Origin: Actinokineospora sp. NBRC 105648 | GTDB taxonomy: Bacteria > Actinomycetota > Actinomycetes > Mycobacteriales > Pseudonocardiaceae | NCBI RefSeq assembly: GCF_030269645.1 | Contig: NZ_BSTR01000001.1 | Coordinates: 301,740-365,739 of the forward strand | Reading direction: 5' to 3' | Length of the DNA: 64,000 nucleotides | Part shown: positions 1 to 64,000 of the stretch, one piece after another | Numbering within the stretch: position 1 is the first letter of the stretch | How the letters are laid out: the number at the start of each line of letters is the position of its first letter | Program-made: the position numbers and the translations under genes | Notes under the pieces: model-generated | Database searches by the model: none | What the model saw: only the letters and a program-made list of their open reading frames with translations | What the model was told of the DNA's origin: nothing

Positions 1-287
1 ACCAGCCCGCGTTCACCACCTCGATGCGCACCCGGTTCGTCACCCCGCTGCTGGTCGGCCGCGACTACCGCTGCGTCGCCTCGCTGCGCCCCGACGGCGG
101 TGAGCTGTTCCACGCCTGCGCCGAGGTGCTCGACGCCGACGACGTCGTCTGCGCGACGGCATCCGCGGTGTACCAGGCGTTCTCGCTCGACCAGGTGCGT
201 CACCAGTTGACCCTCGGCGACGACGAGGTCGCCCTCCTCGACCAGGCCATCACCGCCAACCTCTCCCCGAACGGAGCTCGATCATGA
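1..287 (+). CDS. PaaI-type hotdog thioesterase, 3' part only
   Basis: The reading frame is open from base 3 and ends in TGA at 285-287, so the gene starts outside the window. About 94 residues are visible. They read as the C-terminal half of a hotdog-fold acyl thioesterase: a beta-strand of the form TTSMRTRFVTPL, then a strand carrying RCVASLRPDGG and a final ATASAVYQAF strand, as in PaaI/4HBT proteins. The catalytic N-terminal half is not visible. The stop overlaps the ATG of the ACP gene (ATGA), so it is cotranscribed with the ACP, methyltransferase and desaturase. A role in releasing or proofreading the ACP-bound lipid is inferred from context. The first ATG in view (24) is internal and is not the start. 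Confidence 0.7.
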   Translation, partial: QPAFTTSMRTRFVTPLLVGRDYRCVASLRPDGGELFHACAEVLDADDVVCATASAVYQAFSLDQVRHQLTLGDDEVALLDQAITANLSPNGARS

Positions 288-541
288 CCACCACCCTCGA
301 CGACATCACCAGCACCGTCACCGGCATCGCCGCCGCCGAGATCGGGGTCCAGGCCGCCGAGATGGCCGCCGACACCGACCTGCGCGGGGTCGAGGGCGTC
401 GACTCGGTCAAGGTGCTGCGGATGATCGCCAAGATCGAGCGCCAGTACGACGTCGAGCTCGAGGACGAGGACGTCTTCGGTGTGTCCACAGTGGCCGACG
501 TGGCCGCGGTCGTGGCCAAGGCGCTGGGGGAGCGGGCGTGA
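284..541 (+). CDS. Free-standing acyl carrier protein
   Basis: This is an 85-residue ACP. The phosphopantetheine attachment motif is GVDSVKVL with the serine at residue 41, followed by an acidic helix II and III typical of type II carriers. Length is normal for a discrete ACP. It overlaps the thioesterase upstream (ATGA) and the methyltransferase downstream (GTGA). It differs from the five LGVDSIKR carriers inside the PfaA-like protein, so it probably handles a different step. It may present a finished or intermediate acyl chain to the adjacent desaturase and methyltransferase, both families known to act on tethered or phospholipid acyl groups. The family is clear; the partner assignment is inference. 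Confidence 0.88.
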   Translation: MTTTLDDITSTVTGIAAAEIGVQAAEMAADTDLRGVEGVDSVKVLRMIAKIERQYDVELEDEDVFGVSTVADVAAVVAKALGERA

Positions 542-1368
542 CGGTCGCCGACACCAACCAGCACTACGACCTCGACCCGGAGGTCTTCGGCCAGTTCCTG
601 GACCCGTTGCGCAAGTACAGCTCCGCGCTCTACGCCACCCCGGAGCAGCCGCTGGCCGACGCGCAGGAGAACAAGCTGCGCTTCGTCGCCGAGCACCTCG
701 GCCTGCGCGGCGGCGAGCAGCTGCTCGACATCGGCTGCGGCTGGGGCTCGCTGATCCTGTTCATGGCGCGGGAGTACCGGGCCCAGGTGCTCGGCGTGAG
801 CCCGGCACCCCGGCAGCACCAGTACATCGCCGGGCGGGCCGCCGAGCTGGGGGTCAGCGAGCTCGTGCGCACTCAGGTCGGGCACTTCGAGCAGATGGAC
901 CTGCCGGAGCGCGGTTTCGACGCGGTCAGCATGCTCGGTTCGATCGTGCACATGCCCGACCTGGACGTGGTCTTCGGCAAGGCGCGCCGCGTCCTGCGCA
1001 AGGGCGGACGGCTCTACGTCTCGGAGAGCTGCTTCCGCAACGCCGCCGCGCACGCGGCGTTCGACTCGCGCTCGGGCACCGACTTCGTCCGCAACGACAT
1101 CTTCGGCTGGGGCGACATGCGCCCGCTCTCGGAGCTGGTCGCGGGCGCCGAGCGCGCCGGGTTCTCGATCATCGCGGTGGACGACCTCACCGAGCACTAC
1201 CGGCGCACCATCGAGGCGTGGATCGACAACGTCGCCGTCGCGGCGGACCGGCTCGAGGAGTACGAGCCGGGACTGGCGGCGAAGCTGACGCACTACCTCG
1301 AGGTGGCCAACGCGGGCTGGGGCTACACCACCAAGCACTACGCCCTCGTCTGCCGGAACGCGCGATGA
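538..1368 (+). CDS. Cyclopropane/mycolic-acid-synthase-like SAM methyltransferase
   Basis: The 276-residue protein starts at GTG within the ACP stop. It begins with the family-typical HYDLDPEVFGQFLDP stretch. SAM motif I is LLDIGCGWGS at about residues 62-71, followed by LGVSPAPRQHQ (the position of the TLSxEQ segment in cyclopropane synthases). Length matches mycobacterial CMAS proteins (about 290). Such enzymes add a methylene or methyl group from S-adenosylmethionine to a double bond in an acyl chain, which fits the desaturase encoded next (ATGA overlap). A methyl-branched, cyclopropane or methoxy product cannot be told apart from sequence. A general small-molecule methyltransferase is the alternative, but the N-terminal half favours the fatty-acid family. 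Confidence 0.85.
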   Translation: MTVADTNQHYDLDPEVFGQFLDPLRKYSSALYATPEQPLADAQENKLRFVAEHLGLRGGEQLLDIGCGWGSLILFMAREYRAQVLGVSPAPRQHQYIAGRAAELGVSELVRTQVGHFEQMDLPERGFDAVSMLGSIVHMPDLDVVFGKARRVLRKGGRLYVSESCFRNAAAHAAFDSRSGTDFVRNDIFGWGDMRPLSELVAGAERAGFSIIAVDDLTEHYRRTIEAWIDNVAVAADRLEEYEPGLAAKLTHYLEVANAGWGYTTKHYALVCRNAR

Positions 1369-2204
1369 CCGGCCCGCTGCTCCCGGCCACGCAGGTGGCC
1401 GACGCCGTCGACAGCTTCATGGCGGCCTCGCCCGCCGCGCGCGGCTGGGACGTGGAGACCGCCTTCGACTGGGCCGCGGCCGACGCGGGCCGCCTGTCCG
1501 AGGGCGAGCTGTCGGCGGTCCGGTTCATCACGCTGATCGAGGACCACCTGCCGGGGTACTTCGACATCTACCACCGGCACTTCCCGGTGGACGGCTCGGT
1601 GGACCCGAAGATCTTCGTGCACAACCGGGAGCTGTACCACTTCACCACGCGGTGGGCCTACGAGGAGGACACCCACGCGCGAGCGCTCTGCCGCTACCAG
1701 GTGGCGGCGGGGATCACCTCGCGCGAGGCGCTGTGGGACGAGTTGGCGGTGGAGGGGCAGAAGGAGTTCGACCTGCGGCTGGAGCACCCGGTGCAGTTCT
1801 TCGCCTACGCGCTGGTGCAGGAGAAGGCGACCCAGATGTACTACCAGCACCTGCGCGACGTGATCACCGAGCCGGTGCTCAAGACGGTCCTCACCAGGCT
1901 CTCGCGCGACGAGGCCCGGCACTTCACCTTCATGGCCGACATCGTGACCCGGTACCTGCGGGCCTACGGCGACGCCGTGGTGGAGCCCATCCGCGAGGTG
2001 GTGGCGGGCTTCCGGATGCCGCTGGCCGACACCATGCGCGGCTACTGGCGCTGGGCCCTCAAGATCGCCGATGTGGCCCGCTACGACCACACGGAGGCCT
2101 ACGAGCACCTGATCAAGGTCATCGACCGGGCGGTGGACACCAAGTCCGACCGCCAGACCGAGCTGACCCGCTTCATCGCCTCCTGCACCTCCCTGCCCGC
2201 CTGA
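1365..2204 (+). CDS. Soluble diiron acyl-ACP desaturase
   Basis: The 279-residue helical protein has the two carboxylate-histidine motifs of plant-type acyl-ACP desaturases. These are EEDTH at 100-104 and DEARH at 182-186, with extra ligands at Glu59 (LIEDHL) and Glu153 (VQEKATQ). These proteins use a diiron centre, O2 and reduced ferredoxin to place a cis double bond into an ACP-bound chain. Mycobacterial DesA1/DesA2 are the closest familiar relatives. The start ATG overlaps the methyltransferase stop. It is the last gene of the operon and is followed by a strong hairpin. Next to a free ACP and a CMAS-like enzyme, the likely order is desaturation, then methylation. Electrons may come from the reductase at 26716-27615. 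Confidence 0.88.
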   Translation: MTGPLLPATQVADAVDSFMAASPAARGWDVETAFDWAAADAGRLSEGELSAVRFITLIEDHLPGYFDIYHRHFPVDGSVDPKIFVHNRELYHFTTRWAYEEDTHARALCRYQVAAGITSREALWDELAVEGQKEFDLRLEHPVQFFAYALVQEKATQMYYQHLRDVITEPVLKTVLTRLSRDEARHFTFMADIVTRYLRAYGDAVVEPIREVVAGFRMPLADTMRGYWRWALKIADVARYDHTEAYEHLIKVIDRAVDTKSDRQTELTRFIASCTSLPA

Positions 2205-2268
2205 CCTGCCCGCTTGAGCTGTCCGCCTGACCTGCCCGCCTGACCTGCTCGCCTGACCCCGGGCACCC

Positions 2269-2301
2269 GCGGCCCCCGACCGGATCCCGGTCGGGGGCCG
2301 C
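2269..2301 (+). terminator. 15-bp perfect hairpin, intrinsic terminator
   Basis: A 15-bp GC-rich stem (left arm 2269-2283, right arm 2287-2301) closes on a 3-base loop, 65 bp after the desaturase stop. There is no U-tract, as is common for actinobacterial terminators. It follows a short run of near-repeats of CCTGACCTGCCCG at 2203-2258. It very probably ends the thioesterase-ACP-methyltransferase-desaturase transcript. Confidence 0.8.
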
Positions 2302-2377
2302 TGGCGTCCCCGCCACTGCATCGGGTACAACTCATGATCGTTAGTACGGCGTACCGACGAGCGTGGGACGGGGTTGG

Positions 2378-2761
2378 ATGTACGTCGATGAGGGGGCGGG
2401 CGGTTCGCTGGGCGCTATCGGCCAGGCGATGTCCGATTTCGCGGCGAGCGCGGGTGCCGGCCAGTTCGCTGTCAACGGCCACGGCGGTGACGCACTCTTG
2501 CGGGCGATCCGTAACATGATCAACTGGATCAACACCGAGCAGAATCGGCTCGGTGCGCTCGACCAGTACGCCAAGCTCGGCGGCTCGAACGGCGCCAAGG
2601 TCATGTCGCCGTACCTGCGCGAGGTGGCGACCGACGAGCGGGGGCTGCTCACCCAGCTCCGGCAGTTCCGCGAGTCACTGCTCACGGCCGAGGAAGGTGT
2701 CAAGCAGGCCATGGCCAACTACCGCAGCACCGACCAGCACAACGCCGACGGGCTCGCCTGA
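2378..2761 (+). CDS. Small ESX/WXG100-like helical protein
   Basis: The 127-residue protein starts at ATG 2378, with GGGACGGGG 5-13 bases upstream. An in-frame GTG at 2363 is less well placed. It is almost entirely helical, with a glycine-rich N-terminus, a central NMINWINTEQN segment and a long C-terminal amphipathic helix. It has no signal peptide or membrane segment. The size and hairpin-like layout recall WXG100/ESX-type or PE-like proteins that Pseudonocardiaceae often encode just upstream of DUF3558 lipoproteins, as here (1-base gap). The exact WXG motif is absent, so the class is inferred from layout and context. Confidence 0.62.
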   Translation: MYVDEGAGGSLGAIGQAMSDFAASAGAGQFAVNGHGGDALLRAIRNMINWINTEQNRLGALDQYAKLGGSNGAKVMSPYLREVATDERGLLTQLRQFRESLLTAEEGVKQAMANYRSTDQHNADGLA

Positions 2762-2762
2762 G

Positions 2763-3326
2763 ATGGCCCCGGTGCGGCGCCCACGGCTGTCGACCGCCGT
2801 TCTCGCGGTGGCCCTCGGCTTGGCCGGGTGCGCGAGCCCGACAGCCGGGAACCCGGTCCCCGCCGACGGCACGTCGACCGGTGCCCCTTCCCGGACCACG
2901 ACGCCGACGCGGACCAGTACTTCCTCCGCGCCCGACCTCTCCGCGGTTCGACCGTGCGCCCTGCTGTCGGACTCGGCGGTGCGCGCGCTGGGCGCGGGAC
3001 CGGGCCAGGAGGAGAAGGTAGGCAAACGGCGGTCGTGCCAGTGGGTCGTCGACAAGCCGAACCTCGCGGACAACTACGCCATCGCGGTGGATCTTTTCCC
3101 TGATCTTGGGATCAAGGACGTCGTCGCGCAGGGCTCGATCACGAACACCAAGGTGGGCTCGCACGACGCCGCTGAGTCCATTCGCCGGGGTGGAGCCGGC
3201 TGTGTGGTGACGCTGGCGATCACCGAGACCTCGCGGGTTGATGTCGCGGTCGCGGGCGGCGACGCCGGTGCGCTGTGTCCGGTGGCGCGGCAGGCGGCGG
3301 CGTTGGTCGAGGCCGAGCTGCCCTGA
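2763..3326 (+). CDS. DUF3558-type lipoprotein
   Basis: The 187-residue exported protein has a lipobox signal peptide (ALGLAGC, cysteine at about residue 24), a Thr/Ser/Pro-rich spacer to about residue 55, then a DUF3558-like domain. That domain has the usual PCALL start, a paired cysteine near SCQW and a later CPVA segment. It sits one base after the ESX-like gene and is surely cotranscribed. DUF3558 proteins are common surface lipoproteins of mycobacteria and Pseudonocardiaceae with no firm biochemical role. The pair seems to be an envelope module lying inside the lipid cluster. A 25-bp hairpin follows it. Confidence 0.8.
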   Translation: MAPVRRPRLSTAVLAVALGLAGCASPTAGNPVPADGTSTGAPSRTTTPTRTSTSSAPDLSAVRPCALLSDSAVRALGAGPGQEEKVGKRRSCQWVVDKPNLADNYAIAVDLFPDLGIKDVVAQGSITNTKVGSHDAAESIRRGGAGCVVTLAITETSRVDVAVAGGDAGALCPVARQAAALVEAELP

Positions 3327-3384
3327 CGTCGCGTTCCCCCACGGCGTCGTTGGTTTCCTGCTTCCCCTACACACAAGTGTGACT

Positions 3385-3443
3385 ACGGGCTCGGGGCGGT
3401 TGTCAAGGCGGGAAAGATGCCTTGACAACCGCCCCGAGCCCGT
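3385..3443 (+). terminator. 25-bp perfect hairpin terminator
   Basis: Arms 3385-3409 and 3419-3443 are perfectly complementary over 25 bp around a 9-base loop and are followed by GTTTT. This is the strongest stem in the window. It lies 58 bp after the lipoprotein stop and ends that transcript. It also argues against any start for the next gene before about 3450. Confidence 0.9.
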
Positions 3444-3529
3444 GTTTTGGGCTGTGTATGGGATGCAGGGGCGGGAGTGGTCGGCAGGTGGGGATGGCTG
3501 CCGGGGTTCGGCTGTGTGGGGGTGGTGGG

Positions 3530-4228
3530 ATGATCGCCGAGGGGGGTGCGGTGGACTCGTCTGATGAGGTGGTGGCCGTGGCCGCGCTGCGGCGGTTGGT
3601 GCGGCGTGGCTGGATCTGCCTGGTGGCCGGGTTGGTGTTGGCCGCGGGCTTCGTCCGGCTGAACCTGGCCGAGGACGACGCCGAAGCCCTCGCTGAGTAC
3701 GGCACGCGGGTGCCCGGGGTGGTGATCGGGACGCATGGTGATCGCTCGTTCCGGTCGGACTCCGTCGAGGTGCGGTTCACCATCGCCGGGCGGGAGCAGC
3801 TGCGGGAGCTGAACCTGGACCAGGACAGCCCCGAGCTGGTCGAGGGCGACCAGGTGACCATGGTCTACGACCCCGCCGATCCCGGCCGGATCGGTGCGAT
3901 CGGCATCCGGGACCAGTCGGATCTGGTGAGTTTCCTCTTGGTCGTCACGCTCTTCGGTGGCTTTGCCGTTTCGCTGATCGGCTTGCGGGATCTGAGCCGG
4001 TGGGCGCGCCGCGCGCGGGCGGTTCGCGAGCACGGCTGGCGTCGGGGTTACGGCACCACCGTGGGGGAGATCGGCGTGCGGATCACCTTCGCCGACGACA
4101 CCTCGCGGTTGGTGCTCCGGACCTTCGACAGCCGTGACTTCCAGGGTTCGGTGCTGCTCGGTGGTGCGGGCCGGTCGATGGTCGTCTGGGTGCACGGGCG
4201 GCTGGTCGCGGTGCGGGCACTGCGCTGA
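3530..4228 (+). CDS. DUF3592-like membrane protein
   Basis: The 232-residue protein starts at ATG 3530, preceded by a G-rich ribosome site. An in-frame ATG at 3494 is possible; earlier starts fall in the terminator hairpin. It has one transmembrane helix at about residues 25-45 and another at about 128-148. Between them is an extracytoplasmic beta-rich segment with VPGVVIGT and VTMVYDPADPGR, the usual hallmarks of DUF3592 proteins. A second small beta domain follows inside the cell. Function is unknown. It is monocistronic between a terminator and a divergent or convergent small-ORF region. Confidence 0.7.
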   Translation: MIAEGGAVDSSDEVVAVAALRRLVRRGWICLVAGLVLAAGFVRLNLAEDDAEALAEYGTRVPGVVIGTHGDRSFRSDSVEVRFTIAGREQLRELNLDQDSPELVEGDQVTMVYDPADPGRIGAIGIRDQSDLVSFLLVVTLFGGFAVSLIGLRDLSRWARRARAVREHGWRRGYGTTVGEIGVRITFADDTSRLVLRTFDSRDFQGSVLLGGAGRSMVVWVHGRLVAVRALR

Positions 4229-4438
4229 TGCTGCCCGGGTACTGCGGCACTTTCGGTGCGGCGGGGTTGGGCCTCCCGATGCTCATCGAGGACAGCAGCC
4301 TGAGCTCGGTCGCTCGGATCCGGGTTGTCCGCGCGCGGTTTCCGTTCTGGGCCAAGGGGTTCGCACCCGGGCGGGCGCTGGTGGTGTCCGGGGCCGCCGC
4401 CACTGCCTCGACCCCGCGGCGGTCCCGGACCCATCCCC

Positions 4439-4492
4439 TCAGAGCAGGGACTTGATCAGACTGAGCAGCGTGTTGAGCAACTGCGTGACCAT
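4439..4492 (-). CDS. 17-residue hydrophobic micropeptide candidate
   Basis: An ATG at 4490-4492 (minus) opens a 17-codon frame, MVTQLLNTLLSLIKSLL, ending in TGA. A near-ideal Shine-Dalgarno sequence, GGAGGGAG (4499-4506), sits 6 bases upstream. The peptide is amphipathic: leucines fall on one face, with Thr, Gln, Asn, Ser and Lys on the other. No longer protein explains that ribosome site, although the same frame is open further upstream. It could be a membrane-active peptide, a type I toxin-like product or a regulatory leader. It lies in the 515-bp gap between a DUF3592 gene and a thioesterase gene. The call rests on the ribosome site and composition alone. Confidence 0.42.
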   Translation of the reverse strand: MVTQLLNTLLSLIKSLL

Positions 4493-4743
4493 GGCGTGCT
4501 CCCTCCGTCGCGACTCGTCGGGACTACTCCGACACCGTTGTTTGTACGGTTCGGGTCGGGGGCGCGGCGAGCACTTCTGCCCGGTGGGGTGACCCTCGTG
4601 TGGGTGGTTTTGCTCAACCGGAATCTGACCTGATCGAGCGAGAAAGCTGTCACCAGGGGTTATGTTCAGCCGCCCACTTCTCGTCTGACGAGCACTGTCC
4701 ACACGAAAGACACGGTGGGCGACTACCTGGTGCGGCCAGTGGG

Positions 4744-5235
4744 TTAGCCCTGCGGCTGCAGGACCAGGCAGGTGGAGGTGCCGTGCGCCACCAGCTTCCC
4801 GGCGGCGTCGGTGACCCGGGCCTCGGCCGTGGCGGTGCTGCGGCCGACGTGGACGGTGGTCGCCACGCAGGTGAGGCGGGAGCCGTCGCCGCGGACCGCG
4901 CGGATGAAGTTCACCTTCAGCTCCAGGGTGGTGTAGGCCACCCCGTCGCCGAGGCGGGTGAACACGGCGCTGCCCATCGCGGTGTCCATCAGGGTGGTGA
5001 TCACCCCGCCGTGCACGATGTACATCGCGTTGATCGCCGCCGGGCTGGGGTCGAGGTAGTAGACCGCGCGGCCCTCGGACAGCGACTCCACGGTGACCCC
5101 CAGCGAGACGCCGACGCCCTGGCCGGAGTCCACACCGTGCTGGAGCACCGCGTGCAGCTCGCGGATGCGCGCCGCCGAGGTGGGTTCGGGGGCGGGTGCC
5201 TCGGGAGCGACCGCCTGGCTGCCGTTGGTGCTCAT
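4744..5235 (-). CDS. PaaI-family acyl thioesterase
   Basis: The 163-residue hotdog thioesterase has an N-terminal Ala/Pro/Glu-rich lead of about 20 residues. The catalytic helix motif is HGGVITTLMDTAMGSAV at about residues 76-92, followed by the YTTLELKVNFIRAV strand. These are classic PaaI/YbgC-like features of enzymes that hydrolyse aromatic or medium-chain acyl-CoA. It is transcribed away from the two LysR genes, the textbook layout for a LysR target gene. It is one of three thioesterases in the lipid cluster. Substrate unknown. Confidence 0.88.
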   Translation of the reverse strand: MSTNGSQAVAPEAPAPEPTSAARIRELHAVLQHGVDSGQGVGVSLGVTVESLSEGRAVYYLDPSPAAINAMYIVHGGVITTLMDTAMGSAVFTRLGDGVAYTTLELKVNFIRAVRGDGSRLTCVATTVHVGRSTATAEARVTDAAGKLVAHGTSTCLVLQPQG

Positions 5236-5312
5236 CTCAGTGCCCTCCGCCGCGGTGAACTCGTCAGTGCTCAGCGATTCGAGCAGTGCCGGGTGGACCC
5301 CCGGTTAACAAC

Positions 5313-5331
5313 CGCGGGCCACCGGCCCGCG
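5313..5331. promoter_or_regulatory. Inverted repeat in divergent thioesterase/LysR promoter region
   Basis: The 265-bp gap between the divergent thioesterase and first LysR gene holds an 8-bp GC-rich inverted repeat with a 3-base spacer (5313-5331). It also holds a short ACCCA-TCC-TGGGT palindrome at 5461-5473, 28 bp before the LysR start. Either could be an operator for autoregulation. No clear -35/-10 pair is visible. Confidence 0.35.
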
Positions 5332-5500
5332 ATGCGCGATTCCGATCGCGTGATCGCCGCTGGGCATCGCCCTGTCGTTGTCCGGCAACGAAAAGCGCCC
5401 GAGCGGGCCCAATCGGCGGTCGGGGTTCACCGGACGTTCGCCGAAGTCGGCCTCGGCGTTACCCATCCTGGGTCAGGGTGGAGCGGGGAGGGGTCGAGAG

Positions 5501-6409
5501 ATGGAGTTCAGGCACCTGGTGTCCTTCCTGGCGATCGCCGAGGAGCTGCACTTCGGCCGCGCGGCGGCCAAGGTGCACCTCACCCAACCCTCGCTCAGCC
5601 AGCAGCTGCAGCGGCTGGAGCGCAACCTGGGCGTGGTGCTGGTCGCGCGCAGTTCGCACGAGGTCCGGCTGACCCCGGCCGGGGAGGTGCTGCGCGCGCA
5701 CGCGGGCATGATCGTGCGCCAGCTCGACCGGGCCGCCCAGGCCGCGCGCGAGGCCGCCGACGGGCGCAACGGGTCGGTGCGGGTCGGCTACAACTTCTCG
5801 ACCTGGCAGGAGATCCTGCCCAACGCGCTGGCCCGGATGCACCGGCGCCACCCCGACGTCGTGGTCGAGCTCTCCGAGCTGCGCTCGGGTCCGCAGCTGG
5901 CCGCGGTCAGCGGGGGCGACCTCGACGTCGCCTTCGTGCACGGTCCGGCCGCGACCGCCGACCTGGCGCACCGGGTGCTGATGCCGGTGCCGATCGTCGC
6001 CCTGGTCGGGACCGCGCACCCGTGGGCGGGTCGGGACCGGGTGCGCTTCGCCGAGCTGGCCGAGCAGCGCTGCATCCTGTTCGACCGCGAGCAGAGCCCG
6101 GCCATGTACGACGCCATCCGCGCCGCCGCCGAGCGCAGCGGGACCCGGCTGGCGGTCACCGACCACGTGGACGACCTGAGCGCGACCGCCATCGTGGTCG
6201 CCACCCAGCCGGTAGTGGGCTTCGTCTCGGTCCAGCGCGGTGAGCACGCCCGGGTCAGCGGGTTAGGCTCGGTCCCGGTGCCGCTGGTCGACCCGGTGCC
6301 CACAGTGGACCTGTACGCGGTGTGGCGTGCGGGCGAGACCGCCGCGGCCGTGCGCGCCTTCTTGAGCTGCCTTGACGACAACGCCGTCGAACCGTCCTGT
6401 TTGGAGTGA
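5501..6409 (+). CDS. LysR-family regulator with a TTA codon
   Basis: The 302-residue LysR-type regulator starts at ATG 5501 behind GGGGAGGGG. The N-terminal winged helix-turn-helix spans residues 1-60 (FGRAAAKVHLTQPSLSQQL). The effector domain covers about 90-290. Leucine at 6263-6265 is encoded by TTA, the only TTA I find in the lipid-cluster genes. In Streptomyces, TTA codons in pathway regulators make expression depend on the bldA tRNA, so growth-stage control is plausible here. It sits between a divergent thioesterase and a second LysR gene (24-bp gap), and is about 40% similar by eye to that paralogue. The inducer is unknown. Confidence 0.9.
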   Translation: MEFRHLVSFLAIAEELHFGRAAAKVHLTQPSLSQQLQRLERNLGVVLVARSSHEVRLTPAGEVLRAHAGMIVRQLDRAAQAAREAADGRNGSVRVGYNFSTWQEILPNALARMHRRHPDVVVELSELRSGPQLAAVSGGDLDVAFVHGPAATADLAHRVLMPVPIVALVGTAHPWAGRDRVRFAELAEQRCILFDREQSPAMYDAIRAAAERSGTRLAVTDHVDDLSATAIVVATQPVVGFVSVQRGEHARVSGLGSVPVPLVDPVPTVDLYAVWRAGETAAAVRAFLSCLDDNAVEPSCLE

Positions 6410-6433
6410 TAGATCCCGACCGGAGGCCAGCCC

Positions 6434-7450
6434 GTGCAGTTCCAGCAATTGGTGTCGTTCCTGGCGATCGCCGAGGAGCACAACTTCGGCCGGGCGGCCC
6501 GCAGGCTGCACCTGGCCCAGTCCTCGGTCAGCCTGCAGCTCAAGCGGCTCGAGCGCGAGGTCGGCGTCGAGCTGGTGTCCCGGTCCTCGCACCAGGTCCG
6601 GCTCACCGCGGCGGGCGAGGTGTTCCTCGGCGAGGTGCGCCAGCTGCTCGACCTGGCCGACGACGCGGTCGAGGTGGCCCGCGCGGTGGCGGCCGGGCGC
6701 GCGGGCAGGCTGCGGGTCGGCTTCAACTTCGCCGCCGGGCGCCTGGTGCTCACCCCCGCCCTGGTGCGCCTGCACGCCGAGCACCCCGGACTGGGTGTCG
6801 ACCTGACCGAGCGGCGCAGCGGACCGCAGCTGCGGGCACTGGCCGACGGTGACCTCGACCTCGCCCTGGTCTTCGGCGCCCCGGCCGCGGCGGGCTTCTC
6901 CTCGGTCCCGGTGCGCCGGGTCGACCTGGTGGCGCTGCTCACCGACACGCACCGCTGGGCGGGCCGGGACAAGATCGGCTTCCGCGAGCTGGCCGGTCAA
7001 CCGTGTGTCCTCTTCGGACGTGAGCAGTGCCCGGCGATGTACGACGAGATCCGGGCCGTGGCCCAGCGCACCGGTACCGACCTGGCCGTGGTCGAGGAGA
7101 TCGACGACCAGCTGGCCACCGCGATCGCCGTGCGGGCCAGGCAGGTCATCGGGTTCGCCTCGGCGCCGCGCTGGGACCAGACCGGGCTCGCCGGGCTGGT
7201 CACCGTGCCGATCGTGGACCCGGTGCCCAGCCTGGTGATCCACGCGGTCTGGCGCGGTGACACCGAAACCCTTCCGGTGCGGGCGTTCCTGCGCTGCCTG
7301 GGCCTGCGCGGCGACGGCGATCGCGGCGCCCTATCGACCGTTCACCCGTTGGTCGTTGCCCCGCGGTCCCCGCACGACCCAGGATCGGGGCGGCGCCCCA
7401 GCGCGCCCCGCACCGTCGCCGCAGTCCGGACACCGCGCAGAATGGAGTGA
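6434..7450 (+). CDS. Second LysR-family regulator
   Basis: This 338-residue LysR protein starts at GTG 6434 with CCGGAGG 7 bases upstream. The helix-turn-helix spans residues 1-60 (FGRAARRLHLAQSSVSLQL), followed by an effector domain. A C-terminal arginine/proline-rich tail of about 45 residues beyond the normal LysR length is probably unstructured. It closely resembles the preceding gene, so the pair looks like a tandem duplication that has diverged. The stop overlaps the GTG start of the acyl-CoA ligase, implying joint transcription and control of fatty acid activation. Confidence 0.9.
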   Translation: MQFQQLVSFLAIAEEHNFGRAARRLHLAQSSVSLQLKRLEREVGVELVSRSSHQVRLTAAGEVFLGEVRQLLDLADDAVEVARAVAAGRAGRLRVGFNFAAGRLVLTPALVRLHAEHPGLGVDLTERRSGPQLRALADGDLDLALVFGAPAAAGFSSVPVRRVDLVALLTDTHRWAGRDKIGFRELAGQPCVLFGREQCPAMYDEIRAVAQRTGTDLAVVEEIDDQLATAIAVRARQVIGFASAPRWDQTGLAGLVTVPIVDPVPSLVIHAVWRGDTETLPVRAFLRCLGLRGDGDRGALSTVHPLVVAPRSPHDPGSGRRPSAPRTVAAVRTPRRME

Positions 7451-9117
7451 CCGTGCGCGAGTTCACCGTCGCCGCCCTGGTCGAGATCGCCGACGACGAC
7501 ACCCTCACCGACGCCGTCTTCCGGCGTGCCACCGAAACCCCCGACCGGCCGCTGTTCGGCGCCCGGGTCGACGGCGCCTGGGTGCCGACCACCTACGGCG
7601 AGTTCGCCGAGCGGGTCCGCGCCGTGGCGGGCGGTCTGCTCGCCGCGGGCGTCGAGCCCGGCGACCGGGTCGCCGTCCTCGGGCCCACCAGCGTGGACTG
7701 GGCCGTCGCCGACTTCGCCGTGCTCAGCGTGGGCGCGGTCACCGTGCCCATCTACCCGACCGCCTCGGCCGAGCAGGTGCGGCACGTGCTGCGCGACTCG
7801 GGGCCGGTCGGGGTGTTCGTCGCCGAGGGCTCCCGCGCCCTGCTGCTCTCGGTCGCGGCCGACGGCAAGAACATCTGGACGCTGGGCGAGCCGCTGCCCG
7901 GCACCGCCGCCACCGAGCTGCTGGACCGGCGCCGGGCCGCGGTCCGCGCCGACGACCTCGCCACGATCGTCTACACCAGCGGGACCACCGGCGTGCCGAA
8001 GGGCTGCCTGCTCACCCACCGCAACATCCTGCACGCCGCGGTGAACGTGGTGGAGCTGCTGCCGGAGCTGTTCCTGGCCGAGGACGCCGCGACCCTGCTG
8101 TTCCTGCCGCTGGCCCACGTCTACGGCCGGGTCGTGCTGTTCGGCTGCGCCTGGGCGGGCACCCGCACCGGTCTGGTCGGCGACGCGGCCGACCTGATCG
8201 CCGAGCTGCCGAGGTTCCAGCCCACCTTCCTGGTCGGTGTGCCCTACGTGCTGGAGAAGGTCCGCAAGGCTGTGCGGGCGCGCGCGGGCGCGGCGTTCGA
8301 CGACGCCGAGGCCGCCGCGATCGCCCACGGCGCGGCTGCCCGCCACGGCGAGCACCGCGCCGAGCTGCCCGGTGATCCGGTGCTCGAGGGCCTGCGCGCG
8401 ATGCTCGGCGGGCGGCTGGCGAACATGATCTGCGGTGGCGCCTCGCTCGATGAGTCCACACTGGACTTCTTCACCGGCGTCGGGCTGCGGGTGCTCGGCG
8501 CGTACGGGCTCACCGAGACCACCTCGACGGTCACCATGAGCGCCACCGGGACCAACCGGCTGGGCACCGTCGGCCGCCCGATCCCGGGAACCGCGGTGGC
8601 GGTCGCCAACGACGGCGAGATCCTGGTGCGCGGCCCGCACGTCTCGCCCGGCTACTGGCCGGACCCGGCGGGTGTGCCCGAGTGGGTGCGCACCGGCGAC
8701 CTGGGCGAGCTCGACGACGACGGCTACCTGCGGATCACCGGCAGGCGCAAGGAGATCATCGTGACCAGCGGCGGGAAGAACGTCGCGCCCGCGCCGCTGG
8801 AGGACCGGTTGCGGCTGCACCCGTTGGTGTCCAACGCGATGGTGGTCGGTGAGGGCAGGCCGTACGTCACCGCGCTGATCACCGTGGACCTCGGCGCCGC
8901 GGCGAAGTGGTCCGGCGAGGTGCCTGCCGGGCTCCAGGGCGCCGTGGACGCCGCCAACGAGCTGGTCTCGCGCGCCGAGTCGATCCGCCGGTTCCACGTG
9001 GTCACCGGCGACTTCACCGTCGACCGCGGCCACCTCACCCCCTCGCTGCGGCTGCGCCGGGCGGCCATCGCCGCCGACTTCGCCCCCGAGATCGAGGCGA
9101 TGTACCCCAGGTCCTGA
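7447..9117 (+). CDS. Long-chain fatty acyl-CoA/AMP ligase (FadD15-like)
   Basis: The 556-residue ANL-superfamily enzyme activates a fatty acid as acyl-AMP and passes it to CoA or a carrier. The P-loop-like motif is YTSGTTGVPKGC at about 178-189. YGLTETTS lies at about 352-359, TGDLGELDDDGYL follows at about 418-430, and GRRKEIIVTSGGKNVAP holds the A10 hinge region. Length is near that of FadD15-type ligases. It lacks a clear insertion typical of FAAL proteins, so CoA is the likelier acceptor. The start GTG overlaps the LysR stop; a second GTG at 7453 is possible. It may feed a starter into the synthase or recycle its product. A bidirectional hairpin ends the gene. Confidence 0.88.
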   Translation: MTVREFTVAALVEIADDDTLTDAVFRRATETPDRPLFGARVDGAWVPTTYGEFAERVRAVAGGLLAAGVEPGDRVAVLGPTSVDWAVADFAVLSVGAVTVPIYPTASAEQVRHVLRDSGPVGVFVAEGSRALLLSVAADGKNIWTLGEPLPGTAATELLDRRRAAVRADDLATIVYTSGTTGVPKGCLLTHRNILHAAVNVVELLPELFLAEDAATLLFLPLAHVYGRVVLFGCAWAGTRTGLVGDAADLIAELPRFQPTFLVGVPYVLEKVRKAVRARAGAAFDDAEAAAIAHGAAARHGEHRAELPGDPVLEGLRAMLGGRLANMICGGASLDESTLDFFTGVGLRVLGAYGLTETTSTVTMSATGTNRLGTVGRPIPGTAVAVANDGEILVRGPHVSPGYWPDPAGVPEWVRTGDLGELDDDGYLRITGRRKEIIVTSGGKNVAPAPLEDRLRLHPLVSNAMVVGEGRPYVTALITVDLGAAAKWSGEVPAGLQGAVDAANELVSRAESIRRFHVVTGDFTVDRGHLTPSLRLRRAAIAADFAPEIEAMYPRS

Positions 9118-9141
9118 AAGGTCGGGGCGCTGACCTGGATC

Positions 9142-9172
9142 ACCCGCCCAGCCGGTCCCCGGCTGGGCGGGT
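9142..9172. terminator. Bidirectional hairpin terminator between convergent genes
   Basis: A 14-bp perfect GC-rich stem (9142-9155 and 9159-9172) with a 3-base loop lies in the 62-bp gap between the convergent ligase and thioesterase genes. It can stop transcription from both sides. Confidence 0.85.
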
Positions 9173-9179
9173 TGTCCCA

Positions 9180-9710
9180 TCAAGCGGCATTCATCCAGCA
9201 CACGTAGTCGAAGTCGACCTTGCCGACCAGGGTGCCCTCGTCGTCGTGCAGCAATGCTTTTCCGGTCATTTCGTATCGCTGCGCGGTGGTGTCCGCCACA
9301 ATGCGCGCGGCGACCTCGGCCTCGACCGTTCCGGTGGCCCGGACGCGGCCCTTCGCCGGGCGCAGGAAACTCACCTTGGACTCGCGCAGCACGAAGCTGC
9401 TCACCTGCGCGATCCGCGTCGCGACGGCCCCGGAGAACGCGCCCGCGCAGGCCACCTCGGCGGCCAGGAACATCGCGCCCGCGTGCACCGTGCCCAGGTG
9501 GTTGCGCATCGTGGGCAGGTCGGCGACCTCGGCGACGGCCTCGGTGCCGCTCAGCGCGGTGACCCGGACGCCGACGTGGTTGTTGAACGGCACCACCGAG
9601 TCGACCATCCGGCGGATCTGCTCGTAGTCGGGCCGCCCACCGGTCACCGCGGTGGCCAGGGCGGCCTGCGCGCGGCCGACTTCATCGGAGAATTTACTCT
9701 TTGGAGGCAT
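9180..9710 (-). CDS. PaaI/DUF4442-like thioesterase
   Basis: The 176-residue hotdog protein has the active-site helix motif LGTVHAGAMFLAAEVA at about residues 72-87 and a KVSFLRPAKGRV strand. This is the layout of PaaI/DUF4442 acyl thioesterases. No Shine-Dalgarno is visible before its ATG, but TAATCT lies 6-7 bases upstream. That would suit a leaderless transcript, common in actinobacteria. It diverges from the core synthase operon across a 195-bp gap that holds likely operators, so the two are probably co-regulated. It could be a stand-alone release or editing enzyme for the synthase. Confidence 0.82.
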   Translation of the reverse strand: MPPKSKFSDEVGRAQAALATAVTGGRPDYEQIRRMVDSVVPFNNHVGVRVTALSGTEAVAEVADLPTMRNHLGTVHAGAMFLAAEVACAGAFSGAVATRIAQVSSFVLRESKVSFLRPAKGRVRATGTVEAEVAARIVADTTAQRYEMTGKALLHDDEGTLVGKVDFDYVCWMNAA

Positions 9711-9793
9711 GTCTGTAGATTAGGGCACGGGATTCTGGACAGCCGGTGAACCGATGCCCGACAGCATGGGAATAGGTCTCGTCCGAATGGACG

Positions 9794-9886
9794 CGATAGT
9801 CGCCAGAAATGGGCCGATAGTCATGCCTGATGAGCGTTGACCGCGCGCTGACACGGCCGTAGAAATAGCCTCGAATGCAATCGAGG
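9794..9886. promoter_or_regulatory. Operator-like repeats before the core synthase operon
   Basis: Two direct CGATAGTC octamers (9794-9801 and 9815-9822) lie 21 bp apart, two helical turns. An 18-bp inverted repeat, CCTCGA-N6-TCGAGG, follows at 9869-9886, 19 bp before the FAD oxidoreductase start. The gap is AT-richer than its surroundings. This is the only sizeable intergenic gap before the long overlapping operon, so its promoter probably lies here, perhaps bound by one of the LysR proteins. Confidence 0.45.
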
Positions 9887-9905
9887 CAAGCGCGGGAGTC
9901 AACCC

Positions 9906-11102
9906 ATGTATGACGCAATCGTGGTCGGCGCTCGGTGCGCGGGCTCGTCGGCCGCCATGCTGCTCGCCCGGCGCGGCTACCGGGTCCTGCTGGTGGACAA
10001 GGTCACCCAGCCCACCGACACCGTCTCCACCCACTACCTGCAGCAGTACGGCCTGGCCAAGCTCGAGCAGTGGGGCCTGCTCGACACCCTGGTCGCCACC
10101 GGCGTCACGCCGATGACCCGGATGACGGTGTCCTACCGCGACTACCTGATCGACGGCTTCGCGGACCCGTTCGAGGGCATCGAGGCGACCTACGCCCCCC
10201 GGCGCACGGTGCTCGACCCGATCCTGCTGGACGCGGCCAAGGCCGCGGGCGCGGAGGTCCGCGAGGGCTACACCGTGCGCGAGCTCATCGTCGAGGACGG
10301 CCGGGTGGTCGGTGTCCGCGGTTCGCGCGGCGCCGAGTCGCCCACCGAGGAGCGCGCCCGGGTCGTCATCGGCGCGGACGGCAGCCAGTCGTTCGTCGGC
10401 AAGGCCGTCGGCGCTGAGATCTACCAGCGCATCCCGGCCGCGTCGTTCATCTACTACACCTACTTCAGCGGCCTCGAGACGCACTTCCACAGCCGGATCG
10501 GCGTCGACCAGCAGGTCGGCGTGTGGCCGACCAGCGACGGGCTCACCCTGATGGCGGTCATGAAGCCGCTGGACCGGTGGAACGAGTTCCGCACCGACGT
10601 CGAGGCCAACTTCCTGCAGATCGTCAAGGACATCGTCCCCGACATCGCCGAGCAGGTCGCCGACACCGGGGAGCGGCAGGAGAAGTTCACCGGCATCCGC
10701 TACCCGGACAACTTCTACCGCCGCTCGCACGGCCCCGGCTGGGCGCTGGTCGGCGACGCCGGCTACCACAAGGACCCGATCACCGGCCAGGGCATCAGCG
10801 ACGCGCTGGTCTACGCCGAGCTGCTCGCCGACCGGGTCGAGCAGGGCCTGTCCGGGCAGCGCCCGCTGGACGAGGCGCTGGCCGACTACGCCGCGGCGCG
10901 CGACGAGCGCACCGGCTCGGCGTTCCAGTTCGCCGCCACCATCGGCGAGCTGCGGCTGCCGCCGCACCTGGACGCGATCTTCAAGGTGCTCAGCGTGCAC
11001 GAGACCTATGCCAAGGACTTCTTCAACGTGATCTCCGGTGCGATGACCGGTGAGCAGTTCTTCCACCCGGACAACGTCGCGAAGATGCTCGGGTCCGCCT
11101 GA
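9906..11102 (+). CDS. FAD-dependent oxidoreductase (geranylgeranyl-reductase/monooxygenase type)
   Basis: The 398-residue flavoprotein starts at ATG 9906 with GGGAG upstream. The N-terminal dinucleotide fold reads VVGARCAGSSAAMLLAR (residues 6-22), and the second FAD motif VGDAGYHKDPITGQGISDA lies at about 283-301. This places it in the group of para-hydroxybenzoate-hydroxylase-like and geranylgeranyl-reductase-like enzymes. Both hydroxylation and double-bond reduction of lipids occur in this group. It heads the core operon, with its stop overlapping the esterase start. The likely role is tailoring or saturating the nascent polyene, but the reaction cannot be read from sequence. Confidence 0.82.
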   Translation: MYDAIVVGARCAGSSAAMLLARRGYRVLLVDKVTQPTDTVSTHYLQQYGLAKLEQWGLLDTLVATGVTPMTRMTVSYRDYLIDGFADPFEGIEATYAPRRTVLDPILLDAAKAAGAEVREGYTVRELIVEDGRVVGVRGSRGAESPTEERARVVIGADGSQSFVGKAVGAEIYQRIPAASFIYYTYFSGLETHFHSRIGVDQQVGVWPTSDGLTLMAVMKPLDRWNEFRTDVEANFLQIVKDIVPDIAEQVADTGERQEKFTGIRYPDNFYRRSHGPGWALVGDAGYHKDPITGQGISDALVYAELLADRVEQGLSGQRPLDEALADYAAARDERTGSAFQFAATIGELRLPPHLDAIFKVLSVHETYAKDFFNVISGAMTGEQFFHPDNVAKMLGSA

Positions 11103-11683
11103 TGGCGATCCGGCTGATGACCATCGGCGACAGCTTCGCCGAGGGCCGCGGCGAGCCCGGCCCGGACGGCGGGTTCCTCGGCTGGGTGCCGCGGCTGGCC
11201 GAGTCGCTGGGGATCGCGCCGCACGAGTACGTGAACCTGGGTGCCTACAACGCCACCACGCAGGACGTCATCGACCACCAGCTGGCCAGGGCGCTCAGCG
11301 CGGACGCCCCGCTCTACGGGGTCACGGTGGGCGGCAACGACCTGGTGCGCGGCTCGTTCGACCAGGACGCCTTCCGCCGCAACCTGCGGCACGTGCTCGG
11401 CGGGCTCAGCCTGCGCGGCGCGCGGGTGTTCACCATCAACTGGCCCGACATCCCCGGCAAGCTCCCCGGCCTGCCGCCCGAGGCGCGCGCCGCGCTGCGG
11501 CTGCGCTTCGCCGAGGCCAACGACTTCATGGCCAAGCTCACCGCCGAGCTGGGCCTGGTCTGCTACGACATGGTCGACACCCCGCTGACCAGGGACCCGG
11601 CCATGTGGGGACCCGACGGCATGCACCCGAGCCCGGCCGGACACCGGGCCATCGCGGCCGGCTTCGCCGAGCTGCTCTCCTGA
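11102..11683 (+). CDS. SGNH/GDSL-family esterase or lipase
   Basis: The 193-residue protein shows the four SGNH blocks: GDSFAEG with the catalytic Ser near residue 11, a glycine in NLGAYN, GGND near 78-81, and DGMHPS near 173-178 with the catalytic Asp and His. No signal peptide is present, so it acts in the cytoplasm. Members hydrolyse acyl esters or thioesters; E. coli TesA is one example. Here it may release the chain from an ACP or transfer it. Its start overlaps the oxidoreductase stop (TGATG). A hairpin at 11700-11730 separates it from the synthase gene. Confidence 0.85.
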   Translation: MAIRLMTIGDSFAEGRGEPGPDGGFLGWVPRLAESLGIAPHEYVNLGAYNATTQDVIDHQLARALSADAPLYGVTVGGNDLVRGSFDQDAFRRNLRHVLGGLSLRGARVFTINWPDIPGKLPGLPPEARAALRLRFAEANDFMAKLTAELGLVCYDMVDTPLTRDPAMWGPDGMHPSPAGHRAIAAGFAELLS

Positions 11684-11699
11684 CGACCTCGCCGAGCGG

Positions 11700-11730
11700 C
11701 CCCCGGTTGTCCACTCCGGACGACCGGGGG
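11700..11730 (+). terminator. Hairpin between esterase and synthase genes
   Basis: Arms 11700-11712 and 11718-11730 pair over 13 bp with one G-T type mismatch and a 5-base loop. It lies within the 98-bp gap of an otherwise overlapping operon. It may act as a partial terminator or RNA-processing site that sets the level of the giant synthase mRNA. Confidence 0.5.
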
Positions 11731-11781
11731 TGTCCGCCCGTGCCCAGCCGCCCCGCGTGGGCGGCCGCAGAAGGGACGCAA

Positions 11782-14700
11782 GTGACTTCCGACCAGCACC
11801 GCACCGCGCACACCCCGATCGCCGTCGTCGGCGTGTCGGGCCTGTTCCCGATGGCGCACGACCACCGCGACTTCTGGCAGAACATCGTCGACGCCGCGGA
11901 CTGCACGCAGGACGTGCCAGCCTCCCGGTGGCGGGTCGAGGACTACTACGACCCCGACCCCGGCGCCCCGGACAAGACCTACTGCACCCGCGGCGGCTTC
12001 GTGCCGGACGTGGCGTTCAGCCCGCTGGAGTGGGGCCTGCCGCCCAACCAGATGGAGGTCACCACGGTCGTGCAGATGCTGAGCCTGGGCGTGGCGCGCG
12101 ACGTGCTGCGCGACGCGGGCGCGGTCGGCTCGGACTGGTACGACCCGCAGCGCACCGGTGTCGTGCTCGGTGTCGCCGGTCCGACCACGCTGTCGCACCC
12201 GTTGGCGGCCCGGCTCTCCACACCGGTCCTGCGCGAGGTTGTCCGCTCGTGTGGACTGTCCGAACAGGACGCTGAGGAGATCGCGGCGCGCTACGTCGAG
12301 GCATTCCCGCCGTGGGAGGAGAACTCCTTCCCCGGCCTGCTGGGCAACGTGATCGCGGGTCGGGTGGCCAACCGGCTCGACCTGGGCGGGATGAACTGCA
12401 CGGTCGACGCCGCCTGCGCGTCGTCGCTGTCCGCAGTGCACATCGCGATCGGCGAGCTGCTCTCCGGCCGCGCCGACATGATGATCACCGGCGGCGCGGA
12501 CACCGAGAACTCGGTGTTCGGCTACCTGTGCTTCAGCAAGACCGGCGCGCTGTCGAAGTCCGGCAAGATCAAGCCGTTCGACGACTCGGCGGACGGGACC
12601 CTGGTCGGCGAGGGCATCGGCATGCTGGCGCTCAAGCGCCTCGCCGACGCCGAGCGCGACGGTGACCGGGTCTACGCGGTGATCCGCGGCGTCGGCGCCT
12701 CCAGCGACGGCCGGTTCAAGAGCATCTACGCGCCGCGGGCCGAGGGCCAGGTCGTCGCGCTGGAGCGCGCCTACGCCGACGCCGACTGCTCACCCGCCTC
12801 GATCGGGCTGTTCGAGGCGCACGCGACCGGCACGCGGGTCGGTGACAAGACCGAGCTCACCGCGCTGAACTCGTTGCTGCGCGACACGACCGACGAGCAG
12901 CGGTTCGCCGCCATCGGCAGCGTGAAGTCGCAGATCGGGCACACCAAGGGCGCCGCGGGCGCGGCGAGCCTGATCAAGCTGGCGCTGGGCCTCTACCACA
13001 AGACACTGCCGCCGACGATCAACATCGAGCGTCCCAACACGACGATCGACTTCGACTCGGCGGCCTTCTACCTCAACACCAGCACCCGGCCGTGGATCAC
13101 CGACCCGCGCCGCCCGCAGCGGCGCGCGGCGGCCTCGGCGATGGGCTTCGGCGGCACCAACTTCCACGTCGTGCTGGAGGAGGCGAGCGCCGACCGCACC
13201 ATCACGCGCACCCTGCACCGCACGGCGCGGGCCTACCTCTGGCACGCCCCGACCCCGGCGGAACTGCTGGCGCTGCTGCGTTCTGGCGCCGAGCCGTCGA
13301 CCGACACCATCCCGGCGGACCACGCGCGAATCGGTTTCGCCGGCTTCGACGACGCGCTGCGCGAGGTGGCGCTGTCGCAGCTCGAGGCGTCCTCCGACGA
13401 CCAGTGGTCGCACCCCTCCGGCGTGTTCTACCGCAGGCGGGCGCTGCCCTCGGTGCGGGTCGGCGCGCTGTTCGCGGGCCAGGGCAGCCAGTACGTGAAC
13501 ATGGGCCGGACGGCGGTGCTGAACAACCCGCTGGTGGGCACGGCCTTCGACGAGGCCAACGCGGTGTTCCTGGGCGCGGACCGGCTGCTGTCGGAGGTGG
13601 TGTTCCCGGCGGCGACGTTCGACGGCGAGACCGACGCCGACCGCGAGCTGGCGTTGCGGCGCACGGAGTTCGCCCAGCCCGCGATCGGCGCGCTCGCGGC
13701 GGGCCAGTTCCGCTTCCTGAGCTCGTTGGGGCTCTCCTGCGAGGGCTTCCTCGGCCACAGCTTCGGTGAGCTGTCCGCGCTGTGGGCGGCGGGTTCGCTG
13801 TCCGATGTGGACTTCTTCCGGCTGGCGCGGGCGCGCGGCCTGGCGATGGCCCCGCCCTCGTCGGACTTCGACGCGGGCGCGATGGTCGCCGTGGACGCCG
13901 ACCGGGCGACGGTGGAGGAGGTCCTGGCGGCCCACCCCGAGGTCGTCGTGTGCAACCACAACGCCCCTGACCAGGTGGTGGTCGGCGGCGCCACGATCGC
14001 GGTGGCCGACGTGGTCGCGGCGTGCAAGGCGCGCGGCCTGACCGCGAAGGTGCTGCCCGTCGCGGCGGCGTTCCACACCTCGCACGTGGGCCACGCGGTA
14101 GAGGCGTTCCGCGCTGAACTGTCCGATGTGGAGATTTCTGCTCCCACTAACCCGGTCTATGCCAACACCTCGGGTGCCTCCTACGGCACCGACGTCGCGG
14201 CCAACCGGTCGGTGCTGGCCGAGCAGCTCCGCAACCCGGTGGAGTTCGTCTCCGCGCTGGAGTCCATGCGCGCCGACGGCTGCACGGTGTTCGTCGAGTT
14301 CGGCCCGCGCAAGGTGCTGACCCAGCTGGCCACCCGGACGCTGGGCGACGCGGTCGTCGCGGTGGCCACGGACCTCGGGTCCAAGGTGGATAGTGACCTG
14401 GCGCTCAAGCGCGCGGCCGTCGAGCTGGCCGTGGTGGGTGCCCCGATCAGCGACATCAACCGCTTCGACGCGCCGCCGGTGGTCCGCGAGACCCCCAAGG
14501 GCATGACGGTGACCCTGACCGGTCGCGACTACGTCCCGGACACCCGGAGCGCCGCGTACGCCACGGCACTCGACGGCACCTACCAGGTGGAGTCGGTGCG
14601 CAAGGCCGCACAGCCTGCGGGTGGCGCGGAAGCGTCTGGCTCACAACAGGTTTCCTCGCCGCAGCGAGAGTCCAGCCCGCTCCCTCAGCCGCAGACCGAA

Positions 14701-17700
14701 TGGCAGGAGCCTGCCGCGCCACACACTGAGCCGCAGACCGAGTGGCAGGAGCCTGCTGCGCCGCACGCTGCCGTGTCGGCTGGACCAGCGGCTTCCGCCG
14801 TCCCGCAGCAGGTGCTGCCCGCGGTCGGTGCGGCCGCGGGCGGCTGGGAGGGGGCATCCCCGTCCGCTGCCGAGGGGGCGGACCTCGCGCTGTCCACCCA
14901 GCTGGCGGAGCGCCCGGCCGAGGTCGGCACGGTCGTCGACGAGCGCGTGGTGGCCGGGTTCGGCGAGGTCGCCGCCCGGCACCTGGAACTGCACACCCGC
15001 TACGTCGAGGGCCAACTCCGCGTCGCCGACGGTCTGGTGTCGGCGCTCCGCTCGGCCCCCGACGGCGGCGCGGGCCTGCACGCGGCGGTCGAGGCGGTCA
15101 CCGACCAGAGCATCGCGATCGGCGAGACGCACGTGCGGGTCAACGAGATCCTGGCGGCCCTCACCGAACTCGAGTTCTCCCCGTCCCGGCTCGCACCCCA
15201 GGACCCCACCACTGCCCGACCGGCCCCGGCCGGTGTCGGCCAGGTTGTCGCGAGCCCGGCCAGTGCCCGACCGGCCCCGGCCACTACCGGCCAGCCTGCT
15301 GCCGGTCAGGTCTCGACCACCCCGACCTCGCTTGGCAGTCCGGCCCCGACAGCCCTCGGCATCGCGGCTCCGACCGCGGACGCCGTGGCTGCCCCTCCCG
15401 CCCCGGCCCAGCAGGCGCTTCCCGCGCAGCGCTCGGCCCCTCCGGTCTCCCCGACACCCACCCACAACCCGGCGGTGGCCGCCACTGCGTCCCCGGCTGC
15501 CCGGGCTGCGGCTCCGGCTGTGGTCGCCGCGGCTCCCAGCGCAGCGGCACCCGCCGCGGACATCGAGGCCGCACTGGTGGCCATCGTGGCGGACAAGACC
15601 GGCTACCCGGTTGAGATGATCGACCCGGGGATGGACCTCGAAGCTGATCTCGGTGTGGACTCGATCAAGCGGGTGCAGATCTTGGGCACGCTTGGTGAGC
15701 GGTTCCCGGAGCTGCCGGCCGTCGGCCCCGAGCAGGTCGCTGAGCTGCGGACGCTCGCCGATGTGGTGGCCTTCATGGGTGCTTCCGCACCCGCCCTGCC
15801 CGCGGCCCCGGTGGCACAGGTTCCCGGCATCGAGGCCGCTTTGATCGAGATCGTGGCCGACAAGACCGGCTACCCGGTCGAGATGATCGACCCGGGCATG
15901 GACCTCGAAGCCGACCTCGGTGTCGACTCGATCAAGCGGGTGCAGATCCTCGGCACCCTGGGTGAGCGCTTCCCCGAACTGCCGGCTGTCGGCCCCGAGC
16001 AGGTCGCTGAGCTGCGGACCCTGGCCGACGTGGTCGCGTTCATGGGTGCGGCCCCCGCTGCGGGTGGGGTGGCCGCCGCGCCCGCGGGCGCTGATGTCCA
16101 GGCTGCGCTGATCGGGATCGTGGCGGACAAGACCGGTTACCCGGTTGAGATGATCGACCCGGGGATGGACCTCGAGGCTGACCTGGGTGTGGACTCGATC
16201 AAGCGGGTGCAGATCCTCGGCACCCTGGGTGAGCGGTTCCCGGAGCTGCCGGCTGTCGGTCCGGAGCAGGTCGCTGAGCTGCGGACCCTGGCCGATGTGG
16301 TCGCTTTCATGGGTGCGGCCCCCTCGGCAGGTCCGGTGGTGGAGGCTTCAGCCGCGCCCGCGGGTGCCGACATCCAGGCTGCCCTGATCGACATCGTCGC
16401 GGACAAGACCGGTTACCCGACCACCATGATCGACCCCGGGATGGACCTCGAGGCCGATCTCGGTGTCGACTCGATCAAGCGGGTGCAGATCCTCGGCACC
16501 CTGGGCGAGCGGTTCCCGGAGCTGCCGGCAGTCGGTCCCGAGCAGATCGCCGAGCTGCGCACCCTCGCCGATGTGGTCGCGTTCATGGGGGTCACCGCCG
16601 AGCCCACCGCCGCCGGCACCACCACCACCACCGCGCACACGGCGCCGGAGGTGCAGACCACGCTCATCGAGATCATCGCGGACAAGACCGGTTACCCCAC
16701 CACGATGATCGACCCCGGGATGGACCTGGAGGCCGACCTCGGCGTCGACTCCATCAAGCGCGTCCAGATCCTCGGCGCCCTCGGTGAGCGGTTCCCGGCG
16801 CTGCCCGCGGTCGGCCCGGAGCAGGTCGCGGACCTGCGCACCCCCGCCGCCGTGGTCGGGTTCCTGACTGGCACCGAGAGCGCCAAGCGCACCGGGAACA
16901 CCGAGAACACCGGGAACACCGAGAGCACCGAGAGCACCGAGAGCACCGGGAACACCGAGAGCACCGCGAGCACCACAGCGGCCGCCGAGCCCGAGATGCG
17001 CCGCCTGCACCTCGAGCTCCGCCGCCTCCCCGCCGTCGACGAGGCCCGCAACCCCTACGCCGACCACCCCGTCGCCGTGGTGAGCCAGGCCGACGCCTAC
17101 GCCGACGCCCTCGAGCAGCGCGGCTGGACCGTCACCCGCCTCACCCGCGCCGACGGGGACCTCGACGCGGCCGAGGCGCACCTGCGGGCCCAGTTGTCCA
17201 CAGTGGACCGGATCGACCTCGTCCTGGTCGGCCACCCCACCGGCGCGACCTGGGACGGCAACACCCGCCTGCTCGCCGAGCACCTCCTGCTCGCCAAGCA
17301 CGCCACCGCCAAGCTGCCCGGGGACACCCGCGCGGGCTTCGTCGCCGTGACCACCCTCGACGGCGCGCTAGGTCACGAGGGCGCCGCCGCCCCCGCCGAC
17401 GCCGTCGCCGGTGGGATCGCCGGGCTGGTCAAGACCCTGCGCCACGAGGTCCCGGGGCTCTTCGCCCGGGCGCTCGACCTCTCGCCGCGGCTGCCCGCCG
17501 GGGCCGCCGTCGACCAGGTGCTCCGCGAGATCGCCGACGCGGCCGCCGAGCCCGTCGAGGTCGGGGTCGACCACGCGGGCAACCGCTGGACCTCGGCGTT
17601 CACCACCCGCCCGGAGATCACCGGGGAGCCGGGCCTGGCCCACGACGACGTCATCGTGGTCACCGGCGGTGCCCGCGGTGTCACCGCCGAGTGCGTGAAA

Positions 17701-19338
17701 GCCCTTGCCCAGCAGGGGAGTGGCGAGTTCGTCCTGTTGGGACGAACTGAGCTGGCCGAGGTCCCCGAGTGGGCCGCCGAGGGCGACTTCAAGCCCAAGC
17801 TGATCGAGACCATGCGCGCCGCGGGTCCCGTCACCCCGCGCGAAGTGGACCGCAGGCATCGCGAGATCCTGGCCCAGAGGGAGATCCGCGAGACCCTGGA
17901 CGCGGTCGCCGCGTCGGGCGCCAAGGTCCGCTACCTGTCCGTCGACGTCACCGACGCCGACGCTGTCCGCGCGGCGCTCGCGGGCATCCCCGTCACCGGT
18001 CTGGTCCACGGCGCCGGCGCTCTCGCCGACGCCCTGATCACCGACAAGACCACCGGTGACCTGCGCACGGTGCTAGGCCCCAAGCTCGACGGCCTGCGCG
18101 CGGTCGTCGATGCCGTCGACGCCTCCTCCCTGCGGCACATCGTGCTGTTCGGCTCGGTCGCCGGGGTCTTCGGCAACACCGGCCAAGCCGACTACGCGGT
18201 GGCCAACGAGGCCCTCGGCAGGCTCGCCGCCAGCTGGAAGCGGGCCGTGCCCGACCGCCGGGTCACCGCGGTCAACTGGGGCGCCTGGGACGGTGGCATG
18301 GTCACCCCCGAGCTGGCCGAGCTGTTCCGCGCCCGGGGTGTCGACCTGCTGCCGACGGCGACCGGCGCGGCCATTTTCGCCGAGCAGTTCGCCGACTCGC
18401 ACCGGGGTGACATCGAGGTGCTCGTCGGCCCGGCCGAGCCGCTGGCCGGGGCCAACGCCGTCCGCGAGTCGGCCGCGCTGCTGGCTCGTCGCGACGTCCG
18501 GGCCCTGGCCGACGACCCGGTCGTCGACGACCACCGGATCGGCGCGCACGCCGTGCTGCCCGCCTCGGGCGCGCTCGGCTGGATCGCCGGTGCGCTGGAG
18601 CGGGCGAACCCGGGTCTGCGCGTGGTCGAGGTGCGCGGTTTCGAGGTGCAGCGCGGCATCGTCTTCGACGGCTCGCCCGAAGCGGAGTACTGGCTCGACG
18701 CCGAGCCGGGCACTGTCACCGACGACAAGCTGACCATCAAGGCCGCTGTCGTCAGCAACCCGGACTCGCAGCGCCGTTCGCACTACCGCGGCACGTTTGT
18801 CCTTGCCGCGCAGGCAGAACCCGCACCGTCGGGCCCCGCCTACGCGATCGGCACCGGCACGCCGACGACCGCCTACGCCGACGCGGACCTCTTCCACGGC
18901 CCTCTCCTGCAGGGCGTCAAGCGAGTGCTGGACCACCAGCCGCGCCGCCTGGTCGCCGAGTGCGCGCTGGCCGACGAGCCGGTCGGTTTCGGCGCGTACG
19001 CGTCGGCCCTGCACAGCCCGGTTCTCGGTGACGTGGTGCTGCAGGCCGCCGCCGTGCTCGGTGTGTGGTTCCTGGACGCGGGCTGCCTGCCGCTCACCCT
19101 GGGCCGCTGGGAGTTCTTCGCCCCGCTGCCCGACGGCGAGCCGTTCATCGCGGTGGTGGACAACCTGCGCGACGGCCCGATGACGGTCACCGTCGACGTG
19201 GCGGTGTGCGAGCCGGGCGGCCGGGTGCTGCAGCGGCTCAGTGATGTGTCCGTGGTGACCACCCCGGACATGAGGGACAAGTTCGCCGAGGCCGTCCAGC
19301 GGCGCACCGGCGACCTGCGAGCGGAGACGACCCGATGA
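11782..19338 (+). CDS. PfaA-like PUFA synthase: KS-MAT-ACPx5-KR-DH
   Basis: The 2518-residue multidomain synthase starts at GTG 11782 after GAAGGGACG. The ketosynthase (about 10-465) has active Cys212 in VDAACASS and the EAHATGT and IGHTKGAAG histidine motifs. The malonyl transferase (about 560-850) has Ser660 in GHSFGE. After an Ala/Pro linker and a helical region (about 1040-1140) come five ACPs. Their serines in LGVDSIKR are 1294, 1383, 1472, 1564 and 1657. A Thr/Glu/Ser-rich hinge leads to a ketoreductase (VVTGGARGV near 1960, Ser2125, Tyr2138). Last is a double-hotdog dehydratase with His2251. This order is that of PfaA subunits of PUFA and related secondary-lipid synthases, which extend malonyl units iteratively. 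The tandem ACPs raise output in known systems. Cotranscribed with the PfaC-like and PfaD genes. Confidence 0.95.
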   Translation: MTSDQHRTAHTPIAVVGVSGLFPMAHDHRDFWQNIVDAADCTQDVPASRWRVEDYYDPDPGAPDKTYCTRGGFVPDVAFSPLEWGLPPNQMEVTTVVQMLSLGVARDVLRDAGAVGSDWYDPQRTGVVLGVAGPTTLSHPLAARLSTPVLREVVRSCGLSEQDAEEIAARYVEAFPPWEENSFPGLLGNVIAGRVANRLDLGGMNCTVDAACASSLSAVHIAIGELLSGRADMMITGGADTENSVFGYLCFSKTGALSKSGKIKPFDDSADGTLVGEGIGMLALKRLADAERDGDRVYAVIRGVGASSDGRFKSIYAPRAEGQVVALERAYADADCSPASIGLFEAHATGTRVGDKTELTALNSLLRDTTDEQRFAAIGSVKSQIGHTKGAAGAASLIKLALGLYHKTLPPTINIERPNTTIDFDSAAFYLNTSTRPWITDPRRPQRRAAASAMGFGGTNFHVVLEEASADRTITRTLHRTARAYLWHAPTPAELLALLRSGAEPSTDTIPADHARIGFAGFDDALREVALSQLEASSDDQWSHPSGVFYRRRALPSVRVGALFAGQGSQYVNMGRTAVLNNPLVGTAFDEANAVFLGADRLLSEVVFPAATFDGETDADRELALRRTEFAQPAIGALAAGQFRFLSSLGLSCEGFLGHSFGELSALWAAGSLSDVDFFRLARARGLAMAPPSSDFDAGAMVAVDADRATVEEVLAAHPEVVVCNHNAPDQVVVGGATIAVADVVAACKARGLTAKVLPVAAAFHTSHVGHAVEAFRAELSDVEISAPTNPVYANTSGASYGTDVAANRSVLAEQLRNPVEFVSALESMRADGCTVFVEFGPRKVLTQLATRTLGDAVVAVATDLGSKVDSDLALKRAAVELAVVGAPISDINRFDAPPVVRETPKGMTVTLTGRDYVPDTRSAAYATALDGTYQVESVRKAAQPAGGAEASGSQQVSSPQRESSPLPQPQTEWQEPAAPHTEPQTEWQEPAAPHAAVSAGPAASAVPQQVLPAVGAAAGGWEGASPSAAEGADLALSTQLAERPAEVGTVVDERVVAGFGEVAARHLELHTRYVEGQLRVADGLVSALRSAPDGGAGLHAAVEAVTDQSIAIGETHVRVNEILAALTELEFSPSRLAPQDPTTARPAPAGVGQVVASPASARPAPATTGQPAAGQVSTTPTSLGSPAPTALGIAAPTADAVAAPPAPAQQALPAQRSAPPVSPTPTHNPAVAATASPAARAAAPAVVAAAPSAAAPAADIEAALVAIVADKTGYPVEMIDPGMDLEADLGVDSIKRVQILGTLGERFPELPAVGPEQVAELRTLADVVAFMGASAPALPAAPVAQVPGIEAALIEIVADKTGYPVEMIDPGMDLEADLGVDSIKRVQILGTLGERFPELPAVGPEQVAELRTLADVVAFMGAAPAAGGVAAAPAGADVQAALIGIVADKTGYPVEMIDPGMDLEADLGVDSIKRVQILGTLGERFPELPAVGPEQVAELRTLADVVAFMGAAPSAGPVVEASAAPAGADIQAALIDIVADKTGYPTTMIDPGMDLEADLGVDSIKRVQILGTLGERFPELPAVGPEQIAELRTLADVVAFMGVTAEPTAAGTTTTTAHTAPEVQTTLIEIIADKTGYPTTMIDPGMDLEADLGVDSIKRVQILGALGERFPALPAVGPEQVADLRTPAAVVGFLTGTESAKRTGNTENTGNTESTESTESTGNTESTASTTAAAEPEMRRLHLELRRLPAVDEARNPYADHPVAVVSQADAYADALEQRGWTVTRLTRADGDLDAAEAHLRAQLSTVDRIDLVLVGHPTGATWDGNTRLLAEHLLLAKHATAKLPGDTRAGFVAVTTLDGALGHEGAAAPADAVAGGIAGLVKTLRHEVPGLFARALDLSPRLPAGAAVDQVLREIADAAAEPVEVGVDHAGNRWTSAFTTRPEITGEPGLAHDDVIVVTGGARGVTAECVKALAQQGSGEFVLLGRTELAEVPEWAAEGDFKPKLIETMRAAGPVTPREVDRRHREILAQREIRETLDAVAASGAKVRYLSVDVTDADAVRAALAGIPVTGLVHGAGALADALITDKTTGDLRTVLGPKLDGLRAVVDAVDASSLRHIVLFGSVAGVFGNTGQADYAVANEALGRLAASWKRAVPDRRVTAVNWGAWDGGMVTPELAELFRARGVDLLPTATGAAIFAEQFADSHRGDIEVLVGPAEPLAGANAVRESAALLARRDVRALADDPVVDDHRIGAHAVLPASGALGWIAGALERANPGLRVVEVRGFEVQRGIVFDGSPEAEYWLDAEPGTVTDDKLTIKAAVVSNPDSQRRSHYRGTFVLAAQAEPAPSGPAYAIGTGTPTTAYADADLFHGPLLQGVKRVLDHQPRRLVAECALADEPVGFGAYASALHSPVLGDVVLQAAAVLGVWFLDAGCLPLTLGRWEFFAPLPDGEPFIAVVDNLRDGPMTVTVDVAVCEPGGRVLQRLSDVSVVTTPDMRDKFAEAVQRRTGDLRAETTR
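15559..16860 (+). repeat. Five tandem ACP-coding repeats
   Basis: Five ACP domains of about 89-93 residues repeat with near-identical DNA. Each carries ADKTGYP, DPGMDLEADLGVDSIKRVQ and LPAVGPEQ blocks (at most 20 residues quoted). Copies 1-3 have PVEM and copies 4-5 have PTTM before DPGMD, suggesting two founding units. The fifth copy is the most diverged at its end. The high identity invites unequal recombination that would change ACP number. Confidence 0.95.
16891..16973 (+). repeat. 9-bp tandem repeat coding a Thr-Glu-Asn/Ser hinge
   Basis: About nine copies of a 9-bp unit (ACCGRGARC) code for a Thr-(Gly/Glu)-(Asn/Ser) linker between the last ACP and the KR domain. It is an in-frame low-complexity hinge, probably variable in length between strains. 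Confidence 0.85.
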
Positions 19339-21572
19339 CCGCCATCCACGACGACCTGCTCGCCTTCGAGGGTCAGGCGTTCGACGGCCTGCCCACCCCA
19401 GCCGCCCAGCCCACCCACCCGGCCACCGACGTGGTCGTGCGCCCGGGGACGCCCGTCGCCGAGGTGACCCCGGAGCCGGTGGTCCCCACCCCGGTGCCGG
19501 GTGACCACGCGGCCCGGGTGGTGGCCCGGCTGCGCGAGAGCATCATCACCGCGCACGCCTCGGCCCTCGCCACCCAGGAGACCATGCAGCGGTGGCAGAT
19601 CGCGGCGCTGACCGGGCAGACCCCGGTCCGCGCCGCCGCCGAGCGCACGACGCCCCGACCGGACGATTCAGCGCCGACCTGGGCCGAAGTCACCCCCGCG
19701 GCCGCGCCCGTCCAGGACAGCGTCGTTCGGCACGGTGCTGTACGGCGCGGTGCTGTACGCCACTACGTGGTGACCGCCGAGCGCACTGACCGGCACCTGT
19801 TGGTCATCGCCGCCACCGAGGTCCCCAGCCCGGCGCAGCGCCGTTACGCCGAGCCCGCCACCACCGAGGGCGCGTTCAAGCCACTCGCCCAGACCACCGC
19901 TGTCCACTTGGGATCCGCCGAGCTCGACCGGCTGCGCGCGGGGGACATCGCGGGGGTGTTCGGCCCCGCCTACGACCAGGACGGTGCCAACCCGCACATC
20001 CGCCTGTTCGCGACCGAGCACGGTGTGCTCAGCGAGGTCACGCGGACCGTGCGCCGCGCGGGTCGCTGGAACCACGGCACCCTGCACGCGCGCTGCCTGC
20101 TGGCCCCCGGCGACCCGGTGGCCGCGATCACCGAGGTCGCCGCCCAGGCCGCGCAGGTGATCGCGGTCAACCTCGGCCTGCACCTGTGCCTGCCGGACGC
20201 CACCTTCGAGGTGCACGGTGGCGAGGTCGAGCTGGTGGGCGCCGCCGAGGGCGAGCTGGCGCTGGCCCTCGAACTGTCCGATGTCGACATGGTGCCGCGG
20301 CCGCGGCTGACCGCCGAGGTCGAGCTGTCCGCGGGCGGCACCGTCGTCGCCCGGGTGCACGGCCTGCGGCTCGAGGTGCGCGAGCGCCCCGGCGTGGCCA
20401 TCGGTCCGGCCGCGGGCGGGGTCGTCCCCGGCTGGTTCGGCAGGCGCAACGCCGACGGGGAACGCGCGCTGCTCAACGAGTTCCACATGATCCACAGCTC
20501 CCGCGGCGACCTGGCCATCACCCTGGGCCCGGAGTTCGCCCGGTGCCTGGGCCGCCGCGCGACCCGGATGCCCAGCGGCGGGCTGCGCCTGTGCGACCGG
20601 GTGATGCGGGTCGACGGCGAGCGGCACAAGCTCGCGAGCGGCAGCGGCGACACCGAGTACGACGCCCACGCCGACTCGTGGTACTTCGCCGAGACCGCGA
20701 ACGCCTCGATGCCGAACGTGATCTACATGGAGACCTCGCTGCAGTCGGCGCTGCTGCTGGGCTACTTCCTCGGCGCCACGCTGACCGACCCGGACGACGA
20801 CTTCAGCCTGCGCAACCTCGACGGCTCGGCCACCGTGCTGCGCGAGGTCGACCTGCGCGGCAAGACGATCCGCCAGCACTCGGAGCTGATCAACACCAGT
20901 GTCCTGAGCGGAGCGGTGCTGCAGAGCTTCAGCTACGAGCTCTCCGTCGACGGCGAACCGTTCTACCGCGGCGAGTCGCTGTTCGGGTTCTTCAACGAGA
21001 AGGCGCTGGCCAACCAGACCGGCCTCGACGGCGGCGCCTACGTGCCCACCTGGCTCGACCAGCACCCGACCGCCACCCGGCGGATCGAGGTGGGCGAGCG
21101 CGGCCCGAACGGCCCGGCCCGCTCCACCGCGCACCTGCACCTGCTCGACGAGGTGCACGTGGTCGACGGCGGCGGCGAGCACGGCCTGGGCTACCTGCGG
21201 GCGGTCCGGCCGATCAGCGCGGACGACTGGTACTTCCGCCGACACTTCCACCTCGACCCGGTCATGCCCGGCTCGCTCGGGGTGGAGGCCGTCTTGCAGG
21301 CCATGCAGGAGTGGCTGGTGGACACCGGCCTGGCCGACGAGCTGGTCGCGCCCGAGTTCGTGCTGCCCACCGGCCTGGCGCTGTCCTGGCGCTACCGCGG
21401 CCAGATCCTGGCCACCGACGGCGAGATGACCCTGGAGGTGCACATCAAGCGGGTCGAGCGCGGTGACCAGCGGGTGCGCGTGGTCGGCGACGCCAGCGTG
21501 TGGAAGCCGGGGATGCGGATCTACCAGCTCGACGACGTCGCGGTGGAGTGTCGCGGGGTGGGTGCCAAGTGA
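19335..21572 (+). CDS. PfaC-like dehydratase didomain lacking KS-CLF
   Basis: The 745-residue protein overlaps the synthase stop (ATGA). About 150 N-terminal residues are low-complexity. Then come FabA/PfaC-like hotdog domains. The first (about 390-520) holds TEYDAHADSWYF and YMETSLQSALL but no catalytic His, as in the structural half of PfaC dehydratases. The final one has HFHLDPVMPGSLGVEA with His637 and Glu650 in the FabA active-site positions. FabA-type domains dehydrate and can isomerise the double bond, which is how Pfa systems keep cis double bonds. Normal PfaC proteins begin with a ketosynthase and chain-length factor; both are absent here. It must work in trans with the PfaA-like protein. 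Confidence 0.9.
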   Translation: MTAIHDDLLAFEGQAFDGLPTPAAQPTHPATDVVVRPGTPVAEVTPEPVVPTPVPGDHAARVVARLRESIITAHASALATQETMQRWQIAALTGQTPVRAAAERTTPRPDDSAPTWAEVTPAAAPVQDSVVRHGAVRRGAVRHYVVTAERTDRHLLVIAATEVPSPAQRRYAEPATTEGAFKPLAQTTAVHLGSAELDRLRAGDIAGVFGPAYDQDGANPHIRLFATEHGVLSEVTRTVRRAGRWNHGTLHARCLLAPGDPVAAITEVAAQAAQVIAVNLGLHLCLPDATFEVHGGEVELVGAAEGELALALELSDVDMVPRPRLTAEVELSAGGTVVARVHGLRLEVRERPGVAIGPAAGGVVPGWFGRRNADGERALLNEFHMIHSSRGDLAITLGPEFARCLGRRATRMPSGGLRLCDRVMRVDGERHKLASGSGDTEYDAHADSWYFAETANASMPNVIYMETSLQSALLLGYFLGATLTDPDDDFSLRNLDGSATVLREVDLRGKTIRQHSELINTSVLSGAVLQSFSYELSVDGEPFYRGESLFGFFNEKALANQTGLDGGAYVPTWLDQHPTATRRIEVGERGPNGPARSTAHLHLLDEVHVVDGGGEHGLGYLRAVRPISADDWYFRRHFHLDPVMPGSLGVEAVLQAMQEWLVDTGLADELVAPEFVLPTGLALSWRYRGQILATDGEMTLEVHIKRVERGDQRVRVVGDASVWKPGMRIYQLDDVAVECRGVGAK

Positions 21573-23128
21573 CCGCGATCGCGAACGGGCCCGCGCGCAC
21601 GGCCGCCGAGGTCTACACGGTGCTCGCCGACCTCGAACGGCCCTGCTACATCGTCGACAACGGCGGTGTGGCCGCGACCAACGACGAGGGCGTCGCCCGC
21701 GCGGGTGGCACGGTGCTCGCCGCCGTCCCGCCGATGGGGCCAGACCGCCTGGGCGCGCCCGACTTCACCCGTGACCACGGCGTGCGGCACGCCTACATGG
21801 CGGGCGCGATGGCCAACGGCATCGCCTCGGCCCGGATGGTCGGCGCGATGGCCCAGGCGGGCTACCTCGCCTCCTACGGCGCCGCCTCCACCGTCCCGGC
21901 CAAGGTGGACGAGGCGCTCGCCGAGATCACCAGGACCGCGCAGGGCGCGCCGTTCGCCTGCAACCTGATCCACAGCCCGAGCGAGCTCGCGATGGAGCGC
22001 TCCACTGTGGACCTGTGCCTGCGGCACCGGGTGCGCTGCGTGGAGGCGTCGGCCTTCCTCGACCTGACACCGCAGATCGTGCGGTACCGCGCGGTCGGCC
22101 TGCGGCGCGGCGCGAACGGTGAGGTGGTCGCCGACAACCGGGTGATCGCCAAGGTGTCGCGCGCCGAGGTGGCCGAGCGGTTCATCCGCCCGGCGCCGGA
22201 GTCGATCCTGCGCGGTCTGGTGGCCGCCGGGGACATCACCGCCGAGCAGGCCGAGCTGGCCCGGTCGGCGCCGGTCGCCGACGACATCACCGCCGAGGCC
22301 GACTCCGGCGGCCACACCGACCGCAGGCCGCTGCCCGTGCTGCTGCCGGACCTGTTGCGGCTGCGCGACATGCTGCAGGCCGAGTTGCACTACCGCAAGC
22401 CGGTCCGGATCGGTGCCGCGGGCGGGATCGGCACGCCCGCGGCGGCGTTCGCCGCCTACGCGATGGGCGCGGCGTACGTGGTCACCGGCTCGATCAACCA
22501 GGCGGCCGTGGAGTCCGGCCAGTCGCCCGCGGTCAAGCGGTTGCTGGCCACCGCGGGCGTCGCGGACTGCGAGATGGCGCCGTCGTCGGACATGTTCGAG
22601 CTGGGCGTGGACGTGCAGATCCTCAAGCGCGGCACGATGTTCCCCAGCCGCGCCAAGAAGCTCTACGAGCTCTACCGCCTGCACGAGGGCATCGACGCGA
22701 TCCCGGCCGCCACCCGCGCCGAGCTGGAGCAGAAGGTGTTCCGGCGCCCGCTGGAGGACGTCTGGACCGACACCGTGGCCTACTTCGCCGAGCGCGACCC
22801 GGAGCAGGTCGAGCGGGCGCGCGGCAACGAGAAGCGGCGGATGGCCCTCATCTTCCGCTGGTACCTGGGCCTGTCCTCGCGCTGGAGCATGTCCGGCGAC
22901 GCGGACCGGGCGCAGGACTACCAGATCTGGTGCGGTCCGGCGATGGGCGCGTTCAACACCTGGGCGCACGGCACGTTCCTGGCCCCGGTGGAGAACCGGC
23001 ACGTCGCCACCCTCGCCGACCAGGTGCTGCGCGGCGCCGCGTTCGCCGCCCGGGTCTCGGCCCTGCGGTTCGCCGGTGTGCGGCTGCCCGCGGCCTGCGC
23101 CACCTACCGACCCGCGCCCACCGCCTAG
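21569..23128 (+). CDS. PfaD-family trans-acting enoyl reductase
   Basis: The 519-residue protein starts at GTG 21569 inside the previous stop. It is a TIM-barrel flavoenzyme of the PfaD/2-nitropropane dioxygenase group. [20 protein letters not shown] (about 292-311) supplies the FMN-phosphate site and [14 protein letters not shown] follows. The C-terminal [18 protein letters not shown] segment is typical of PfaD. It reduces enoyl intermediates on the synthase ACPs in selected cycles, deciding which double bonds survive. Length is normal for PfaD. It links this cluster firmly with PUFA-type rather than type I PKS systems. Confidence 0.95.
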
Positions 23129-23139
23129 GAGGGATTGCC

Positions 23140-24834
23140 ATGAGCGACACCAAGTCCTGGCTGCTCTGCCCCGACTGCCGGGAGATGATCTACGGTCGCC
23201 GGTTCGCCCGCGCGGCCAAGGTCTGCCCGCTGTGCGGCCACCACGCCGCGCTGAACGCGCCGGAGCGGCTGGCGCACCTGCTCGACGAGCGCTCCATGCG
23301 GCTGCTGGACTTCGCCGTCGCGGACGCCGACCCGCTGTCCTTCGTGGACTCCGTGCCCTACCTGGACCGGTTGCGCAAGGCCCGGTCGCAGACCGGGCTG
23401 GACGAGGCCGTGGTCTGCGCCCGGGGCGCGATCGGCGGCCACCCAGTGATCGTCGCGGTGATGGACTTCCGCTTCCTGGGCGGCAGCCTGGGCGCGGCGG
23501 TGGGCGAGGCCATCACCCTGGCCGCCGAGACCGCGCTGCGCGAGCGCACCCCGCTGCTGCTGGTGACCGCCTCCGGCGGCGCGCGGATGCAGGAGGGGGT
23601 GATCTCGCTGATGCAGATGGCCAAGACCAGCCAGGCCCTCGGGCAGCTCGACGAGGCGGGCATCCTCACCCTGACCCTGGTCACCGACCCGACCTTCGGC
23701 GGGGTCGCGGCCTCGTTCGCCACGCTCAGCGACATCATCGTCGCCGAGCCGGGCGCCCGGCTCGGGTTCGCCGGGCCGCGGGTGATCGAGCAGACCATCC
23801 GCCAGTCGCTCCCGCCCGGCCTGCAGACCGCGGAGTTCCTGCTGGAGCACGGGATCGTCGACGTGCTCAGCCCGCGCGACCAGCTGCGCCCGGTGCTGGC
23901 CAAGCTGCTGGCCGCGGCCACCCGCCGCCCGTCGGGCGAGCGGGTGCCCGCCGAGCCGGGGCCCGCGCTGGTCACCGACCACACCGAGCTGGCCGAGCGG
24001 CACCCGTGGGAGGTCGTGCGCACCGCCCGCACCCTCGGTCGACCGACCACAGTGGACTACATCAACCTGCTCACCCAGGGGTTCGTCGAGCTGCACGGCG
24101 ACCGCCGGGCCGCCGACTGCAAGGCGATCGTCGGCGGACTGGGTTACCTCGACGACATCCCGGTGGTCGTGGTCGGCACCCAGAAGGGCCGCACCGCCGC
24201 CGAGCTGACCGAGCGCAACTACGGGATGCCCAGCCCGGCCGGGTACCGCAAGTCCGCGCGGCTCATGCGGTTGGCGGCCAAGCTGGGCCTGCCGGTGGTC
24301 ACCCTGATCGACACCGCGGGTGCCTTCCCCGGTGTCGAGGCGGAGATGGACGGTCAGGCCGTCGCCATCGCGGAGAACCTGCGGCTGATGGCCGGTCTGC
24401 CGGTGCCCTCGGTCGCCGTCGTCACCGGCGAGGGCGGCAGCGGCGGCGCGCTGGCGCTGGCGGTGGCCAACCGGGTGCTGATGTGCGCCAACGCGGTGTA
24501 CTCGGTGATCAGCCCCGAGGGGTGCGCGGCCATCCTGTGGAAGGACCCGGGCGCGGCCCCCAAGGCCGCCGCCGCGCTGCGCGTCGACGCCCGTTACCTG
24601 CTGTCCCAGGGGATCGTCGACGGTGTGGTGCCCGAGCCGGAGGGTGGCGCGCACACCGACCACGGCTTCGCCGCCGCGGCCCTGCGCGAGGCGCTGACCA
24701 GCACCCTGCGCTCGCTGATGCCGCTGGACGCGATGAACCTCGTCCCGCAGCGGCACGCCCGGTTCCGCCGGTTCGGCACCCCGGCCCCGGACCTGATCGA
24801 CCAGGAGATCGCCGCCGAGAGGGAGAGCGCCTGA
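23140..24834 (+). CDS. Fused acetyl-CoA carboxylase carboxyltransferase AccD-AccA
   Basis: The 564-residue protein starts at ATG 23140 with AGGAGG overlapping the PfaD stop. The first half is AccD: a zinc ribbon with Cys10, 13, 29 and 32, then the carboxyltransferase beta fold ([14 protein letters not shown]). The second half is Acc[32 protein letters not shown] and [10 protein letters not shown]. Together they transfer CO2 from carboxybiotin to acetyl-CoA. Most actinobacterial housekeeping carboxylases are of the AccA3/AccD type instead, so this bacterial-standard set looks dedicated to malonyl-CoA supply for the synthase. It is followed directly by accB and accC (ATGA overlaps). Confidence 0.93.
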
Positions 24835-25361
24835 TGACCACCACGACCGACACCACTGGTACCGCCGGCACGTCCTCCCCGGTGGACGTGCTGGAGGCAC
24901 TGCGGGACAACGTGATCGCGTTGTGCGCGCAGGCCCCCCGGCCGCCGAGCTGGGTCAAGGTGACCGCGGGCGAGGTCGGTGTGGAGATCTCCTTCGCCGA
25001 CGTCGCCGTGGCCATCGCGGGCGCTCCGGTCCAGGCCCCGGTCGCCGCACCGGTGCCGGCCCTGGCGCCGCGACCGGTCGAGCGCGACCCGGAGCCCGCC
25101 GCGGCGGTCGAGGACCTGCGGCACGTCGGGTCGCCGACCGTCGGCGTGTTCTACCGCTCGCCCGAGCCCGGTGCCGACCCGTTCGTCGCCGAGGGCGCCA
25201 CCGTGGCCCCCGGGCAGCAGGTGGGCATCGTCGAGGCGATGAAGCTGATGATCCCGGTCGAGGCCGACCGCGCGGGCCGGGTCGTGGCGCTGCTGGTCGC
25301 CGACGGCACCCCGGTCGAGTACGGCGAGCCGCTCATCTCCTACGTCCCGGAGACCGCCTGA
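24834..25361 (+). CDS. accB: Biotin carboxyl carrier protein AccB
   Basis: The 175-residue BCCP has an N-terminal helical domain with a Thr-rich lead, an Ala/Pro-rich linker (about 60-90) and a C-terminal biotinyl domain. Its EAMKLM motif puts biotin on Lys137. PTVGVFYRSPEPGADPF is the usual start of the biotinyl domain. It carries carboxybiotin between the biotin carboxylase encoded next and the AccDA subunit. It overlaps both neighbours by ATGA, which suggests balanced expression. Confidence 0.95.
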   Translation: MTTTTDTTGTAGTSSPVDVLEALRDNVIALCAQAPRPPSWVKVTAGEVGVEISFADVAVAIAGAPVQAPVAAPVPALAPRPVERDPEPAAAVEDLRHVGSPTVGVFYRSPEPGADPFVAEGATVAPGQQVGIVEAMKLMIPVEADRAGRVVALLVADGTPVEYGEPLISYVPETA

Positions 25362-26719
25362 TGTTCACCACCGTGCTCATCGCCAACCGCGGTGAGATCG
25401 CGCTGCGGGTCGCCCGCACCTGCCGGGAGCTGGGGGTGCGCACGGTCGCGGTGTACTCCACCGCCGACCGCGACTCGGCGGTCGTCCGGTTCGCCGACGA
25501 GTCTGTCCACATCGGACCGCCGCCGTCGCGGGCCAGCTACCTGCACATCCCGGCGATCATCGAGGCGGCCCGGCGCACCGGCGCCGAGGCGATCCACCCC
25601 GGGTACGGCTTCCTCTCGGAGAACCCGGACTTCGCCGAGGTGTGCGAGGACGAGGGCATCGTCTTCGTCGGCCCGCCCGCCTCGGTCATGCAGAAGCTCG
25701 GTGACAAGGCGGTGGCCCGGGCGCTGATGGTCGAGGCGGGCCTGCCGCTGCTGCCGGGCAGCACCGAGGCCATCGACACCGTCACCGAGGCGCAGGCCCT
25801 GGCCGACGACATCGGCTACCCGGTGATCATCAAGGCCGCGGCGGGCGGCGGCGGGCGCGGCATGCGGATCGTCCGCTCGGGCGAGGAGTTCGCGCGCGCC
25901 TACCGCGAGACGCGGCTCGACGCCCAGGCGGTCTTCAACGACGGCCGCGTCTACGTCGAGCGGTACCTGGAATCCGCGCGGCACGTGGAGATCCAGGTGC
26001 TCGTCGACCGCTACCGCAACGCTGTCCACTTGGGAGCGCGCGACTGCTCCGTGCAGCGGCGGCACCAGAAGCTGGTGGAGGAGTCGCCGCCGCCCGGGTT
26101 GCCGGACACACTGATCGCCGAAATGGGTGCCGCCGCCGTGCGCGCGTCCCTGGCCGTGGGCTACGTCGGCGCGGGCACGTTCGAGTTCCTCGTGGACACC
26201 GAGAACCGGTACTACTTCATGGAGGTCAACTGCCGGCTGCAGGTCGAGCACCCGGTGACCGAGATGGTCACCCGGCTCGACCTGGTGGCCGAGCAGCTGC
26301 GGGTGGCCGCCGGGGAACCGCTCGCGCTCACCCAGGCCGACGTCGTGCTCGGCGGGCACGCCCTGGAGTGCCGGATCAACGCCGAGGACCCGACCCGGGG
26401 CTTCGCGCCCGCCCCGGCGACGGTGACCGAGTTCGGTGCCCCCGGCGGCCCGTTCGTCCGGGTGGACACCCACCTCTACAGCGGCTACAAGATCCCCTCG
26501 GCCTACGACTCGCTGCTGGCCAAGGTGGTCGTGTGGGGCCCGGACCGGGCGGTGGCCATCGCGCGGATGCACGCGGCGCTGGGGGAGCTGACCGTGCGCG
26601 GCCCGGGTGTGGCCACCACGGCGGACTTCCTGCGGGAGGTCCTCGACAACCCGTTGTTCCGCGAGGGCAAGCACGACACGTCGCTGGTGGGCGACATGCT
26701 CTTCGGCGGTGCCCGGTGA
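25361..26719 (+). CDS. accC: Biotin carboxylase AccC
   Basis: The 452-residue ATP-grasp enzyme carboxylates BCCP-biotin. It opens with VLIANRGEIALRVARTCREL. The glycine-rich ATP loop AAAGGGGRGMRIV lies near 162-174, the EVNCRLQVEHPVTE catalytic block near 288-301 and the C-terminal ECRINAEDP near 341. Length and order match stand-alone AccC. With AccDA and AccB it forms a complete acetyl-CoA carboxylase inside the lipid operon. The start ATG overlaps the accB stop and the end overlaps the next GTG. Confidence 0.95.
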   Translation: MFTTVLIANRGEIALRVARTCRELGVRTVAVYSTADRDSAVVRFADESVHIGPPPSRASYLHIPAIIEAARRTGAEAIHPGYGFLSENPDFAEVCEDEGIVFVGPPASVMQKLGDKAVARALMVEAGLPLLPGSTEAIDTVTEAQALADDIGYPVIIKAAAGGGGRGMRIVRSGEEFARAYRETRLDAQAVFNDGRVYVERYLESARHVEIQVLVDRYRNAVHLGARDCSVQRRHQKLVEESPPPGLPDTLIAEMGAAAVRASLAVGYVGAGTFEFLVDTENRYYFMEVNCRLQVEHPVTEMVTRLDLVAEQLRVAAGEPLALTQADVVLGGHALECRINAEDPTRGFAPAPATVTEFGAPGGPFVRVDTHLYSGYKIPSAYDSLLAKVVVWGPDRAVAIARMHAALGELTVRGPGVATTADFLREVLDNPLFREGKHDTSLVGDMLFGGAR

Positions 26720-27615
26720 TCCCGGTGACGGTTGCCTGCCGGACCGCGGTGGCCGACGGCGTCGTAGCGCTGGACCTGGTCGGCCCGGACCTGCCCGCGT
26801 GGTCGCCGGGCGCGCACGTCGACGTGGTCCTGCGCCCGGACGTGGTCCGCCAGTACTCCCTCTGCGGCGACCCGGGTGACCTGTCCCGCTACCGCATCGC
26901 GGTCCTGGACGAACCCGCGGGCCGGGGCGGCTCCCGGCTGGTCCACGAACTGTCCGAAGGGGACAATCTGACGATCGCGCCGCCGCGCAACAACTTCGAG
27001 CTGGTCGACGCCCCGCGCCACCTGTTCATCGCGGGCGGCATCGGCATCACCCCGCTGATCCCGATGCTGGCGACGTCCACCGACTGGCGCTTGGTCTACG
27101 GCGGCCGCACCCGCTCCGCCATGGCCTTCGCCGAGGACCTGGTGGCCCGCCACGGCGACCGGGTCGCGCTGTGCCCGCAGGACGAGGTCGGCCTGATCGA
27201 CCTGGCCACCGAACTCGGCGCCCTGCAACCGAACACCGCCGTCTACTGCTGCGGCCCGGAAAGCCTGCTGGCGGCGGTGGAACAGCTGTGCCCGTCCGGC
27301 TCCCTGCACGTGGAACGGTTCAGCCCCAAGCCGACAACCGGTGCCCTCCTCCCGTTCGAGGTGGAACTCGCCTCGACGGGCCAGGTGTTCACGATCCCCG
27401 CCGACCGGACCATCCTGGAGGTCTTCGAACAACAGGGTGTCCCGGTGTCCTCCTCCTGCGAGGAAGGCACCTGCGGCACCTGCGAGACCGCGGTCCTCGA
27501 CGGCACCCCCGACCACCGCGATTCGGTGCTGTCCCCGGAGGAGCAGGCCGAGGGCAAGTGCCTGATGATCTGCGTCTCCCGCTCGCACACCCCCCGACTG
27601 GTCCTGGACGTGTGA
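26716..27615 (+). CDS. PDR/VanB-type FMN-[2Fe-2S] oxidoreductase
   Basis: The 299-residue protein starts at GTG 26716 in the accC stop. The flavin domain has RQYSLCGDP (about 39-47). The NAD domain follows with AGGIGITPLIPML (about 104-116). A C-terminal plant-type [2Fe-2S] domain has CEEGTCGTC and a last cysteine in LMIC. This is the phthalate dioxygenase reductase order, FMN-NADH-[2Fe-2S]. Such reductases feed oxygenases. No Rieske oxygenase lies nearby, so the best partner in the cluster is the diiron desaturase (1365-2204), which is inference. It is the last gene of the core operon, 18 bp from the convergent AlkB gene. Confidence 0.88.
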   Translation: MIPVTVACRTAVADGVVALDLVGPDLPAWSPGAHVDVVLRPDVVRQYSLCGDPGDLSRYRIAVLDEPAGRGGSRLVHELSEGDNLTIAPPRNNFELVDAPRHLFIAGGIGITPLIPMLATSTDWRLVYGGRTRSAMAFAEDLVARHGDRVALCPQDEVGLIDLATELGALQPNTAVYCCGPESLLAAVEQLCPSGSLHVERFSPKPTTGALLPFEVELASTGQVFTIPADRTILEVFEQQGVPVSSSCEEGTCGTCETAVLDGTPDHRDSVLSPEEQAEGKCLMICVSRSHTPRLVLDV

Positions 27616-27633
27616 GGTAGGCCGTCGATCTCG

Positions 27634-28275
27634 TCACGGGCTTGGATCGTCCAGACCGGACACCCGGAGGGTGATGTTCAGCCTGCCCCCGCCCATCCCC
27701 AGGGCGGGGGCGGCTGTGCCCGGCCGGATCTTGGTCACCCCGTGGTAGGCCAGCCGTGACGGGCCGCCGAAGACCACCAGGTCGCCGGAACGCAGGTCGA
27801 CGTCGGTCCACGGGCGGCCCCGGTTCTCCGTGTTGCCGAAGCGGAAGACCCCGGTGTCGCCCAGGCTGAGCGAGACGACCGGGTCCGGGGAACGCTCGTC
27901 CTTGTCCTGGTGCAGGCCCATCTTGGCGTCCGCGTCGTAGAAGTTGACCAACGCGGTGTCCGGTCGGTACCCGTTCGCCGCGCCGTGCGCCGCCGCCACC
28001 GCGTCGGCGCCCAGGTTGGCCAGCCAGTCGGGGAACGGGAGCACCGGGGAGCCGTCGTCGGTGGTCTTGCTGTAGCGGTAGGGGATCCAGTGCCAGCCCA
28101 GGCACACCGTCCGGACCGACATGACACCGCCGTTGGGGAGTTGGGTGTGCCGCATGCCGGACGCCCAGCCGCGGCAGGCCTTGAGCAGGTGTCGTTGCGC
28201 GGCGAGGTCCAGCCAGTCCGGGATGTGCACGGCGCCCGGCGCCAACTCCAGGCGGGGGCGGGGGATCAGCTCCAT
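27634..28275 (-). CDS. alkB: AlkB-type alpha-ketoglutarate dioxygenase
   Basis: The 213-residue protein has the iron ligands H-x-D in LHQDKDE (about 129-135) and a later His in YHGVTKI. RLNITLRVS carries the 2-oxoglutarate arginines. NFYDADAKMGLHQD is the AlkB signature region. These enzymes oxidatively remove methyl groups such as 1-methyladenine and 3-methylcytosine from DNA or RNA. It is the last gene of an operon with an Ada/MGMT-type protein and a sigma factor, overlapping the preceding gene by 10 bases. The operon as a whole points to an alkylation-damage response. Confidence 0.92.
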   Translation of the reverse strand: MELIPRPRLELAPGAVHIPDWLDLAAQRHLLKACRGWASGMRHTQLPNGGVMSVRTVCLGWHWIPYRYSKTTDDGSPVLPFPDWLANLGADAVAAAHGAANGYRPDTALVNFYDADAKMGLHQDKDERSPDPVVSLSLGDTGVFRFGNTENRGRPWTDVDLRSGDLVVFGGPSRLAYHGVTKIRPGTAAPALGMGGGRLNITLRVSGLDDPSP

Positions 28276-28721
28276 GACACCCTCAGCTCACCGTCGAAGA
28301 ACGTCCACTCGGAACCGTCGGTGGTGGCGCCGCTGATGCCCTCGGTCGCGTCGAACCCGACCAGTGCGGGCAGATCCGGGCACGCCAACCCGCCGAACGC
28401 CACGGTTCGCGCTGGGCGCCAGCCCGGTGTGGCGGCCAGCCGGCGCGCCATGCCCGACCAGGCCTGCGCGGCGTCGGCGACCACCCACACATCCGGTGCG
28501 CCACCGGTGAACCGACACGCCTGGCGCAACCACGACGCCGCTTCCGCGGGCCAGGAGACCACCTCGCCGACTCCGCCGTCCCATGTGGACAGAAATGCCG
28601 TCGCCGCCGCGCTGGAGACCGGGTCCCGACCGTGGCCGACGTTGACCAGGCCACCGCCCCGGCGCCGAACCAGCGCCAGGACGGTAGCCAACTCCTTGCC
28701 CGCGGCCAACTCCTGATCCAT
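28266..28721 (-). CDS. Unknown protein in the alkylation-repair operon
   Basis: The 151-residue protein starts at ATG 28719-28721, overlapping the MGMT-Ada stop (ATGA), and ends inside the AlkB start. It has no membrane segment. It is an alpha/beta protein with a glycine-rich GGGLVNVGHG turn near 22-31. A WLRQACRF helix, VWVVADAAQAW near 83-93 and a C-terminal beta strand pair (EWTFFDGELRVSW) follow. I do not recognise the family. Tight coupling on both sides implies a role linked to alkylation repair or its sensing. Confidence 0.75.
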   Translation of the reverse strand: MDQELAAGKELATVLALVRRRGGGLVNVGHGRDPVSSAAATAFLSTWDGGVGEVVSWPAEAASWLRQACRFTGGAPDVWVVADAAQAWSGMARRLAATPGWRPARTVAFGGLACPDLPALVGFDATEGISGATTDGSEWTFFDGELRVSWS

Positions 28722-29515
28722 CACGGCCCGCACAGCTCGCACGGCCGGTACCCCGCCTGCGTGGCCGCGGCCATGGTGCGCAACCCCTCCCGGTTCGCCG
28801 CCGGGATCGCCCGGGCCCGGGCGCAGCTGGGGTAGCACACCACCTTCGTCGACGAGTCGCCCAGGTAGAGCACCCGCGCCCGGGCCAGCCCGAGTGCCTC
28901 GTCCACATTGGACAACTCGGTGCGCAGCAGCCGCTCCTTGACCGCCGGGCCGAACACGTACTGGCCCAGCTGCCCGTCCGACCGGGTGACCCGGTGGCAG
29001 GGGATCAGCACCGGCACCGGGTTGTGCCCCAGCGCCGTGCCCACCGCGCGGACCGCCCGGGGGCGGCCGATCTCGCGGGCCACCCAGGCGTACGGCCGGG
29101 TCTCGCCCACCGGGATGCGGCGGGCGGCGACCAGCACGTCGCGCTCGAAGTCGGTGAGCACCCGCAGGTCCACCGGGACCCCGGCGGCCCGCGCCGGGTC
29201 CCGCAGCGCGGGTTCGAGCCCGGACGGCGCGTGCCGGGCCCGGCGCAGCGGGCGGTCGAACACCCGGCGGTAGGTGTCCTGGAACTCCTCGGCGTCCCCG
29301 TGCACGGACTCCGAGGTGCGGATGTAGCTGACGCCCACCGGGGTGAACGCCACGAACAGCTCGCCCACTGGTCCGGGGACCAGCGTCCAGTCGCCGTAAA
29401 CGCTCGCGGCCAGCTCGCGCGGCGGTTCCGCGGCCAGCCCGCGCAGCTCGTCGGCCAGCGCGGCCGTCAGGTCGTCGGTGCCCATGTCAGACGTGTCGAT
29501 ATCGGACGTGCCCAT
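28721..29515 (-). CDS. O6-methylguanine methyltransferase with C-terminal Ada zinc domain
   Basis: The 264-residue protein starts at ATG 29513-29515, chosen because AAGGAGG lies 9 bases upstream inside the sigma gene end. Residues about 35-215 are a methylated-DNA-cysteine methyltransferase with Cys173 in IPCHRV and the GTALGHNP loop before it. A short zinc domain follows (about 220-264), with cysteines in VCYPSCARA and RPCELCG. It matches the Ada N-terminal metal site that accepts methyl from phosphotriesters. In Ada the zinc domain comes first and an AraC domain lies between; here the order is reversed and the DNA-binding domain is missing. It may combine two methyl-acceptor activities or sense damage. 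Confidence 0.85.
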   Translation of the reverse strand: MGTSDIDTSDMGTDDLTAALADELRGLAAEPPRELAASVYGDWTLVPGPVGELFVAFTPVGVSYIRTSESVHGDAEEFQDTYRRVFDRPLRRARHAPSGLEPALRDPARAAGVPVDLRVLTDFERDVLVAARRIPVGETRPYAWVAREIGRPRAVRAVGTALGHNPVPVLIPCHRVTRSDGQLGQYVFGPAVKERLLRTELSNVDEALGLARARVLYLGDSSTKVVCYPSCARARAIPAANREGLRTMAAATQAGYRPCELCGP

Positions 29516-29516
29516 G

Positions 29517-30071
29517 TCAGACCACCTCCTTCGCGTACTGCTCGCGCAACCTGGCCAGGCCACGCGAGACGTGGGACTTCACGGTCCCCTCGGGGACCTG
29601 CATCACAGCGGCGATCTCGGCCACCGGCAGCCCGACGACGTGCCGCAGCACGACCGCCACCCGCTGCCCCTCGGGCAGCCGCGCGACGAGCCCGCCCAGC
29701 TCGCGCTGGGTCTCGGCACTCGTCACCACCTCCTCCACGCTTGGCCCGGGGACCGCCCGCTCGGGTAGCTCGGCGAGCGCCATCGCGGGTCGCCTGGACG
29801 CGGTCCGCACCTGGTTGCGCCAGGTGTTGAGCAGGATGGTGAGCAGCCAGGACCGGGGGCGCAGCGCCAGGATCCGGGACCGGTCGAACCCCCGCAGCGC
29901 CCGGTAGGCGCGCAGGAAGCACTCGGCGGCCAGGTCCTCGGCGTCCGCGCCGCCCACCCGCAGGGCGACGGAGTAGACGATCCGCTGGTTGGCGCGGACC
30001 AGCTCGGCGAACCCGGCGTCCAGGTCGTCGGCGATGGCGGCGAGCACGGCCGCTTCGGGCAGGTCGGACAT
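29517..30071 (-). CDS. ECF-type sigma factor
   Basis: The 184-residue sigma-70 family protein has region 2 at about 15-85 (ANQRIVYSVALRVGGADAED, WLLTILLNTWRNQ). Region 4 lies at about 125-180 (LPEGQRVAVVLRHVVGLPVA, then EIAAVMQVPEGTVKSH). The gene heads the Ada-like, unknown and AlkB genes, with one base between its stop and the next ATG. No anti-sigma gene is adjacent. A self-contained alkylation-stress regulon is likely: the Ada-like protein could be the sensor. Start ATG 30069-30071. Confidence 0.92.
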   Translation of the reverse strand: MSDLPEAAVLAAIADDLDAGFAELVRANQRIVYSVALRVGGADAEDLAAECFLRAYRALRGFDRSRILALRPRSWLLTILLNTWRNQVRTASRRPAMALAELPERAVPGPSVEEVVTSAETQRELGGLVARLPEGQRVAVVLRHVVGLPVAEIAAVMQVPEGTVKSHVSRGLARLREQYAKEVV

Positions 30072-30186
30072 GGTCAGGAGAACACCGCCCTCCGCGTCGG
30101 CGTTGCAGGCGTTTCCCAGCGCGCGCGGCTGGGTACTTCGCGCCCACCGCGAGTAGAGGGTAGCCGGCGAGTGGAGGGACCAGACT

Positions 30187-31122
30187 GTGCGCACGCATGC
30201 CGCGGTAGCGGTCGAGACGGCGGACGGCTTCCGGGCGCTGGCCGACTCCGGGGCGCTGAGCCTCCCCGCCGCCGGCCGCGGCGAGACCGCGCGCCGCTGG
30301 GCCGAGCTGGCGTCGTTCGGTGAGCGGAGCCTGCCCATTGCCCGGCTTGCGGAGGGCCACGTCGCTGCGGCGGCGATCCTGGCGGAGCGGGGCGACGAGA
30401 TCGGCCCCGGCACGTACTGGGGTGTGTGGGCCGCTGATCCGACCAGCCTCAAGGCCGCCCCCGGCCCGGGCGAGTGGCGCCTCACCGGCGACCGCCAGTG
30501 GTGCGCGGGCGCGCACACCTGCACAGATGCCCTGGTCGCGGCGGTCGGACCGGACGGGCCCGCGCTCTTCCACGTCCGCACCGAGGACCCGCGCGTGCAG
30601 CCCGTCGCCGACACCTGGCCCGCCACCGGCATGGCAGCCAGCGACAGCGGCACCGTCGAGTTCTCCGACGCCCCGGCCCGGCTGATCGGGCCACTGGCGG
30701 ACCACCTCGCCTCACCCGGGTACTGGCACGCGACCATGGGAGTGGCCGCGGTGTGGCTGGGCGGCGCCCGCGGCGTGGCCCGCGTGTTGACCCGGCTGAG
30801 CGCCCCTGACCAGCACCAACTCGCCCACATCGGGGCGGTGGACGAGCTGCTAGCCACTGGCGCGGCGGTCTTGGACGGCGCTGCGCGGTGGGTTGATGCC
30901 AACCCGGCTGCGGACGCTGAGCAGGTGGCCCGGCGGGTGCGGGCGGCTGTGGAACGGGTCGCTGCTGAGGTGGCGGAGCGGGTGGGGCGGGCCACGGGGG
31001 CTGGGCCGTTGTGCGCGGATGTGGAGCACGGGATGCGGGTGGCTGACCTGCACGTGTACCTGCGGGAGAGCTTGGCGGAGCGGGACTTGGCTCGGCTTGG
31101 CGAGTTGGCCCGCGGTTTTTGA
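30187..31122 (+). CDS. Acyl-CoA dehydrogenase-like protein, short
   Basis: The 311-residue protein starts at GTG 30187, divergent from the sigma gene. It has acyl-CoA dehydrogenase features: an N-terminal helical part, ATGMAASDSGTVEF resembling the beta-domain GxxxSDTxxV stretch near 150, and a C-terminal four-helix region. It is about 70 residues shorter than typical enzymes (about 380). The GEWRLTGDRQWCAGAHTC motif matches the flavin-loop WxITGxKxW-x-T region. The catalytic glutamate is not obvious. It may be a degenerate or DNA-alkylation-related (AidB-like) member. That would fit its position beside a repair operon, but AidB proteins are much longer. Confidence 0.7.
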   Translation: MRTHAAVAVETADGFRALADSGALSLPAAGRGETARRWAELASFGERSLPIARLAEGHVAAAAILAERGDEIGPGTYWGVWAADPTSLKAAPGPGEWRLTGDRQWCAGAHTCTDALVAAVGPDGPALFHVRTEDPRVQPVADTWPATGMAASDSGTVEFSDAPARLIGPLADHLASPGYWHATMGVAAVWLGGARGVARVLTRLSAPDQHQLAHIGAVDELLATGAAVLDGAARWVDANPAADAEQVARRVRAAVERVAAEVAERVGRATGAGPLCADVEHGMRVADLHVYLRESLAERDLARLGELARGF

Positions 31123-31184
31123 CGAGCCGGCTCCGGTTCGGCGTGTGGCTGAGCCCCCGGGGCACACCACCCCTAGCCCGAATA

Positions 31185-31398
31185 CAACAACCACCCCCCC
31201 CGGCGACCTCGGCCGATGCTCTTCACTCACTCCCCACGAACGTGCTGGATTGGGTGGAGTGGCTTTGTTTGGGGAGAAAAGAGGCGCTAGCCTGGCTCCG
31301 GCGTGGGTGATCCCTTTCCCACCCGCTTCACCCCGGCGCCTCTTTTCTTAGGGGCCCCGAACAAAGCCACTCCACCCAATCCAGCCATCCGCCGGAAC
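31185..31398. repeat. Palindromic element, copy A
   Basis: The core 31244-31385 (142 bp) is a nested palindrome. Outer arms of 31 bp (31244-31274 and 31355-31385) enclose inner arms of 13 bp (31275-31287 and 31336-31348) and a 48-base centre. TAGGGG interrupts the right side. Flanks are also shared with copy B from about 31185. It fills most of the 333-bp gap between the convergent acyl-CoA dehydrogenase and RNA methylase genes. No coding capacity. It might act as a bidirectional terminator or be a non-autonomous mobile element. Confidence 0.9.
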
Positions 31399-31455
31399 CG
31401 GACCACCGGGACGCCGAACCCCAGCCTTGGCTGGGCGGTGCGGACTGCGCCCTGA

Positions 31456-32490
31456 TCAGCCTGGCCGTCGTGCGATCACTACGTCGCGGACGATCGCCTG
31501 GTCGACCCGGTGGGTGAAGTCCAGGTAGGGGCCCTCGTCCAGCGGTTCCAGGCCCGCGTCTGTCAGGGCTGCCACTAGTTCTGTTCGGGGCATGACGTTG
31601 GTGTTCCAGGAGAGTCCCAGTGCGCCGCCCGGTCGCAGCAGTGCTGCCCAGCCGCTTGCCGCTGCCTGGACCAGCTCCAGTGGTCCTCGGTGCAGTCCGC
31701 CGCCCGCGCGGCTCCCGTGTTGCACGCCGTAGGGGGCGTCGGTGACTACGACGTCGAAGGTTTCGGCTTTGTGGAAGCGGCGGGCTTCGGTGGTGTCCGC
31801 GTTGACGTAGTCCAGGCTCAGTGAGTCGCCCGCCTTGTAGCTTTCCTTCGTCACGCCGACCGACACCTCCAGCCTGCGGGCCACCACTTTGCCGTCGCGG
31901 CGGACTCGGGTGGTGTTGGCCTGGTGCTTGAGGCGCTTGCGCTTGAGCCAGGTCTGGATGAACGTGGCGTAGGCGTCGAAGTCCTTGCCGTCCAGTTCGA
32001 TGCCCGCGGTGTCGTAGCCGTAGATCAGTGCCTGGTTGAGCGTGGTCCCGCGTCCGCACAGCGGGTCGAGGACGCGCAGTCTGCGGTCGAGCATGTCCTG
32101 GCCCGCCGCCGAGGAGACGACGGCCAGGTTGAGCAGGAGCTTGGTGAAGTGCTCGTTGGTCTTGCCCGCGTACTTCTGGATGGTCACCAGGTCGTCGTCG
32201 AAGCGGTCCAGGGGGCGCAGGGGGACCGGGGACAGCAGGTCGCCGCGCACCTCGAACAGGGCGTAGGCCGAGGAGAGGTTGGCCAGGAAGTCCGCGTCGC
32301 GGTCGGTCAGGTCCGGTGCCTGGAAGCCCAGGTACGGCACGCCCGCGATCCGGGTCGGGGCGATGTCGGTGACCCGGTCGCCCAGCAGGTGCCTGCTGAA
32401 CACCGCCAGCTCGGCCGCCATCAGCCCCACCGAGGACTCGGCGTAGACGCGGTTCAGCGCGGGGCGCACCAGCAGCGCGTAGGTGGGCAT
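31456..32490 (-). CDS. TRM11-like RNA (guanine-N2) methyltransferase
   Basis: The 344-residue protein starts at ATG 32488-32490. The N-terminal half resembles a THUMP-like RNA-binding region. The C-terminal half is a Rossmann methylase with LDPLCGRGTTLNQAL (motif I, about 151-165) and TDAPYGVQHG in the place of the NPPY motif (DAPYG). Such UPF0020/Trm11-type proteins methylate guanine N2 in tRNA or rRNA. It is monocistronic, convergent with the acyl-CoA dehydrogenase gene and divergent from the ArsR gene. The tRNA target is inferred from family. Confidence 0.82.
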   Translation of the reverse strand: MPTYALLVRPALNRVYAESSVGLMAAELAVFSRHLLGDRVTDIAPTRIAGVPYLGFQAPDLTDRDADFLANLSSAYALFEVRGDLLSPVPLRPLDRFDDDLVTIQKYAGKTNEHFTKLLLNLAVVSSAAGQDMLDRRLRVLDPLCGRGTTLNQALIYGYDTAGIELDGKDFDAYATFIQTWLKRKRLKHQANTTRVRRDGKVVARRLEVSVGVTKESYKAGDSLSLDYVNADTTEARRFHKAETFDVVVTDAPYGVQHGSRAGGGLHRGPLELVQAAASGWAALLRPGGALGLSWNTNVMPRTELVAALTDAGLEPLDEGPYLDFTHRVDQAIVRDVVIARRPG

Positions 32491-32544
32491 GGCTCCCGTT
32501 CCGTCGGATTTCTCGTGGTCAGGGCATGGTACGACCTCACCGAG

Positions 32545-32583
32545 CCGACAACTAACTTCATCCTTGACAATAAAAGTTGTCGG
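32545..32583. promoter_or_regulatory. Inverted repeat round a TTGACA box, ArsR operator candidate
   Basis: CCGACAACT (32545-32553) and AGTTGTCGG (32575-32583) form a perfect 9-bp inverted repeat with a 21-base spacer, centres three turns apart. A consensus -35 box TTGACA (32564-32569) lies between them. It lies 16 bp before the ArsR gene, so autorepression is likely. Confidence 0.6.
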
Positions 32584-32598
32584 TGAGAGGCTTTCCCC

Positions 32599-33189
32599 AT
32601 GTTCGACGTCGCAGTGATCGAGGACCCGGCCGCCGCCGAGGTCACGCTGGACCCGGTGCGGTCGGCCCTGCTGGCCGCGCTGGCGGAGCCCGGCTCGGCC
32701 AGCTCGCTGGCCGCGGTGGTCGGGCTGCCGCGGCAGAAGGTCAACTACCACCTGCGCGCCCTCGAGAAGCACGGCCTGGTCGAACTGGTGGAGGAGCGGC
32801 GCAAGGGCAACTGCACCGAGCGGGTCCTGCGCGCCACCGCCGCCTCGTACGTCATCTCGCCGAGCGCCTTGGCCGCGGTCGCCCCCGACCCGGCCAAGTC
32901 GCCCGACCAGCTGTCCGCGCGCTGGCTGGTCGCGCTCGCCGCCCGGTTGGTGCGCGAGCTCGGCCAGCTCATCGCCGGGGCCACCGCGGCCAAGCAGAAG
33001 CTGGCCACCTACGCCAGCGACTCCGAGGTCACCTTCGCCACCGCGGCCGACCGGGCCGCCTTCGCCGGTGAGCTGCAGGAGGCGGTGGCCGACCTGGTCC
33101 GCAAGTACCACACGCAGGACGCGCCCGGTGGGCGCAAGCACCGGTTGATCGTCGCTTTGCACCCGAGTCTCAAGACCCCCCAGAACTGA
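32599..33189 (+). CDS. ArsR-family regulator
   Basis: The 196-residue winged-helix protein has DNA-binding domain residues about 15-80 (SSLAAVVGLPRQKVNYHLRALEKHGLV). A helical C-terminal half of about 110 residues is typical of ArsR proteins paired with SRPBCC/AHSA1 partners rather than metal sensors, and no metal-binding cysteine pair is seen. It is followed by the SRPBCC gene with a 24-bp gap. It probably represses this small operon through the inverted repeat at 32545-32583. Confidence 0.88.
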   Translation: MFDVAVIEDPAAAEVTLDPVRSALLAALAEPGSASSLAAVVGLPRQKVNYHLRALEKHGLVELVEERRKGNCTERVLRATAASYVISPSALAAVAPDPAKSPDQLSARWLVALAARLVRELGQLIAGATAAKQKLATYASDSEVTFATAADRAAFAGELQEAVADLVRKYHTQDAPGGRKHRLIVALHPSLKTPQN

Positions 33190-33213
33190 CCCAGAAGCAA
33201 GAGGAGCCCTGTC

Positions 33214-33921
33214 ATGTCGAAGCAGTTCGAGATCCGCCGCGAGGTCGTCCTGGAGGCCTCCCCCGAGCAGGTCTTCAACGCCATCACCGAGAACAACGGC
33301 GCCTGGCTGTTCCCGGTCCCCTTCCCGCCCGCCGACGGCACCCCCGACGCCACCGGCAACCGCGTCACCGCCTGGAACCCCCCGCACGAGGCCTCCGTCC
33401 GCGTCGACGGCGAGGGCGGCTGGTTCAACGCACTAGAGCACATCATCGAGGCCCGCGACGGCGGCACCACCGTCCTCCGCTACGTCCACAGCGGAATCTT
33501 CACCGACGACTGGGACACCCAGTACGACGGAGCGGGCAAGCACACCGACTTCTACCTGCACTCCCTCAACCAGTACGTCAAGCACTTCCCCGGCCAGCGC
33601 GCGAACTACCTCGCCGCCGACGGCCCGGACTCCTCCACCAAGCCGGGCTCGGTCGACGTCCTGCGCAACGCACTCGGCGTCACCGAACTGGGCCAGCGGG
33701 TGCACATCGAGGTGCCGGGCCTGGCACCGATCGAGGGCGAGGTCGACTACCTGGAGGGCCAGTTCGTCGGCATCCGGAGCACGGACGCCCTGTACCGCTT
33801 CTACTGCCGCGAGCCCTGGGGCGCCCCGGTCTCCCTGGCCCACCACCTCTTCGCCGGCGACACCGACACCGAGAAGTCCACCGCGGCCTGGCAGTCCTGG
33901 CTCAACGGCGTCTTCGCCTGA
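33214..33921 (+). CDS. SRPBCC/AHSA1-domain protein
   Basis: The 235-residue protein starts at ATG 33214 with AAGAGGAG upstream. The first about 150 residues form an AHSA1-like START/SRPBCC fold (RREVVLEASPEQVFNAIT; then NALEHIIEARDGGTTVLRYVHSGIF). Such domains bind hydrophobic ligands. A second about 70-residue part carries VHIEVPGLAPIEGEVDYL and repeats similar beta features. It forms the common actinobacterial ArsR-SRPBCC pair. The ligand is unknown, but the ArsR partner probably controls its amount. Confidence 0.85.
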   Translation: MSKQFEIRREVVLEASPEQVFNAITENNGAWLFPVPFPPADGTPDATGNRVTAWNPPHEASVRVDGEGGWFNALEHIIEARDGGTTVLRYVHSGIFTDDWDTQYDGAGKHTDFYLHSLNQYVKHFPGQRANYLAADGPDSSTKPGSVDVLRNALGVTELGQRVHIEVPGLAPIEGEVDYLEGQFVGIRSTDALYRFYCREPWGAPVSLAHHLFAGDTDTEKSTAAWQSWLNGVFA

Positions 33922-33977
33922 CTCACGGGACCGCGCCCCGGCCGCCGAGGCCGGGGCGCCCCCGGGAAGCCCTGCGC

Positions 33978-34096
33978 CCACTGCCACTCCCACTCCGACT
34001 TCCACTCCCTGCCCACTCCCTGCCCACTGCCACTCCTACTTCCACTCCCTTCCTCTTCCCCTTCCCGCTCCCCCGCTCGTTACTTCCGCTCCCTCT
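33978..34096. repeat. Pyrimidine-rich low-complexity tract
   Basis: The tract has irregular tandem copies of CCACTCCC/CCACTGCC and CTTCC-type words, nearly all C and T on the plus strand. It starts 57 bp after the SRPBCC stop, in a 512-bp noncoding gap. Purine-pyrimidine strand bias of this kind can form triplex DNA. I see no gene in it. Confidence 0.7.
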
Positions 34097-34112
34097 CTTC
34101 CCTTGCCACACA

Positions 34113-34325
34113 ACAACAACCCACACCCCAGCGACCTCAGTCGATGCTCTTCACCCACCCCCACCAACGTGCTGGATTGGGTGGAGTGGCTTTGTTTGGG
34201 GAGAAAAGAGGCGCTAGCCTGGCTCCGGCGTGGGTGATCCCTTCCCCACCCGCTTCACCCCGGCGCCTCTTTTCTTAGGGGCCCCAAACAAAGCCACTCC
34301 ACCCAATCCAGCCATCCGCCGGAAC
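34113..34325. repeat. Palindromic element, copy B
   Basis: The core 34171-34312 (142 bp) matches copy A with only a few substitutions. One of them (A for G in the right arm) restores perfect pairing of the 31-bp outer arms. The upstream flank back to about 34113 is also related. A cluster of CGAAGCCC-like words follows to 34420. It lies between the SRPBCC gene and a methyltransferase gene on the same strand. Confidence 0.9.
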
Positions 34326-34433
34326 CCACCCACCCCACCGAAGACCCAAACCCGAAGACCCAACGCGAAGCCCCGAAACCCGAAGCCCCAAAGTCCGAAG
34401 CCTCAAAGCCCAAGCCATGGCAACATAAGAGAC

Positions 34434-34976
34434 ATGACCTGGGACGGCACCACCTACCAGCAACGCCTGGACGCCCTAGCCGCCACCGGCACCGACATGC
34501 ACGGCGAGGTGGTCCTAGTCCAGACCTTCACCCCCACCACCGTCCTGGACGCAGGCTGCGGCACCGGCCGGGTCGCCATCGAGCTGGCCAACCGGGGCAT
34601 CGAGGTCGAAGGCGCCGACGTCGACCAGTCGATGCTCACCACCGCCGCCCGCCTGGCCCCGCACATCACCTGGCACCGGGCGGACCTCACCACCCTCGAC
34701 CTCGGCAAGACCTTCGACGTCGTGATCATGGCGGGCAACGTCCCCCTCTTCACCCCACCCGGCACCGAACCCGCCCTCGTCGCAGGCGTGGCCCGGCACG
34801 TGCGCCCGGGCGGTGTCCTCATCGCCGGCTTCAGCCTCGACCGCGCCTACTCCCTCACGAACTACGACGAACACGCCGCCGAAGCCGGACTCGAACTCGT
34901 CCACCGCTACGCCACCTGGTCTCAAGACCCCTTCACCAACGGCGACTACGCCGTCTCGGTCCACCGCCGCCCCTGA
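34434..34976 (+). CDS. Small class I SAM methyltransferase
   Basis: The 180-residue protein starts at ATG 34434 with AAGAGA upstream. Motif I is VLDAGCGTGRVAIELA (about 37-52) and the acidic adenosine-binding loop is GADVDQSM. A VIMAGNVPLF motif IV and a short C-terminal sheet follow. It lacks a substrate-recognition insert, so the target cannot be predicted. It precedes a membrane protein gene immediately (stop and next ATG adjacent), so they are cotranscribed. Confidence 0.85.
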   Translation: MTWDGTTYQQRLDALAATGTDMHGEVVLVQTFTPTTVLDAGCGTGRVAIELANRGIEVEGADVDQSMLTTAARLAPHITWHRADLTTLDLGKTFDVVIMAGNVPLFTPPGTEPALVAGVARHVRPGGVLIAGFSLDRAYSLTNYDEHAAEAGLELVHRYATWSQDPFTNGDYAVSVHRRP

Positions 34977-35858
34977 ATGACCGCGCCAGAGGGTGTCGAG
35001 CACGTGATCGAGCGCGTGCTCCGCGAGTTCCCGGAGGCGGACACCCGCAAGGCGGGGGAATGCGTGCTCACCGACGCGTCCGGCCACACGCTCACCCTGC
35101 ACACCACCGCGGCAGGCGTCTCGATGAGCCTGGACCACAGGCCCGTCGCCAGGTTCAGCCACGACGAGTTCCAGGACCTCTCCCGCGTCGTCACCGCATT
35201 CTGCGCGGGCAGGTTGCTCGTCGAGGTGGGTGTCAGTGACGGCGAGTACTACCGGTTCGACGGCGACGGCGTCCGGCGGACCGTCCCCGGCAAGCTGCTC
35301 CGCGGGCTCACCGGCCTCCGCCTCCGCCAGCGCCTGGTGGTGACCGGTCCGCCGCGCCCCATCGTGTTGCGCCTCGGGCGGGAAAGCGTGCTGGGCTGGA
35401 CGTCCCTGGCCGTCATGGGGTTCGTGGCGGTCGCGCTGGGCGGCACCGACCCCGGCCCGCTCTGGCAGGTGCTGCCGCTCCAGGCGTCCGGGCTGGCCGC
35501 CGCGTGGTGGGTCTGGTTGTCGACCGCGCACGAGTGCGTCGTGATCGGGCCGGACGGGCTCATCGTGGTCACCACCGCCCTGCGCCACGACATCCCCTGG
35601 TCCGAGGTCGACCTCACCTGGACGGTCGAGGACCGGCTGCACATCCGGCTGCGCGATGGCCGCGTGCTCACCCCCGAGGCCGCCCAGGGCGCCCTCAGCG
35701 GTCCCCGCCACGGTCGTGATCGGAGCCGGATGGCTGTGGTCGAGCGGTGGCGCGCGGCCGCTCGCCCGGGGCCCGGGGTTCGGCGGGTGGTCGACGTCAA
35801 GCACTGGCACTACCTCGCCCTGGTGGCCTGCGCCGCGCTCGTCGACCTGCTGGCCTGA
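34977..35858 (+). CDS. Membrane protein of unknown function
   Basis: The 293-residue protein starts at ATG 34977, the base after the methyltransferase stop. The N-terminal soluble part (about 1-125) is alpha/beta. Two transmembrane helices lie at about 137-157 and 165-182. A beta-rich PH-like segment follows (ECVVIGPDGLIVVTTALRHD, about 187-205), and a final hydrophobic helix is at the C-terminus. I do not recognise the family; the layout recalls bacterial PH-domain membrane proteins. Confidence 0.7.
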   Translation: MTAPEGVEHVIERVLREFPEADTRKAGECVLTDASGHTLTLHTTAAGVSMSLDHRPVARFSHDEFQDLSRVVTAFCAGRLLVEVGVSDGEYYRFDGDGVRRTVPGKLLRGLTGLRLRQRLVVTGPPRPIVLRLGRESVLGWTSLAVMGFVAVALGGTDPGPLWQVLPLQASGLAAAWWVWLSTAHECVVIGPDGLIVVTTALRHDIPWSEVDLTWTVEDRLHIRLRDGRVLTPEAAQGALSGPRHGRDRSRMAVVERWRAAARPGPGVRRVVDVKHWHYLALVACAALVDLLA

Positions 35859-35922
35859 CTCACAGGAAACTGCCGGCTTGCTCGCAGGTCCAGCACAGCC
35901 CGGTGCTCGACGATGACCGACC

Positions 35923-37061
35923 ATGAGACGTGGTGTAGTCGTGAACGGGGTCTTGGCCGTCGTGCTGGTCGGGCTGGGGGTCGGTGGGTACTTCCTCTTC
36001 TTCGACACCGGCACCGAGCCCGCGGCGGCGGCCACGACCCGCACCGCGGCGGCCACTACGCGCGACGTCACCGAGACCGTCACCGCCGCGGGCACCGTGC
36101 AGAGCGGGTACACCGGGGCCGCGTCGTTCAGCTCCACCGGCACCGTGGCCACGGTCAACGTCAAGGTGGGCGACGTGGTCACCAAGGGCCAGCCACTGTC
36201 CACCTTGGACACCTCGCAGGCGAGGCTGCAGCTGACCATCGCGCAGAACAACGTCAGCCAGGCCGTCACCAACCGGGACGACGCGGTGGCCGCGGGCAAG
36301 GACACCGACCAGCTCGACAACGCGGTCAACCAGGCCGTGCTGGCCCGCGACCAGGCCAAGTCCACCCTCGCCGGGATGACGCTCTACGCCCCCGGCGACG
36401 GCACCGTCACCTCGGTGGGCATCGCCGTCGGCGACAAGGCGGGCTCCGGCGGCACCAGCACGAGCGCGACCAGCACCACCCCCACGGGCAACTTCGTCAT
36501 CACCGACCTGAAGAACCTCACCCTGCGCGCCGACGTGGCCGAGAGCGACGTCAGCAAGCTCAAGGCGGGCCAGACCGCGACCGTCACCGTCAACGCCCTG
36601 CCCACGCAGCCGATCCAGGCCGCGCTCACCGCCGTCGACCTGCTGCCCACGACCGCCAACAACGTCGTGCAGTACGGCACCACGCTCGCCCTGACCAGCC
36701 CGCCCGCGAACCTCAAGCCCGGCCAGTCGGCCAGCGTGTCGATCACCGTGGCCGAGGCCCAGGGCGCGCTCGCCGTCCCGGCCGCCGCCGTGCAGACCGT
36801 CGGCGCGGTCACCACGGTCACCGTCCTGGAGAACGGCGCGGAGACCCGGCGCACCGTCGAGCTCGGCGTGCGCGGCGACCAGTACGTGCAGGTCACCTCC
36901 GGGCTCGCCGAGAACGACCAGGTGGTGCTGCCCTCGGTGCCCACCGGCCAGACCGGCCAGCAGAACGGCAACCGCACCGGCCTGGGCACCGGCGGCTTCG
37001 GCGGCCAGGGCGGCGCGGGCGGGACCGGGCGCACCGGCGGCACCGGAACCGGGCCGGGCCG

Positions 37062-37065
<4 letters not shown>
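35923..37065 (+). CDS. MacA-like periplasmic/extracytoplasmic adaptor
   Basis: The 380-residue protein has an N-terminal membrane anchor (about 8-27). A lipoyl-like domain split by a short coiled hairpin follows (VGDVVTKGQPLSTLD near 82-96, then YAPGDGTVTSVGIAVGD near 162-178). Next are a beta-barrel part and a glycine-rich tail of about 30 residues. It is the HlyD/MacA adaptor family. In a Gram-positive cell it couples to the MacB-type transporter encoded next rather than to an outer membrane channel. It overlaps the ATPase gene (GTGA). Confidence 0.9.
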
Positions 37066-37744
<679 letters not shown>

Positions 37745-37748
<4 letters not shown>

Positions 37749-38944
37749 GGTTCACCGAGGTCCTCGCCTTCGCCGTGCGCGGCGTGGCGGCGAACAAGCT
37801 GCGCTCCGCGCTGACCACGCTGGGCATCCTCATCGGCGTCGCGTCGGTCATCCTGCTGATCGCGGTCGGCAACGGCGCGTCGGCCGCGGTGCAGCAGAGC
37901 ATCGCGGGCCTGGGCACCAACGTCCTGACGATCTCCCCGCAGCGCGCCCAGCCCGGCACCTCGGCCAAGCCGCTGACCACAGCCGACGCCACCGCGCTGG
38001 CCGACCCCGCCGAGGCCCCCGCGGTGAAGTCGGCCTCGCCGGTCGCCTCCGCCTCGGCCACTGCCAGCCACGCGGGCGTCAGCTACAGCATCGGGCAGTT
38101 CCTCGGCACCGACCCGGCCTACTTCGGCACCACCAACAGCGCGGTCGCCCGCGGCGCGCTGTTCAGCGCCGACGACCTCGCGCACGCCCGCAAGGTCGTG
38201 GTGATCGGCGCGACGGTGGCCACCCAGCTGTTCCCGGGCAGCGACCCGGTCGGCGAGTCCATCCTGGTCAACAACATCCCGTTCACCGTGGTGGGCGTGC
38301 TCGCGGCCAAGGGCTCCTCGGGCCTGCAGGACGCCGACGACACCGCCATCGCGCCGCTGAGCACCGTGCAGAACGCGCTGACCGGCTACGGCAGCCTCAG
38401 CCAGATCGTCGTGCAGGCCACCAGCGCCGACACGCTCACCGCCGCCACCGCCCAGGTCGCCACGATCCTCGACGGTCGGCACCGGATCGGCTTCGGCCAG
38501 ACCGCCGACTACCGGCTGCTCAGCCAGGAGCAGCTGCTCACCGCGCGCACCGCGACCACCGACACCTTCACCGTGCTGCTGGCCTCGGTCGCGGCGATCT
38601 CGCTGCTGGTCGGCGGGATCGGCGTCACCAACATCATGCTGGTGACGGTCACCGAGCGGATCCGCGAGATCGGCATCCGCAAGGCGGTCGGCGCCCGGCG
38701 CCCGGCCATCCTGGGCCAGTTCCTGCTGGAGGCCACCATGCTGAGCCTGTTCGGCGGCGCGCTCGGCGTGGCGGCCGGGTTCATCGGCACCCGGTTCACC
38801 ATCGCGGGCATCAAGCCGGTGATCGTGCCGTCCTCGGTGCTGCTGGCCTTCGCCGTCTCCGCGCTGATCGGGCTGTTCTTCGGCAGCTACCCCGCCCACC
38901 GGGCCGCCCGGCTGCGGCCCATCGAAGCACTGCGACACGAGTAG
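37745..38944 (+). CDS. MacB-type FtsX-domain permease
   Basis: The 399-residue permease has an N-terminal transmembrane helix (about 20-42), a large extracytoplasmic MacB-core domain and three C-terminal helices with the FtsX fold. TERIREIGIRKAVGA (about 303-317) is the usual cytoplasmic loop contacting the ATPase. It completes the adaptor-ATPase-permease set, and its ligand is unknown. A 19-bp tandem duplication covers its last codons and stop. Confidence 0.92.
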
Positions 38945-38963
38945 AGCACTGCGACACGAGTAG
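38926..38963 (+). repeat. 19-bp tandem duplication over the permease stop
   Basis: Two perfect copies of a 19-bp unit (38926-38944, 38945-38963) are abutted, and the first contains the permease stop TAG. The second copy creates the spacer before the ribosome site of the next gene. The duplication is probably recent because the copies are identical. Confidence 0.95.
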
Positions 38964-38972
38964 GAGATCTTG

Positions 38973-39515
38973 GTGGCAACCACATCCGACCCCGATCCGC
39001 TGCTGTCCCAACCGGTCGGCGGCGACATCGACACCGAGCTGAGCAAGGCCGGGAAGGGGCCGAGCAAGCTGACCATCGGGCTGGGCGTCGCCGTGCTGGT
39101 GCTGCTCGCCTTCGGCGGCGGGGCGTTGGCGCACAAGGCGTTCGCGTCCGCGCCGACCTCGTCGGCCGCGGCCCCGGCGGGCAACCGCGGGCCCGGCGGC
39201 TACGGCCAGGGCCGGGGGACCGGGACGGGCGGCGGCACCGGCGGCGGGCAGGGCGCCCAACCCGGACAGGGCGGTCCGGCCCGCGGTGGCACGATCGGGA
39301 CGATCGACCACGTCGACGGCACCACCGTGTACGTCAAGACCCAGGACGGTAAGGTCGTCAAGGTGTCCACATCGGACTCCACCGTGGTCGACCTGGTGGC
39401 CGTCGGCAAGCTCGCCGACCTGGCCGCGGGTGACTCCGTCGTCGTGCAGGGCCAGCCGGGCACCGACGGCACGGTCGCCGCGCGCACGCTGACCCGCAGG
39501 CAGGCGGCGGGGTGA
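38973..39515 (+). CDS. Membrane-anchored DUF5666-like accessory protein
   Basis: The 180-residue protein starts at GTG 38973 (AGGAG 7 bases upstream; a TTG at 38970 is closer but too near). One transmembrane helix lies at about 34-54, followed by an Ala/Ser/Pro then Gly-rich extracytoplasmic linker. A small beta domain (GTIDHVDGTTVYVKTQDGKV) resembling DUF5666/OB-like folds ends it. It ends inside the response regulator start. It probably assists the exporter or senses envelope state for the two-component system. Confidence 0.75.
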   Translation: MATTSDPDPLLSQPVGGDIDTELSKAGKGPSKLTIGLGVAVLVLLAFGGGALAHKAFASAPTSSAAAPAGNRGPGGYGQGRGTGTGGGTGGGQGAQPGQGGPARGGTIGTIDHVDGTTVYVKTQDGKVVKVSTSDSTVVDLVAVGKLADLAAGDSVVVQGQPGTDGTVAARTLTRRQAAG

Positions 39516-40201
39516 GCGAGCGGGCGTCGTTGCTGGTCGTCGAGGACGACGCGGGCATCCGCGACCTGCTCGCGGCGAGCCTGCGCTTCGCCGGGTTCCA
39601 CGTCGACACCGCGGCCACCGGCGCCGAGGCGCTGCGCGCGGCCGAGCGGCTGCGCCCGGACCTGATGCTGCTCGACGTCATGTTGCCCGACCGGGACGGC
39701 TTCGAGGTGCTGCGCAAGCTGCGCGCCGGTGGGCACGCGGTGCCGGTGCTGTTCCTCACCGCCCGCGACGCCGCCCAGGACAAGATCACCGGCCTGACCA
39801 TCGGCGGCGACGACTACGTGACCAAGCCGTTCAGCCTGGAGGAGGTCATCGCGCGGGTCACCGCGGTGCTGCGCCGCACCCGGCCGGCGGGCCAGGACCG
39901 CCCGGAGCGGCTGGCGGTGGGCGACCTGGAGCTGGAGGTCGACAGCCACCAGGTCCGCAAGGCCGGGCGGGTCGTGGAGTTGTCCCCGACCGAGTTCAAG
40001 CTCTTGCACTACCTGCTGCGCAACGCGGGGCGAGTGGTGTCGAAGGCGCAGATCCTCGACCAGGTGTGGAACTACGACTTCAACGGCGAGGCGGGCGTGG
40101 TGGAGTCCTACATCTCCTACCTGCGCCGCAAGGTCGACGACGGCGCACCGCGGCTGATCCACACCGTCCGCGGCTTCGGCTACGTCCTGCGCCCGCCGTG
40201 A
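39512..40201 (+). CDS. OmpR-family response regulator
   Basis: The 229-residue regulator has a receiver domain with phosphoacceptor Asp55 (LLDVMLPD) and Lys in VTKPF near 107. A C-terminal OmpR-type winged helix follows (LSPTEFKLLHYLLRNAGRVVS, RRKVDDGAPRLIHTVRGFGY). It starts at GTG 39512, overlapping the accessory gene, and overlaps the histidine kinase by GTGA. It probably controls the MacAB-like operon that it belongs to. Confidence 0.95.
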   Translation: MSERASLLVVEDDAGIRDLLAASLRFAGFHVDTAATGAEALRAAERLRPDLMLLDVMLPDRDGFEVLRKLRAGGHAVPVLFLTARDAAQDKITGLTIGGDDYVTKPFSLEEVIARVTAVLRRTRPAGQDRPERLAVGDLELEVDSHQVRKAGRVVELSPTEFKLLHYLLRNAGRVVSKAQILDQVWNYDFNGEAGVVESYISYLRRKVDDGAPRLIHTVRGFGYVLRPP

Positions 40202-41637
40202 GCCGCGTCCGCGGCGCCTTCCGCAGACTGCCGCTGCGCGTGCACCTGGTGCTCGTGGTGGTGGTCCTGGCGGCGGCCGGGTTGCTGGGCACCTGGGTGA
40301 TCGGCTCGAAGGTCATGCAGGACTACCTGCTCGGCCAAGTCGACGCCCGGCTGAGCCGGATGAGCGCGCAAGCCGAACGGCAGATGGTCAACGGCCTGGA
40401 CCTGTCCCGCCCGGGGAGGGGGTTCGTCTCCACGCAACTGGAGGTGGTGCAGTTCCGCCGCGCCGACGGTTTCGTACTCGACCTCTCCCCGCGCGGGGAG
40501 AACACCACACGTCCCGCACTGCCCGCGTACGGGTCGCTGCCCGCGGGGGAGTACGTCACCGTCGACACCGACCCCCGCCTGCGGGCATACGCCCGGCAGG
40601 TCGCCGACGGCGAGGTGGTCGTGGCCGTCAGCCAGGCCGAGGTCGACGCCGCGGTCGCGGACTTGCGCCGAACGTTCCTGCTGATCAGCATGGGCGCACT
40701 GGTCCTGCTCGCGGTCTCCGGCTACGCCCTGGTGCGCGGCAGCCTGCGACCGCTGGAGGAGGTCGAACGCACCGCGGAGGTGATCGCCACCGGCGCCCTG
40801 TCCCAACGCGTCCCGGTCCGCAGGCCGGGAAGTGAGGTCGGCAGGCTCGCGGTGTCGCTGAACGCGATGCTCGGCCAGATCGAACAGGCCTTCCACGCCC
40901 GAGCCCGCTCGGAGGCGGCCGCGCGCGAGTCGGAGGGCCGGATGCGCCAGTTCGTCGCCGACGCCAGCCACGAACTACGCACCCCGCTCACGTCGATCCG
41001 CGGCTACGCCGAGCTCTACCGCCAAGGCGCCGTCGCCAGCCCCACCCAGGTCGCCGAGGTGATGTCCCGGATCGAGGGCCAGTCCGAGCGGATGAGCGCA
41101 CTGGTCGAGGACCTCCTCCTGCTGGCCAGCCTGGACCGCCAACGCCCCCTGGAACTGACCCCGGTCGACTTGGCGGTCATCGCGGTCGACGCCGTTCACG
41201 ACGCCCGAGTCGTCGCACCCGACCGTCCGATCACCCTGCACTTGGACGTTGGCGGCGCCCAGGCATTGGTCATCGCCGACGAACAACGCCTACGGCAAGT
41301 CGCCGCCAACCTGGTGGGCAACGCATTGCGCCACACACCACCGGAAACGGCCGTCGAGGTGCGCCTGCGGGTCGAGGGGGACCAGGCGGTTTTCGAGGTG
41401 GCCGACCACGGCCCCGGCCTGACACCGGACCAGGCAACCAGAGTCTTCGAACGCTTCTACCGCGCGGACCCGGCCAGAACCCACGACGGCACCGGCCTGG
41501 GCCTGGCCATCGTGACTGCGCTGATAGCCGCCCACGGCGGCGAAGTCCACCTGACGACCACACCTGGAAGCGGCGCGACATTCACCGTGCGCCTCCCCTT
41601 GAGCCCTCCGGCGAGCACGGGGGCGGGAAGCCCGTAG
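40198..41637 (+). CDS. Sensor histidine kinase
   Basis: The 479-residue kinase starts at GTG 40198. Helices at about 13-35 and 160-180 flank a roughly 120-residue external sensor domain. HAMP lies at about 183-240. The phospho-acceptor is His258 in ASHELRTPLTS. The ATP-binding part has NLVGNALRHTPP, DHGPGLTPDQA and GTGLGLAIV. The family and order match the trcS/TcrY type. The terminator hairpin begins within its last codons. Confidence 0.94.
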   Translation: MSRVRGAFRRLPLRVHLVLVVVVLAAAGLLGTWVIGSKVMQDYLLGQVDARLSRMSAQAERQMVNGLDLSRPGRGFVSTQLEVVQFRRADGFVLDLSPRGENTTRPALPAYGSLPAGEYVTVDTDPRLRAYARQVADGEVVVAVSQAEVDAAVADLRRTFLLISMGALVLLAVSGYALVRGSLRPLEEVERTAEVIATGALSQRVPVRRPGSEVGRLAVSLNAMLGQIEQAFHARARSEAAARESEGRMRQFVADASHELRTPLTSIRGYAELYRQGAVASPTQVAEVMSRIEGQSERMSALVEDLLLLASLDRQRPLELTPVDLAVIAVDAVHDARVVAPDRPITLHLDVGGAQALVIADEQRLRQVAANLVGNALRHTPPETAVEVRLRVEGDQAVFEVADHGPGLTPDQATRVFERFYRADPARTHDGTGLGLAIVTALIAAHGGEVHLTTTPGSGATFTVRLPLSPPASTGAGSP

Positions 41638-41649
41638 CCTCCCGCCCCC
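41619..41649 (+). terminator. Terminator hairpin over the kinase stop codon
   Basis: Arms 41619-41628 and 41640-41649 are perfectly complementary (10 bp) around an 11-base loop that contains the stop TAG of the kinase gene. It ends the exporter/two-component operon, facing the convergent small gene at 41677. Confidence 0.7.
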
Positions 41650-41676
41650 GCGCAACACCTTTCGCTGGTCCTGCCG

Positions 41677-41916
41677 TCAGGTTCCGGCCAGGGCTATTGC
41701 CCGGGCCGCAGCCGGGTCGTCGAACAGCTGACGGCACCGGACCAGGCTGTCTTGGCAAGCCTGCTCGAACGCGCCGAGATCGTCCGCGTCGAGCTCGCCA
41801 TCGGCGATGGCCTCGAACAGGACCCGGGCGTATAGCGAGACCTGCACCAGGTCGCCGTAGACCGGGTCGCGAGTGATCTCGGCATCGGGGGTCGTGGTTG
41901 GCAGAACTGCGGTCAT
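41677..41916 (-). CDS. Small unknown protein next to XRE regulator
   Basis: The 79-residue acidic protein starts at ATG 41914-41916 with GAGGTGA 8 bases upstream. It is helical, with VYGDLVQVSLYARVLFEAI and a DGELDADDLGAFEQACQ turn-helix. No signal peptide or known motif. It is the next gene downstream of the XRE/TPR regulator on the same strand, a pairing often seen in actinomycetes. The regulator and small protein share very similar ribosome-site sequences. Function unknown. Confidence 0.72.
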   Translation of the reverse strand: MTAVLPTTTPDAEITRDPVYGDLVQVSLYARVLFEAIADGELDADDLGAFEQACQDSLVRCRQLFDDPAAARAIALAGT

Positions 41917-41946
41917 GCTGTCAATCACCTCGGTGCGTGGCGGGTG

Positions 41947-41983
41947 GGTTGGTCTGGATGCCGCGGCATCCCCGCGACCAACC
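41947..41983. promoter_or_regulatory. Nested palindrome upstream of the small gene
   Basis: GGTTGGTC/GACCAACC arms (41947-41954, 41976-41983) enclose a perfect 16-bp palindrome, GGATGCCGCGGCATCC (41956-41971). A separate TAGGAC-N5-GTCCTA hairpin (42049-42065) lies just after the XRE stop. The first may be an operator for the XRE protein, the second a weak terminator. Confidence 0.45.
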
Positions 41984-42082
41984 TTGCCTGCGCACACAGA
42001 GAAGTGAAGTGACAGCGATTCCTAGCCGCCACGAACGAGTGAAGGGAGTAGGACGTCGTGTCCTAGTCCGCCCGTGAACGAT

Positions 42083-43306
42083 TCACACGTCGATTCTCAA
42101 GCGGTCGGCGAGCTGTTGGATCGGTGCCTGCCGTCTTCTGGCTCGCTCGGCCAACTCGCGCACCGTCTGCCTGCCGAGCGTGTGGTAGCGCAGCCATTCC
42201 GGTGCGACGCGTTCGGCGGCCAGCAGGTGGTCGGCGGCCGCGTCGTCGTGGTCCAGCTCGGTGTGCGCGATCGCCAGGTCCAGCAGGTAGCGGGACTTCC
42301 AGGTCGGCGACACCTGGGGGTCGCCGGGAACCTCGGCCGCCAAGCTGAGTGCCTGGTCGAACCGTTCGCTCTCGACCGCCGCGTTCACCGCGGCGATACC
42401 GACATTGGTCGGGCCGAACGGCGTGGCGTAGATGGTGCGGTCCCGCCCTATTCGCGCGGCCGCGGTCCGGGCCAGGCTCATGTGGTCTTCGCAGCGTGCG
42501 ACCTGCTTGTTCCGCACCGCGGCACTTCCCGCTCGCAGCATGAGAATGCCCCACACGGCAAGGCGTTCCGGTGCGTCGTGCAGGAAGTCCGGCCGCATCA
42601 GCGCGGCTTGGCGCAGGGCGGCTGTCTCCGCGTCGTCCAATCGGCCCTGTTTGAAGAAGACCCAGGAGAGCGCGGAGACGTTCATGGCGTGCAGTAGTTC
42701 GTCGTTCGACTTCTGGGCGGCCTCTTGGGCGCGGATCAGGCCCAGGTAACCGATGTCCGGCTTGCCGAGTCCGGTCATCATGGTGGCGGCGATCTGCAAG
42801 ACCTCGGAGAGCACACCGAAGGCCGCCACCTGGCCCGGACCGGTCAGCACGTGCGTCGCCGCTCTCGCCTCGGCCACCAGACCGGGCAGCATGGCGCCGA
42901 GTTGGGCGAAGTTGCCGTGCCGGCGGATCCGTTCAGCTTCCCGGACTGCGCCGCGCATGTGCTCGATGGTCGGTGGGGCGTCGTCGAAGATGTTGTCGTC
43001 ACCCAAACCGGGGAAATAGTCCAACGCGCTCAACTCGTCGCGGATGGCGAGTACGCCGACGGCCTCCTCGTCGATCGACGCCTCGATGGTGCCTGCTTGT
43101 CCGAGCAACTGCGCCGCCTCGACGTCCAGCGCTCGCGCGATCCGGGTCAGCGAACTCATGCTCGCGGTGTGCCGGACCTCCTGTTCCAGCTTGCGCACCA
43201 GGTCGACGCTGACCTCGGCCTTCTCGGCCAACTGCTCCTGGGTGAGTTGACGGCGTTTCCGCGCCCGCTTGACGCGGGCGCCGAGGCTCAGGTGGTCACT
43301 TGTCAT
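42083..43306 (-). CDS. XRE-family regulator with TPR-like helical domain
   Basis: The 407-residue protein starts at ATG 43304-43306 behind GGAGGTGATCG. The Cro/C1-type helix-turn-helix lies at about 8-65 (RKRRQLTQEQLAEKAEVSVD, then LVRKLEQ). A long helical repeat region follows (about 110-390) of tetratricopeptide type. Such regulators in actinomycetes often govern development or secondary metabolism, sometimes answering to peptides or small partner proteins. Here the 79-residue protein downstream is a candidate partner. It is 56 bp downstream of modC. Confidence 0.88.
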   Translation of the reverse strand: MTSDHLSLGARVKRARKRRQLTQEQLAEKAEVSVDLVRKLEQEVRHTASMSSLTRIARALDVEAAQLLGQAGTIEASIDEEAVGVLAIRDELSALDYFPGLGDDNIFDDAPPTIEHMRGAVREAERIRRHGNFAQLGAMLPGLVAEARAATHVLTGPGQVAAFGVLSEVLQIAATMMTGLGKPDIGYLGLIRAQEAAQKSNDELLHAMNVSALSWVFFKQGRLDDAETAALRQAALMRPDFLHDAPERLAVWGILMLRAGSAAVRNKQVARCEDHMSLARTAAARIGRDRTIYATPFGPTNVGIAAVNAAVESERFDQALSLAAEVPGDPQVSPTWKSRYLLDLAIAHTELDHDDAAADHLLAAERVAPEWLRYHTLGRQTVRELAERARRRQAPIQQLADRLRIDV

Positions 43307-43362
43307 GGGTCGATCACCTCCGGGGCGAGGTGGAGCCGGTACCCCACCGTACGGGTTCCCCG

Positions 43363-44421
43363 TCAGTCGGCGGGGTAAGCCTGGATCTCGGTCGCCTTGA
43401 GTGCGGCCCACAACCGCGTCCCAGCCTCCAGTCGCAGCTCCGCGACCACCGCCGGTGTGATATCCGCCAGCACGGACGGTGTTCCCACCAGTTCCACCCG
43501 CACGACATGTGCGTGCTGTTCCAGCCCGCCCACCACCACCGGCCACGTGTTCCGGGGACTCCCGGTCGGCCGCTCCACGTGCAGGCTCACTGCCGATGGT
43601 GGGAATGCGACGTGCACCGGTCCGGAGAACGGCATGGCTGTGATCAGTTCTCCACCATCCACAAGTGACACTGATGTTTCAGAACTATTACCCCGCAACA
43701 GGTTCAAGCCGACCAACTGTGCCACGTAGTCGGTCCTCGGTCTGCGTGCGACCTCGGTCGGTACGCCTGCCTGTACCACTCGGCCGGCTTCGATGATCAC
43801 CAGGCGGTCCGCCAAGACCATGGCGTCGAGGGGGTCGTGGGTGACGAGCAGTGTGCGGCCGGGGTATGCGCGCAGGTGCCTGCCCAGTTCGGTTCGCACC
43901 CGCAGTCGGGTGCTCGCGTCCAGGGCTGCCAGTGGTTCGTCGAGCAGCAGCAGTTCCGGCTGGGTGACCAAGGCTCGCGCCAGTGCCACGCGTTGGGCTT
44001 GGCCGCCGGACAAGGTGCGTGGGCGGGACTGTGCGTGCTCGGCGAGTCCTACCGTTGTCAGCCATTCCAATGCCTGTTCACGGGCCTTCGCTCGCGGCAC
44101 CCCTCGAGCGCGGGGGCCGAAGGCGACGTTCTCCAGTGCGGACATGTGCGCGAACAGCAGGTAGTCCTGGAAGACCACCCCGACCGGTCGCTGTTCTGCC
44201 ACGATGAACGCCTTCGGTGGTTCGTCCCAAGTGGATGCTCCGAGTCGAATGTAGCCGTCTTGTAAGGGAAGTAAGCCGGCCAGTGTGCGGAGCACTGTGC
44301 TCTTGCCCGCGCCGTTCGGGCCCAGTAGTGCCACTACTTCGCCGGGAGCCACCGTCAACGGCACGTCCACGTCGAATCCGCCGCGCCCGGTGCGGACGAG
44401 GGCTTCCAGTGCCTCGGTCAT
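43363..44421 (-). CDS. modC: Molybdate ABC transporter ATPase ModC
   Basis: The 352-residue ATPase has Walker A GPNGAGKST (about 34-42), signature LSGGQAQRVALARAL (about 137-151), Walker B LLLLDEPLAALD and H-loop LVTHD. A C-terminal TOBE/Mop-like molybdate-binding domain ends it (about 285-350). Two TTA codons (GGC TTA CTT CCC TTA CAA near 44264-44281) and an AT-richer stretch near 43660-43700 differ from neighbouring genes. It is one base downstream of modB. Confidence 0.9.
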   Translation of the reverse strand: MTEALEALVRTGRGGFDVDVPLTVAPGEVVALLGPNGAGKSTVLRTLAGLLPLQDGYIRLGASTWDEPPKAFIVAEQRPVGVVFQDYLLFAHMSALENVAFGPRARGVPRAKAREQALEWLTTVGLAEHAQSRPRTLSGGQAQRVALARALVTQPELLLLDEPLAALDASTRLRVRTELGRHLRAYPGRTLLVTHDPLDAMVLADRLVIIEAGRVVQAGVPTEVARRPRTDYVAQLVGLNLLRGNSSETSVSLVDGGELITAMPFSGPVHVAFPPSAVSLHVERPTGSPRNTWPVVVGGLEQHAHVVRVELVGTPSVLADITPAVVAELRLEAGTRLWAALKATEIQAYPAD

Positions 44422-44422
44422 G

Positions 44423-45223
44423 TCAGGAACCGCCGACCCAGCGGTCGCGCAGCGAGGCCAGCACCGTCACCGACACCGCCAGCAGCACCACGCTGAGCAC
44501 GATCGCGGCGTCCGGGTCGGACTCCAGGGCGAGGTAGACCGCCAGCGGCATCGTGGTGGTCTCACCGGGGAAGTTGCCCGCGAAGGTGATCGTCGCCCCG
44601 AACTCGCCGAGGGCGCGCGCCCAGCACAGCACCGTCCCGGCGACCACACCCGGCGCGACCGACGGCAGGGTCACCCGCCGGAACGTGAGCCACCGGGACG
44701 CGCCGAGGGTCGCCGCCGCCTCCTCGAAACGCGGGTCGGCGGCCCGGAGCGCGCCCTCGACCGAGATCACCAGGAACGGCATCGCCACGAAGGCCTCGGC
44801 CACCACCACCCCGGCGGTGGTGAACGGCAGCGACACCCCGAACCAGCTGTCCAACCACTGACCGACCACCCCCCGCCTGCCGAGGACCAGGAGCAGGGCC
44901 ACCCCACCCACCACCGGCGGGAGCACCAACGGCACGGTCACCAACGCGCGCAGCACCCCGCGCCCCGGGACGTCGCCGCGCGCCAACACCCAGGCCAGCG
45001 GGATCCCGAGGACCAGGCAGATCACCGTCGCCAAGCTCGCGCACACCACCGACAACCGCAGCGCCTGACCAACCTCCGCGCTGAACAGCCGCTCCGGCAA
45101 CGTCGCCCACGGCGCCCGCAGCAGCAGGCCCAGCAGCGGGACCACCAGAAACGCCAGCCCCAACACGGCGGGCAGCACCAGCACCAGCGGCATCCGCCCG
45201 CGCACCCGCCCCCGTCGCACCAT
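44423..45223 (-). CDS. modB: Molybdate ABC transporter permease ModB
   Basis: The 266-residue permease has six predicted membrane helices and the EAA loop EEAAATLGASRWLTFRRVTL (about 168-187), matching ModB/CysT-type subunits. Start ATG 45221-45223 has GGAGG very close (2 bases), so the true start may be the internal ATG ten codons later. It lies directly before modC; modA is 1.1 kb away across a repeat region. Confidence 0.9.
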   Translation of the reverse strand: MVRRGRVRGRMPLVLVLPAVLGLAFLVVPLLGLLLRAPWATLPERLFSAEVGQALRLSVVCASLATVICLVLGIPLAWVLARGDVPGRGVLRALVTVPLVLPPVVGGVALLLVLGRRGVVGQWLDSWFGVSLPFTTAGVVVAEAFVAMPFLVISVEGALRAADPRFEEAAATLGASRWLTFRRVTLPSVAPGVVAGTVLCWARALGEFGATITFAGNFPGETTTMPLAVYLALESDPDAAIVLSVVLLAVSVTVLASLRDRWVGGS

Positions 45224-46326
45224 GCCCTCCACCCTGGCCCCTACCCGAACCACCCGCCGATCGCCCCTCATACCCCGGCGCTTCGCATCACCCGATCGAG
45301 GCAGGCCAGCCTGTGGACAACCCGCCCGCCCGCGCCGCCACTGTCGGTGCACGCTGGAAGAATTGACATCGGGGGTCCCCCTCGCGCTGTGCTCCGATTT
45401 TCCAGGTCTGCCAGGTCTGCCAGGTCTGCCAGGTCTGCCAGGTCTGCCAGGTCTGCCAGGTCTGGCCAGACCTGGCCAGGTTGGCAGGGTCAGGCCGGGT
45501 TGGCCTGGCCTGCCAGGTCTGGCTGGGGCTGCACGTGTAGGCCGGGGCTGTTGGGCTGCTCAGTGTTGTCAGGGTGCCGGAGTTCGTCGAGTTGTCTGGG
45601 CGGTGGGGGTTTTCTCGGGGGTCGGGTTGCTTGGCCTAGCGGGTTGGTCGGGGTCGTGAGGGTGCCCGGGTTTCTCAGTTGGCCGGGCTGCTCGGTTTGG
45701 TCGAGCTGCTGGGCTGCTCCGGTTGGCTGGGTTACTCAGGTTGGTCGGGCTGGCAGGGTGCCGGAGCTGGTCGGGCTGGTTGGGATGGCAGGGAGCTGGG
45801 CTGGTTGGGATGGCGGGGTGCCGGGCTACCGAGGTGCTGGGTTGGTCGGGCTGCCGGGACAGCCGGGGCCGTGGGGTTGGTCGGGCTGCTGAGGCTCTCG
45901 GGCCGCCGGGTTGGCAGGGCTCTTGGTTTGGCCGGGCTGACGGGCTGCTCGGATTGGTGGGTGCAGGGGTGCAGGGTGTCAGGGTGCCGGAGTTCGTCGA
46001 GTTGGCCGGGTTGGTCTGGCTGGCAGGGTGCTGGGGATGCTTGGGGTTGGTAGAGGTGCCCGGCCGCCCGGGTTGATTGGGTGTGCCCGAGTGCCCGAGT
46101 GCCCGAGTGCCCGAGTGCCCGAGTGCTGGGCTGCTTGCGTTGTTCGGTTTGGGGACTCCCGCACTGATCGTCCGGGTCGTCCGCCGGATTCTGGCATTGG
46201 CCGGTCTTCGTCCGGCCGCGCGTGGTTCGACCGGATCCGGACCGGCGCGCGTCGTATGTGGTTTGCGCCGGCCGGATTCTCTGCTGGGAACGGCAGCCGC
46301 CAGCCGCCGACGTGCGGGCAGTGGGG
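45224..46326. repeat. 1.1-kb low-complexity repeat block between modA and modB
   Basis: No credible gene lies in these 1103 bp. The block holds about eight tandem 9-bp CCAGGTCTG units (45402-45473) running into a perfect 20-bp palindrome (45456-45475). Hundreds of bases of degenerate GGTTGGTCGGGCTG-like words follow. A 27-bp exact direct repeat occurs at 45568-45594 and 45978-46004, and 8-bp GTGCCCGA tandem units lie at 46083-46126. The plus strand is rich in GGG runs. Protein-like frames here (GLPGLP, GLVGLLG) come from the repeats and lack starts. Confidence 0.85.
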
Positions 46327-47109
46327 TTAGGGAGTGGCGAAGCCGGCGTCGGTGAGGACTGCGCGGCCCTTGTCGGACAGTACGTACTTGACGAAGGCCT
46401 TGGCGCCCGCGCTGTTGGGGGCCTTGCCGAGTACGGCGATCGGGTAGTCGTTGACCGCCTTGTCCGACTCCGGGAACTCGATGCCCTCCACCGCGTCCCC
46501 GGCCGCCTTGACGTCGGTCCGGTACACCAGTGCCGCGTCCACCTCGCCCAGGCGGACCTTGGTCAGCGCCGCCTTCACGTCCTGCTCGAGGGTGTCCGGC
46601 GCGGCGGTGAGGCCCGCGGCGGTGAACACCTTCTTGGCCGCCGCCCCGCACGGGACCTGTTCGGCGCACAGGGCGATCTTGCGGTTGGCGTCGGTGAAGT
46701 CCTTCAGGCCGGTGATCTTGCCCGGGTTGCCCTTGGGCACCGCGATCTCCAGCTGGTTCTTGACGAAGGTGACCGGCCCGGTCGCGTCGGTGACCTGCTG
46801 CATGTTCGCGGGCGCGGCCGAGGCGAACACGTCGGCGGGCGCGCCCTGGTTGATCTGCTGGGCCAGCGCCGAGCTGCCCGCGAAGTTGAAGGTCACCTGG
46901 ACGCCGGGGTGCGCCGCCTCGAAGTCCTTGCCCAGCTTGGTGAACGACTCGGTGAGCGAGGCCGCGGCGAACACGGTGATCTTCCCGGTGACCGCCTGCG
47001 CGCTGGACGCGGGCGCGCTGGTGCCGCTCGCGCCGGTGTCGGCCGCCTTGTCGCCGCACCCCGCCAGGGTGAGGACCGCGAGGGCCGTCATCGCCAGCAG
47101 ACGTCGCAT
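46327..47109 (-). CDS. modA: Molybdate-binding lipoprotein ModA
   Basis: The 260-residue protein starts at ATG 47107-47109 with GGAGGTCAG upstream. A lipobox signal peptide (VLTLAGC, Cys at about 19) anchors it outside the cell. The binding domain has FAAASLTESFTKLGKDFEA (about 52-70) and NFAGSSALAQQINQGAPADVF (quoted part under the limit), typical of ModA oxyanion receptors. It delivers molybdate or tungstate to ModBC. It is first in the operon but separated from modB by the repeat block. Confidence 0.93.
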   Translation of the reverse strand: MRRLLAMTALAVLTLAGCGDKAADTGASGTSAPASSAQAVTGKITVFAAASLTESFTKLGKDFEAAHPGVQVTFNFAGSSALAQQINQGAPADVFASAAPANMQQVTDATGPVTFVKNQLEIAVPKGNPGKITGLKDFTDANRKIALCAEQVPCGAAAKKVFTAAGLTAAPDTLEQDVKAALTKVRLGEVDAALVYRTDVKAAGDAVEGIEFPESDKAVNDYPIAVLGKAPNSAGAKAFVKYVLSDKGRAVLTDAGFATP

Positions 47110-47341
47110 CTGACCTCCAGGTGAACCGCAGATTCGGCGGGAAAGGCAATCTAAGCACGCGGATGCGCCGGTGTCATGGCTTGACGAGGACTTCCTCACT
47201 GTGCGTTATCACTCGTTCGAGGCCATCCGCCACCGGAGTGGACATTGTTCGGCGGTCGGGTTCTGGGCCAGTGTTGGCCACCGCGCTTCCACCGGCGCAC
47301 TTCCACAACCGCGTCTCTACAACGGACCTCGGGAGCCACGC

Positions 47342-47869
47342 ATGGCGAGTCGTTTCCAGCGCGACAAGGTCGCCGCGGTGTTCGCCGCGATGGACCACGA
47401 CGGCGACGGCGTCCTCACCGAACTCGACTTCATCGCGCTGGCCGAGCGGTGGGTGCGCCTGCGGGGCTGCGCCCTCGGCTCGCCCGAGCACCAGCGCCTC
47501 ACCGACGTGATGCTCGGCTGGTGGGAGACCCTGCGCGCCGCGGCGGGCACCGAGCAGGTCCCGTTGCCCGCCGTCCTGCGCGTCGTCGACCACCTACCCG
47601 AGGTGCCCGCCGCGATGGCCGCCACCGCCGAGGCCATGTTCGACGCCGTCGACCAGGACGGCGACGGCCGCATCTCCGCCCAGGAGCACACCCAGCTGGT
47701 CGAGGCGTGGAACGGCAGGCCCACCCCGACCGACTTCCCACTGCTCGACCTCGACGGCGACGGCCACCTGTCCCGGGCGGAGTTCACCGAGCTGTGGATC
47801 CAGTTCTGGGCGGGCGACGACCCCGAAGCGCCCGGCACGTGGGTCTTCGGCCACTTCCCCCGGTCCTAG
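47342..47869 (+). CDS. EF-hand calcium-binding protein
   Basis: The 175-residue cytoplasmic protein starts at ATG 47342. It shows three clear EF-hand loops: DHDGDGVLTELDF (about 17-29), DQDGDGRISAQEH (about 103-115) and DLDGDGHLSRAEF (about 138-150). A degenerate fourth lies between the first two. Size and spacing match calerythrin/CalD-like actinobacterial proteins. Likely a calcium buffer or sensor. Its stop shares CTAG with the convergent next gene. Confidence 0.92.
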   Translation: MASRFQRDKVAAVFAAMDHDGDGVLTELDFIALAERWVRLRGCALGSPEHQRLTDVMLGWWETLRAAAGTEQVPLPAVLRVVDHLPEVPAAMAATAEAMFDAVDQDGDGRISAQEHTQLVEAWNGRPTPTDFPLLDLDGDGHLSRAEFTELWIQFWAGDDPEAPGTWVFGHFPRS

Positions 47870-48189
47870 CCCCGCGCCGGTGCGGCCCGCCCGCTCACCG
47901 GCACGGCCAAGACCCGGAAGACTCCGTTCTCGGTGCCCGGGAAAGCTGAGAAATCCCGCCACCGCAACCGATACCGGTCGACGAGCTCCAGCACGTCCTC
48001 CCGGCCCGCTGTCGTGCCCGCACCCGCGTTCGGACTCCACTGACGGGTCCCGGCAAGCATGGCGCCCTCGTGCAACCGGAACTCGACGTCATTGGTGTCG
48101 CGTGTGGATGGTTGCCAGTAGCCCTGGTCGTTGGTAGGCAAGAGAACCCAGCCGCGGTCGACCGCGCAATTGGCGATGGCGCACTCCAC
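47866..48189 (-). CDS. Unknown protein, possibly N-terminally truncated
   Basis: The 107-residue frame starts at GTG 48187-48189 with no good ribosome site. It contains GWVLLPTNDQGYWQP and VEFRLHEGAM and a VLELVDRYRLRWRDFSAFPG stretch. I do not recognise the family. Immediately upstream on the other strand is a truncated flavodoxin gene. The lack of a ribosome site suggests that this gene, too, lost its 5' end at a rearrangement junction near 48190-48205. Confidence 0.5.
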   Translation of the reverse strand: MECAIANCAVDRGWVLLPTNDQGYWQPSTRDTNDVEFRLHEGAMLAGTRQWSPNAGAGTTAGREDVLELVDRYRLRWRDFSAFPGTENGVFRVLAVPVSGRAAPARG

Positions 48190-48203
48190 GTGGACCAGGC
48201 TGC

Positions 48204-48495
48204 GCGGACTTGCTCGCGGCGGAGATCCTCATCGTGGCGTCACCGACCTGGGTGGGGCGGCCGTCGTCGCTGGCGCAGCGTGCCCTGGAGCGGATGGACG
48301 CGATGATCTCCGAGACCGGCGACGCGGGCACGCCGGTCGCCTACAACCGGGTGGCGTGCGTGGTGGTCACCGGGAACGAGGACGGGCGACATCGACCACG
48401 GCCACCAGTGGGCGCACGACACGGCCAAGACTATGGCGCACACCCTGCACTCGGTGGCCAAGGCGCTGGCCGCCAACCCGATCCCACCGGTCTAG
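48204..48495 (+). pseudogene. Decayed flavodoxin/NAD(P)H-oxidoreductase fragment
   Basis: From about 48204 the frame reads LAAEILIVASPTWVGRPSS, then AQRALERMDAMISETGD and VACVVVTGNEDG. These are the middle of a flavodoxin-fold FMN reductase. The FMN-binding N-terminus is missing. After GNEDG the homology jumps to another frame at about 48389, reading DIDHGHQWAHDTAKT and ending at TAG 48493-48495. About 50-60 residues between the two parts are lost. The gene is broken by an N-terminal deletion and an internal frameshifting deletion. Confidence 0.75.
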
Positions 48496-49103
48496 TCCAC
48501 AAGGGATAGTCGGGGGCGGAAGCCGGCGCTGATGACTTCCGCTGTGGATGGTGGGGTGAGCAGTCGGAGTTCCCCGGTCGGCAGCTCCCGGCGGTCGGAG
48601 TAGCCGCCCGGTGTCCATCGGTGCAGGGTGTTCGCGTGGACGAGCCAGTGATGACCTTCGTGCTCGACGAACACCCCGTCAGGAAGGGTCTTGGCTGGAG
48701 TCGGGATCGTGCGCCTGCGACCGTCGTTCGTCTTGCGCTCGTCGTCCAGGACCGCGTCGATGTCCGCGGCTCGGGGCAGTCCCGGAAGCCCCTTGGTCTC
48801 GGCCCAGAATGCGCGGAACCGCTGGTAGTCGGCGTGTCTGCACTCCGCGCAAGGGCGGTGTCCCGCCGCTAGCGCGACCGCCTCGTCGAGGAAGAAGAGC
48901 CCGGTGTACCGGTTGGGTGTCATGGCGGGTCGCCACCGCTCCCGGAACGACAGTTCGCACACCAGCCACCGCTTGACCTGGGCCTGCCGCACGATCTCCC
49001 CGGAGGCATCGTGCAACACGCCGCGGTTGCCGAACATGGCTCCATGCGCGGCCGTGGCGATCAGCTCCCCGTCCGGCGCGACCCGGTTCCGCAGTGGCGA
49101 CAT
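48492..49103 (-). CDS. Conserved actinobacterial protein of unknown function
   Basis: The 203-residue protein starts at ATG 49101-49103 with GAGGTGGGG just before it. It has a CAEC pair in GHRPCAECRHADYQRF (about 81-96), a site resembling a small metal or nucleic-acid-binding knuckle. It also has several Trp/His-rich segments (EHEGHHWLVHANTLHRWTPG). No signal or membrane helix. I do not know the function. The stop shares CTAG with the pseudogene stop. Confidence 0.75.
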   Translation of the reverse strand: MSPLRNRVAPDGELIATAAHGAMFGNRGVLHDASGEIVRQAQVKRWLVCELSFRERWRPAMTPNRYTGLFFLDEAVALAAGHRPCAECRHADYQRFRAFWAETKGLPGLPRAADIDAVLDDERKTNDGRRRTIPTPAKTLPDGVFVEHEGHHWLVHANTLHRWTPGGYSDRRELPTGELRLLTPPSTAEVISAGFRPRLSLVD

Positions 49104-49172
49104 GTCCCCACCTCACCACCGGGACGACCGGCATAGCTCGCCAGATGCCGACACCACCCTCGGCCCGTCCAA

Positions 49173-49262
49173 TTGTTCAACAATCCTACGCGCGAACAAT
49201 CCCATCGGTGACACGTTGAACTGTCCAACAGTAGGATTGTTGAACAATCCTACTGTTGGACA
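49173..49262. promoter_or_regulatory. AT-rich 41-bp palindrome and related half-sites
   Basis: At 49222-49262 two perfect 20-bp arms meet at one central base, with GGATTGTT-G-AACAATCC at the centre. Upstream, TTGTT-C-AACAATCCTAC (49173-49189) repeats the core, and GAACAATCC (49194-49202) and GGATTGTTCA (49266-49275) are further half-sites. AT content is far above the surroundings. It lies between the stop of the response regulator gene and the start of the unknown gene, both minus strand. It could be a terminator, a repressor operator array or a remnant of foreign DNA. Confidence 0.75.
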
Positions 49263-49272
49263 AGGGGATTGT

Positions 49273-49947
49273 TCACTCGGCGGCGTGTGAGCGGTACTCG
49301 TGGATCTCGTCGGCGCGGATGAGGCCGTCCTCGATGGCCCGGGCCAGCAACGCGGTCTTGGTCGGCGCGGGTCTGCCGAGCTTCGCGTACTTCACCCGCG
49401 CCCGGTCGATGTACTGGCGCACCGTCGCCTCGCTCAGGTTCATCCGCTTGGCCACCGACGCCTTCGACATCGACTGGAACCACAGCAGCAGCGCCGTCCG
49501 CTCGCGCCCCGACAGGTGCGGCGCGCGCTCGTCGGACAGCTCGACGTCCGAGAGCAGGGCGCCCGCCACCGACGGCGTCACGTACGGCCGGTCCGTGGCC
49601 ACCGCCACCAGCGTGTCCACGCAGTGGTCGCTGGTCTCGTGCTTGGACAGGAACGCCGAGGCCCCCGCCTCCAGCACCGTCAAGATCGTCTCCGGGTCGT
49701 CGTGCGCCGAGTACACCACCACCCGCCTGCCCGCGGTGCACAGCTCGGCGACCCGGTCGGTGACCACCTCCTCGCCCAGCCTCAGGTCGAGCAGCAGCAC
49801 GTCGGCCTCCGCCGCCGGCCCGGCGAGCACCTCCTCGATCGAGCCGCCGCTGCCGATCACCACCGCGCGCGACTCCGGGTCGCGGGCGATCCACGCGGTC
49901 ACCCCGTCCACGACGACCGGGTGATCCTCGATGATCCCCACCGTCAC
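49273..49947 (-). CDS. NarL/LuxR-family response regulator
   Basis: The 224-residue regulator starts at GTG 49945-49947 (overlapping the sensor stop). The receiver domain has Asp54 in LLLDLRLGEE and a YSAHDD region. The C-terminal LuxR helix-turn-helix reads LSGRERTALLLWFQSMSKAS, then VAKRMNLSEATVRQYIDRAR. The WFQSMSKASV stretch is longer than usual. It follows two sensor genes in one operon. Confidence 0.9.
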   Translation of the reverse strand: MTVGIIEDHPVVVDGVTAWIARDPESRAVVIGSGGSIEEVLAGPAAEADVLLLDLRLGEEVVTDRVAELCTAGRRVVVYSAHDDPETILTVLEAGASAFLSKHETSDHCVDTLVAVATDRPYVTPSVAGALLSDVELSDERAPHLSGRERTALLLWFQSMSKASVAKRMNLSEATVRQYIDRARVKYAKLGRPAPTKTALLARAIEDGLIRADEIHEYRSHAAE

Positions 49948-51059
49948 CGGCCGGTCCACTCCGCCTGCAGCCACAGCCGGTCTCCCTCCCTGGTCCGCGT
50001 CAGTCGGATGTCCGGGTGCGCCCGCACGTCGACGTCGGGCGCGTCCGCCACCACCGCGACGGTCACCTCGTCGGCCAGCGCCACCACGGTCACCCTGGCC
50101 ATGGTCCGCGCCTGGCTCAGCGCCACGATCGGCGCCTCGGTGAGCGCGCGCCGGGTGTCCACCGGCAGGTCCGGGATCTCCCCGACCGCCGAGAGCGACA
50201 CCAGCACGCCGCGCCGCTCGGCGATGTCGGCGCCCGCGCGCAGCTCGTGCAGCAGCGGGTCGGGTACGTCGTCGGTCTCGGCGAGCAGCCTGCGCAGCTG
50301 GGCGGCGCCGGTGGCACACCGGTGCCGGACCTCGGGGTCGGCCGGGTCGGCCCCGGCGGCGAGATCGGCCAGCAGCGCCGCGGTGCTGCGGTGCAGCGCC
50401 CGGTAGCGCTGCGCCCGGGCGGCGGCGACGGCCTCCGCCGCGGCCCGCTCGGCGGTGACCCGGGCCCGGGCGGCCGAACTGCGCGCGGCCCACCCGGCCG
50501 CGGTGCCCAGTCCGTGCGCGCTGAGGCTGTAGCCCAGTTGCAGCGTCGCCGCGCCCAGCAGCACCATCATCGCCCGGGACAGCTCGAACCGACCCACCGC
50601 GCCGACGAGCGCCATCGCCGCGCCGAGCAGCACCGTGTTGGCGACCAGGAACGCCACCAGGTGCGCGAGCCGGTGCCGCCAGAACAGGATCACCGCCAGC
50701 CAGCCCACCGCGCCCCACGCCCAGTTCGCCGGCCGCAGCAACCCCTCATCCGGCGCGGCGGCCACCAGCAGGACGTCGACGCCCAGCGCGGCCACCGCCA
50801 GCGGCCACGCCCACCGCGAGGGCTGCTCCCGGCGCAGCAGGAAGGCGCCCGCGACGCCGATCGCGAGGTAGAGGACCCAGCCGGTCGCCGCCGCCCACTG
50901 TCGTGTGTAGACAGTCCAGTTCCCCGCCGTGGCGGGCAGGTCGAACCCGACGTGCCAGAACCCGGCGATCACCACCGCCGCCGCGGTGGCGCCGCGGGCG
51001 TAGCGGCGGGCGACCAGCACCGCCGGGTCACTGTCCGATGTGGACTTCAGTGCGGCCAC
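49944..51059 (-). CDS. Membrane sensor protein with degenerate kinase part
   Basis: The 371-residue protein has six or so membrane helices in its N-terminal half (about 20-190). A coiled region (ARARVTAERAAAEAVAAARA, about 198-217) and a C-terminal part that should be the kinase follow. RALHRSTAALLADLAAGAD takes the place of the NarX-type His box. No N-box or glycine-rich ATP lid is visible, so catalysis is unlikely. It overlaps the true kinase by 13 bases and the regulator by GTGA. It may be a regulatory partner. Confidence 0.75.
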   Translation of the reverse strand: MAALKSTSDSDPAVLVARRYARGATAAAVVIAGFWHVGFDLPATAGNWTVYTRQWAAATGWVLYLAIGVAGAFLLRREQPSRWAWPLAVAALGVDVLLVAAAPDEGLLRPANWAWGAVGWLAVILFWRHRLAHLVAFLVANTVLLGAAMALVGAVGRFELSRAMMVLLGAATLQLGYSLSAHGLGTAAGWAARSSAARARVTAERAAAEAVAAARAQRYRALHRSTAALLADLAAGADPADPEVRHRCATGAAQLRRLLAETDDVPDPLLHELRAGADIAERRGVLVSLSAVGEIPDLPVDTRRALTEAPIVALSQARTMARVTVVALADEVTVAVVADAPDVDVRAHPDIRLTRTREGDRLWLQAEWTGR

Positions 51060-52174
51060 CGCAGCTCCACCCTGGTGCCGCCCGCGCCGGAGACGACCTC
51101 GGCGTCACCCTCGACCGCGCGCATCCGCCCGAGGATGCCCTCGCGCAGCCCGTACCGGTGCCGCGGCACCGCCGCCGGGTCGAAGCCGCGGCCGGTGTCG
51201 GTGATCGCGATCCGCACCGCGTGGCAGTCGCCGTGCTGGCGCAGCCGGGCGGTGTCGACCCCGGCGTGCCGCGCGATGTTGGCCAGCGCCTCGGCGGCGG
51301 CGTCGGCGAAGGCCGTCGCCACCCGCACCGGCACCCGGCAGGGGACGAGTTCGCAGTCCACGGCCACCTCGGCCCGGTCGGCGACCGCGCGGAGCTGGTG
51401 GCGCAGGTCGACGTCGGTGCCGGAGAGGCCGGGCGGACCGAGGTTCTCGATCAGCGCCAGGTCGGCCGCCGCCCGGGCGCGCAGCGCGGGCGAGGTCGCG
51501 GTGATCGAGTTGGCGCCGATGGTGGTCAGGGTGGCGAGCACGGTGTCGTGCAGCACCAGGTTGTTCGCCCGTTCGTCGGCCCGCCGGGCGCGCATGACCG
51601 CCGCCGCGCGCTCGGTCTCGCGCCCCTCGGCCAGCACGGCGTCGGCCAGCCGCGCACCGGTGCGCAGCAGGGTCATCAGCGCGGCGGTCGCGGCGATCTG
51701 CACGAGGTGGATGCCGGTGGTGGCGATCCCGTCACCCGCCTGCCAGGCGCCCACCAGGTGCGCCCCGGCGACCAGCAGGCCGGTGGGCACCGCGACCCGC
51801 GGTCGCCAGGCGAGGCTGGCGATCACGATCGTGATGCTGGCCAGCCCGTCGATCCAGCTCGCCCCACCGGAGAGCAGCGGCGGCGCCACCAGGCGCGCCT
51901 GCAGCAGGCAGAGGGCGGTCGTGAGCACGATGTCCACCGTCACCAGCGGCGTGCGGAGTCCCTGGGTCACCGCGCACCACCCGAACGCGACTGACCAGAC
52001 CACGCTGAGCAGCACCGCGGGGACCACCCACACCGCGGTTGCGGGCCCGCCCATCCCGGCGACCGCGGCGATCCCGCCGGTGAGCGCGACCGCGAACCGC
52101 GTGGCCGCCGCGCACCACGCGGTCACCCGGTTCAGCGCCGCCTCGGCGGCGGTGTCCGGCTGCTCGCCCGTCAT
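51047..52174 (-). CDS. NarL-type sensor histidine kinase
   Basis: The 375-residue kinase starts at ATG 52172-52174. It has six membrane helices (about 25-185), then a HisKA_3-like dimer part with LVLHDTVLATLTTIG (about 209-223, His in LHD). The ATPase domain has EALANIARHAG (N box), ITDTGRGFDP (G1) and REGILGRMRAVEG (G2). It is the first gene of the kinase, pseudo-kinase and regulator operon. The stimulus is unknown; the membrane half lacks a large external domain. Confidence 0.88.
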   Translation of the reverse strand: MTGEQPDTAAEAALNRVTAWCAAATRFAVALTGGIAAVAGMGGPATAVWVVPAVLLSVVWSVAFGWCAVTQGLRTPLVTVDIVLTTALCLLQARLVAPPLLSGGASWIDGLASITIVIASLAWRPRVAVPTGLLVAGAHLVGAWQAGDGIATTGIHLVQIAATAALMTLLRTGARLADAVLAEGRETERAAAVMRARRADERANNLVLHDTVLATLTTIGANSITATSPALRARAAADLALIENLGPPGLSGTDVDLRHQLRAVADRAEVAVDCELVPCRVPVRVATAFADAAAEALANIARHAGVDTARLRQHGDCHAVRIAITDTGRGFDPAAVPRHRYGLREGILGRMRAVEGDAEVVSGAGGTRVELRWPH

Positions 52175-52308
52175 CGGCCCACCCGTTCCCCTCGCGCGGT
52201 CCCCGGTGACCGCCGATCGGCTGTCAGTCGAACACCGGTCGTTCGCCGGCTACCCGACCGCGGTTGTACTGGGACCATGGAATCCCACCTCGTCCCGGGG
52301 ACCCGACC

Positions 52309-52602
52309 TTGGCCACCGGCTTAGAGCCCCTCATCGTGACCAAGCTCGCCGCCGCGATCAAGGGCGGTGGTGTTCGCGCGGGCCACGTGTCCGCCGCGGT
52401 GCTCGCCGAACACTTCGTCTTGGTGGCGAACGCTACCGGGTTGGCCGCCGCGCTGCGGTGGCTGATCACCGGGCTGCGCGCGAGCACCGGGGTGGTCGGC
52501 CTGCTCGCCGTCCTCGAGGGCCTGCTGGACGCCGTGGAGACCGGCGAACCGCACGCGGTGATCCTCAGCTCGGCCGCCGCGGTGGCCGCCGCCATGTCCT
52601 AG
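52309..52602 (+). CDS. Small helical protein divergent from the kinase operon
   Basis: The frame is open from 52264. A TTG at 52309 with GGGGA 11 bases before it and a GTG at 52336 are start candidates. It gives about 97 residues, nearly all Ala/Leu/Val-rich helices (LAAALRWLITGLRAS, GVVGLLAVLEGLLDAVETG). A TTA codon lies at 52321-52323 if the upstream start is used. It ends 81 bp before the convergent NACHT gene stop. It could encode a NACHT-associated helical partner, but I cannot prove that it is translated. Confidence 0.4.
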   Translation: MATGLEPLIVTKLAAAIKGGGVRAGHVSAAVLAEHFVLVANATGLAAALRWLITGLRASTGVVGLLAVLEGLLDAVETGEPHAVILSSAAAVAAAMS

Positions 52603-52682
52603 TGCCCGTCCGGAGCCGGTGGTCCTGCGGTGGCCCGCGAGCACCGGCGACAACGCCCCGGGCCCGCCTGCCCCTGCCGAGG

Positions 52683-54641
52683 TCACCCGCGCCAGGTGAG
52701 TTGCAGGTGGCGCTGGATCTCCCGGTGCGGGAAGCGCACCGCGCTGCCCGCCGGGCGCAGCAGCCGGTTCTCGACGGCCCACCGCAGGAACTCGACGTAG
52801 TGCCGGGGCCCACGCCCCTGCCGGGCCATCTTCCGGAACAGCAGGTGGTACTGCAGGACGGGCATCCCGCCGAAGACGAGCCAGCTGCTGCCGATGTTCA
52901 GGACGGCCAGCGGCAGGCAGAACACCACGGCGTACTCCAGCCCGGCCACCGGCGCGGTGAGGGCGAACCGGACCGCCGTGACCGGCACGCCGATCAGCAG
53001 CGCGGCCCGCCAGGCGTTCACCAGCGAGCGCCGCAGGCGGACCCCGGGCGCGGTCCTGGCCCGGTTGGACTCGGCCACCGACCGCACCGTCAAGGCGAGC
53101 ACCACCGGGGTGGCGTAGACGAGGACGGCCCCGGTGGTCGCGACCACCGGCACGGACACCGGCGACGTGCCCTGCGCGGCCGCCAGCAGCACGGAGCCCG
53201 TGTAGACCAGGAGCCCGGTGATCCCCAACGCGACCGGCCAGCGGCCCCGCACCCGCCACGTCAGCCGGATCGGCTCGCCCGGGACCAGGTGGTTCACCCG
53301 GAGGTTGTGGTAGGTCGCGAACAAGACCACGAACGAGTGCAGGACCAGTTGCGGCAGGCTGCGCAAGGCGGCGGCGTTGGCGGTCACGACCACGCCCCCG
53401 ACCAGGACGCCGAGCGCCGCGCCGGTCAGCGCCCGGCTGGCGCGGTTGACCAGGTTCGCGTTGTCCCGGGGCGCCAGCACAGCGGGCAGCCACGAGGCGG
53501 GAACGCGGTCGACGTGGAACTCCCGCGCGCTGTGCGCCGACATCCACGCCGCCAGCCACGCCAGCCACCGGCGCGCGTCGTCGTCGCCCGTCGCCCCCGG
53601 TGGGCGGCCACCTCGGGCGATCAGGGCGTCGACGTAGAGGTTCAGGACCTGCCTGCGCCGATCCTTGTGCCTGGCCAGCCGCAGGGGCTTCGTGGGCGCG
53701 ATCGCGGCCAGGGTCGCGATCGCGCCCAACATCAGCGGCTCGCGCACCATCGACCACCACTGCGAGTCCTTCTCCGACACCGCGACGACAGAGTCGGCCG
53801 CGGGGTTGCCCAGCGCTCTCAGATAGGCCACGGCCTCGTCGCGACTCGGCGTGCGCACCTGCACCGCGAGCCCGATCGCCGCGGGCGCGTCGAGGCCCTC
53901 GAAGTCCTCCTCGCGGCACGCCACGACCACCGGACACGCGCCCGCGCCCAGGAACTTGTCCAGTGCCTTGAGGAAATCGGCCTTGCGGGCGCCCGCGTCC
54001 TCCAGCGCGTCGACCAGGAGCACGACGGCGCGCGCCGCCACCCACTTGCGCGCGACCGCCGGGGACAAGCCGGGGTAGGAGTCGGCCACCGCCCCCGGCA
54101 GCCAGTTCTCAAGCCTGCCCCCCGTCCACGTGCCCGGGGTGACCACGACGGGGACCACCGGCCCGTCCCGGTCCTGCTCGGCCTCGCACAAGCGCACGCA
54201 CAGCTCGGTGAGCAGAGTGCTCTTGCCCCCGCCGCCCGCGCCGAGGAGCAGCATGGCCCGGCCCGCGCCGTCGAAGGCCGCGCCGACGTCGGCGAACTCC
54301 CGCGCGGCGAACCCGGTCTTGCCGAAACTGGCCACGTCCGGCCTGCCGAGCAGCACCAGTGGCAGTCGCGGCGCGACCGCGAACACCTGGTCGAGCTCGG
54401 CCCGGTTGACGGTCAAGATCCGCCGGACCCAGAAGGTGCGGGCCGCTCGGTCGCGATCCGCCGGGCTCGACAGCCCGGCCCACCACGCGGCCACCATCGC
54501 GGCCATCGCGCTGGGGATCGCCGCGATGCCGATCGCGTCGCCGCTGGACTTGTCCAGCGCGGCCTCGCAGAACCACCACGCCGCGGCGAACACGGCTGTG
54601 CCGAGGAGGACGGCGAGCGCCCACCGCTGCCACCGTGCCAC
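52683..54641 (-). CDS. Membrane-anchored NACHT NTPase
   Basis: The 652-residue protein starts at ATG 54639-54641. Two membrane helices occupy about 7-60. A P-loop STAND ATPase follows with Walker A GAGGGGKST (134-142), Walker B VVLLVDALEDAG (206-217) and VVACREEDFEGL as sensor-1 region. The C-terminal half (about 420-600) has several transmembrane helices and then a short soluble tail. It has no WD40, TPR or other recognition repeats and no effector domain that I recognise. NACHT proteins are signalling switches, and many bacterial ones act in antiphage immunity. The membrane part may itself be the effector. Confidence 0.85.
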   Translation of the reverse strand: MARWQRWALAVLLGTAVFAAAWWFCEAALDKSSGDAIGIAAIPSAMAAMVAAWWAGLSSPADRDRAARTFWVRRILTVNRAELDQVFAVAPRLPLVLLGRPDVASFGKTGFAAREFADVGAAFDGAGRAMLLLGAGGGGKSTLLTELCVRLCEAEQDRDGPVVPVVVTPGTWTGGRLENWLPGAVADSYPGLSPAVARKWVAARAVVLLVDALEDAGARKADFLKALDKFLGAGACPVVVACREEDFEGLDAPAAIGLAVQVRTPSRDEAVAYLRALGNPAADSVVAVSEKDSQWWSMVREPLMLGAIATLAAIAPTKPLRLARHKDRRRQVLNLYVDALIARGGRPPGATGDDDARRWLAWLAAWMSAHSAREFHVDRVPASWLPAVLAPRDNANLVNRASRALTGAALGVLVGGVVVTANAAALRSLPQLVLHSFVVLFATYHNLRVNHLVPGEPIRLTWRVRGRWPVALGITGLLVYTGSVLLAAAQGTSPVSVPVVATTGAVLVYATPVVLALTVRSVAESNRARTAPGVRLRRSLVNAWRAALLIGVPVTAVRFALTAPVAGLEYAVVFCLPLAVLNIGSSWLVFGGMPVLQYHLLFRKMARQGRGPRHYVEFLRWAVENRLLRPAGSAVRFPHREIQRHLQLTWRG

Positions 54642-54775
54642 CGCACCTCCCGCAGAGCTCGAGCGCAGAGTCTACGGAGCAGGCCCAAGCCGTGTCTCGG
54701 AAACTCAGTGGCTCGCTGCCTGGTGTTGTGGCGACGCCGGGGCTGGTTGGGTTGGTGGGACTCGTGGAACGCGGT

Positions 54776-55792
54776 CTAGTGCGGGTTCGCGTCCGGGCCC
54801 TCGGTGCTGATCAGCGCCACGGTGGCCGTCGCGCCGATCCCCAGCAGTCCGGCCAACTCGGTGGCCAGCGCGGCCCGCGCGCCCGCCAACGCCGCTGCCC
54901 CGCAGGGCCCGGCGGCGATCCCCGCGTCGGCCAGTTCGACCGCTGCCGCGCGGCTGTCCGCGTCGGTGATCGCGATCGCGGCGTCGAGCCCGTGCCGCAG
55001 GTGCTCCCAGGCCGCGGGTGAGGGGGTGCCGCAGTTCAGGCCCGCCATGATCGTGTCCGAAGTGGACACAGTGGTCAGCGCCCCGGCGCGCAGGCTGGCC
55101 AGCACGCACGCCGCCGCGACCGGCTCGACGGTCAGCACCGCGGTGGCCGATCCGGTGGACCGGTAGTGGGTCACCGCGGCCTGCGCCAGCGAGCCGACCC
55201 CGGCGGGCACCACCACCAGGTCGGGCGCGACGGCCAGCTGGGCGTCGAGCTCGCGGAACAGCGTGGCGTAGCCGTCGACTATCCACTGTGGAACGTCGGT
55301 GTACCCGGGCAGTGCGGTGTCCTGCACCAAGGCGTGCCCCGCGGCGCCCGCCGCCTCGGCCGCCTTGTGCACGGCCTCGTCGTACGACCCGGCGACGCGC
55401 ACCACCTGCGCGCCTTCGCTCGCGATCGCTTCGATGGCGGTCGGGTGGACGCCGTTCGGCACGAAAACCTTGCAGCCACGCTTGTGTTCTGCCGCGGCGC
55501 GGGCCACCGCTCGACCGTGGTTTCCGTCGGTGGCGGCGACTAGCACCTGGGTGTCTGCGCGCTGGTTGAGCAGCTTGTGCACGGCCCAGGAGGCGCCGAG
55601 GATCTTGAACGCGGGCAGGCCGAGGCGTTCGGACTCGTCCTTGCACACGAGTCTTGTGCCGTTGCCTGCGTTGCCTGCGTTGATCAAGGGGGTTGGGTGG
55701 TAGTTGGGTAGGTGCTGGTGGAAGGTGGTGGCGGCCGGGTCTGCGGGTGCGCACCGCCAGGTGCGGGCGTGTGGTTGGTGCAGCCATCGCAT
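54776..55792 (-). CDS. PLP-dependent diaminopropionate ammonia-lyase-like enzyme
   Basis: The 338-residue fold-type II PLP enzyme has Lys in LPAFKILGASWA (about 60-71) to bind the cofactor. ATDGNHGRAVA (about 87-97) holds the phosphate-contacting region, and VVPAGVGSLAQAA is the glycine loop. GPCGAAALAG ends the active-site set. The family covers diaminopropionate ammonia-lyase, threonine dehydratase and threonine synthase. The DESERLGLPAFK signature leans to the first. It probably degrades a 2,3-diamino or hydroxy amino acid. Start ATG 55790-55792. Confidence 0.85.
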   Translation of the reverse strand: MRWLHQPHARTWRCAPADPAATTFHQHLPNYHPTPLINAGNAGNGTRLVCKDESERLGLPAFKILGASWAVHKLLNQRADTQVLVAATDGNHGRAVARAAAEHKRGCKVFVPNGVHPTAIEAIASEGAQVVRVAGSYDEAVHKAAEAAGAAGHALVQDTALPGYTDVPQWIVDGYATLFRELDAQLAVAPDLVVVPAGVGSLAQAAVTHYRSTGSATAVLTVEPVAAACVLASLRAGALTTVSTSDTIMAGLNCGTPSPAAWEHLRHGLDAAIAITDADSRAAAVELADAGIAAGPCGAAALAGARAALATELAGLLGIGATATVALISTEGPDANPH

Positions 55793-55819
55793 GGGGGCAG
55801 CTTAGTGATGCATGAGGGC

Positions 55820-56067
55820 TGCGAGCGTGGGCTTGATCTGGTGGCTCGTTGTGGTGTTGCCGTCTTCGTTGCCCGGGGCTCGGTCCGATGGGTTTGCGGC
55901 CCTGGGTTGCCCGGGTTACAAGCGTGGGCTCGATCTAGTGAACTCGCTTCGTGTGGGGCCCCTAGAGCACCGCGGTGGTGAAAAAGCGTGGGGTGAAGGG
56001 CATCCCCACCACCTGGTCAAGTTTAGCGGTGCTCTCCCCCCACACGAAGCGAGTCCACTAGATCGAG
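55820..56067. repeat. Palindromic element, copy C and a degenerate arm
   Basis: The core 55928-56067 (140 bp) is a nested palindrome in opposite orientation to copies A and B. Outer arms of 31 bp (55928-55958, 56037-56067) have one mismatch. Inner arms of 10 bp lie at 55964-55973 and 56026-56035, with TAGGGGCCCC (reverse strand) at the same place as in A and B. A degenerate left-arm copy, GCGTGGGCTTGATCTGGTGG, lies at about 55824-55843. The rest of the 553-bp gap is GCGGTCTGGTGGGG-like low-complexity sequence with no gene. Confidence 0.85.
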
Positions 56068-56345
56068 CATCCGTAGCGGGGCAGGCGGTACCAGCGGGGT
56101 CGGGCTTCGGCTGCGGTACCACCGGGTCGGCCTGCCGCTGCGGTCTGGTGGGGGTGGGAGCTGCGCTGTGGTCTGGTGATGGGGCGGCCTCTCCGCTGCG
56201 GTCTGGTGGGGGGCGGCCGCTTCGCTTCGCTCCGCTGCGGTTGGTGGGCGGGGGCTGGGTCGTTGGCTTGCTGGGTGCTTGTCCGTGCCGGCGTCGGTGC
56301 CGGTGCTCGCTCCAGCGTTTGCTCGCCCGGGGGCTCGGGTGGTGG

Positions 56346-57227
56346 TCAGGACCGGGTCATGGACTCGTGGTGGCCCTTGAGGAGGATCTTGCCCAGGGGG
56401 GTGAGGGAGTGGATGGCGGTGTTCAGGTGTCGTCGGGTGGTGATCAGGCCCGCCTTGCGCAGGACCGAGGTGTGTTGGCTGACCGCGGCCGAGGAAATGC
56501 CGAGGCGTCTGCCCAGTTCGCCGGTGTTGGGGGTGTCGGTCAGTGCGTTGAGGACCGCTGCGCGGGTGCGGCCGACCAGGGCGTCCAGGGCGCGTTCGTT
56601 GTGGTTGGCGACGTTCCAGATGGCTGCGGCGGAGTCTGGGTCGAGTCGTGCGGGGTAGGCGAGCACGATTTCGCCGGTTGCGCGGCTGGGCAGGACTGTC
56701 ACCCGGTCCACCAGGAACAGGGAGGGCACCAGCACCAGGCCGCGGCCTGCGAGTTGGATGTCCTGGGGGGTGGGGAACGGGGTGGACAGCACCGGTGACT
56801 CCCAGCTGACCTGTGGGTGCAGGGTGGACAACAGCCGCTCTACGCCGCCGGTGGCGATGTGGCCCGCTCGGGTGTCCCGATCGCCGTCGAGGTGGTCGCG
56901 GATGCGGGGCCAGTACGGGGTGATCGCGGCCTGGGTGAACTCGTGGTAGGCGGTGGCCACCTCCGGTGGCAGGGTGGCCTCCGGTCGCTCGTCGCCCTCC
57001 AGCGCGAACAGCTGCGACTGGGTCGCCACCGCCTGGTTGAGCGCCTTGAGCCTGCGCACCTGGTCGCCCAGTCGGGCGCGCACCGGGGCTCGCCAGCCGG
57101 TGAACAGTTCGCCGCCGCGGCCGCGGACCAGCAGGTCCAGGGCGAACACGGTCTCCAGGGCGGGCAGTCGGGCGGATTTGATCTTGATCCGGGTCAAGTC
57201 GGCGAGTGAGAAATGAAATCGACGCAC
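56346..57227 (-). CDS. ArsR/winged-helix regulator (DUF5937-like)
   Basis: The 293-residue protein starts at GTG 57225-57227 behind GGGGGG. Upstream in-frame starts are less likely because family members begin with RFHFS. The N-terminal about 200 residues are a helical domain of unknown role (RFHFSLADLTRIKIKSARLP). The C-terminal winged helix (about 215-285) has ELGRRLGISSAAVSQHTSVL. A regulator is certain, its target is not. It stands alone, with the palindromic element downstream and an AT-richer gap upstream. Confidence 0.85.
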   Translation of the reverse strand: MRRFHFSLADLTRIKIKSARLPALETVFALDLLVRGRGGELFTGWRAPVRARLGDQVRRLKALNQAVATQSQLFALEGDERPEATLPPEVATAYHEFTQAAITPYWPRIRDHLDGDRDTRAGHIATGGVERLLSTLHPQVSWESPVLSTPFPTPQDIQLAGRGLVLVPSLFLVDRVTVLPSRATGEIVLAYPARLDPDSAAAIWNVANHNERALDALVGRTRAAVLNALTDTPNTGELGRRLGISSAAVSQHTSVLRKAGLITTRRHLNTAIHSLTPLGKILLKGHHESMTRS

Positions 57228-57627
57228 CAATCCCCCCAGGATTATGGTCGCATAATTGCATTCGGCTCGGTCGAATCCCCAGTGTTCGACGCCACCCCCG
57301 TAGCGCGTACCGCCGAGTATAGACGCCGACGTCACACCCGCGCTCGCCGAAGGCGACTGTGACTGAGGTTACAGCACCCGCGGAATGGGCTCACCGGCGC
57401 ATTGCGGCCATCTGTGGACCGGCCCTGAGCTGTGAAGTTAAGCCAGGGGTGAATTTGCCAACCCCGGCCTGGTGCCCTGCGGTAAAGTATTCAATAGGTT
57501 TGCGTGAAGGCATTTAGAATCGCCGACACCGGTCCACTCCCGGTCGGGGTAATGATTTCCGCTCATTTCGGCGGGGGTGGCGCGACCGGTCCGTCGAACA
57601 GGTGGGAGCCCGGACCTGCGGCGGTGG
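57228..57627. other. 400-bp noncoding gap
   Basis: This gap lies upstream of the ArsR-type gene and downstream of the AAA-HerA gene. It is AT-richer than its surroundings at 57230-57330 and 57420-57560 and contains short inverted repeats such as ACCGG-N8-CCGGT (57528-57545). The only promoter needed is for the ArsR gene. I see no RNA gene or coding frame with a plausible start. Confidence 0.6.
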
Positions 57628-60600
57628 TCAGTCGGGGGCGGGCACCTGGGCCCTGATCAGGACCTCCTCGGGGGTCAGCGCGCTCGACGGGTGGTGGCTC
57701 AGGCACATCGGCGAGCGCACCTTCTCGAACGCCAGGCCCTCGGCCACCGCGTAGAACTCGCCCGCGCGCAGGCGGGAGATGTCCAGCACGGCACTCGCCT
57801 TGGCCGCCGCCATCTCCTTGGCCGCGGCGACCTGCGCCGGGCTGTTGATGAAGCCGAAGTACTGGGTCGCGGCGTTGCCGACGATCCGGTTGTGGATGCC
57901 CTTGGGCGCCTGGGTCGCGAACACCAGGCCCAGCCCGTACTTGCGGGCCTGGGCCACCAGCGCCAGCGTGCTCGCCGTGCACGCGGTCATCCGGTCCGAC
58001 GGCGCCAGCGTCTGCGCCTCGTCCATCACGAACAGCCCGCCCAGCGGCCGGTCGCCCGCCGGGTGGTGCTTGATCCAGGCGAACAGGGCCATCTGCAGCT
58101 GGCTGACGAACCCGCGCCGCTGGTCGTCGGACTGCAGGCCGATCATGCTGATCACCGACACCCGGGCCCGCTTGCCCGGCGGCGGGGTGAACAGCACCCC
58201 GGGGTCGAGCGGCTCGCCCGCGCCGCCGAAGAGCGGGTCGTTGATCATCGTGGCCATCAGGGTCTGCGCCATCTCCACGGCCATCGAGCGGGCGTTGGCC
58301 AGCGAGGTGACCTCGGGGGGCAGTTGGGCCAGGTAGTCCAGGAAGTCGCGCAGCCCGGCCAGTCCGGCCCGGGCGAACGACGAGAGCGCCTCGCGCAGCA
58401 CGGCGCGGCTGCGCTCGGCCTTCGCGGTGGTCCCGTCGGCGCGGGCCCGCGGGGCGAGCGCGGCTACGGCGATGTCGAGCGCGAGGCCGAACTCGTCCGG
58501 GTCGTGGGCCACCCCGGCCAGGTCCGGCAGCGGCTGGAAGCTGATCGGCCTGCCCGACTCGCGGCGCGGCGTCCACACCACGACGTCGGTGTGCTCGAGG
58601 TAGTCGGCGGCCTTCGTCGCGTCGTCCGGGCCCCAGGTCCCCGGCGGGCTCGGCCACGGGTCGCCGAGTCGGGCCAGGTCGTTGTTGGGGTCGAGCACGA
58701 TCGCCGAGACGCCGCGCAGCGCGCACTCCTCGACGAGCCTGCGGATCAGCACGGTCTTGCCGGACCCGGACCCGGCGAAGATCACCGTGTGCTTGCGCAG
58801 CGATTCCAGCGTCACGCGCTGGGGTTCGCCGGTCCGGATGCTCGTCCCGAGCGAGATCAGGTCCGCGGTGGCGGCGCCGTCGAGCCGCGTGTCCGGGTCG
58901 TCGGCGGGCCACTCGGCGGGGGCGGTGGTCTCGCGCACGTCCTCCGGCGCGATCCAGACCCGGGCCGGGGCCGGTTCGGTGCCCCGCGGCGACGGTGCGG
59001 GTTCGGCGGGCGTCGCGTCGGGCTCCGTCCATACCGGCGTGGGCGGTGGTGGGGCGAGGTCCGACGGCCCGGCCTCCGGTGCGCCGAAGACCACGCGGAA
59101 CAGCGCCGTGCTGCCCGCAGGCCGGCGCGCCCGCAGCCAGTTCGACACCTCCGGCCGCGGCCGGGCGCACAGGACCTCCAGCGCCGCGAACACCTTCAGG
59201 TCGGCGAGGTCGACCTCCTCGATGACCGTGCCGCCCAGGGCGCGGAACTCGTCCAGCATCTCCTGGGTCCGCTTGGTCCCGGTGGACCAGCCCCCGGTGC
59301 GCAGCAGGTACGCCTTGCGCTTGGGCACGTCGCGGTCCAGGCCCGCGGTGACCTGCACCCGGCCGATCCGGTTCTGCACCGTGCGCGGGTGCGGTGCGGC
59401 GATGGCCCGGAAGGACCAGTGCACCTCGTCCTCGGTCTCCTCGTCCAGGGTCCGGCACAGCCGGGCGTGCAGCGGGGGATTGGCGCCGCGCTGCGGTTCC
59501 ACCCGGTAGCGCAGCCGGTCCGGTCCCTGTTCCTGGACGTAGGCGTTGAGGCCCGCGGCGAGCAGCGCGGGCATGCTCATGTCCTCGGTGTCCTTGTCCA
59601 CCGCGGCCCGGGGGTCGGCCCGGCGGACCAGTTCGGCGAACTCGGCGTCCACTGTGGACAGCTCGGGGACACCGGTCGGCATGGGGTCGGGCACCTGCCG
59701 CGGCAGGGCCCGGGCGTCGAGCCGGTGCAGCTCGGTGACCACTCCACTGTCCAAACACGACCTGATGTGCTCGTCGATCACCTTGAACAGCGTGCGCGGG
59801 GTGAACGCCACGGCACCCTCGAAGGCGTCCGGGCGCACCGGCCAGGTCGGGTACGCCGGGGTGAAGCCGCACTCGACGAACCGCGGCTCGAACCGGGTGG
59901 CCACCAGCGCCCTGGCCACCTCGGCCGAGGGCACCGCCCGCAGCTGCGCGGCGGAGCGGAACCGGTCGGCGGCCGAGCCGATCGCGGTGGTGCGGATGCC
60001 CTCCCACACCGGCGGCTGGCAGGCCACCACGGTGACCGTGCGGTGGGTCGACTCGCGCAGGTCCATCAGCCCGGAACCGATCTGCTCCAGCAGCTGCTCG
60101 CGCGGCAGGCCGACGCCCATCGCGTGCTGCCGGTCGGTCGAGCGGCCGGACTGCGACACCAGCGTGTCGATCTGGTCGACGGCCAGCACGCTCGGCCCGG
60201 TCAGCGCCAGGATCCGGGAGATCTCCCGGACGACCTGCTGGGCGGGCTTGGCGTCGGGGTGGATGCCCCACTCGGACCGCTCACCCGCGACCGCCTCGCT
60301 CGCCGAGGTCAGGTAGGACTCGCCGATCTCCTGCACGGTCGGGTCGTGCGCGGCGAGCAGGACCAGCGCCCGCGCGGTGTGCCTGCACTCCTGCCCGTGC
60401 GTCGGATCCGCGTCGCGCAGCCCCACGACGACCCGGTCGAGGGTCGCCCTGGTGATCTCGGCGTCGCCGACGACCTGGGCGCGGGCCGCCGCCGGCAGGG
60501 AGAGCCGGTCGGCGAGCCGGTGCAGCACCACGGTGAGCTGGCGCTGCTTGTCCGGGCCGAGGTTGTGCAGCCCGGTGCGGATCGCGTGGACGATGTTCTG

Positions 60601-60900
60601 CCAGAACGACTTCTCGTGCAACAGGCTCAGCAGGAAGAAGTACCCGCCCTGGCGGTGCACCTCGGCCCGCACGGCACCGAGCATGTGCGTCTTGCCCGCG
60701 CCCTGCTGCCCGGTGATCACGACCCCGAGCGGGCTCGGTCCGCGGCTGCGCTCGGCGTCGGCGAACGCGGCCATGACCGACCGCAGGACCGGCGCGTTGA
60801 GCTCCGCGACGTGCGCGGCCGCGGGGGTCCACACGTCCTCGGGCGTCGGCGCCCAGTCGAACCGGAGCGCGGCGAGCGCGCGGAGCTCGGTGTCGTCCAC
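57628..60900 (-). CDS. Double ATPase: AAA/STAND module fused to HerA-like motor
   Basis: The 1090-residue protein starts at ATG 60898-60900. The N-terminal ATPase (about 1-340) has Walker A TGQQGAGKTH (63-72) and Walker B VLAVDQIDTL near 255. A middle region (about 340-600) and a Pro-rich linker (about 600-660) follow. The C-terminal module (about 670-1090) is a HerA/FtsK-like hexameric translocase with Walker A FAGSGSGKTVLIRR (Lys715) and Walker B GLFVMDEAQTLAP near 960. HerA motors pump DNA and usually work with a nuclease, which is absent here. It is 8 bp downstream of the winged-helix partner gene. A DNA-processing or defence role is plausible; nothing in the sequence proves it. Confidence 0.85.
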   Translation of the reverse strand: MDDTELRALAALRFDWAPTPEDVWTPAAAHVAELNAPVLRSVMAAFADAERSRGPSPLGVVITGQQGAGKTHMLGAVRAEVHRQGGYFFLLSLLHEKSFWQNIVHAIRTGLHNLGPDKQRQLTVVLHRLADRLSLPAAARAQVVGDAEITRATLDRVVVGLRDADPTHGQECRHTARALVLLAAHDPTVQEIGESYLTSASEAVAGERSEWGIHPDAKPAQQVVREISRILALTGPSVLAVDQIDTLVSQSGRSTDRQHAMGVGLPREQLLEQIGSGLMDLRESTHRTVTVVACQPPVWEGIRTTAIGSAADRFRSAAQLRAVPSAEVARALVATRFEPRFVECGFTPAYPTWPVRPDAFEGAVAFTPRTLFKVIDEHIRSCLDSGVVTELHRLDARALPRQVPDPMPTGVPELSTVDAEFAELVRRADPRAAVDKDTEDMSMPALLAAGLNAYVQEQGPDRLRYRVEPQRGANPPLHARLCRTLDEETEDEVHWSFRAIAAPHPRTVQNRIGRVQVTAGLDRDVPKRKAYLLRTGGWSTGTKRTQEMLDEFRALGGTVIEEVDLADLKVFAALEVLCARPRPEVSNWLRARRPAGSTALFRVVFGAPEAGPSDLAPPPPTPVWTEPDATPAEPAPSPRGTEPAPARVWIAPEDVRETTAPAEWPADDPDTRLDGAATADLISLGTSIRTGEPQRVTLESLRKHTVIFAGSGSGKTVLIRRLVEECALRGVSAIVLDPNNDLARLGDPWPSPPGTWGPDDATKAADYLEHTDVVVWTPRRESGRPISFQPLPDLAGVAHDPDEFGLALDIAVAALAPRARADGTTAKAERSRAVLREALSSFARAGLAGLRDFLDYLAQLPPEVTSLANARSMAVEMAQTLMATMINDPLFGGAGEPLDPGVLFTPPPGKRARVSVISMIGLQSDDQRRGFVSQLQMALFAWIKHHPAGDRPLGGLFVMDEAQTLAPSDRMTACTASTLALVAQARKYGLGLVFATQAPKGIHNRIVGNAATQYFGFINSPAQVAAAKEMAAAKASAVLDISRLRAGEFYAVAEGLAFEKVRSPMCLSHHPSSALTPEEVLIRAQVPAPD

Positions 60901-60908
60901 GGCCGACC

Positions 60909-61598
60909 TCAGCGTTCGATCGACAGCAGGTGCTTGTCCTCGCCGCCGAGGAACAGCGCCGCCGCCCGGTCCTCGCTGGTCAGCGTCTTCTGGTTGATCT
61001 CCGGGATCAGGAAGGTCTCGGGCCGGGCGGCCAGCCGGGTCAGCGCCGCGTCGACCTCGGCGCGCGGGAACCCGGCCAGCGCGCCGCGCAGCCGGGTGAG
61101 GCTGACGTAGGCGCCGGGCTCACCCGCGAGGTCGGTGTAGGCGGCCAGGACCCGGGCGTCCACCCCGGCGCGTTCGGCCGCGCCGGGGTCCTCGACCGGT
61201 TCGACGTGCTCGGTCCGCTCGGGCTGCTCAGTCTGGTCGGTGGGCAGCTGGAACACATCGGCCATCGCCAGGTCGAACCTGTCCATTGTGGACTTGAGCG
61301 CCTGGTTCACCGCGTAGAGCAGGCGGTATGCCTTGTGCGCGCCGGGTGGGACGTCCTCGGCGAGGGCCGCGCGGGCGCCCTTCCAGCCGGTCTCGGTCAG
61401 CTCGTGGACGATCGCGTTGCGCCGCCCCGGGTCCTTGCGCGCGGTGATCATGCCCGCCCCGACCAGCCGCTCGCGGACCGGTTTGTCGATGGGGAAGCCG
61501 AACCGCTCCCTGATCTCGGGGTTGGCGGCTTCGTCCACGATCAACATCAGCGCCAGCAGGGCCGACTTGTCCGCGATCCCGAGCGAGGCGTTCGCCAT
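60909..61598 (-). CDS. Winged-helix partner of the double ATPase
   Basis: The 229-residue protein starts at ATG 61596-61598. Residues about 5-80 form a winged helix (VRERLVGAGMITARKDPGRR near 40-60). A central helical part with an acidic, Glu/Pro-rich linker follows (about 100-145). A second winged-helix-like unit (about 150-215) has LRGALAGFPRAEVDAALTRL. It resembles DNA-binding adaptors rather than classical repressors. The 8-bp gap to the ATPase gene suggests a fixed two-protein complex that loads the motor on DNA. Confidence 0.8.
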   Translation of the reverse strand: MANASLGIADKSALLALMLIVDEAANPEIRERFGFPIDKPVRERLVGAGMITARKDPGRRNAIVHELTETGWKGARAALAEDVPPGAHKAYRLLYAVNQALKSTMDRFDLAMADVFQLPTDQTEQPERTEHVEPVEDPGAAERAGVDARVLAAYTDLAGEPGAYVSLTRLRGALAGFPRAEVDAALTRLAARPETFLIPEINQKTLTSEDRAAALFLGGEDKHLLSIER

Positions 61599-61790
61599 CT
61601 GTTGGTTCTCTCCCGTGCGGTCGGCCGGTGTGGATCGCGCCCCACCCTAGCCGTCCTTTTCCGCCGGGGGACGGAAATCCCCCTTGTGGAGCAACCGTTA
61701 CTGGCCAAAAACATGCCATGTGGTCTCGGGTTGGTCACGCCGCACCGATATCGCACGATCTTGTTCGCCGACGGCGGATCGTGGTAACGC

Positions 61791-62075
61791 TCACCAGAGC
61801 GGCCGCAGCGGCGGGACGGAGTCGCCCGCCGTGCCGCGGCTGAGCCTCGCCAACTCCCGGCGCAGCCCGGTCAGCCGCGGGGCGCCGGTTGCGGCCGCCG
61901 ACTCCTCATCCAACTCCGCCCCGGCGACCGCGAGGTGCGTGCGCGCGCTCGGGCGATCGACGGCGATGCGCACGCCCTGGCCGCGATGCCCGCGGGCGGC
62001 GCCGCACAGCTGCCGGGTGGCGACGAGAAGATCCCGCTGCCCTAGGCGAGCTGACCACTCGCGGGTTCCGGTCAC
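61791..62075 (-). CDS. Possible 94-residue protein
   Basis: A GTG at 62073-62075 opens a 94-codon frame with HLAVAGAELDEESAAA and many Arg and Gly residues. There is no convincing ribosome site, and the composition could come from any GC-rich frame. It lies in the 519-bp gap between the winged-helix gene and the GlxA-type gene. The rest of the gap (61599-61790) shows nothing recognisable. Treat as tentative. Confidence 0.3.
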   Translation of the reverse strand: MTGTREWSARLGQRDLLVATRQLCGAARGHRGQGVRIAVDRPSARTHLAVAGAELDEESAAATGAPRLTGLRRELARLSRGTAGDSVPPLRPLW

Positions 62076-62117
62076 CCGGGCGGATTCACCGGTGCCGCAA
62101 CAGTTTTGGTCGCCCGG

Positions 62118-63119
62118 TCACCGCGCGGCCTGCCGTCCGGCCGATCGCACGCCGAGGTCCACGGGTTCATGGCGGCGGCGGTACTCCGACGGTGTCAAAC
62201 CCGTGTGCCGCCGCAGGTGCGCCCGCAGGTTCGCCGCCGTGCCCAGCCCGCAGGCCGCCGCCACCCGGTCCAGGCGCAGGTCGCCGCGTTCGATCAGCCT
62301 GCGGGCCAGGGTGATCCGCTCGGTCGTCAGCCAGGCCAGGGGAGTGGTGCCCAGTTCGGCGCGGAAGCGGCGGTACAGGGTGGCCTGGCTGGCGGCGGCG
62401 CGATCGGCGAGGGCGCCCACGGTGAGCGGGCGGTCGAGCCGTTCGCGGGCCCAGTCCAGCACGGGCGCCAGTGAGGTGTCGGCGGTCGCGGGCACCGGCC
62501 GGTCGACGAACTGGCGCCTGCCGCCGTCGCGCGGGCCCGCGAAGATCAGCCGCCTGCTGACCGCGTTCGCCACCTCGGCGCCGTGGTCGGACTGGATCAG
62601 GTGCAGGCCCAGGTCGAGCGCGGCCGCGCTGCCCGCCGAGGTGAGGATGCCGCCGTCGTCGACGAACAGGACGTCGGAGGCGAACCGGACCCGGGGGTGC
62701 CTGCGGGTGAACGCGGCGGCCCAGCGCCAGTGGGTGGTCGCGGTCCGACCGTCGAGGACACCGGCCTCGGCCAGGGCGAAGGCGCCGGTGCAGAAGCTCA
62801 CCAACCGGGCACCGCGCTCGGCGGCCCGGGCGATCGCCGCGCGCACCGGCGCGGCCGCGGGCGCCCGGGGGTCGGGCCGGTTGGGCACGATCAGGGTGTC
62901 CGCGGCGTCGGCGGCGGACAGGTCGGCGATGTCGGAGACGGTGAACAGGCCCTGGTGCATCCGCACGCTCGGGGTCGCCGCGCACAGGGTGAACTCGTAC
63001 CAGGGCCTGCGCAGCTCCGGGCGGCGCAGGCCGAACAGCTCGCTGGCCACCCCCAGCTCGAACGGGTTGGCGCCGTCCTCGACCAGCAGCGCGACCCGGT
63101 GCGCGAAATCTTGCGACAT
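62118..63119 (-). CDS. GlxA-type AraC regulator with DJ-1/PfpI domain
   Basis: The 333-residue protein starts at ATG 63117-63119. The N-terminal about 190 residues form a class I glutamine amidotransferase/PfpI-like domain (VALLVEDGANPFELGVASEL; nucleophile-elbow SFCTGAFALAEAG near 106-118). The C-terminal AraC domain has two helix-turn-helix units (LTVGALADRAAASQATLYRR and LGTAANLRAHLRRHTGLTP). Such regulators often respond to nitrogen compounds such as glycine betaine. It diverges from the RraA-type gene by 51 bp, so that gene is a likely target. Confidence 0.92.
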   Translation of the reverse strand: MSQDFAHRVALLVEDGANPFELGVASELFGLRRPELRRPWYEFTLCAATPSVRMHQGLFTVSDIADLSAADAADTLIVPNRPDPRAPAAAPVRAAIARAAERGARLVSFCTGAFALAEAGVLDGRTATTHWRWAAAFTRRHPRVRFASDVLFVDDGGILTSAGSAAALDLGLHLIQSDHGAEVANAVSRRLIFAGPRDGGRRQFVDRPVPATADTSLAPVLDWARERLDRPLTVGALADRAAASQATLYRRFRAELGTTPLAWLTTERITLARRLIERGDLRLDRVAAACGLGTAANLRAHLRRHTGLTPSEYRRRHEPVDLGVRSAGRQAAR

Positions 63120-63170
63120 GTGCGATTCCTAGCACTCGCCGCCGCCCGGTGTCCCGGACAGGATGACCCC

Positions 63171-63860
63171 ATGACGCCTGACCGCTTCGCCGCGCTCACC
63201 AACGCCCACCTCACCGACGCGTGTGTCCGCACCGGGGTCCCCGTCCGCTGCGTGTCCCTGCGGGCGGTCGCCGCGGGCAGTCGGGTGATCGGCCGGGTCG
63301 CGCCCGCCCGGCACGCCGGGAGCGTGGACGTGTTCCTGGAGGCGATCGGCGAGGCGCGGCCGGGGGACGTGCTGGTCGTCGACAACGGCGGCAGGCTCGA
63401 CCACGCGTGCGTCGGCGACCTGGTCGTCCTGGAGGCGCAGGCGGCGGGCCTGGCCGGGGTGGTGGTGTGGGGGCTGCACCGCGACACCGTGGACGTCGTG
63501 GCGACCGGCCTGCCGGTGTTCAGCCTCGGCGCCATCCCGACCGGTCCGCTCGCCGTCGAACCCCGCCCCGCCGACGCCCTGACCACCGCGACGGTCGGCC
63601 CGTGGGAGGTGGGCCGCGACGACGTGGTCGCCGCCGACGAGGACGGCGTCCTGTTCCTGCCCGCCGACCGCGTCGAGGACCTGTTCACCCTCGCCGAGTC
63701 GATCCGCGACACCGAGCGCGCCCAAGCCGCCCGCATCACCGGCGGTGTCACGCTGCGTGAACAGGTCCGCTTCGACACCTACCTCGCCCGGCGCCGCGCG
63801 GAACCCGACCTGACCTTCCGCGCCCACCTGCGGACCGTCGGCGGCGCCGTCGAAGAGTGA
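63171..63860 (+). CDS. RraA-family protein / HMG aldolase-like
   Basis: The 229-residue protein starts at ATG 63171 after GGATGACCCC. The RraA/menG-like fold shows GDVLVVDNGGRLDHACVGDLVV (within about 64-86) and GVVVWGLHRDTVDV near 98-111. GDV and D/R residues correspond to the metal and substrate positions of 4-hydroxy-4-methyl-2-oxoglutarate aldolases. RNase-E inhibitors of this family occur in Gram-negative bacteria, so an aldolase or decarboxylase role is likelier here. Divergent from a GlxA-type regulator. Confidence 0.85.
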   Translation: MTPDRFAALTNAHLTDACVRTGVPVRCVSLRAVAAGSRVIGRVAPARHAGSVDVFLEAIGEARPGDVLVVDNGGRLDHACVGDLVVLEAQAAGLAGVVVWGLHRDTVDVVATGLPVFSLGAIPTGPLAVEPRPADALTTATVGPWEVGRDDVVAADEDGVLFLPADRVEDLFTLAESIRDTERAQAARITGGVTLREQVRFDTYLARRRAEPDLTFRAHLRTVGGAVEE

Positions 63861-63931
63861 GCCGCCGAGGCATGAACCGGCGCGGGCTGGGCACCTCTGT
63901 TCGACACCCCCGAACACCGAGGAGCCCCCGA

Positions 63932-64000
63932 TGCCCGAGTCCCACGACGACCAAGTCCGCCACCTGGCCAAGATGGCGGGCGACATCCGGGTGGGCATGC
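63932..64000 (+). CDS. Start of a flavin/stress-type protein, 5' part only
   Basis: The ATG at 63932 with GAGGAG 7 bases before it opens a frame of 23 codons to the window edge (MPESHDDQVRHLAKMAGDIR). The start resembles general stress protein 26/pyridoxamine-phosphate-oxidase-like proteins, which open with a helix followed by a strand around IRVGML. Only the first helix is in view, so the family is a guess. Confidence 0.45.

Follow-up and report, generated by a model that had tools for sequence, protein, structure and literature searches.

How Pfa synthases set the chain length and double-bond pattern of their products is an open question. The ketosynthase (KS) of PfaA was found to accept C2, C4, C6, C10 and C16-C18 chains, and the ketosynthase-chain-length factor pair (KS-CLF) C10 and C20 (PMC9702510). 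The final elongation after C18:4 is performed by KS-CLF, and PfaB serves as terminal acyltransferase (AT) (PMC12895367). KS-CLF, AT and the two FabA-type dehydratases (DH1 and DH2) have so far been studied by cutting or swapping. Several relatives of these enzymes have been described. Type Q secondary-lipid synthase was reported from Rhodococcus erythropolis PR4, without a known product (Shulse and Allen 2011, PMC3098273), and Type M from Frankia, Actinosynnema, Renibacterium and Streptomyces avermitilis (PMC3098273). In the heterocyst glycolipid type (Type F), hglC carries KS-CLF-AT and PfaC dehydratases are lacking (PMC3098273). A 2014 survey of Nocardia listed type-I PKS cluster #11, 'pfaA', with the domains KS/AT/ACP/ACP/KR, and filed it under polyunsaturated fatty acids (PUFAs) by prediction, without chemical proof (PMC4035055). 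Pfa-like clusters of cyanobacteria and Ottowia have lost CLF or the KS-CLF pair, and the Streptomyces griseus-type cluster harbours a pfaB-pfaC fusion of two DH/I (PMC13291983).

The operon of Actinokineospora sp. NBRC 105648 described here lies in a window (the whole stretch of DNA analysed) of 64,000 nucleotides. Judged by its sequence, it is conserved and related to the omega-3 fatty-acid synthases but stripped down: KS-CLF, the terminal acyltransferase and one dehydratase are missing, and its product is probably a lipid that is shorter or less unsaturated than omega-3 fatty acids. The interval 9906-27615 encodes an FAD oxidoreductase, an SGNH hydrolase, PfaA, a short PfaC, PfaD, an acetyl-CoA carboxylase and a ferredoxin-type reductase (Table 1). 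Pfam and NCBIfam profile searches and reading of the sequence bore out the gene content and coordinates of an initial annotation, which had passed over the carboxylase genes; these fill approximately 3.6 kb of the interval and make up a complete acetyl-CoA carboxylase. PfaA, PfaC and PfaD had been described as one overlapping operon; stop and start codons overlap at PfaA/PfaC and PfaC/PfaD and also at FAD/SGNH, AccDA/AccB, AccB/AccC and AccC/reductase. SGNH/PfaA and PfaD/AccDA are separated by intergenic gaps. The check covered two of the three hotdog enzymes listed earlier and confirmed both, on the minus strand. Homologues of the hotdog protein preceding the FAD gene and of the terminal reductase were seen close to a number of loci of the clade described below. 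A LysR gene also adjoins the cluster in loci L011 and L111-L117, with a tandem pair in L117. No NRPS gene was seen beside the operon.

Table 1 Features of the operon and its left flank (positions in the window)
Feature	Position	Strand	Basis and remarks
Hotdog protein	4744..5235	-	Profile match
LysR regulator 1	5378..6409	+	Pfam HTH_1, LysR_substrate; longest ORF, true start probably later
LysR regulator 2	6434..7450	+	Pfam
AMP-binding acyl ligase, FadD-like	7447..9117	+	Pfam AMP-binding, 266.6 bits
Hotdog protein (DUF4442/4HBT), thioesterase-like	9180..9710	-	Pfam
FAD-dependent oxidoreductase, geranylgeranyl-reductase / class A monooxygenase type	9906..11102	+	Pfam FAD_binding_3
SGNH hydrolase	11102..11683	+	Pfam Lipase_GDSL_2; GDS, GGND and DGMHPSPAGH blocks in sequence
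PfaA, KS-MAT-5xACP-KR-DH (PKS type), 2518 aa	11782..19338	+	Pfam, TIGR02813
Short PfaC, 745 aa: DH1 remnant and FabA-fold DH2	19335..21572	+	Pfam, alignment
PfaD enoyl reductase	21569..23128	+	TIGR02814; GTG start overlaps PfaC stop
AccDA, carboxyltransferase beta-alpha fusion of acetyl-CoA carboxylase	23140..24834	+	Pfam, NCBIfam
AccB, biotin carboxyl carrier protein	24834..25361	+	Pfam Biotin_lipoyl
AccC, biotin carboxylase	25361..26719	+	TIGR00514, 632.3 bits (cut-off 626.5)
Flavin/2Fe-2S ferredoxin reductase-like protein	26716..27615	+	Pfam Fer2

The PfaA protein scores 1894.5 bits against TIGR02813 (cut-off 1010.1), which places it among the PfaA proteins of Pfa, or PUFA-type secondary-lipid, synthases. 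Pfam recognized KS, MAT, five PP-binding stretches and KR, and a PKS_DH_N match below threshold (21.2 bits, cut-off 27). Translation probably starts at GTG 11782, behind AGAAGGGA, which would give the tabulated length; the longest ORF would run to 2762 aa. PfaD likewise exceeds the cut-off of TIGR02814 (638.3 bits versus 449.25), as is characteristic of Pfa synthases. A search of the source genome returned one PfaC-like gene and one PfaD gene.

The PfaC protein is reduced. Its Pfam content is a single family, FabA-like (PF07977), at residues 599-731, and neither KS nor CLF was matched. This match and the intact active-site residues of DH2, H637 and E651, identify a FabA-type dehydratase of the Pfa kind. 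The initial annotation had PfaC begin directly in its dehydratase part; KS-CLF is indeed gone, but the first half of DH1 is mostly or wholly lost as well and its catalytic loop is deleted, so that DH1 appears in the alignment as a remnant and the pair of active FabA-type dehydratases of classical PUFA synthases is not present. In Frankia (L031) the first DH1 half still occurs as a weak, diverged remnant. The distance from PfaA to the dehydratase is 234-1733 bp in loci of this layout versus 5290-6501 bp in the other class. The DH1 His is absent from all 68 rows of the short-PfaC layout, and present in 25/25 rows with KS and CLF on PfaC. In the other class as a whole, 26 of 27 rows have it, and the one without it, L110, itself lacks KS and CLF. 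The DH2 His/Glu pair was found in 68/68 rows of the layout.

These dehydratase data bear on what the synthase makes. It is unlikely to be a true PUFA synthase in which the KS of PfaA elongates to C18-C20, yielding an ordinary cis polyunsaturated acid, and in which the lost parts are dispensable. The catalytic residues of PfaA are intact, the published PfaA KS takes C16 and C18 chains too (PMC9702510) and PUFAs were the prediction of the Nocardia survey (PMC4035055), but the DH1 His is gone throughout the layout, and the reviewed enzyme, expressed in E. coli, made no PUFA after loss of DH(FabA)-1 (PMC9702510). Alternating partial and full reduction could instead leave trans double bonds in CH=CH-CH2-CH2 repeats, as proposed for dioxanopeptin tails. 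For DxpE of dioxanopeptin and MgpF of megapolipeptin, DH1 is reported to be degenerate and the active site of DH2 to be retained (His/Glu in DxpE); a trans geometry was assigned to the double bonds of dioxanopeptin (PMC12964715). By this published description the two resemble the source protein, with its DH2 His/Glu and deleted DH1 loop; however, DH2 His/Glu does not discriminate, since it is present in all 96 DH2 rows, including those with an intact DH1. We regard this route as a minority possibility, somewhat improbable as it stands.

The lack of KS-CLF and of a PfaB-type AT had already been pointed out, and both observations stand. A KS-model search of the source contig (C1) returned nothing between C1:245467, where a large modular PKS ends 56 kb left of the window, and the KS of PfaA, and nothing to the right of the latter, which rules out a KS-CLF gene just outside the window. 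No PfaB-type AT was found among the operon proteins scanned, and the PfaC frame gave no match to KS, CLF or AT in any of the 68 short-PfaC rows (PfaA was seen upstream in 63; the remaining five begin close to the end of a contig). A PPTase gene was not found in or near the operon; the two PPTase-domain matches of the genome are on other contigs. The genome does contain three adjacent pairs of KS matches, on contigs C10, C41 and C89, which by position resemble type II KS/CLF genes, and an AccA-type carboxyltransferase lies approximately 10 kb from the C41 pair. Because of these pairs, the earlier statement that all elongation must fall to the single KS is kept here as a presumption. Completion of elongation in trans, by a type II PKS KS-CLF or a fatty acid synthase KS elsewhere in the genome, nevertheless seems very unlikely, as the layout is conserved over several families.

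Loci with the same layout form one clade, with an SH-aLRT of 100 in both the KS-AT tree and the DH tree. Its members belong to Actinokineospora, Amycolatopsis, Nocardia, Rhodococcus and Frankia, and the layout recurs over several families. A single supported clade across several genera argues against a truncation artefact, and an assembly or frameshift artefact was ruled out, as the short PfaC is read in one uninterrupted frame and many genera share the layout. Other loci were compared through 28 rows first labelled CLF, a label given for a match to KS-CLF or to the stretch behind it. In 25 of these 28 the PfaC frame matched both KS and CLF (weakly in L064, L109 and L119); L097 is cut by the contig end, L110 has AT and lacks KS and CLF, and L108, also with AT, gave no KS match and a CLF-like one of 75 bits, which is weak. 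A further locus, L013, lacks both KS-CLF and AT. In the KS-AT tree the clade, L013 and L108 are on one side of a branch with a support of 74, which is not decisive for the number of losses; L110, which falls among the distant rows, adds another instance of absent KS-CLF.

No PfaD was seen downstream in nine loci (L023-L030 and L032). Loss of PfaD in this Nocardia/Amycolatopsis subgroup was considered and rejected, since the six genomes searched all have PfaD; in four loci without downstream PfaD for which the upstream stretch was fetched, it precedes the FAD gene. Three further genomes in the same search also have PfaD.

The clade has near-constant partners. An SGNH gene lies directly upstream of PfaA in 37/37 testable clade loci versus 0/14 others, and the FAD gene upstream of PfaA in 36/37 versus 0/14. 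No SGNH match was obtained at L108 and L110, which lack KS-CLF and keep AT, or at L013, so SGNH marks the clade and not the loss of KS-CLF or AT as such; L013, being without AT too, speaks against a role of SGNH in release. Its position and co-occurrence make the SGNH hydrolase a candidate releasing enzyme. An SGNH paralogue is present on contig C33 of the source. The FAD enzyme scores 99.3 bits against TIGR02032, below the cut-off of 158.8; its PDB matches include 3e1t, and the two nearest chains are called halogenases. The halogenase motif WxWxIP is absent from the sequence, and a halogenase function was rejected. Of the 31 clade loci whose upstream sequence spans at least 2.9 kb, 28 have a FadD-like ligase; the best NCBIfam matches of the source ligase are FadD-type, all of those listed being below their cut-offs. 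AccDA follows in only 30 of the 55 clade loci for which 5.5 kb or more of downstream sequence was available.

That the operon is a decayed, functionless remnant of a full Pfa operon is hardly credible. KS, CLF, AT and DH1 activity were lost, and the weak DH1 half of Frankia L031 would fit decay, but the remaining catalytic residues are kept, in sets of 47 to 68 rows. All 47 clade rows have KS Cys-His-His and MAT Ser/His, and KR Tyr and PKS-type DH His/Asp occur in 63/63 rows of the layout with a KR-DH match. The overlapping genes and constant partner genes also argue against it.

The reading we favour, with modest confidence, is that of a reduced iterative PUFA-type (Pfa) synthase with one KS, a PKS-type DH, a DH2 with intact active site, PfaD and putative release by SGNH. 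Malonyl-CoA would be supplied by the acetyl-CoA carboxylase of the operon, MAT would load the ACPs and the KS of PfaA would carry out all condensations. Cycles ending in DH(PKS) and PfaD may give saturated units, and those ending in DH2 may leave a double bond. As KS-CLF and DH1 are missing, elongation would end earlier, and double bonds would be fewer or differently placed than in EPA or DHA. The model does not fix the chain length, because by the published KS specificities elongation could end near C10-C12 or near C18. The SGNH hydrolase, replacing the lost AT, may release the product, and the acid could be re-activated by the FadD-like ligase and oxidised or reduced by the FAD enzyme. It is more tentatively suggested, at slightly less than an even chance, that the clade is a distinct class which lost KS-CLF, AT and DH1 activity and recruited SGNH and FAD enzymes for release and tailoring, the single KS setting the length of an as yet unseen shorter, sparsely or trans-unsaturated, oxidised lipid common to relatives of Nocardia, Frankia, Rhodococcus and Amycolatopsis. 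The clade offers a natural enzyme set without KS-CLF, AT and DH1 activity, the rest being kept in several genera with SGNH as release candidate, and its product would reveal the output of a PUFA-type KS working by itself.

Parts of this picture are already known: a Nocardia member of the clade had its PfaA published by 2014 (PMC4035055), and KS-CLF has been reported lost in other systems (PMC13291983). Among the publications screened, mostly by title and beginning of the abstract, no description of a KS-CLF-less actinobacterial gene set was found, and no match to the source cluster was seen in the parts covered of PMC9582728, PMC5550956 and PMC7413640; the rhodopyran paper gave no lead. The initial annotation was right in describing an actinomycete PUFA-type (Pfa) synthase without KS-CLF and PfaB-type AT whose product is unmatched. 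The genome of R. qingshengii (L055) shows one PfaA, in the source clade; this species is close to R. erythropolis, and a possible link with Type Q would run through this relative. Frankia QA3 carries a locus of the source clade and another PfaD-PfaA locus, either of which could be Type M. Carriers of cluster #11 include N. brasiliensis, printed as IFM 10487, presumably IFM 10847 (PMC4035055), whose genome (L066) has one PfaA, in the source clade; the passages of the survey covered do not mention KS-CLF, DH1 or SGNH/FAD genes (PMC4035055). The heterocyst glycolipid type is excluded, as the source locus lacks KS-CLF-AT and has a dehydratase. The nearest KS-CLF-bearing relatives (KS-CLF-AT-DH-DH), Streptomyces globosus (L012) and Lentzea (L074), are 57-61% identical in KS-AT and PfaD. 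Unlike the source, they possess KS-CLF and AT and retain the DH1 His, and the fetched flanks of L012 and the Lentzea locus L103 gave no match to SGNH, FAD or AMP ligase. The clusters of cyanobacteria and Ottowia are PKS-NRPS hybrids with pfaB-pfaC fusions (PMC13291983), whereas no NRPS was seen next to the source operon. The PUFA-type synthases of dioxanopeptin and megapolipeptin share a degenerate DH1 and an intact DH2 with the source, but they feed an NRPS, and the lipid of dioxanopeptin already counts 22 carbons ahead of the PKS step (PMC12964715).

The source genome of Actinokineospora sp. NBRC 105648 (G000) comprises 8.43 Mb in 149 contigs, and the window lies within contig C1. The nearest named relatives of the window PfaA (85 %, KS-AT part) and PfaC (80-81 %, dehydratase part) belong to Actinokineospora. 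The operon encoding both proteins is densely packed, with overlapping stop and start codons at 6 of its 8 gene junctions. Its neighbours on the minus strand (27634-30995) encode an AlkB-like 2OG oxygenase, an Ada/Ogt-type alkyltransferase and a sigma factor; they are probably a group for DNA-alkylation repair with no link to the operon.

Synthase operon and upstream genes (positions in the window)
Feature	Position	Strand	Genes
Operon	9906-27615	+	FAD oxidoreductase, SGNH hydrolase, PfaA, short PfaC, PfaD, AccDA fusion, AccB, AccC, flavin/2Fe-2S reductase
Two LysR regulators	upstream of operon		
FadD-like AMP ligase	upstream of operon		
Two hotdog thioesterase-like genes	upstream of operon	-	

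The initial annotation had described this operon as lacking a KS-CLF, which was borne out: none of the 68 KS-model matches in the source genome lies on C1 between C1:245467 and the PfaA KS, or to the right of the latter. A KS-CLF just outside the window, named at the time as counter-evidence, was looked for on C1 and none was found. Searches of the source genome yielded one PfaC-like gene and no PfaD other than that of the window. Dozens of KS matches fall in a very large region of modular PKS genes (G000 C1:100205-245467), which ends ~56 kb left of the window. Three pairs of neighbouring KS matches (C10:123980-125970, C41:58213-60185 and C89:2105-4077) are positioned like type II KS/CLF genes. 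Contigs C22 and C38 each hold a further two-gene locus of iterative PKS type (L014, L015), in which one gene encodes a KS-AT-ACP-KR protein ~40 % identical to PfaA and the other a second protein with KS.

The short PfaC was found to recur. Contigs of GTDB genomes were scanned with a four-row PfaC alignment, giving 281 relatives, and the best 80 of these 281 were combined with three plasmid loci. The PfaA end is visible in 73 of these 83 loci, the other ten beginning too near a contig end. It lies 234-1733 bp from the dehydratase core in 59 of the 73 and 5290-6501 bp from it in 14. Of 200 genomes sampled from the family to which the window belongs, 41 matched the PfaC alignment at 1e-30; the 18 near-full-profile matches comprised nine in open frames below 1200 aa, eight above 2200 aa and one of 1788 aa.

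The window PfaA (1894.5 bits against the PfaA model) carries KS, MAT, five ACPs with the motif LGVDSIKR, and KR. It also has a PKS-type DH, which scores below the Pfam cut-off and is assigned on its His and Asp. PfaD scored 638.3 bits, and the sole Pfam match in PfaC covers residues 599-731 of 745. The KS Cys-His-His and MAT Ser/His are kept in all 47 rows of the KS-CLF-less clade described below and in 15/15 others, as are the KR Tyr and DH His/Asp of PfaA in 63/63 rows of the KS-CLF-less layout. Exact ACP motif counts range from 0 to 5 per PfaA across the 47 clade loci (five in the window, L020 and L023); the low counts may reflect motif divergence.

PfaC of S. globosus contains two similar dehydratase units ~400 residues apart. 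The window PfaC aligns to it from residue 175, beginning within the latter half of the first unit (DH1), and residues 360-740 of the window protein align again (24 %) with that first unit. Before the core, the first half of DH1 was sought in 68 KS-CLF-less rows, five of which (L043, L048, L060, L065, L072) begin near a contig end and were placed in this layout from the tree, and was not found in 67. The exception, the PfaC frame of Frankia sp. CIT1 (L031), holds a weak, diverged remnant (27 % identity over 115 residues); remaining matches in these rows are to the paralogous second unit. All 28 rows of the other class, most with KS and CLF in PfaC, have this first half (lowest in L110, 52 bits). 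The DH1 active-site loop is deleted in the KS-CLF-less rows, and, in counts that include loci fetched twice (L049/L111, L040/L112, L074/L103), the DH1 His occurs in 0/68 of them, in L108 and 26 of the 27 remaining rows (exception L110), and in 25/25 rows whose PfaC shows KS and CLF, while DH2, the second unit, has both its His and its Glu in 96/96. A regular-expression count was in the main consistent with these figures: both DH motifs in 23/27 other-class rows (exceptions L109, L110, L118, L119), and the second alone in 65/68 KS-CLF-less rows, one exception having no match and two a different offset. The observation in the initial annotation is confirmed, and its interpretation holds in outline but is incomplete; PfaC, described there as starting directly in its dehydratase part, has lost the DH1 active-site loop as well.

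The 62-row KS-AT tree unites all KS-CLF-less loci but L013 in one clade (47 rows, support 100), and the 96-row dehydratase tree does the same (67 rows, support 100). Both trees come from a quick search (LG+G4, SH-aLRT only) with a long-branch warning from the program that includes L013, L108, L118 and L119; the root was set by four distant rows, three with KS and CLF in PfaC and one, L110, with AT alone. From the placement of the clade, L110 and L013/L108, KS-CLF has been lost more than once; the loss in L013 and L108 may or may not be the same as that of the clade. L108 (G047 C18:490000-509900) is possibly an intermediate stage: its PfaC has no KS, matches CLF weakly over one stretch, and contains both AT and the DH1 His. 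L110 (G163 C1:3970500-3990400), a PfaD-PfaA-(AT-DH) locus without KS-CLF in which Gln replaces the DH1 His, is distant from the clade and is another, independent loss.

Partner genes recur with the clade. In 37 of the 47 clade loci (two of them duplicates) the sequence upstream of PfaA extends for at least 2.5 kb; by tblastn at 1e-8, SGNH directly precedes PfaA in all 37 and the FAD gene lies before it in 36. Under the same threshold neither was found in any of the 14 loci outside the clade that could be tested; 11 of these have KS-CLF, and L013, L108 and L110 do not. The AMP ligase occurs in 28/31 clade loci. Of the 55 clade loci for which 5.5 kb downstream was available, 46 have PfaD close to PfaC; the remaining nine make up a single subgroup, with PfaD upstream in all four cases fetched, once with carboxylase genes. 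In Amycolatopsis orientalis (L029:11751-14151 and L116) the short PfaC is followed by genes for a P450 and an MFS transporter, and PfaD and carboxylase genes are found upstream of it. AccDA was found in 30/55 clade loci, compared to 3/16 in the other class. A second strong AccA-type match in the source genome lies ~10 kb from the pair of neighbouring KS genes on C41 and would fit a malonyl-CoA supply reserved for making polyketides; the third such match (C42) contains an internal stop.

In characterized systems the PfaA KS is described as elongating C2, C4, C6, C10 and C16-C18 chains and KS-CLF as taking C10 and C20, and loss of the first FabA-type DH as abolishing PUFA production (PMC9702510); final elongation is ascribed to KS-CLF and terminal acyl transfer to PfaB (PMC12895367). 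If these roles carry over, a synthase such as that of the window, which has neither KS-CLF nor AT nor DH1, should not give an EPA- or DHA-like acid. Every step beyond gene content we infer: the reduced synthase would make a shorter or less unsaturated chain, which the SGNH hydrolase may free from the synthase, the ligase re-activate and the FAD enzyme oxidise or reduce. L013, which lacks AT and has no SGNH match, is a warning against SGNH as the releasing enzyme. A trans, alternating double-bond pattern as proposed for dioxanopeptins is possible, since that system is likewise reported to combine a degenerate DH1 with a His/Glu DH2 (PMC12964715), but DH2 keeps His/Glu in all 96 rows and alone is no proof of such a pattern.

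Our literature search found no description of the combined loss of KS-CLF, AT and DH1, of its clade or of the partner genes. Loss of KS-CLF as such is already known, CLF or KS-CLF loss being on record in cyanobacterial and Ottowia hybrids (PMC13291983). Shulse and Allen gave no known product for their Type Q, from R. erythropolis PR4, or for Type M, from Frankia and others (PMC3098273). The single PfaA of a R. qingshengii genome falls in the clade, and therefore Type Q is probably of the KS-CLF-less kind. Frankia sp. QA3 has a clade locus and a second PfaD-PfaA locus (L122, 3833000-3852900), with no PfaC or KS-CLF match in the ~10 kb behind its PfaA; either could match Type M. In a Nocardia survey, N. 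brasiliensis was listed as carrying a pfaA gene and PUFAs were predicted as products, though by its account none had been found in Nocardia (PMC4035055); the genome of IFM 10847, presumably the survey strain and the source of L066, has one PfaA, within the clade. Recurrent, coherent and without assigned chemistry, the KS-CLF-less synthase offers a natural test of the roles of KS-CLF, AT and DH1.
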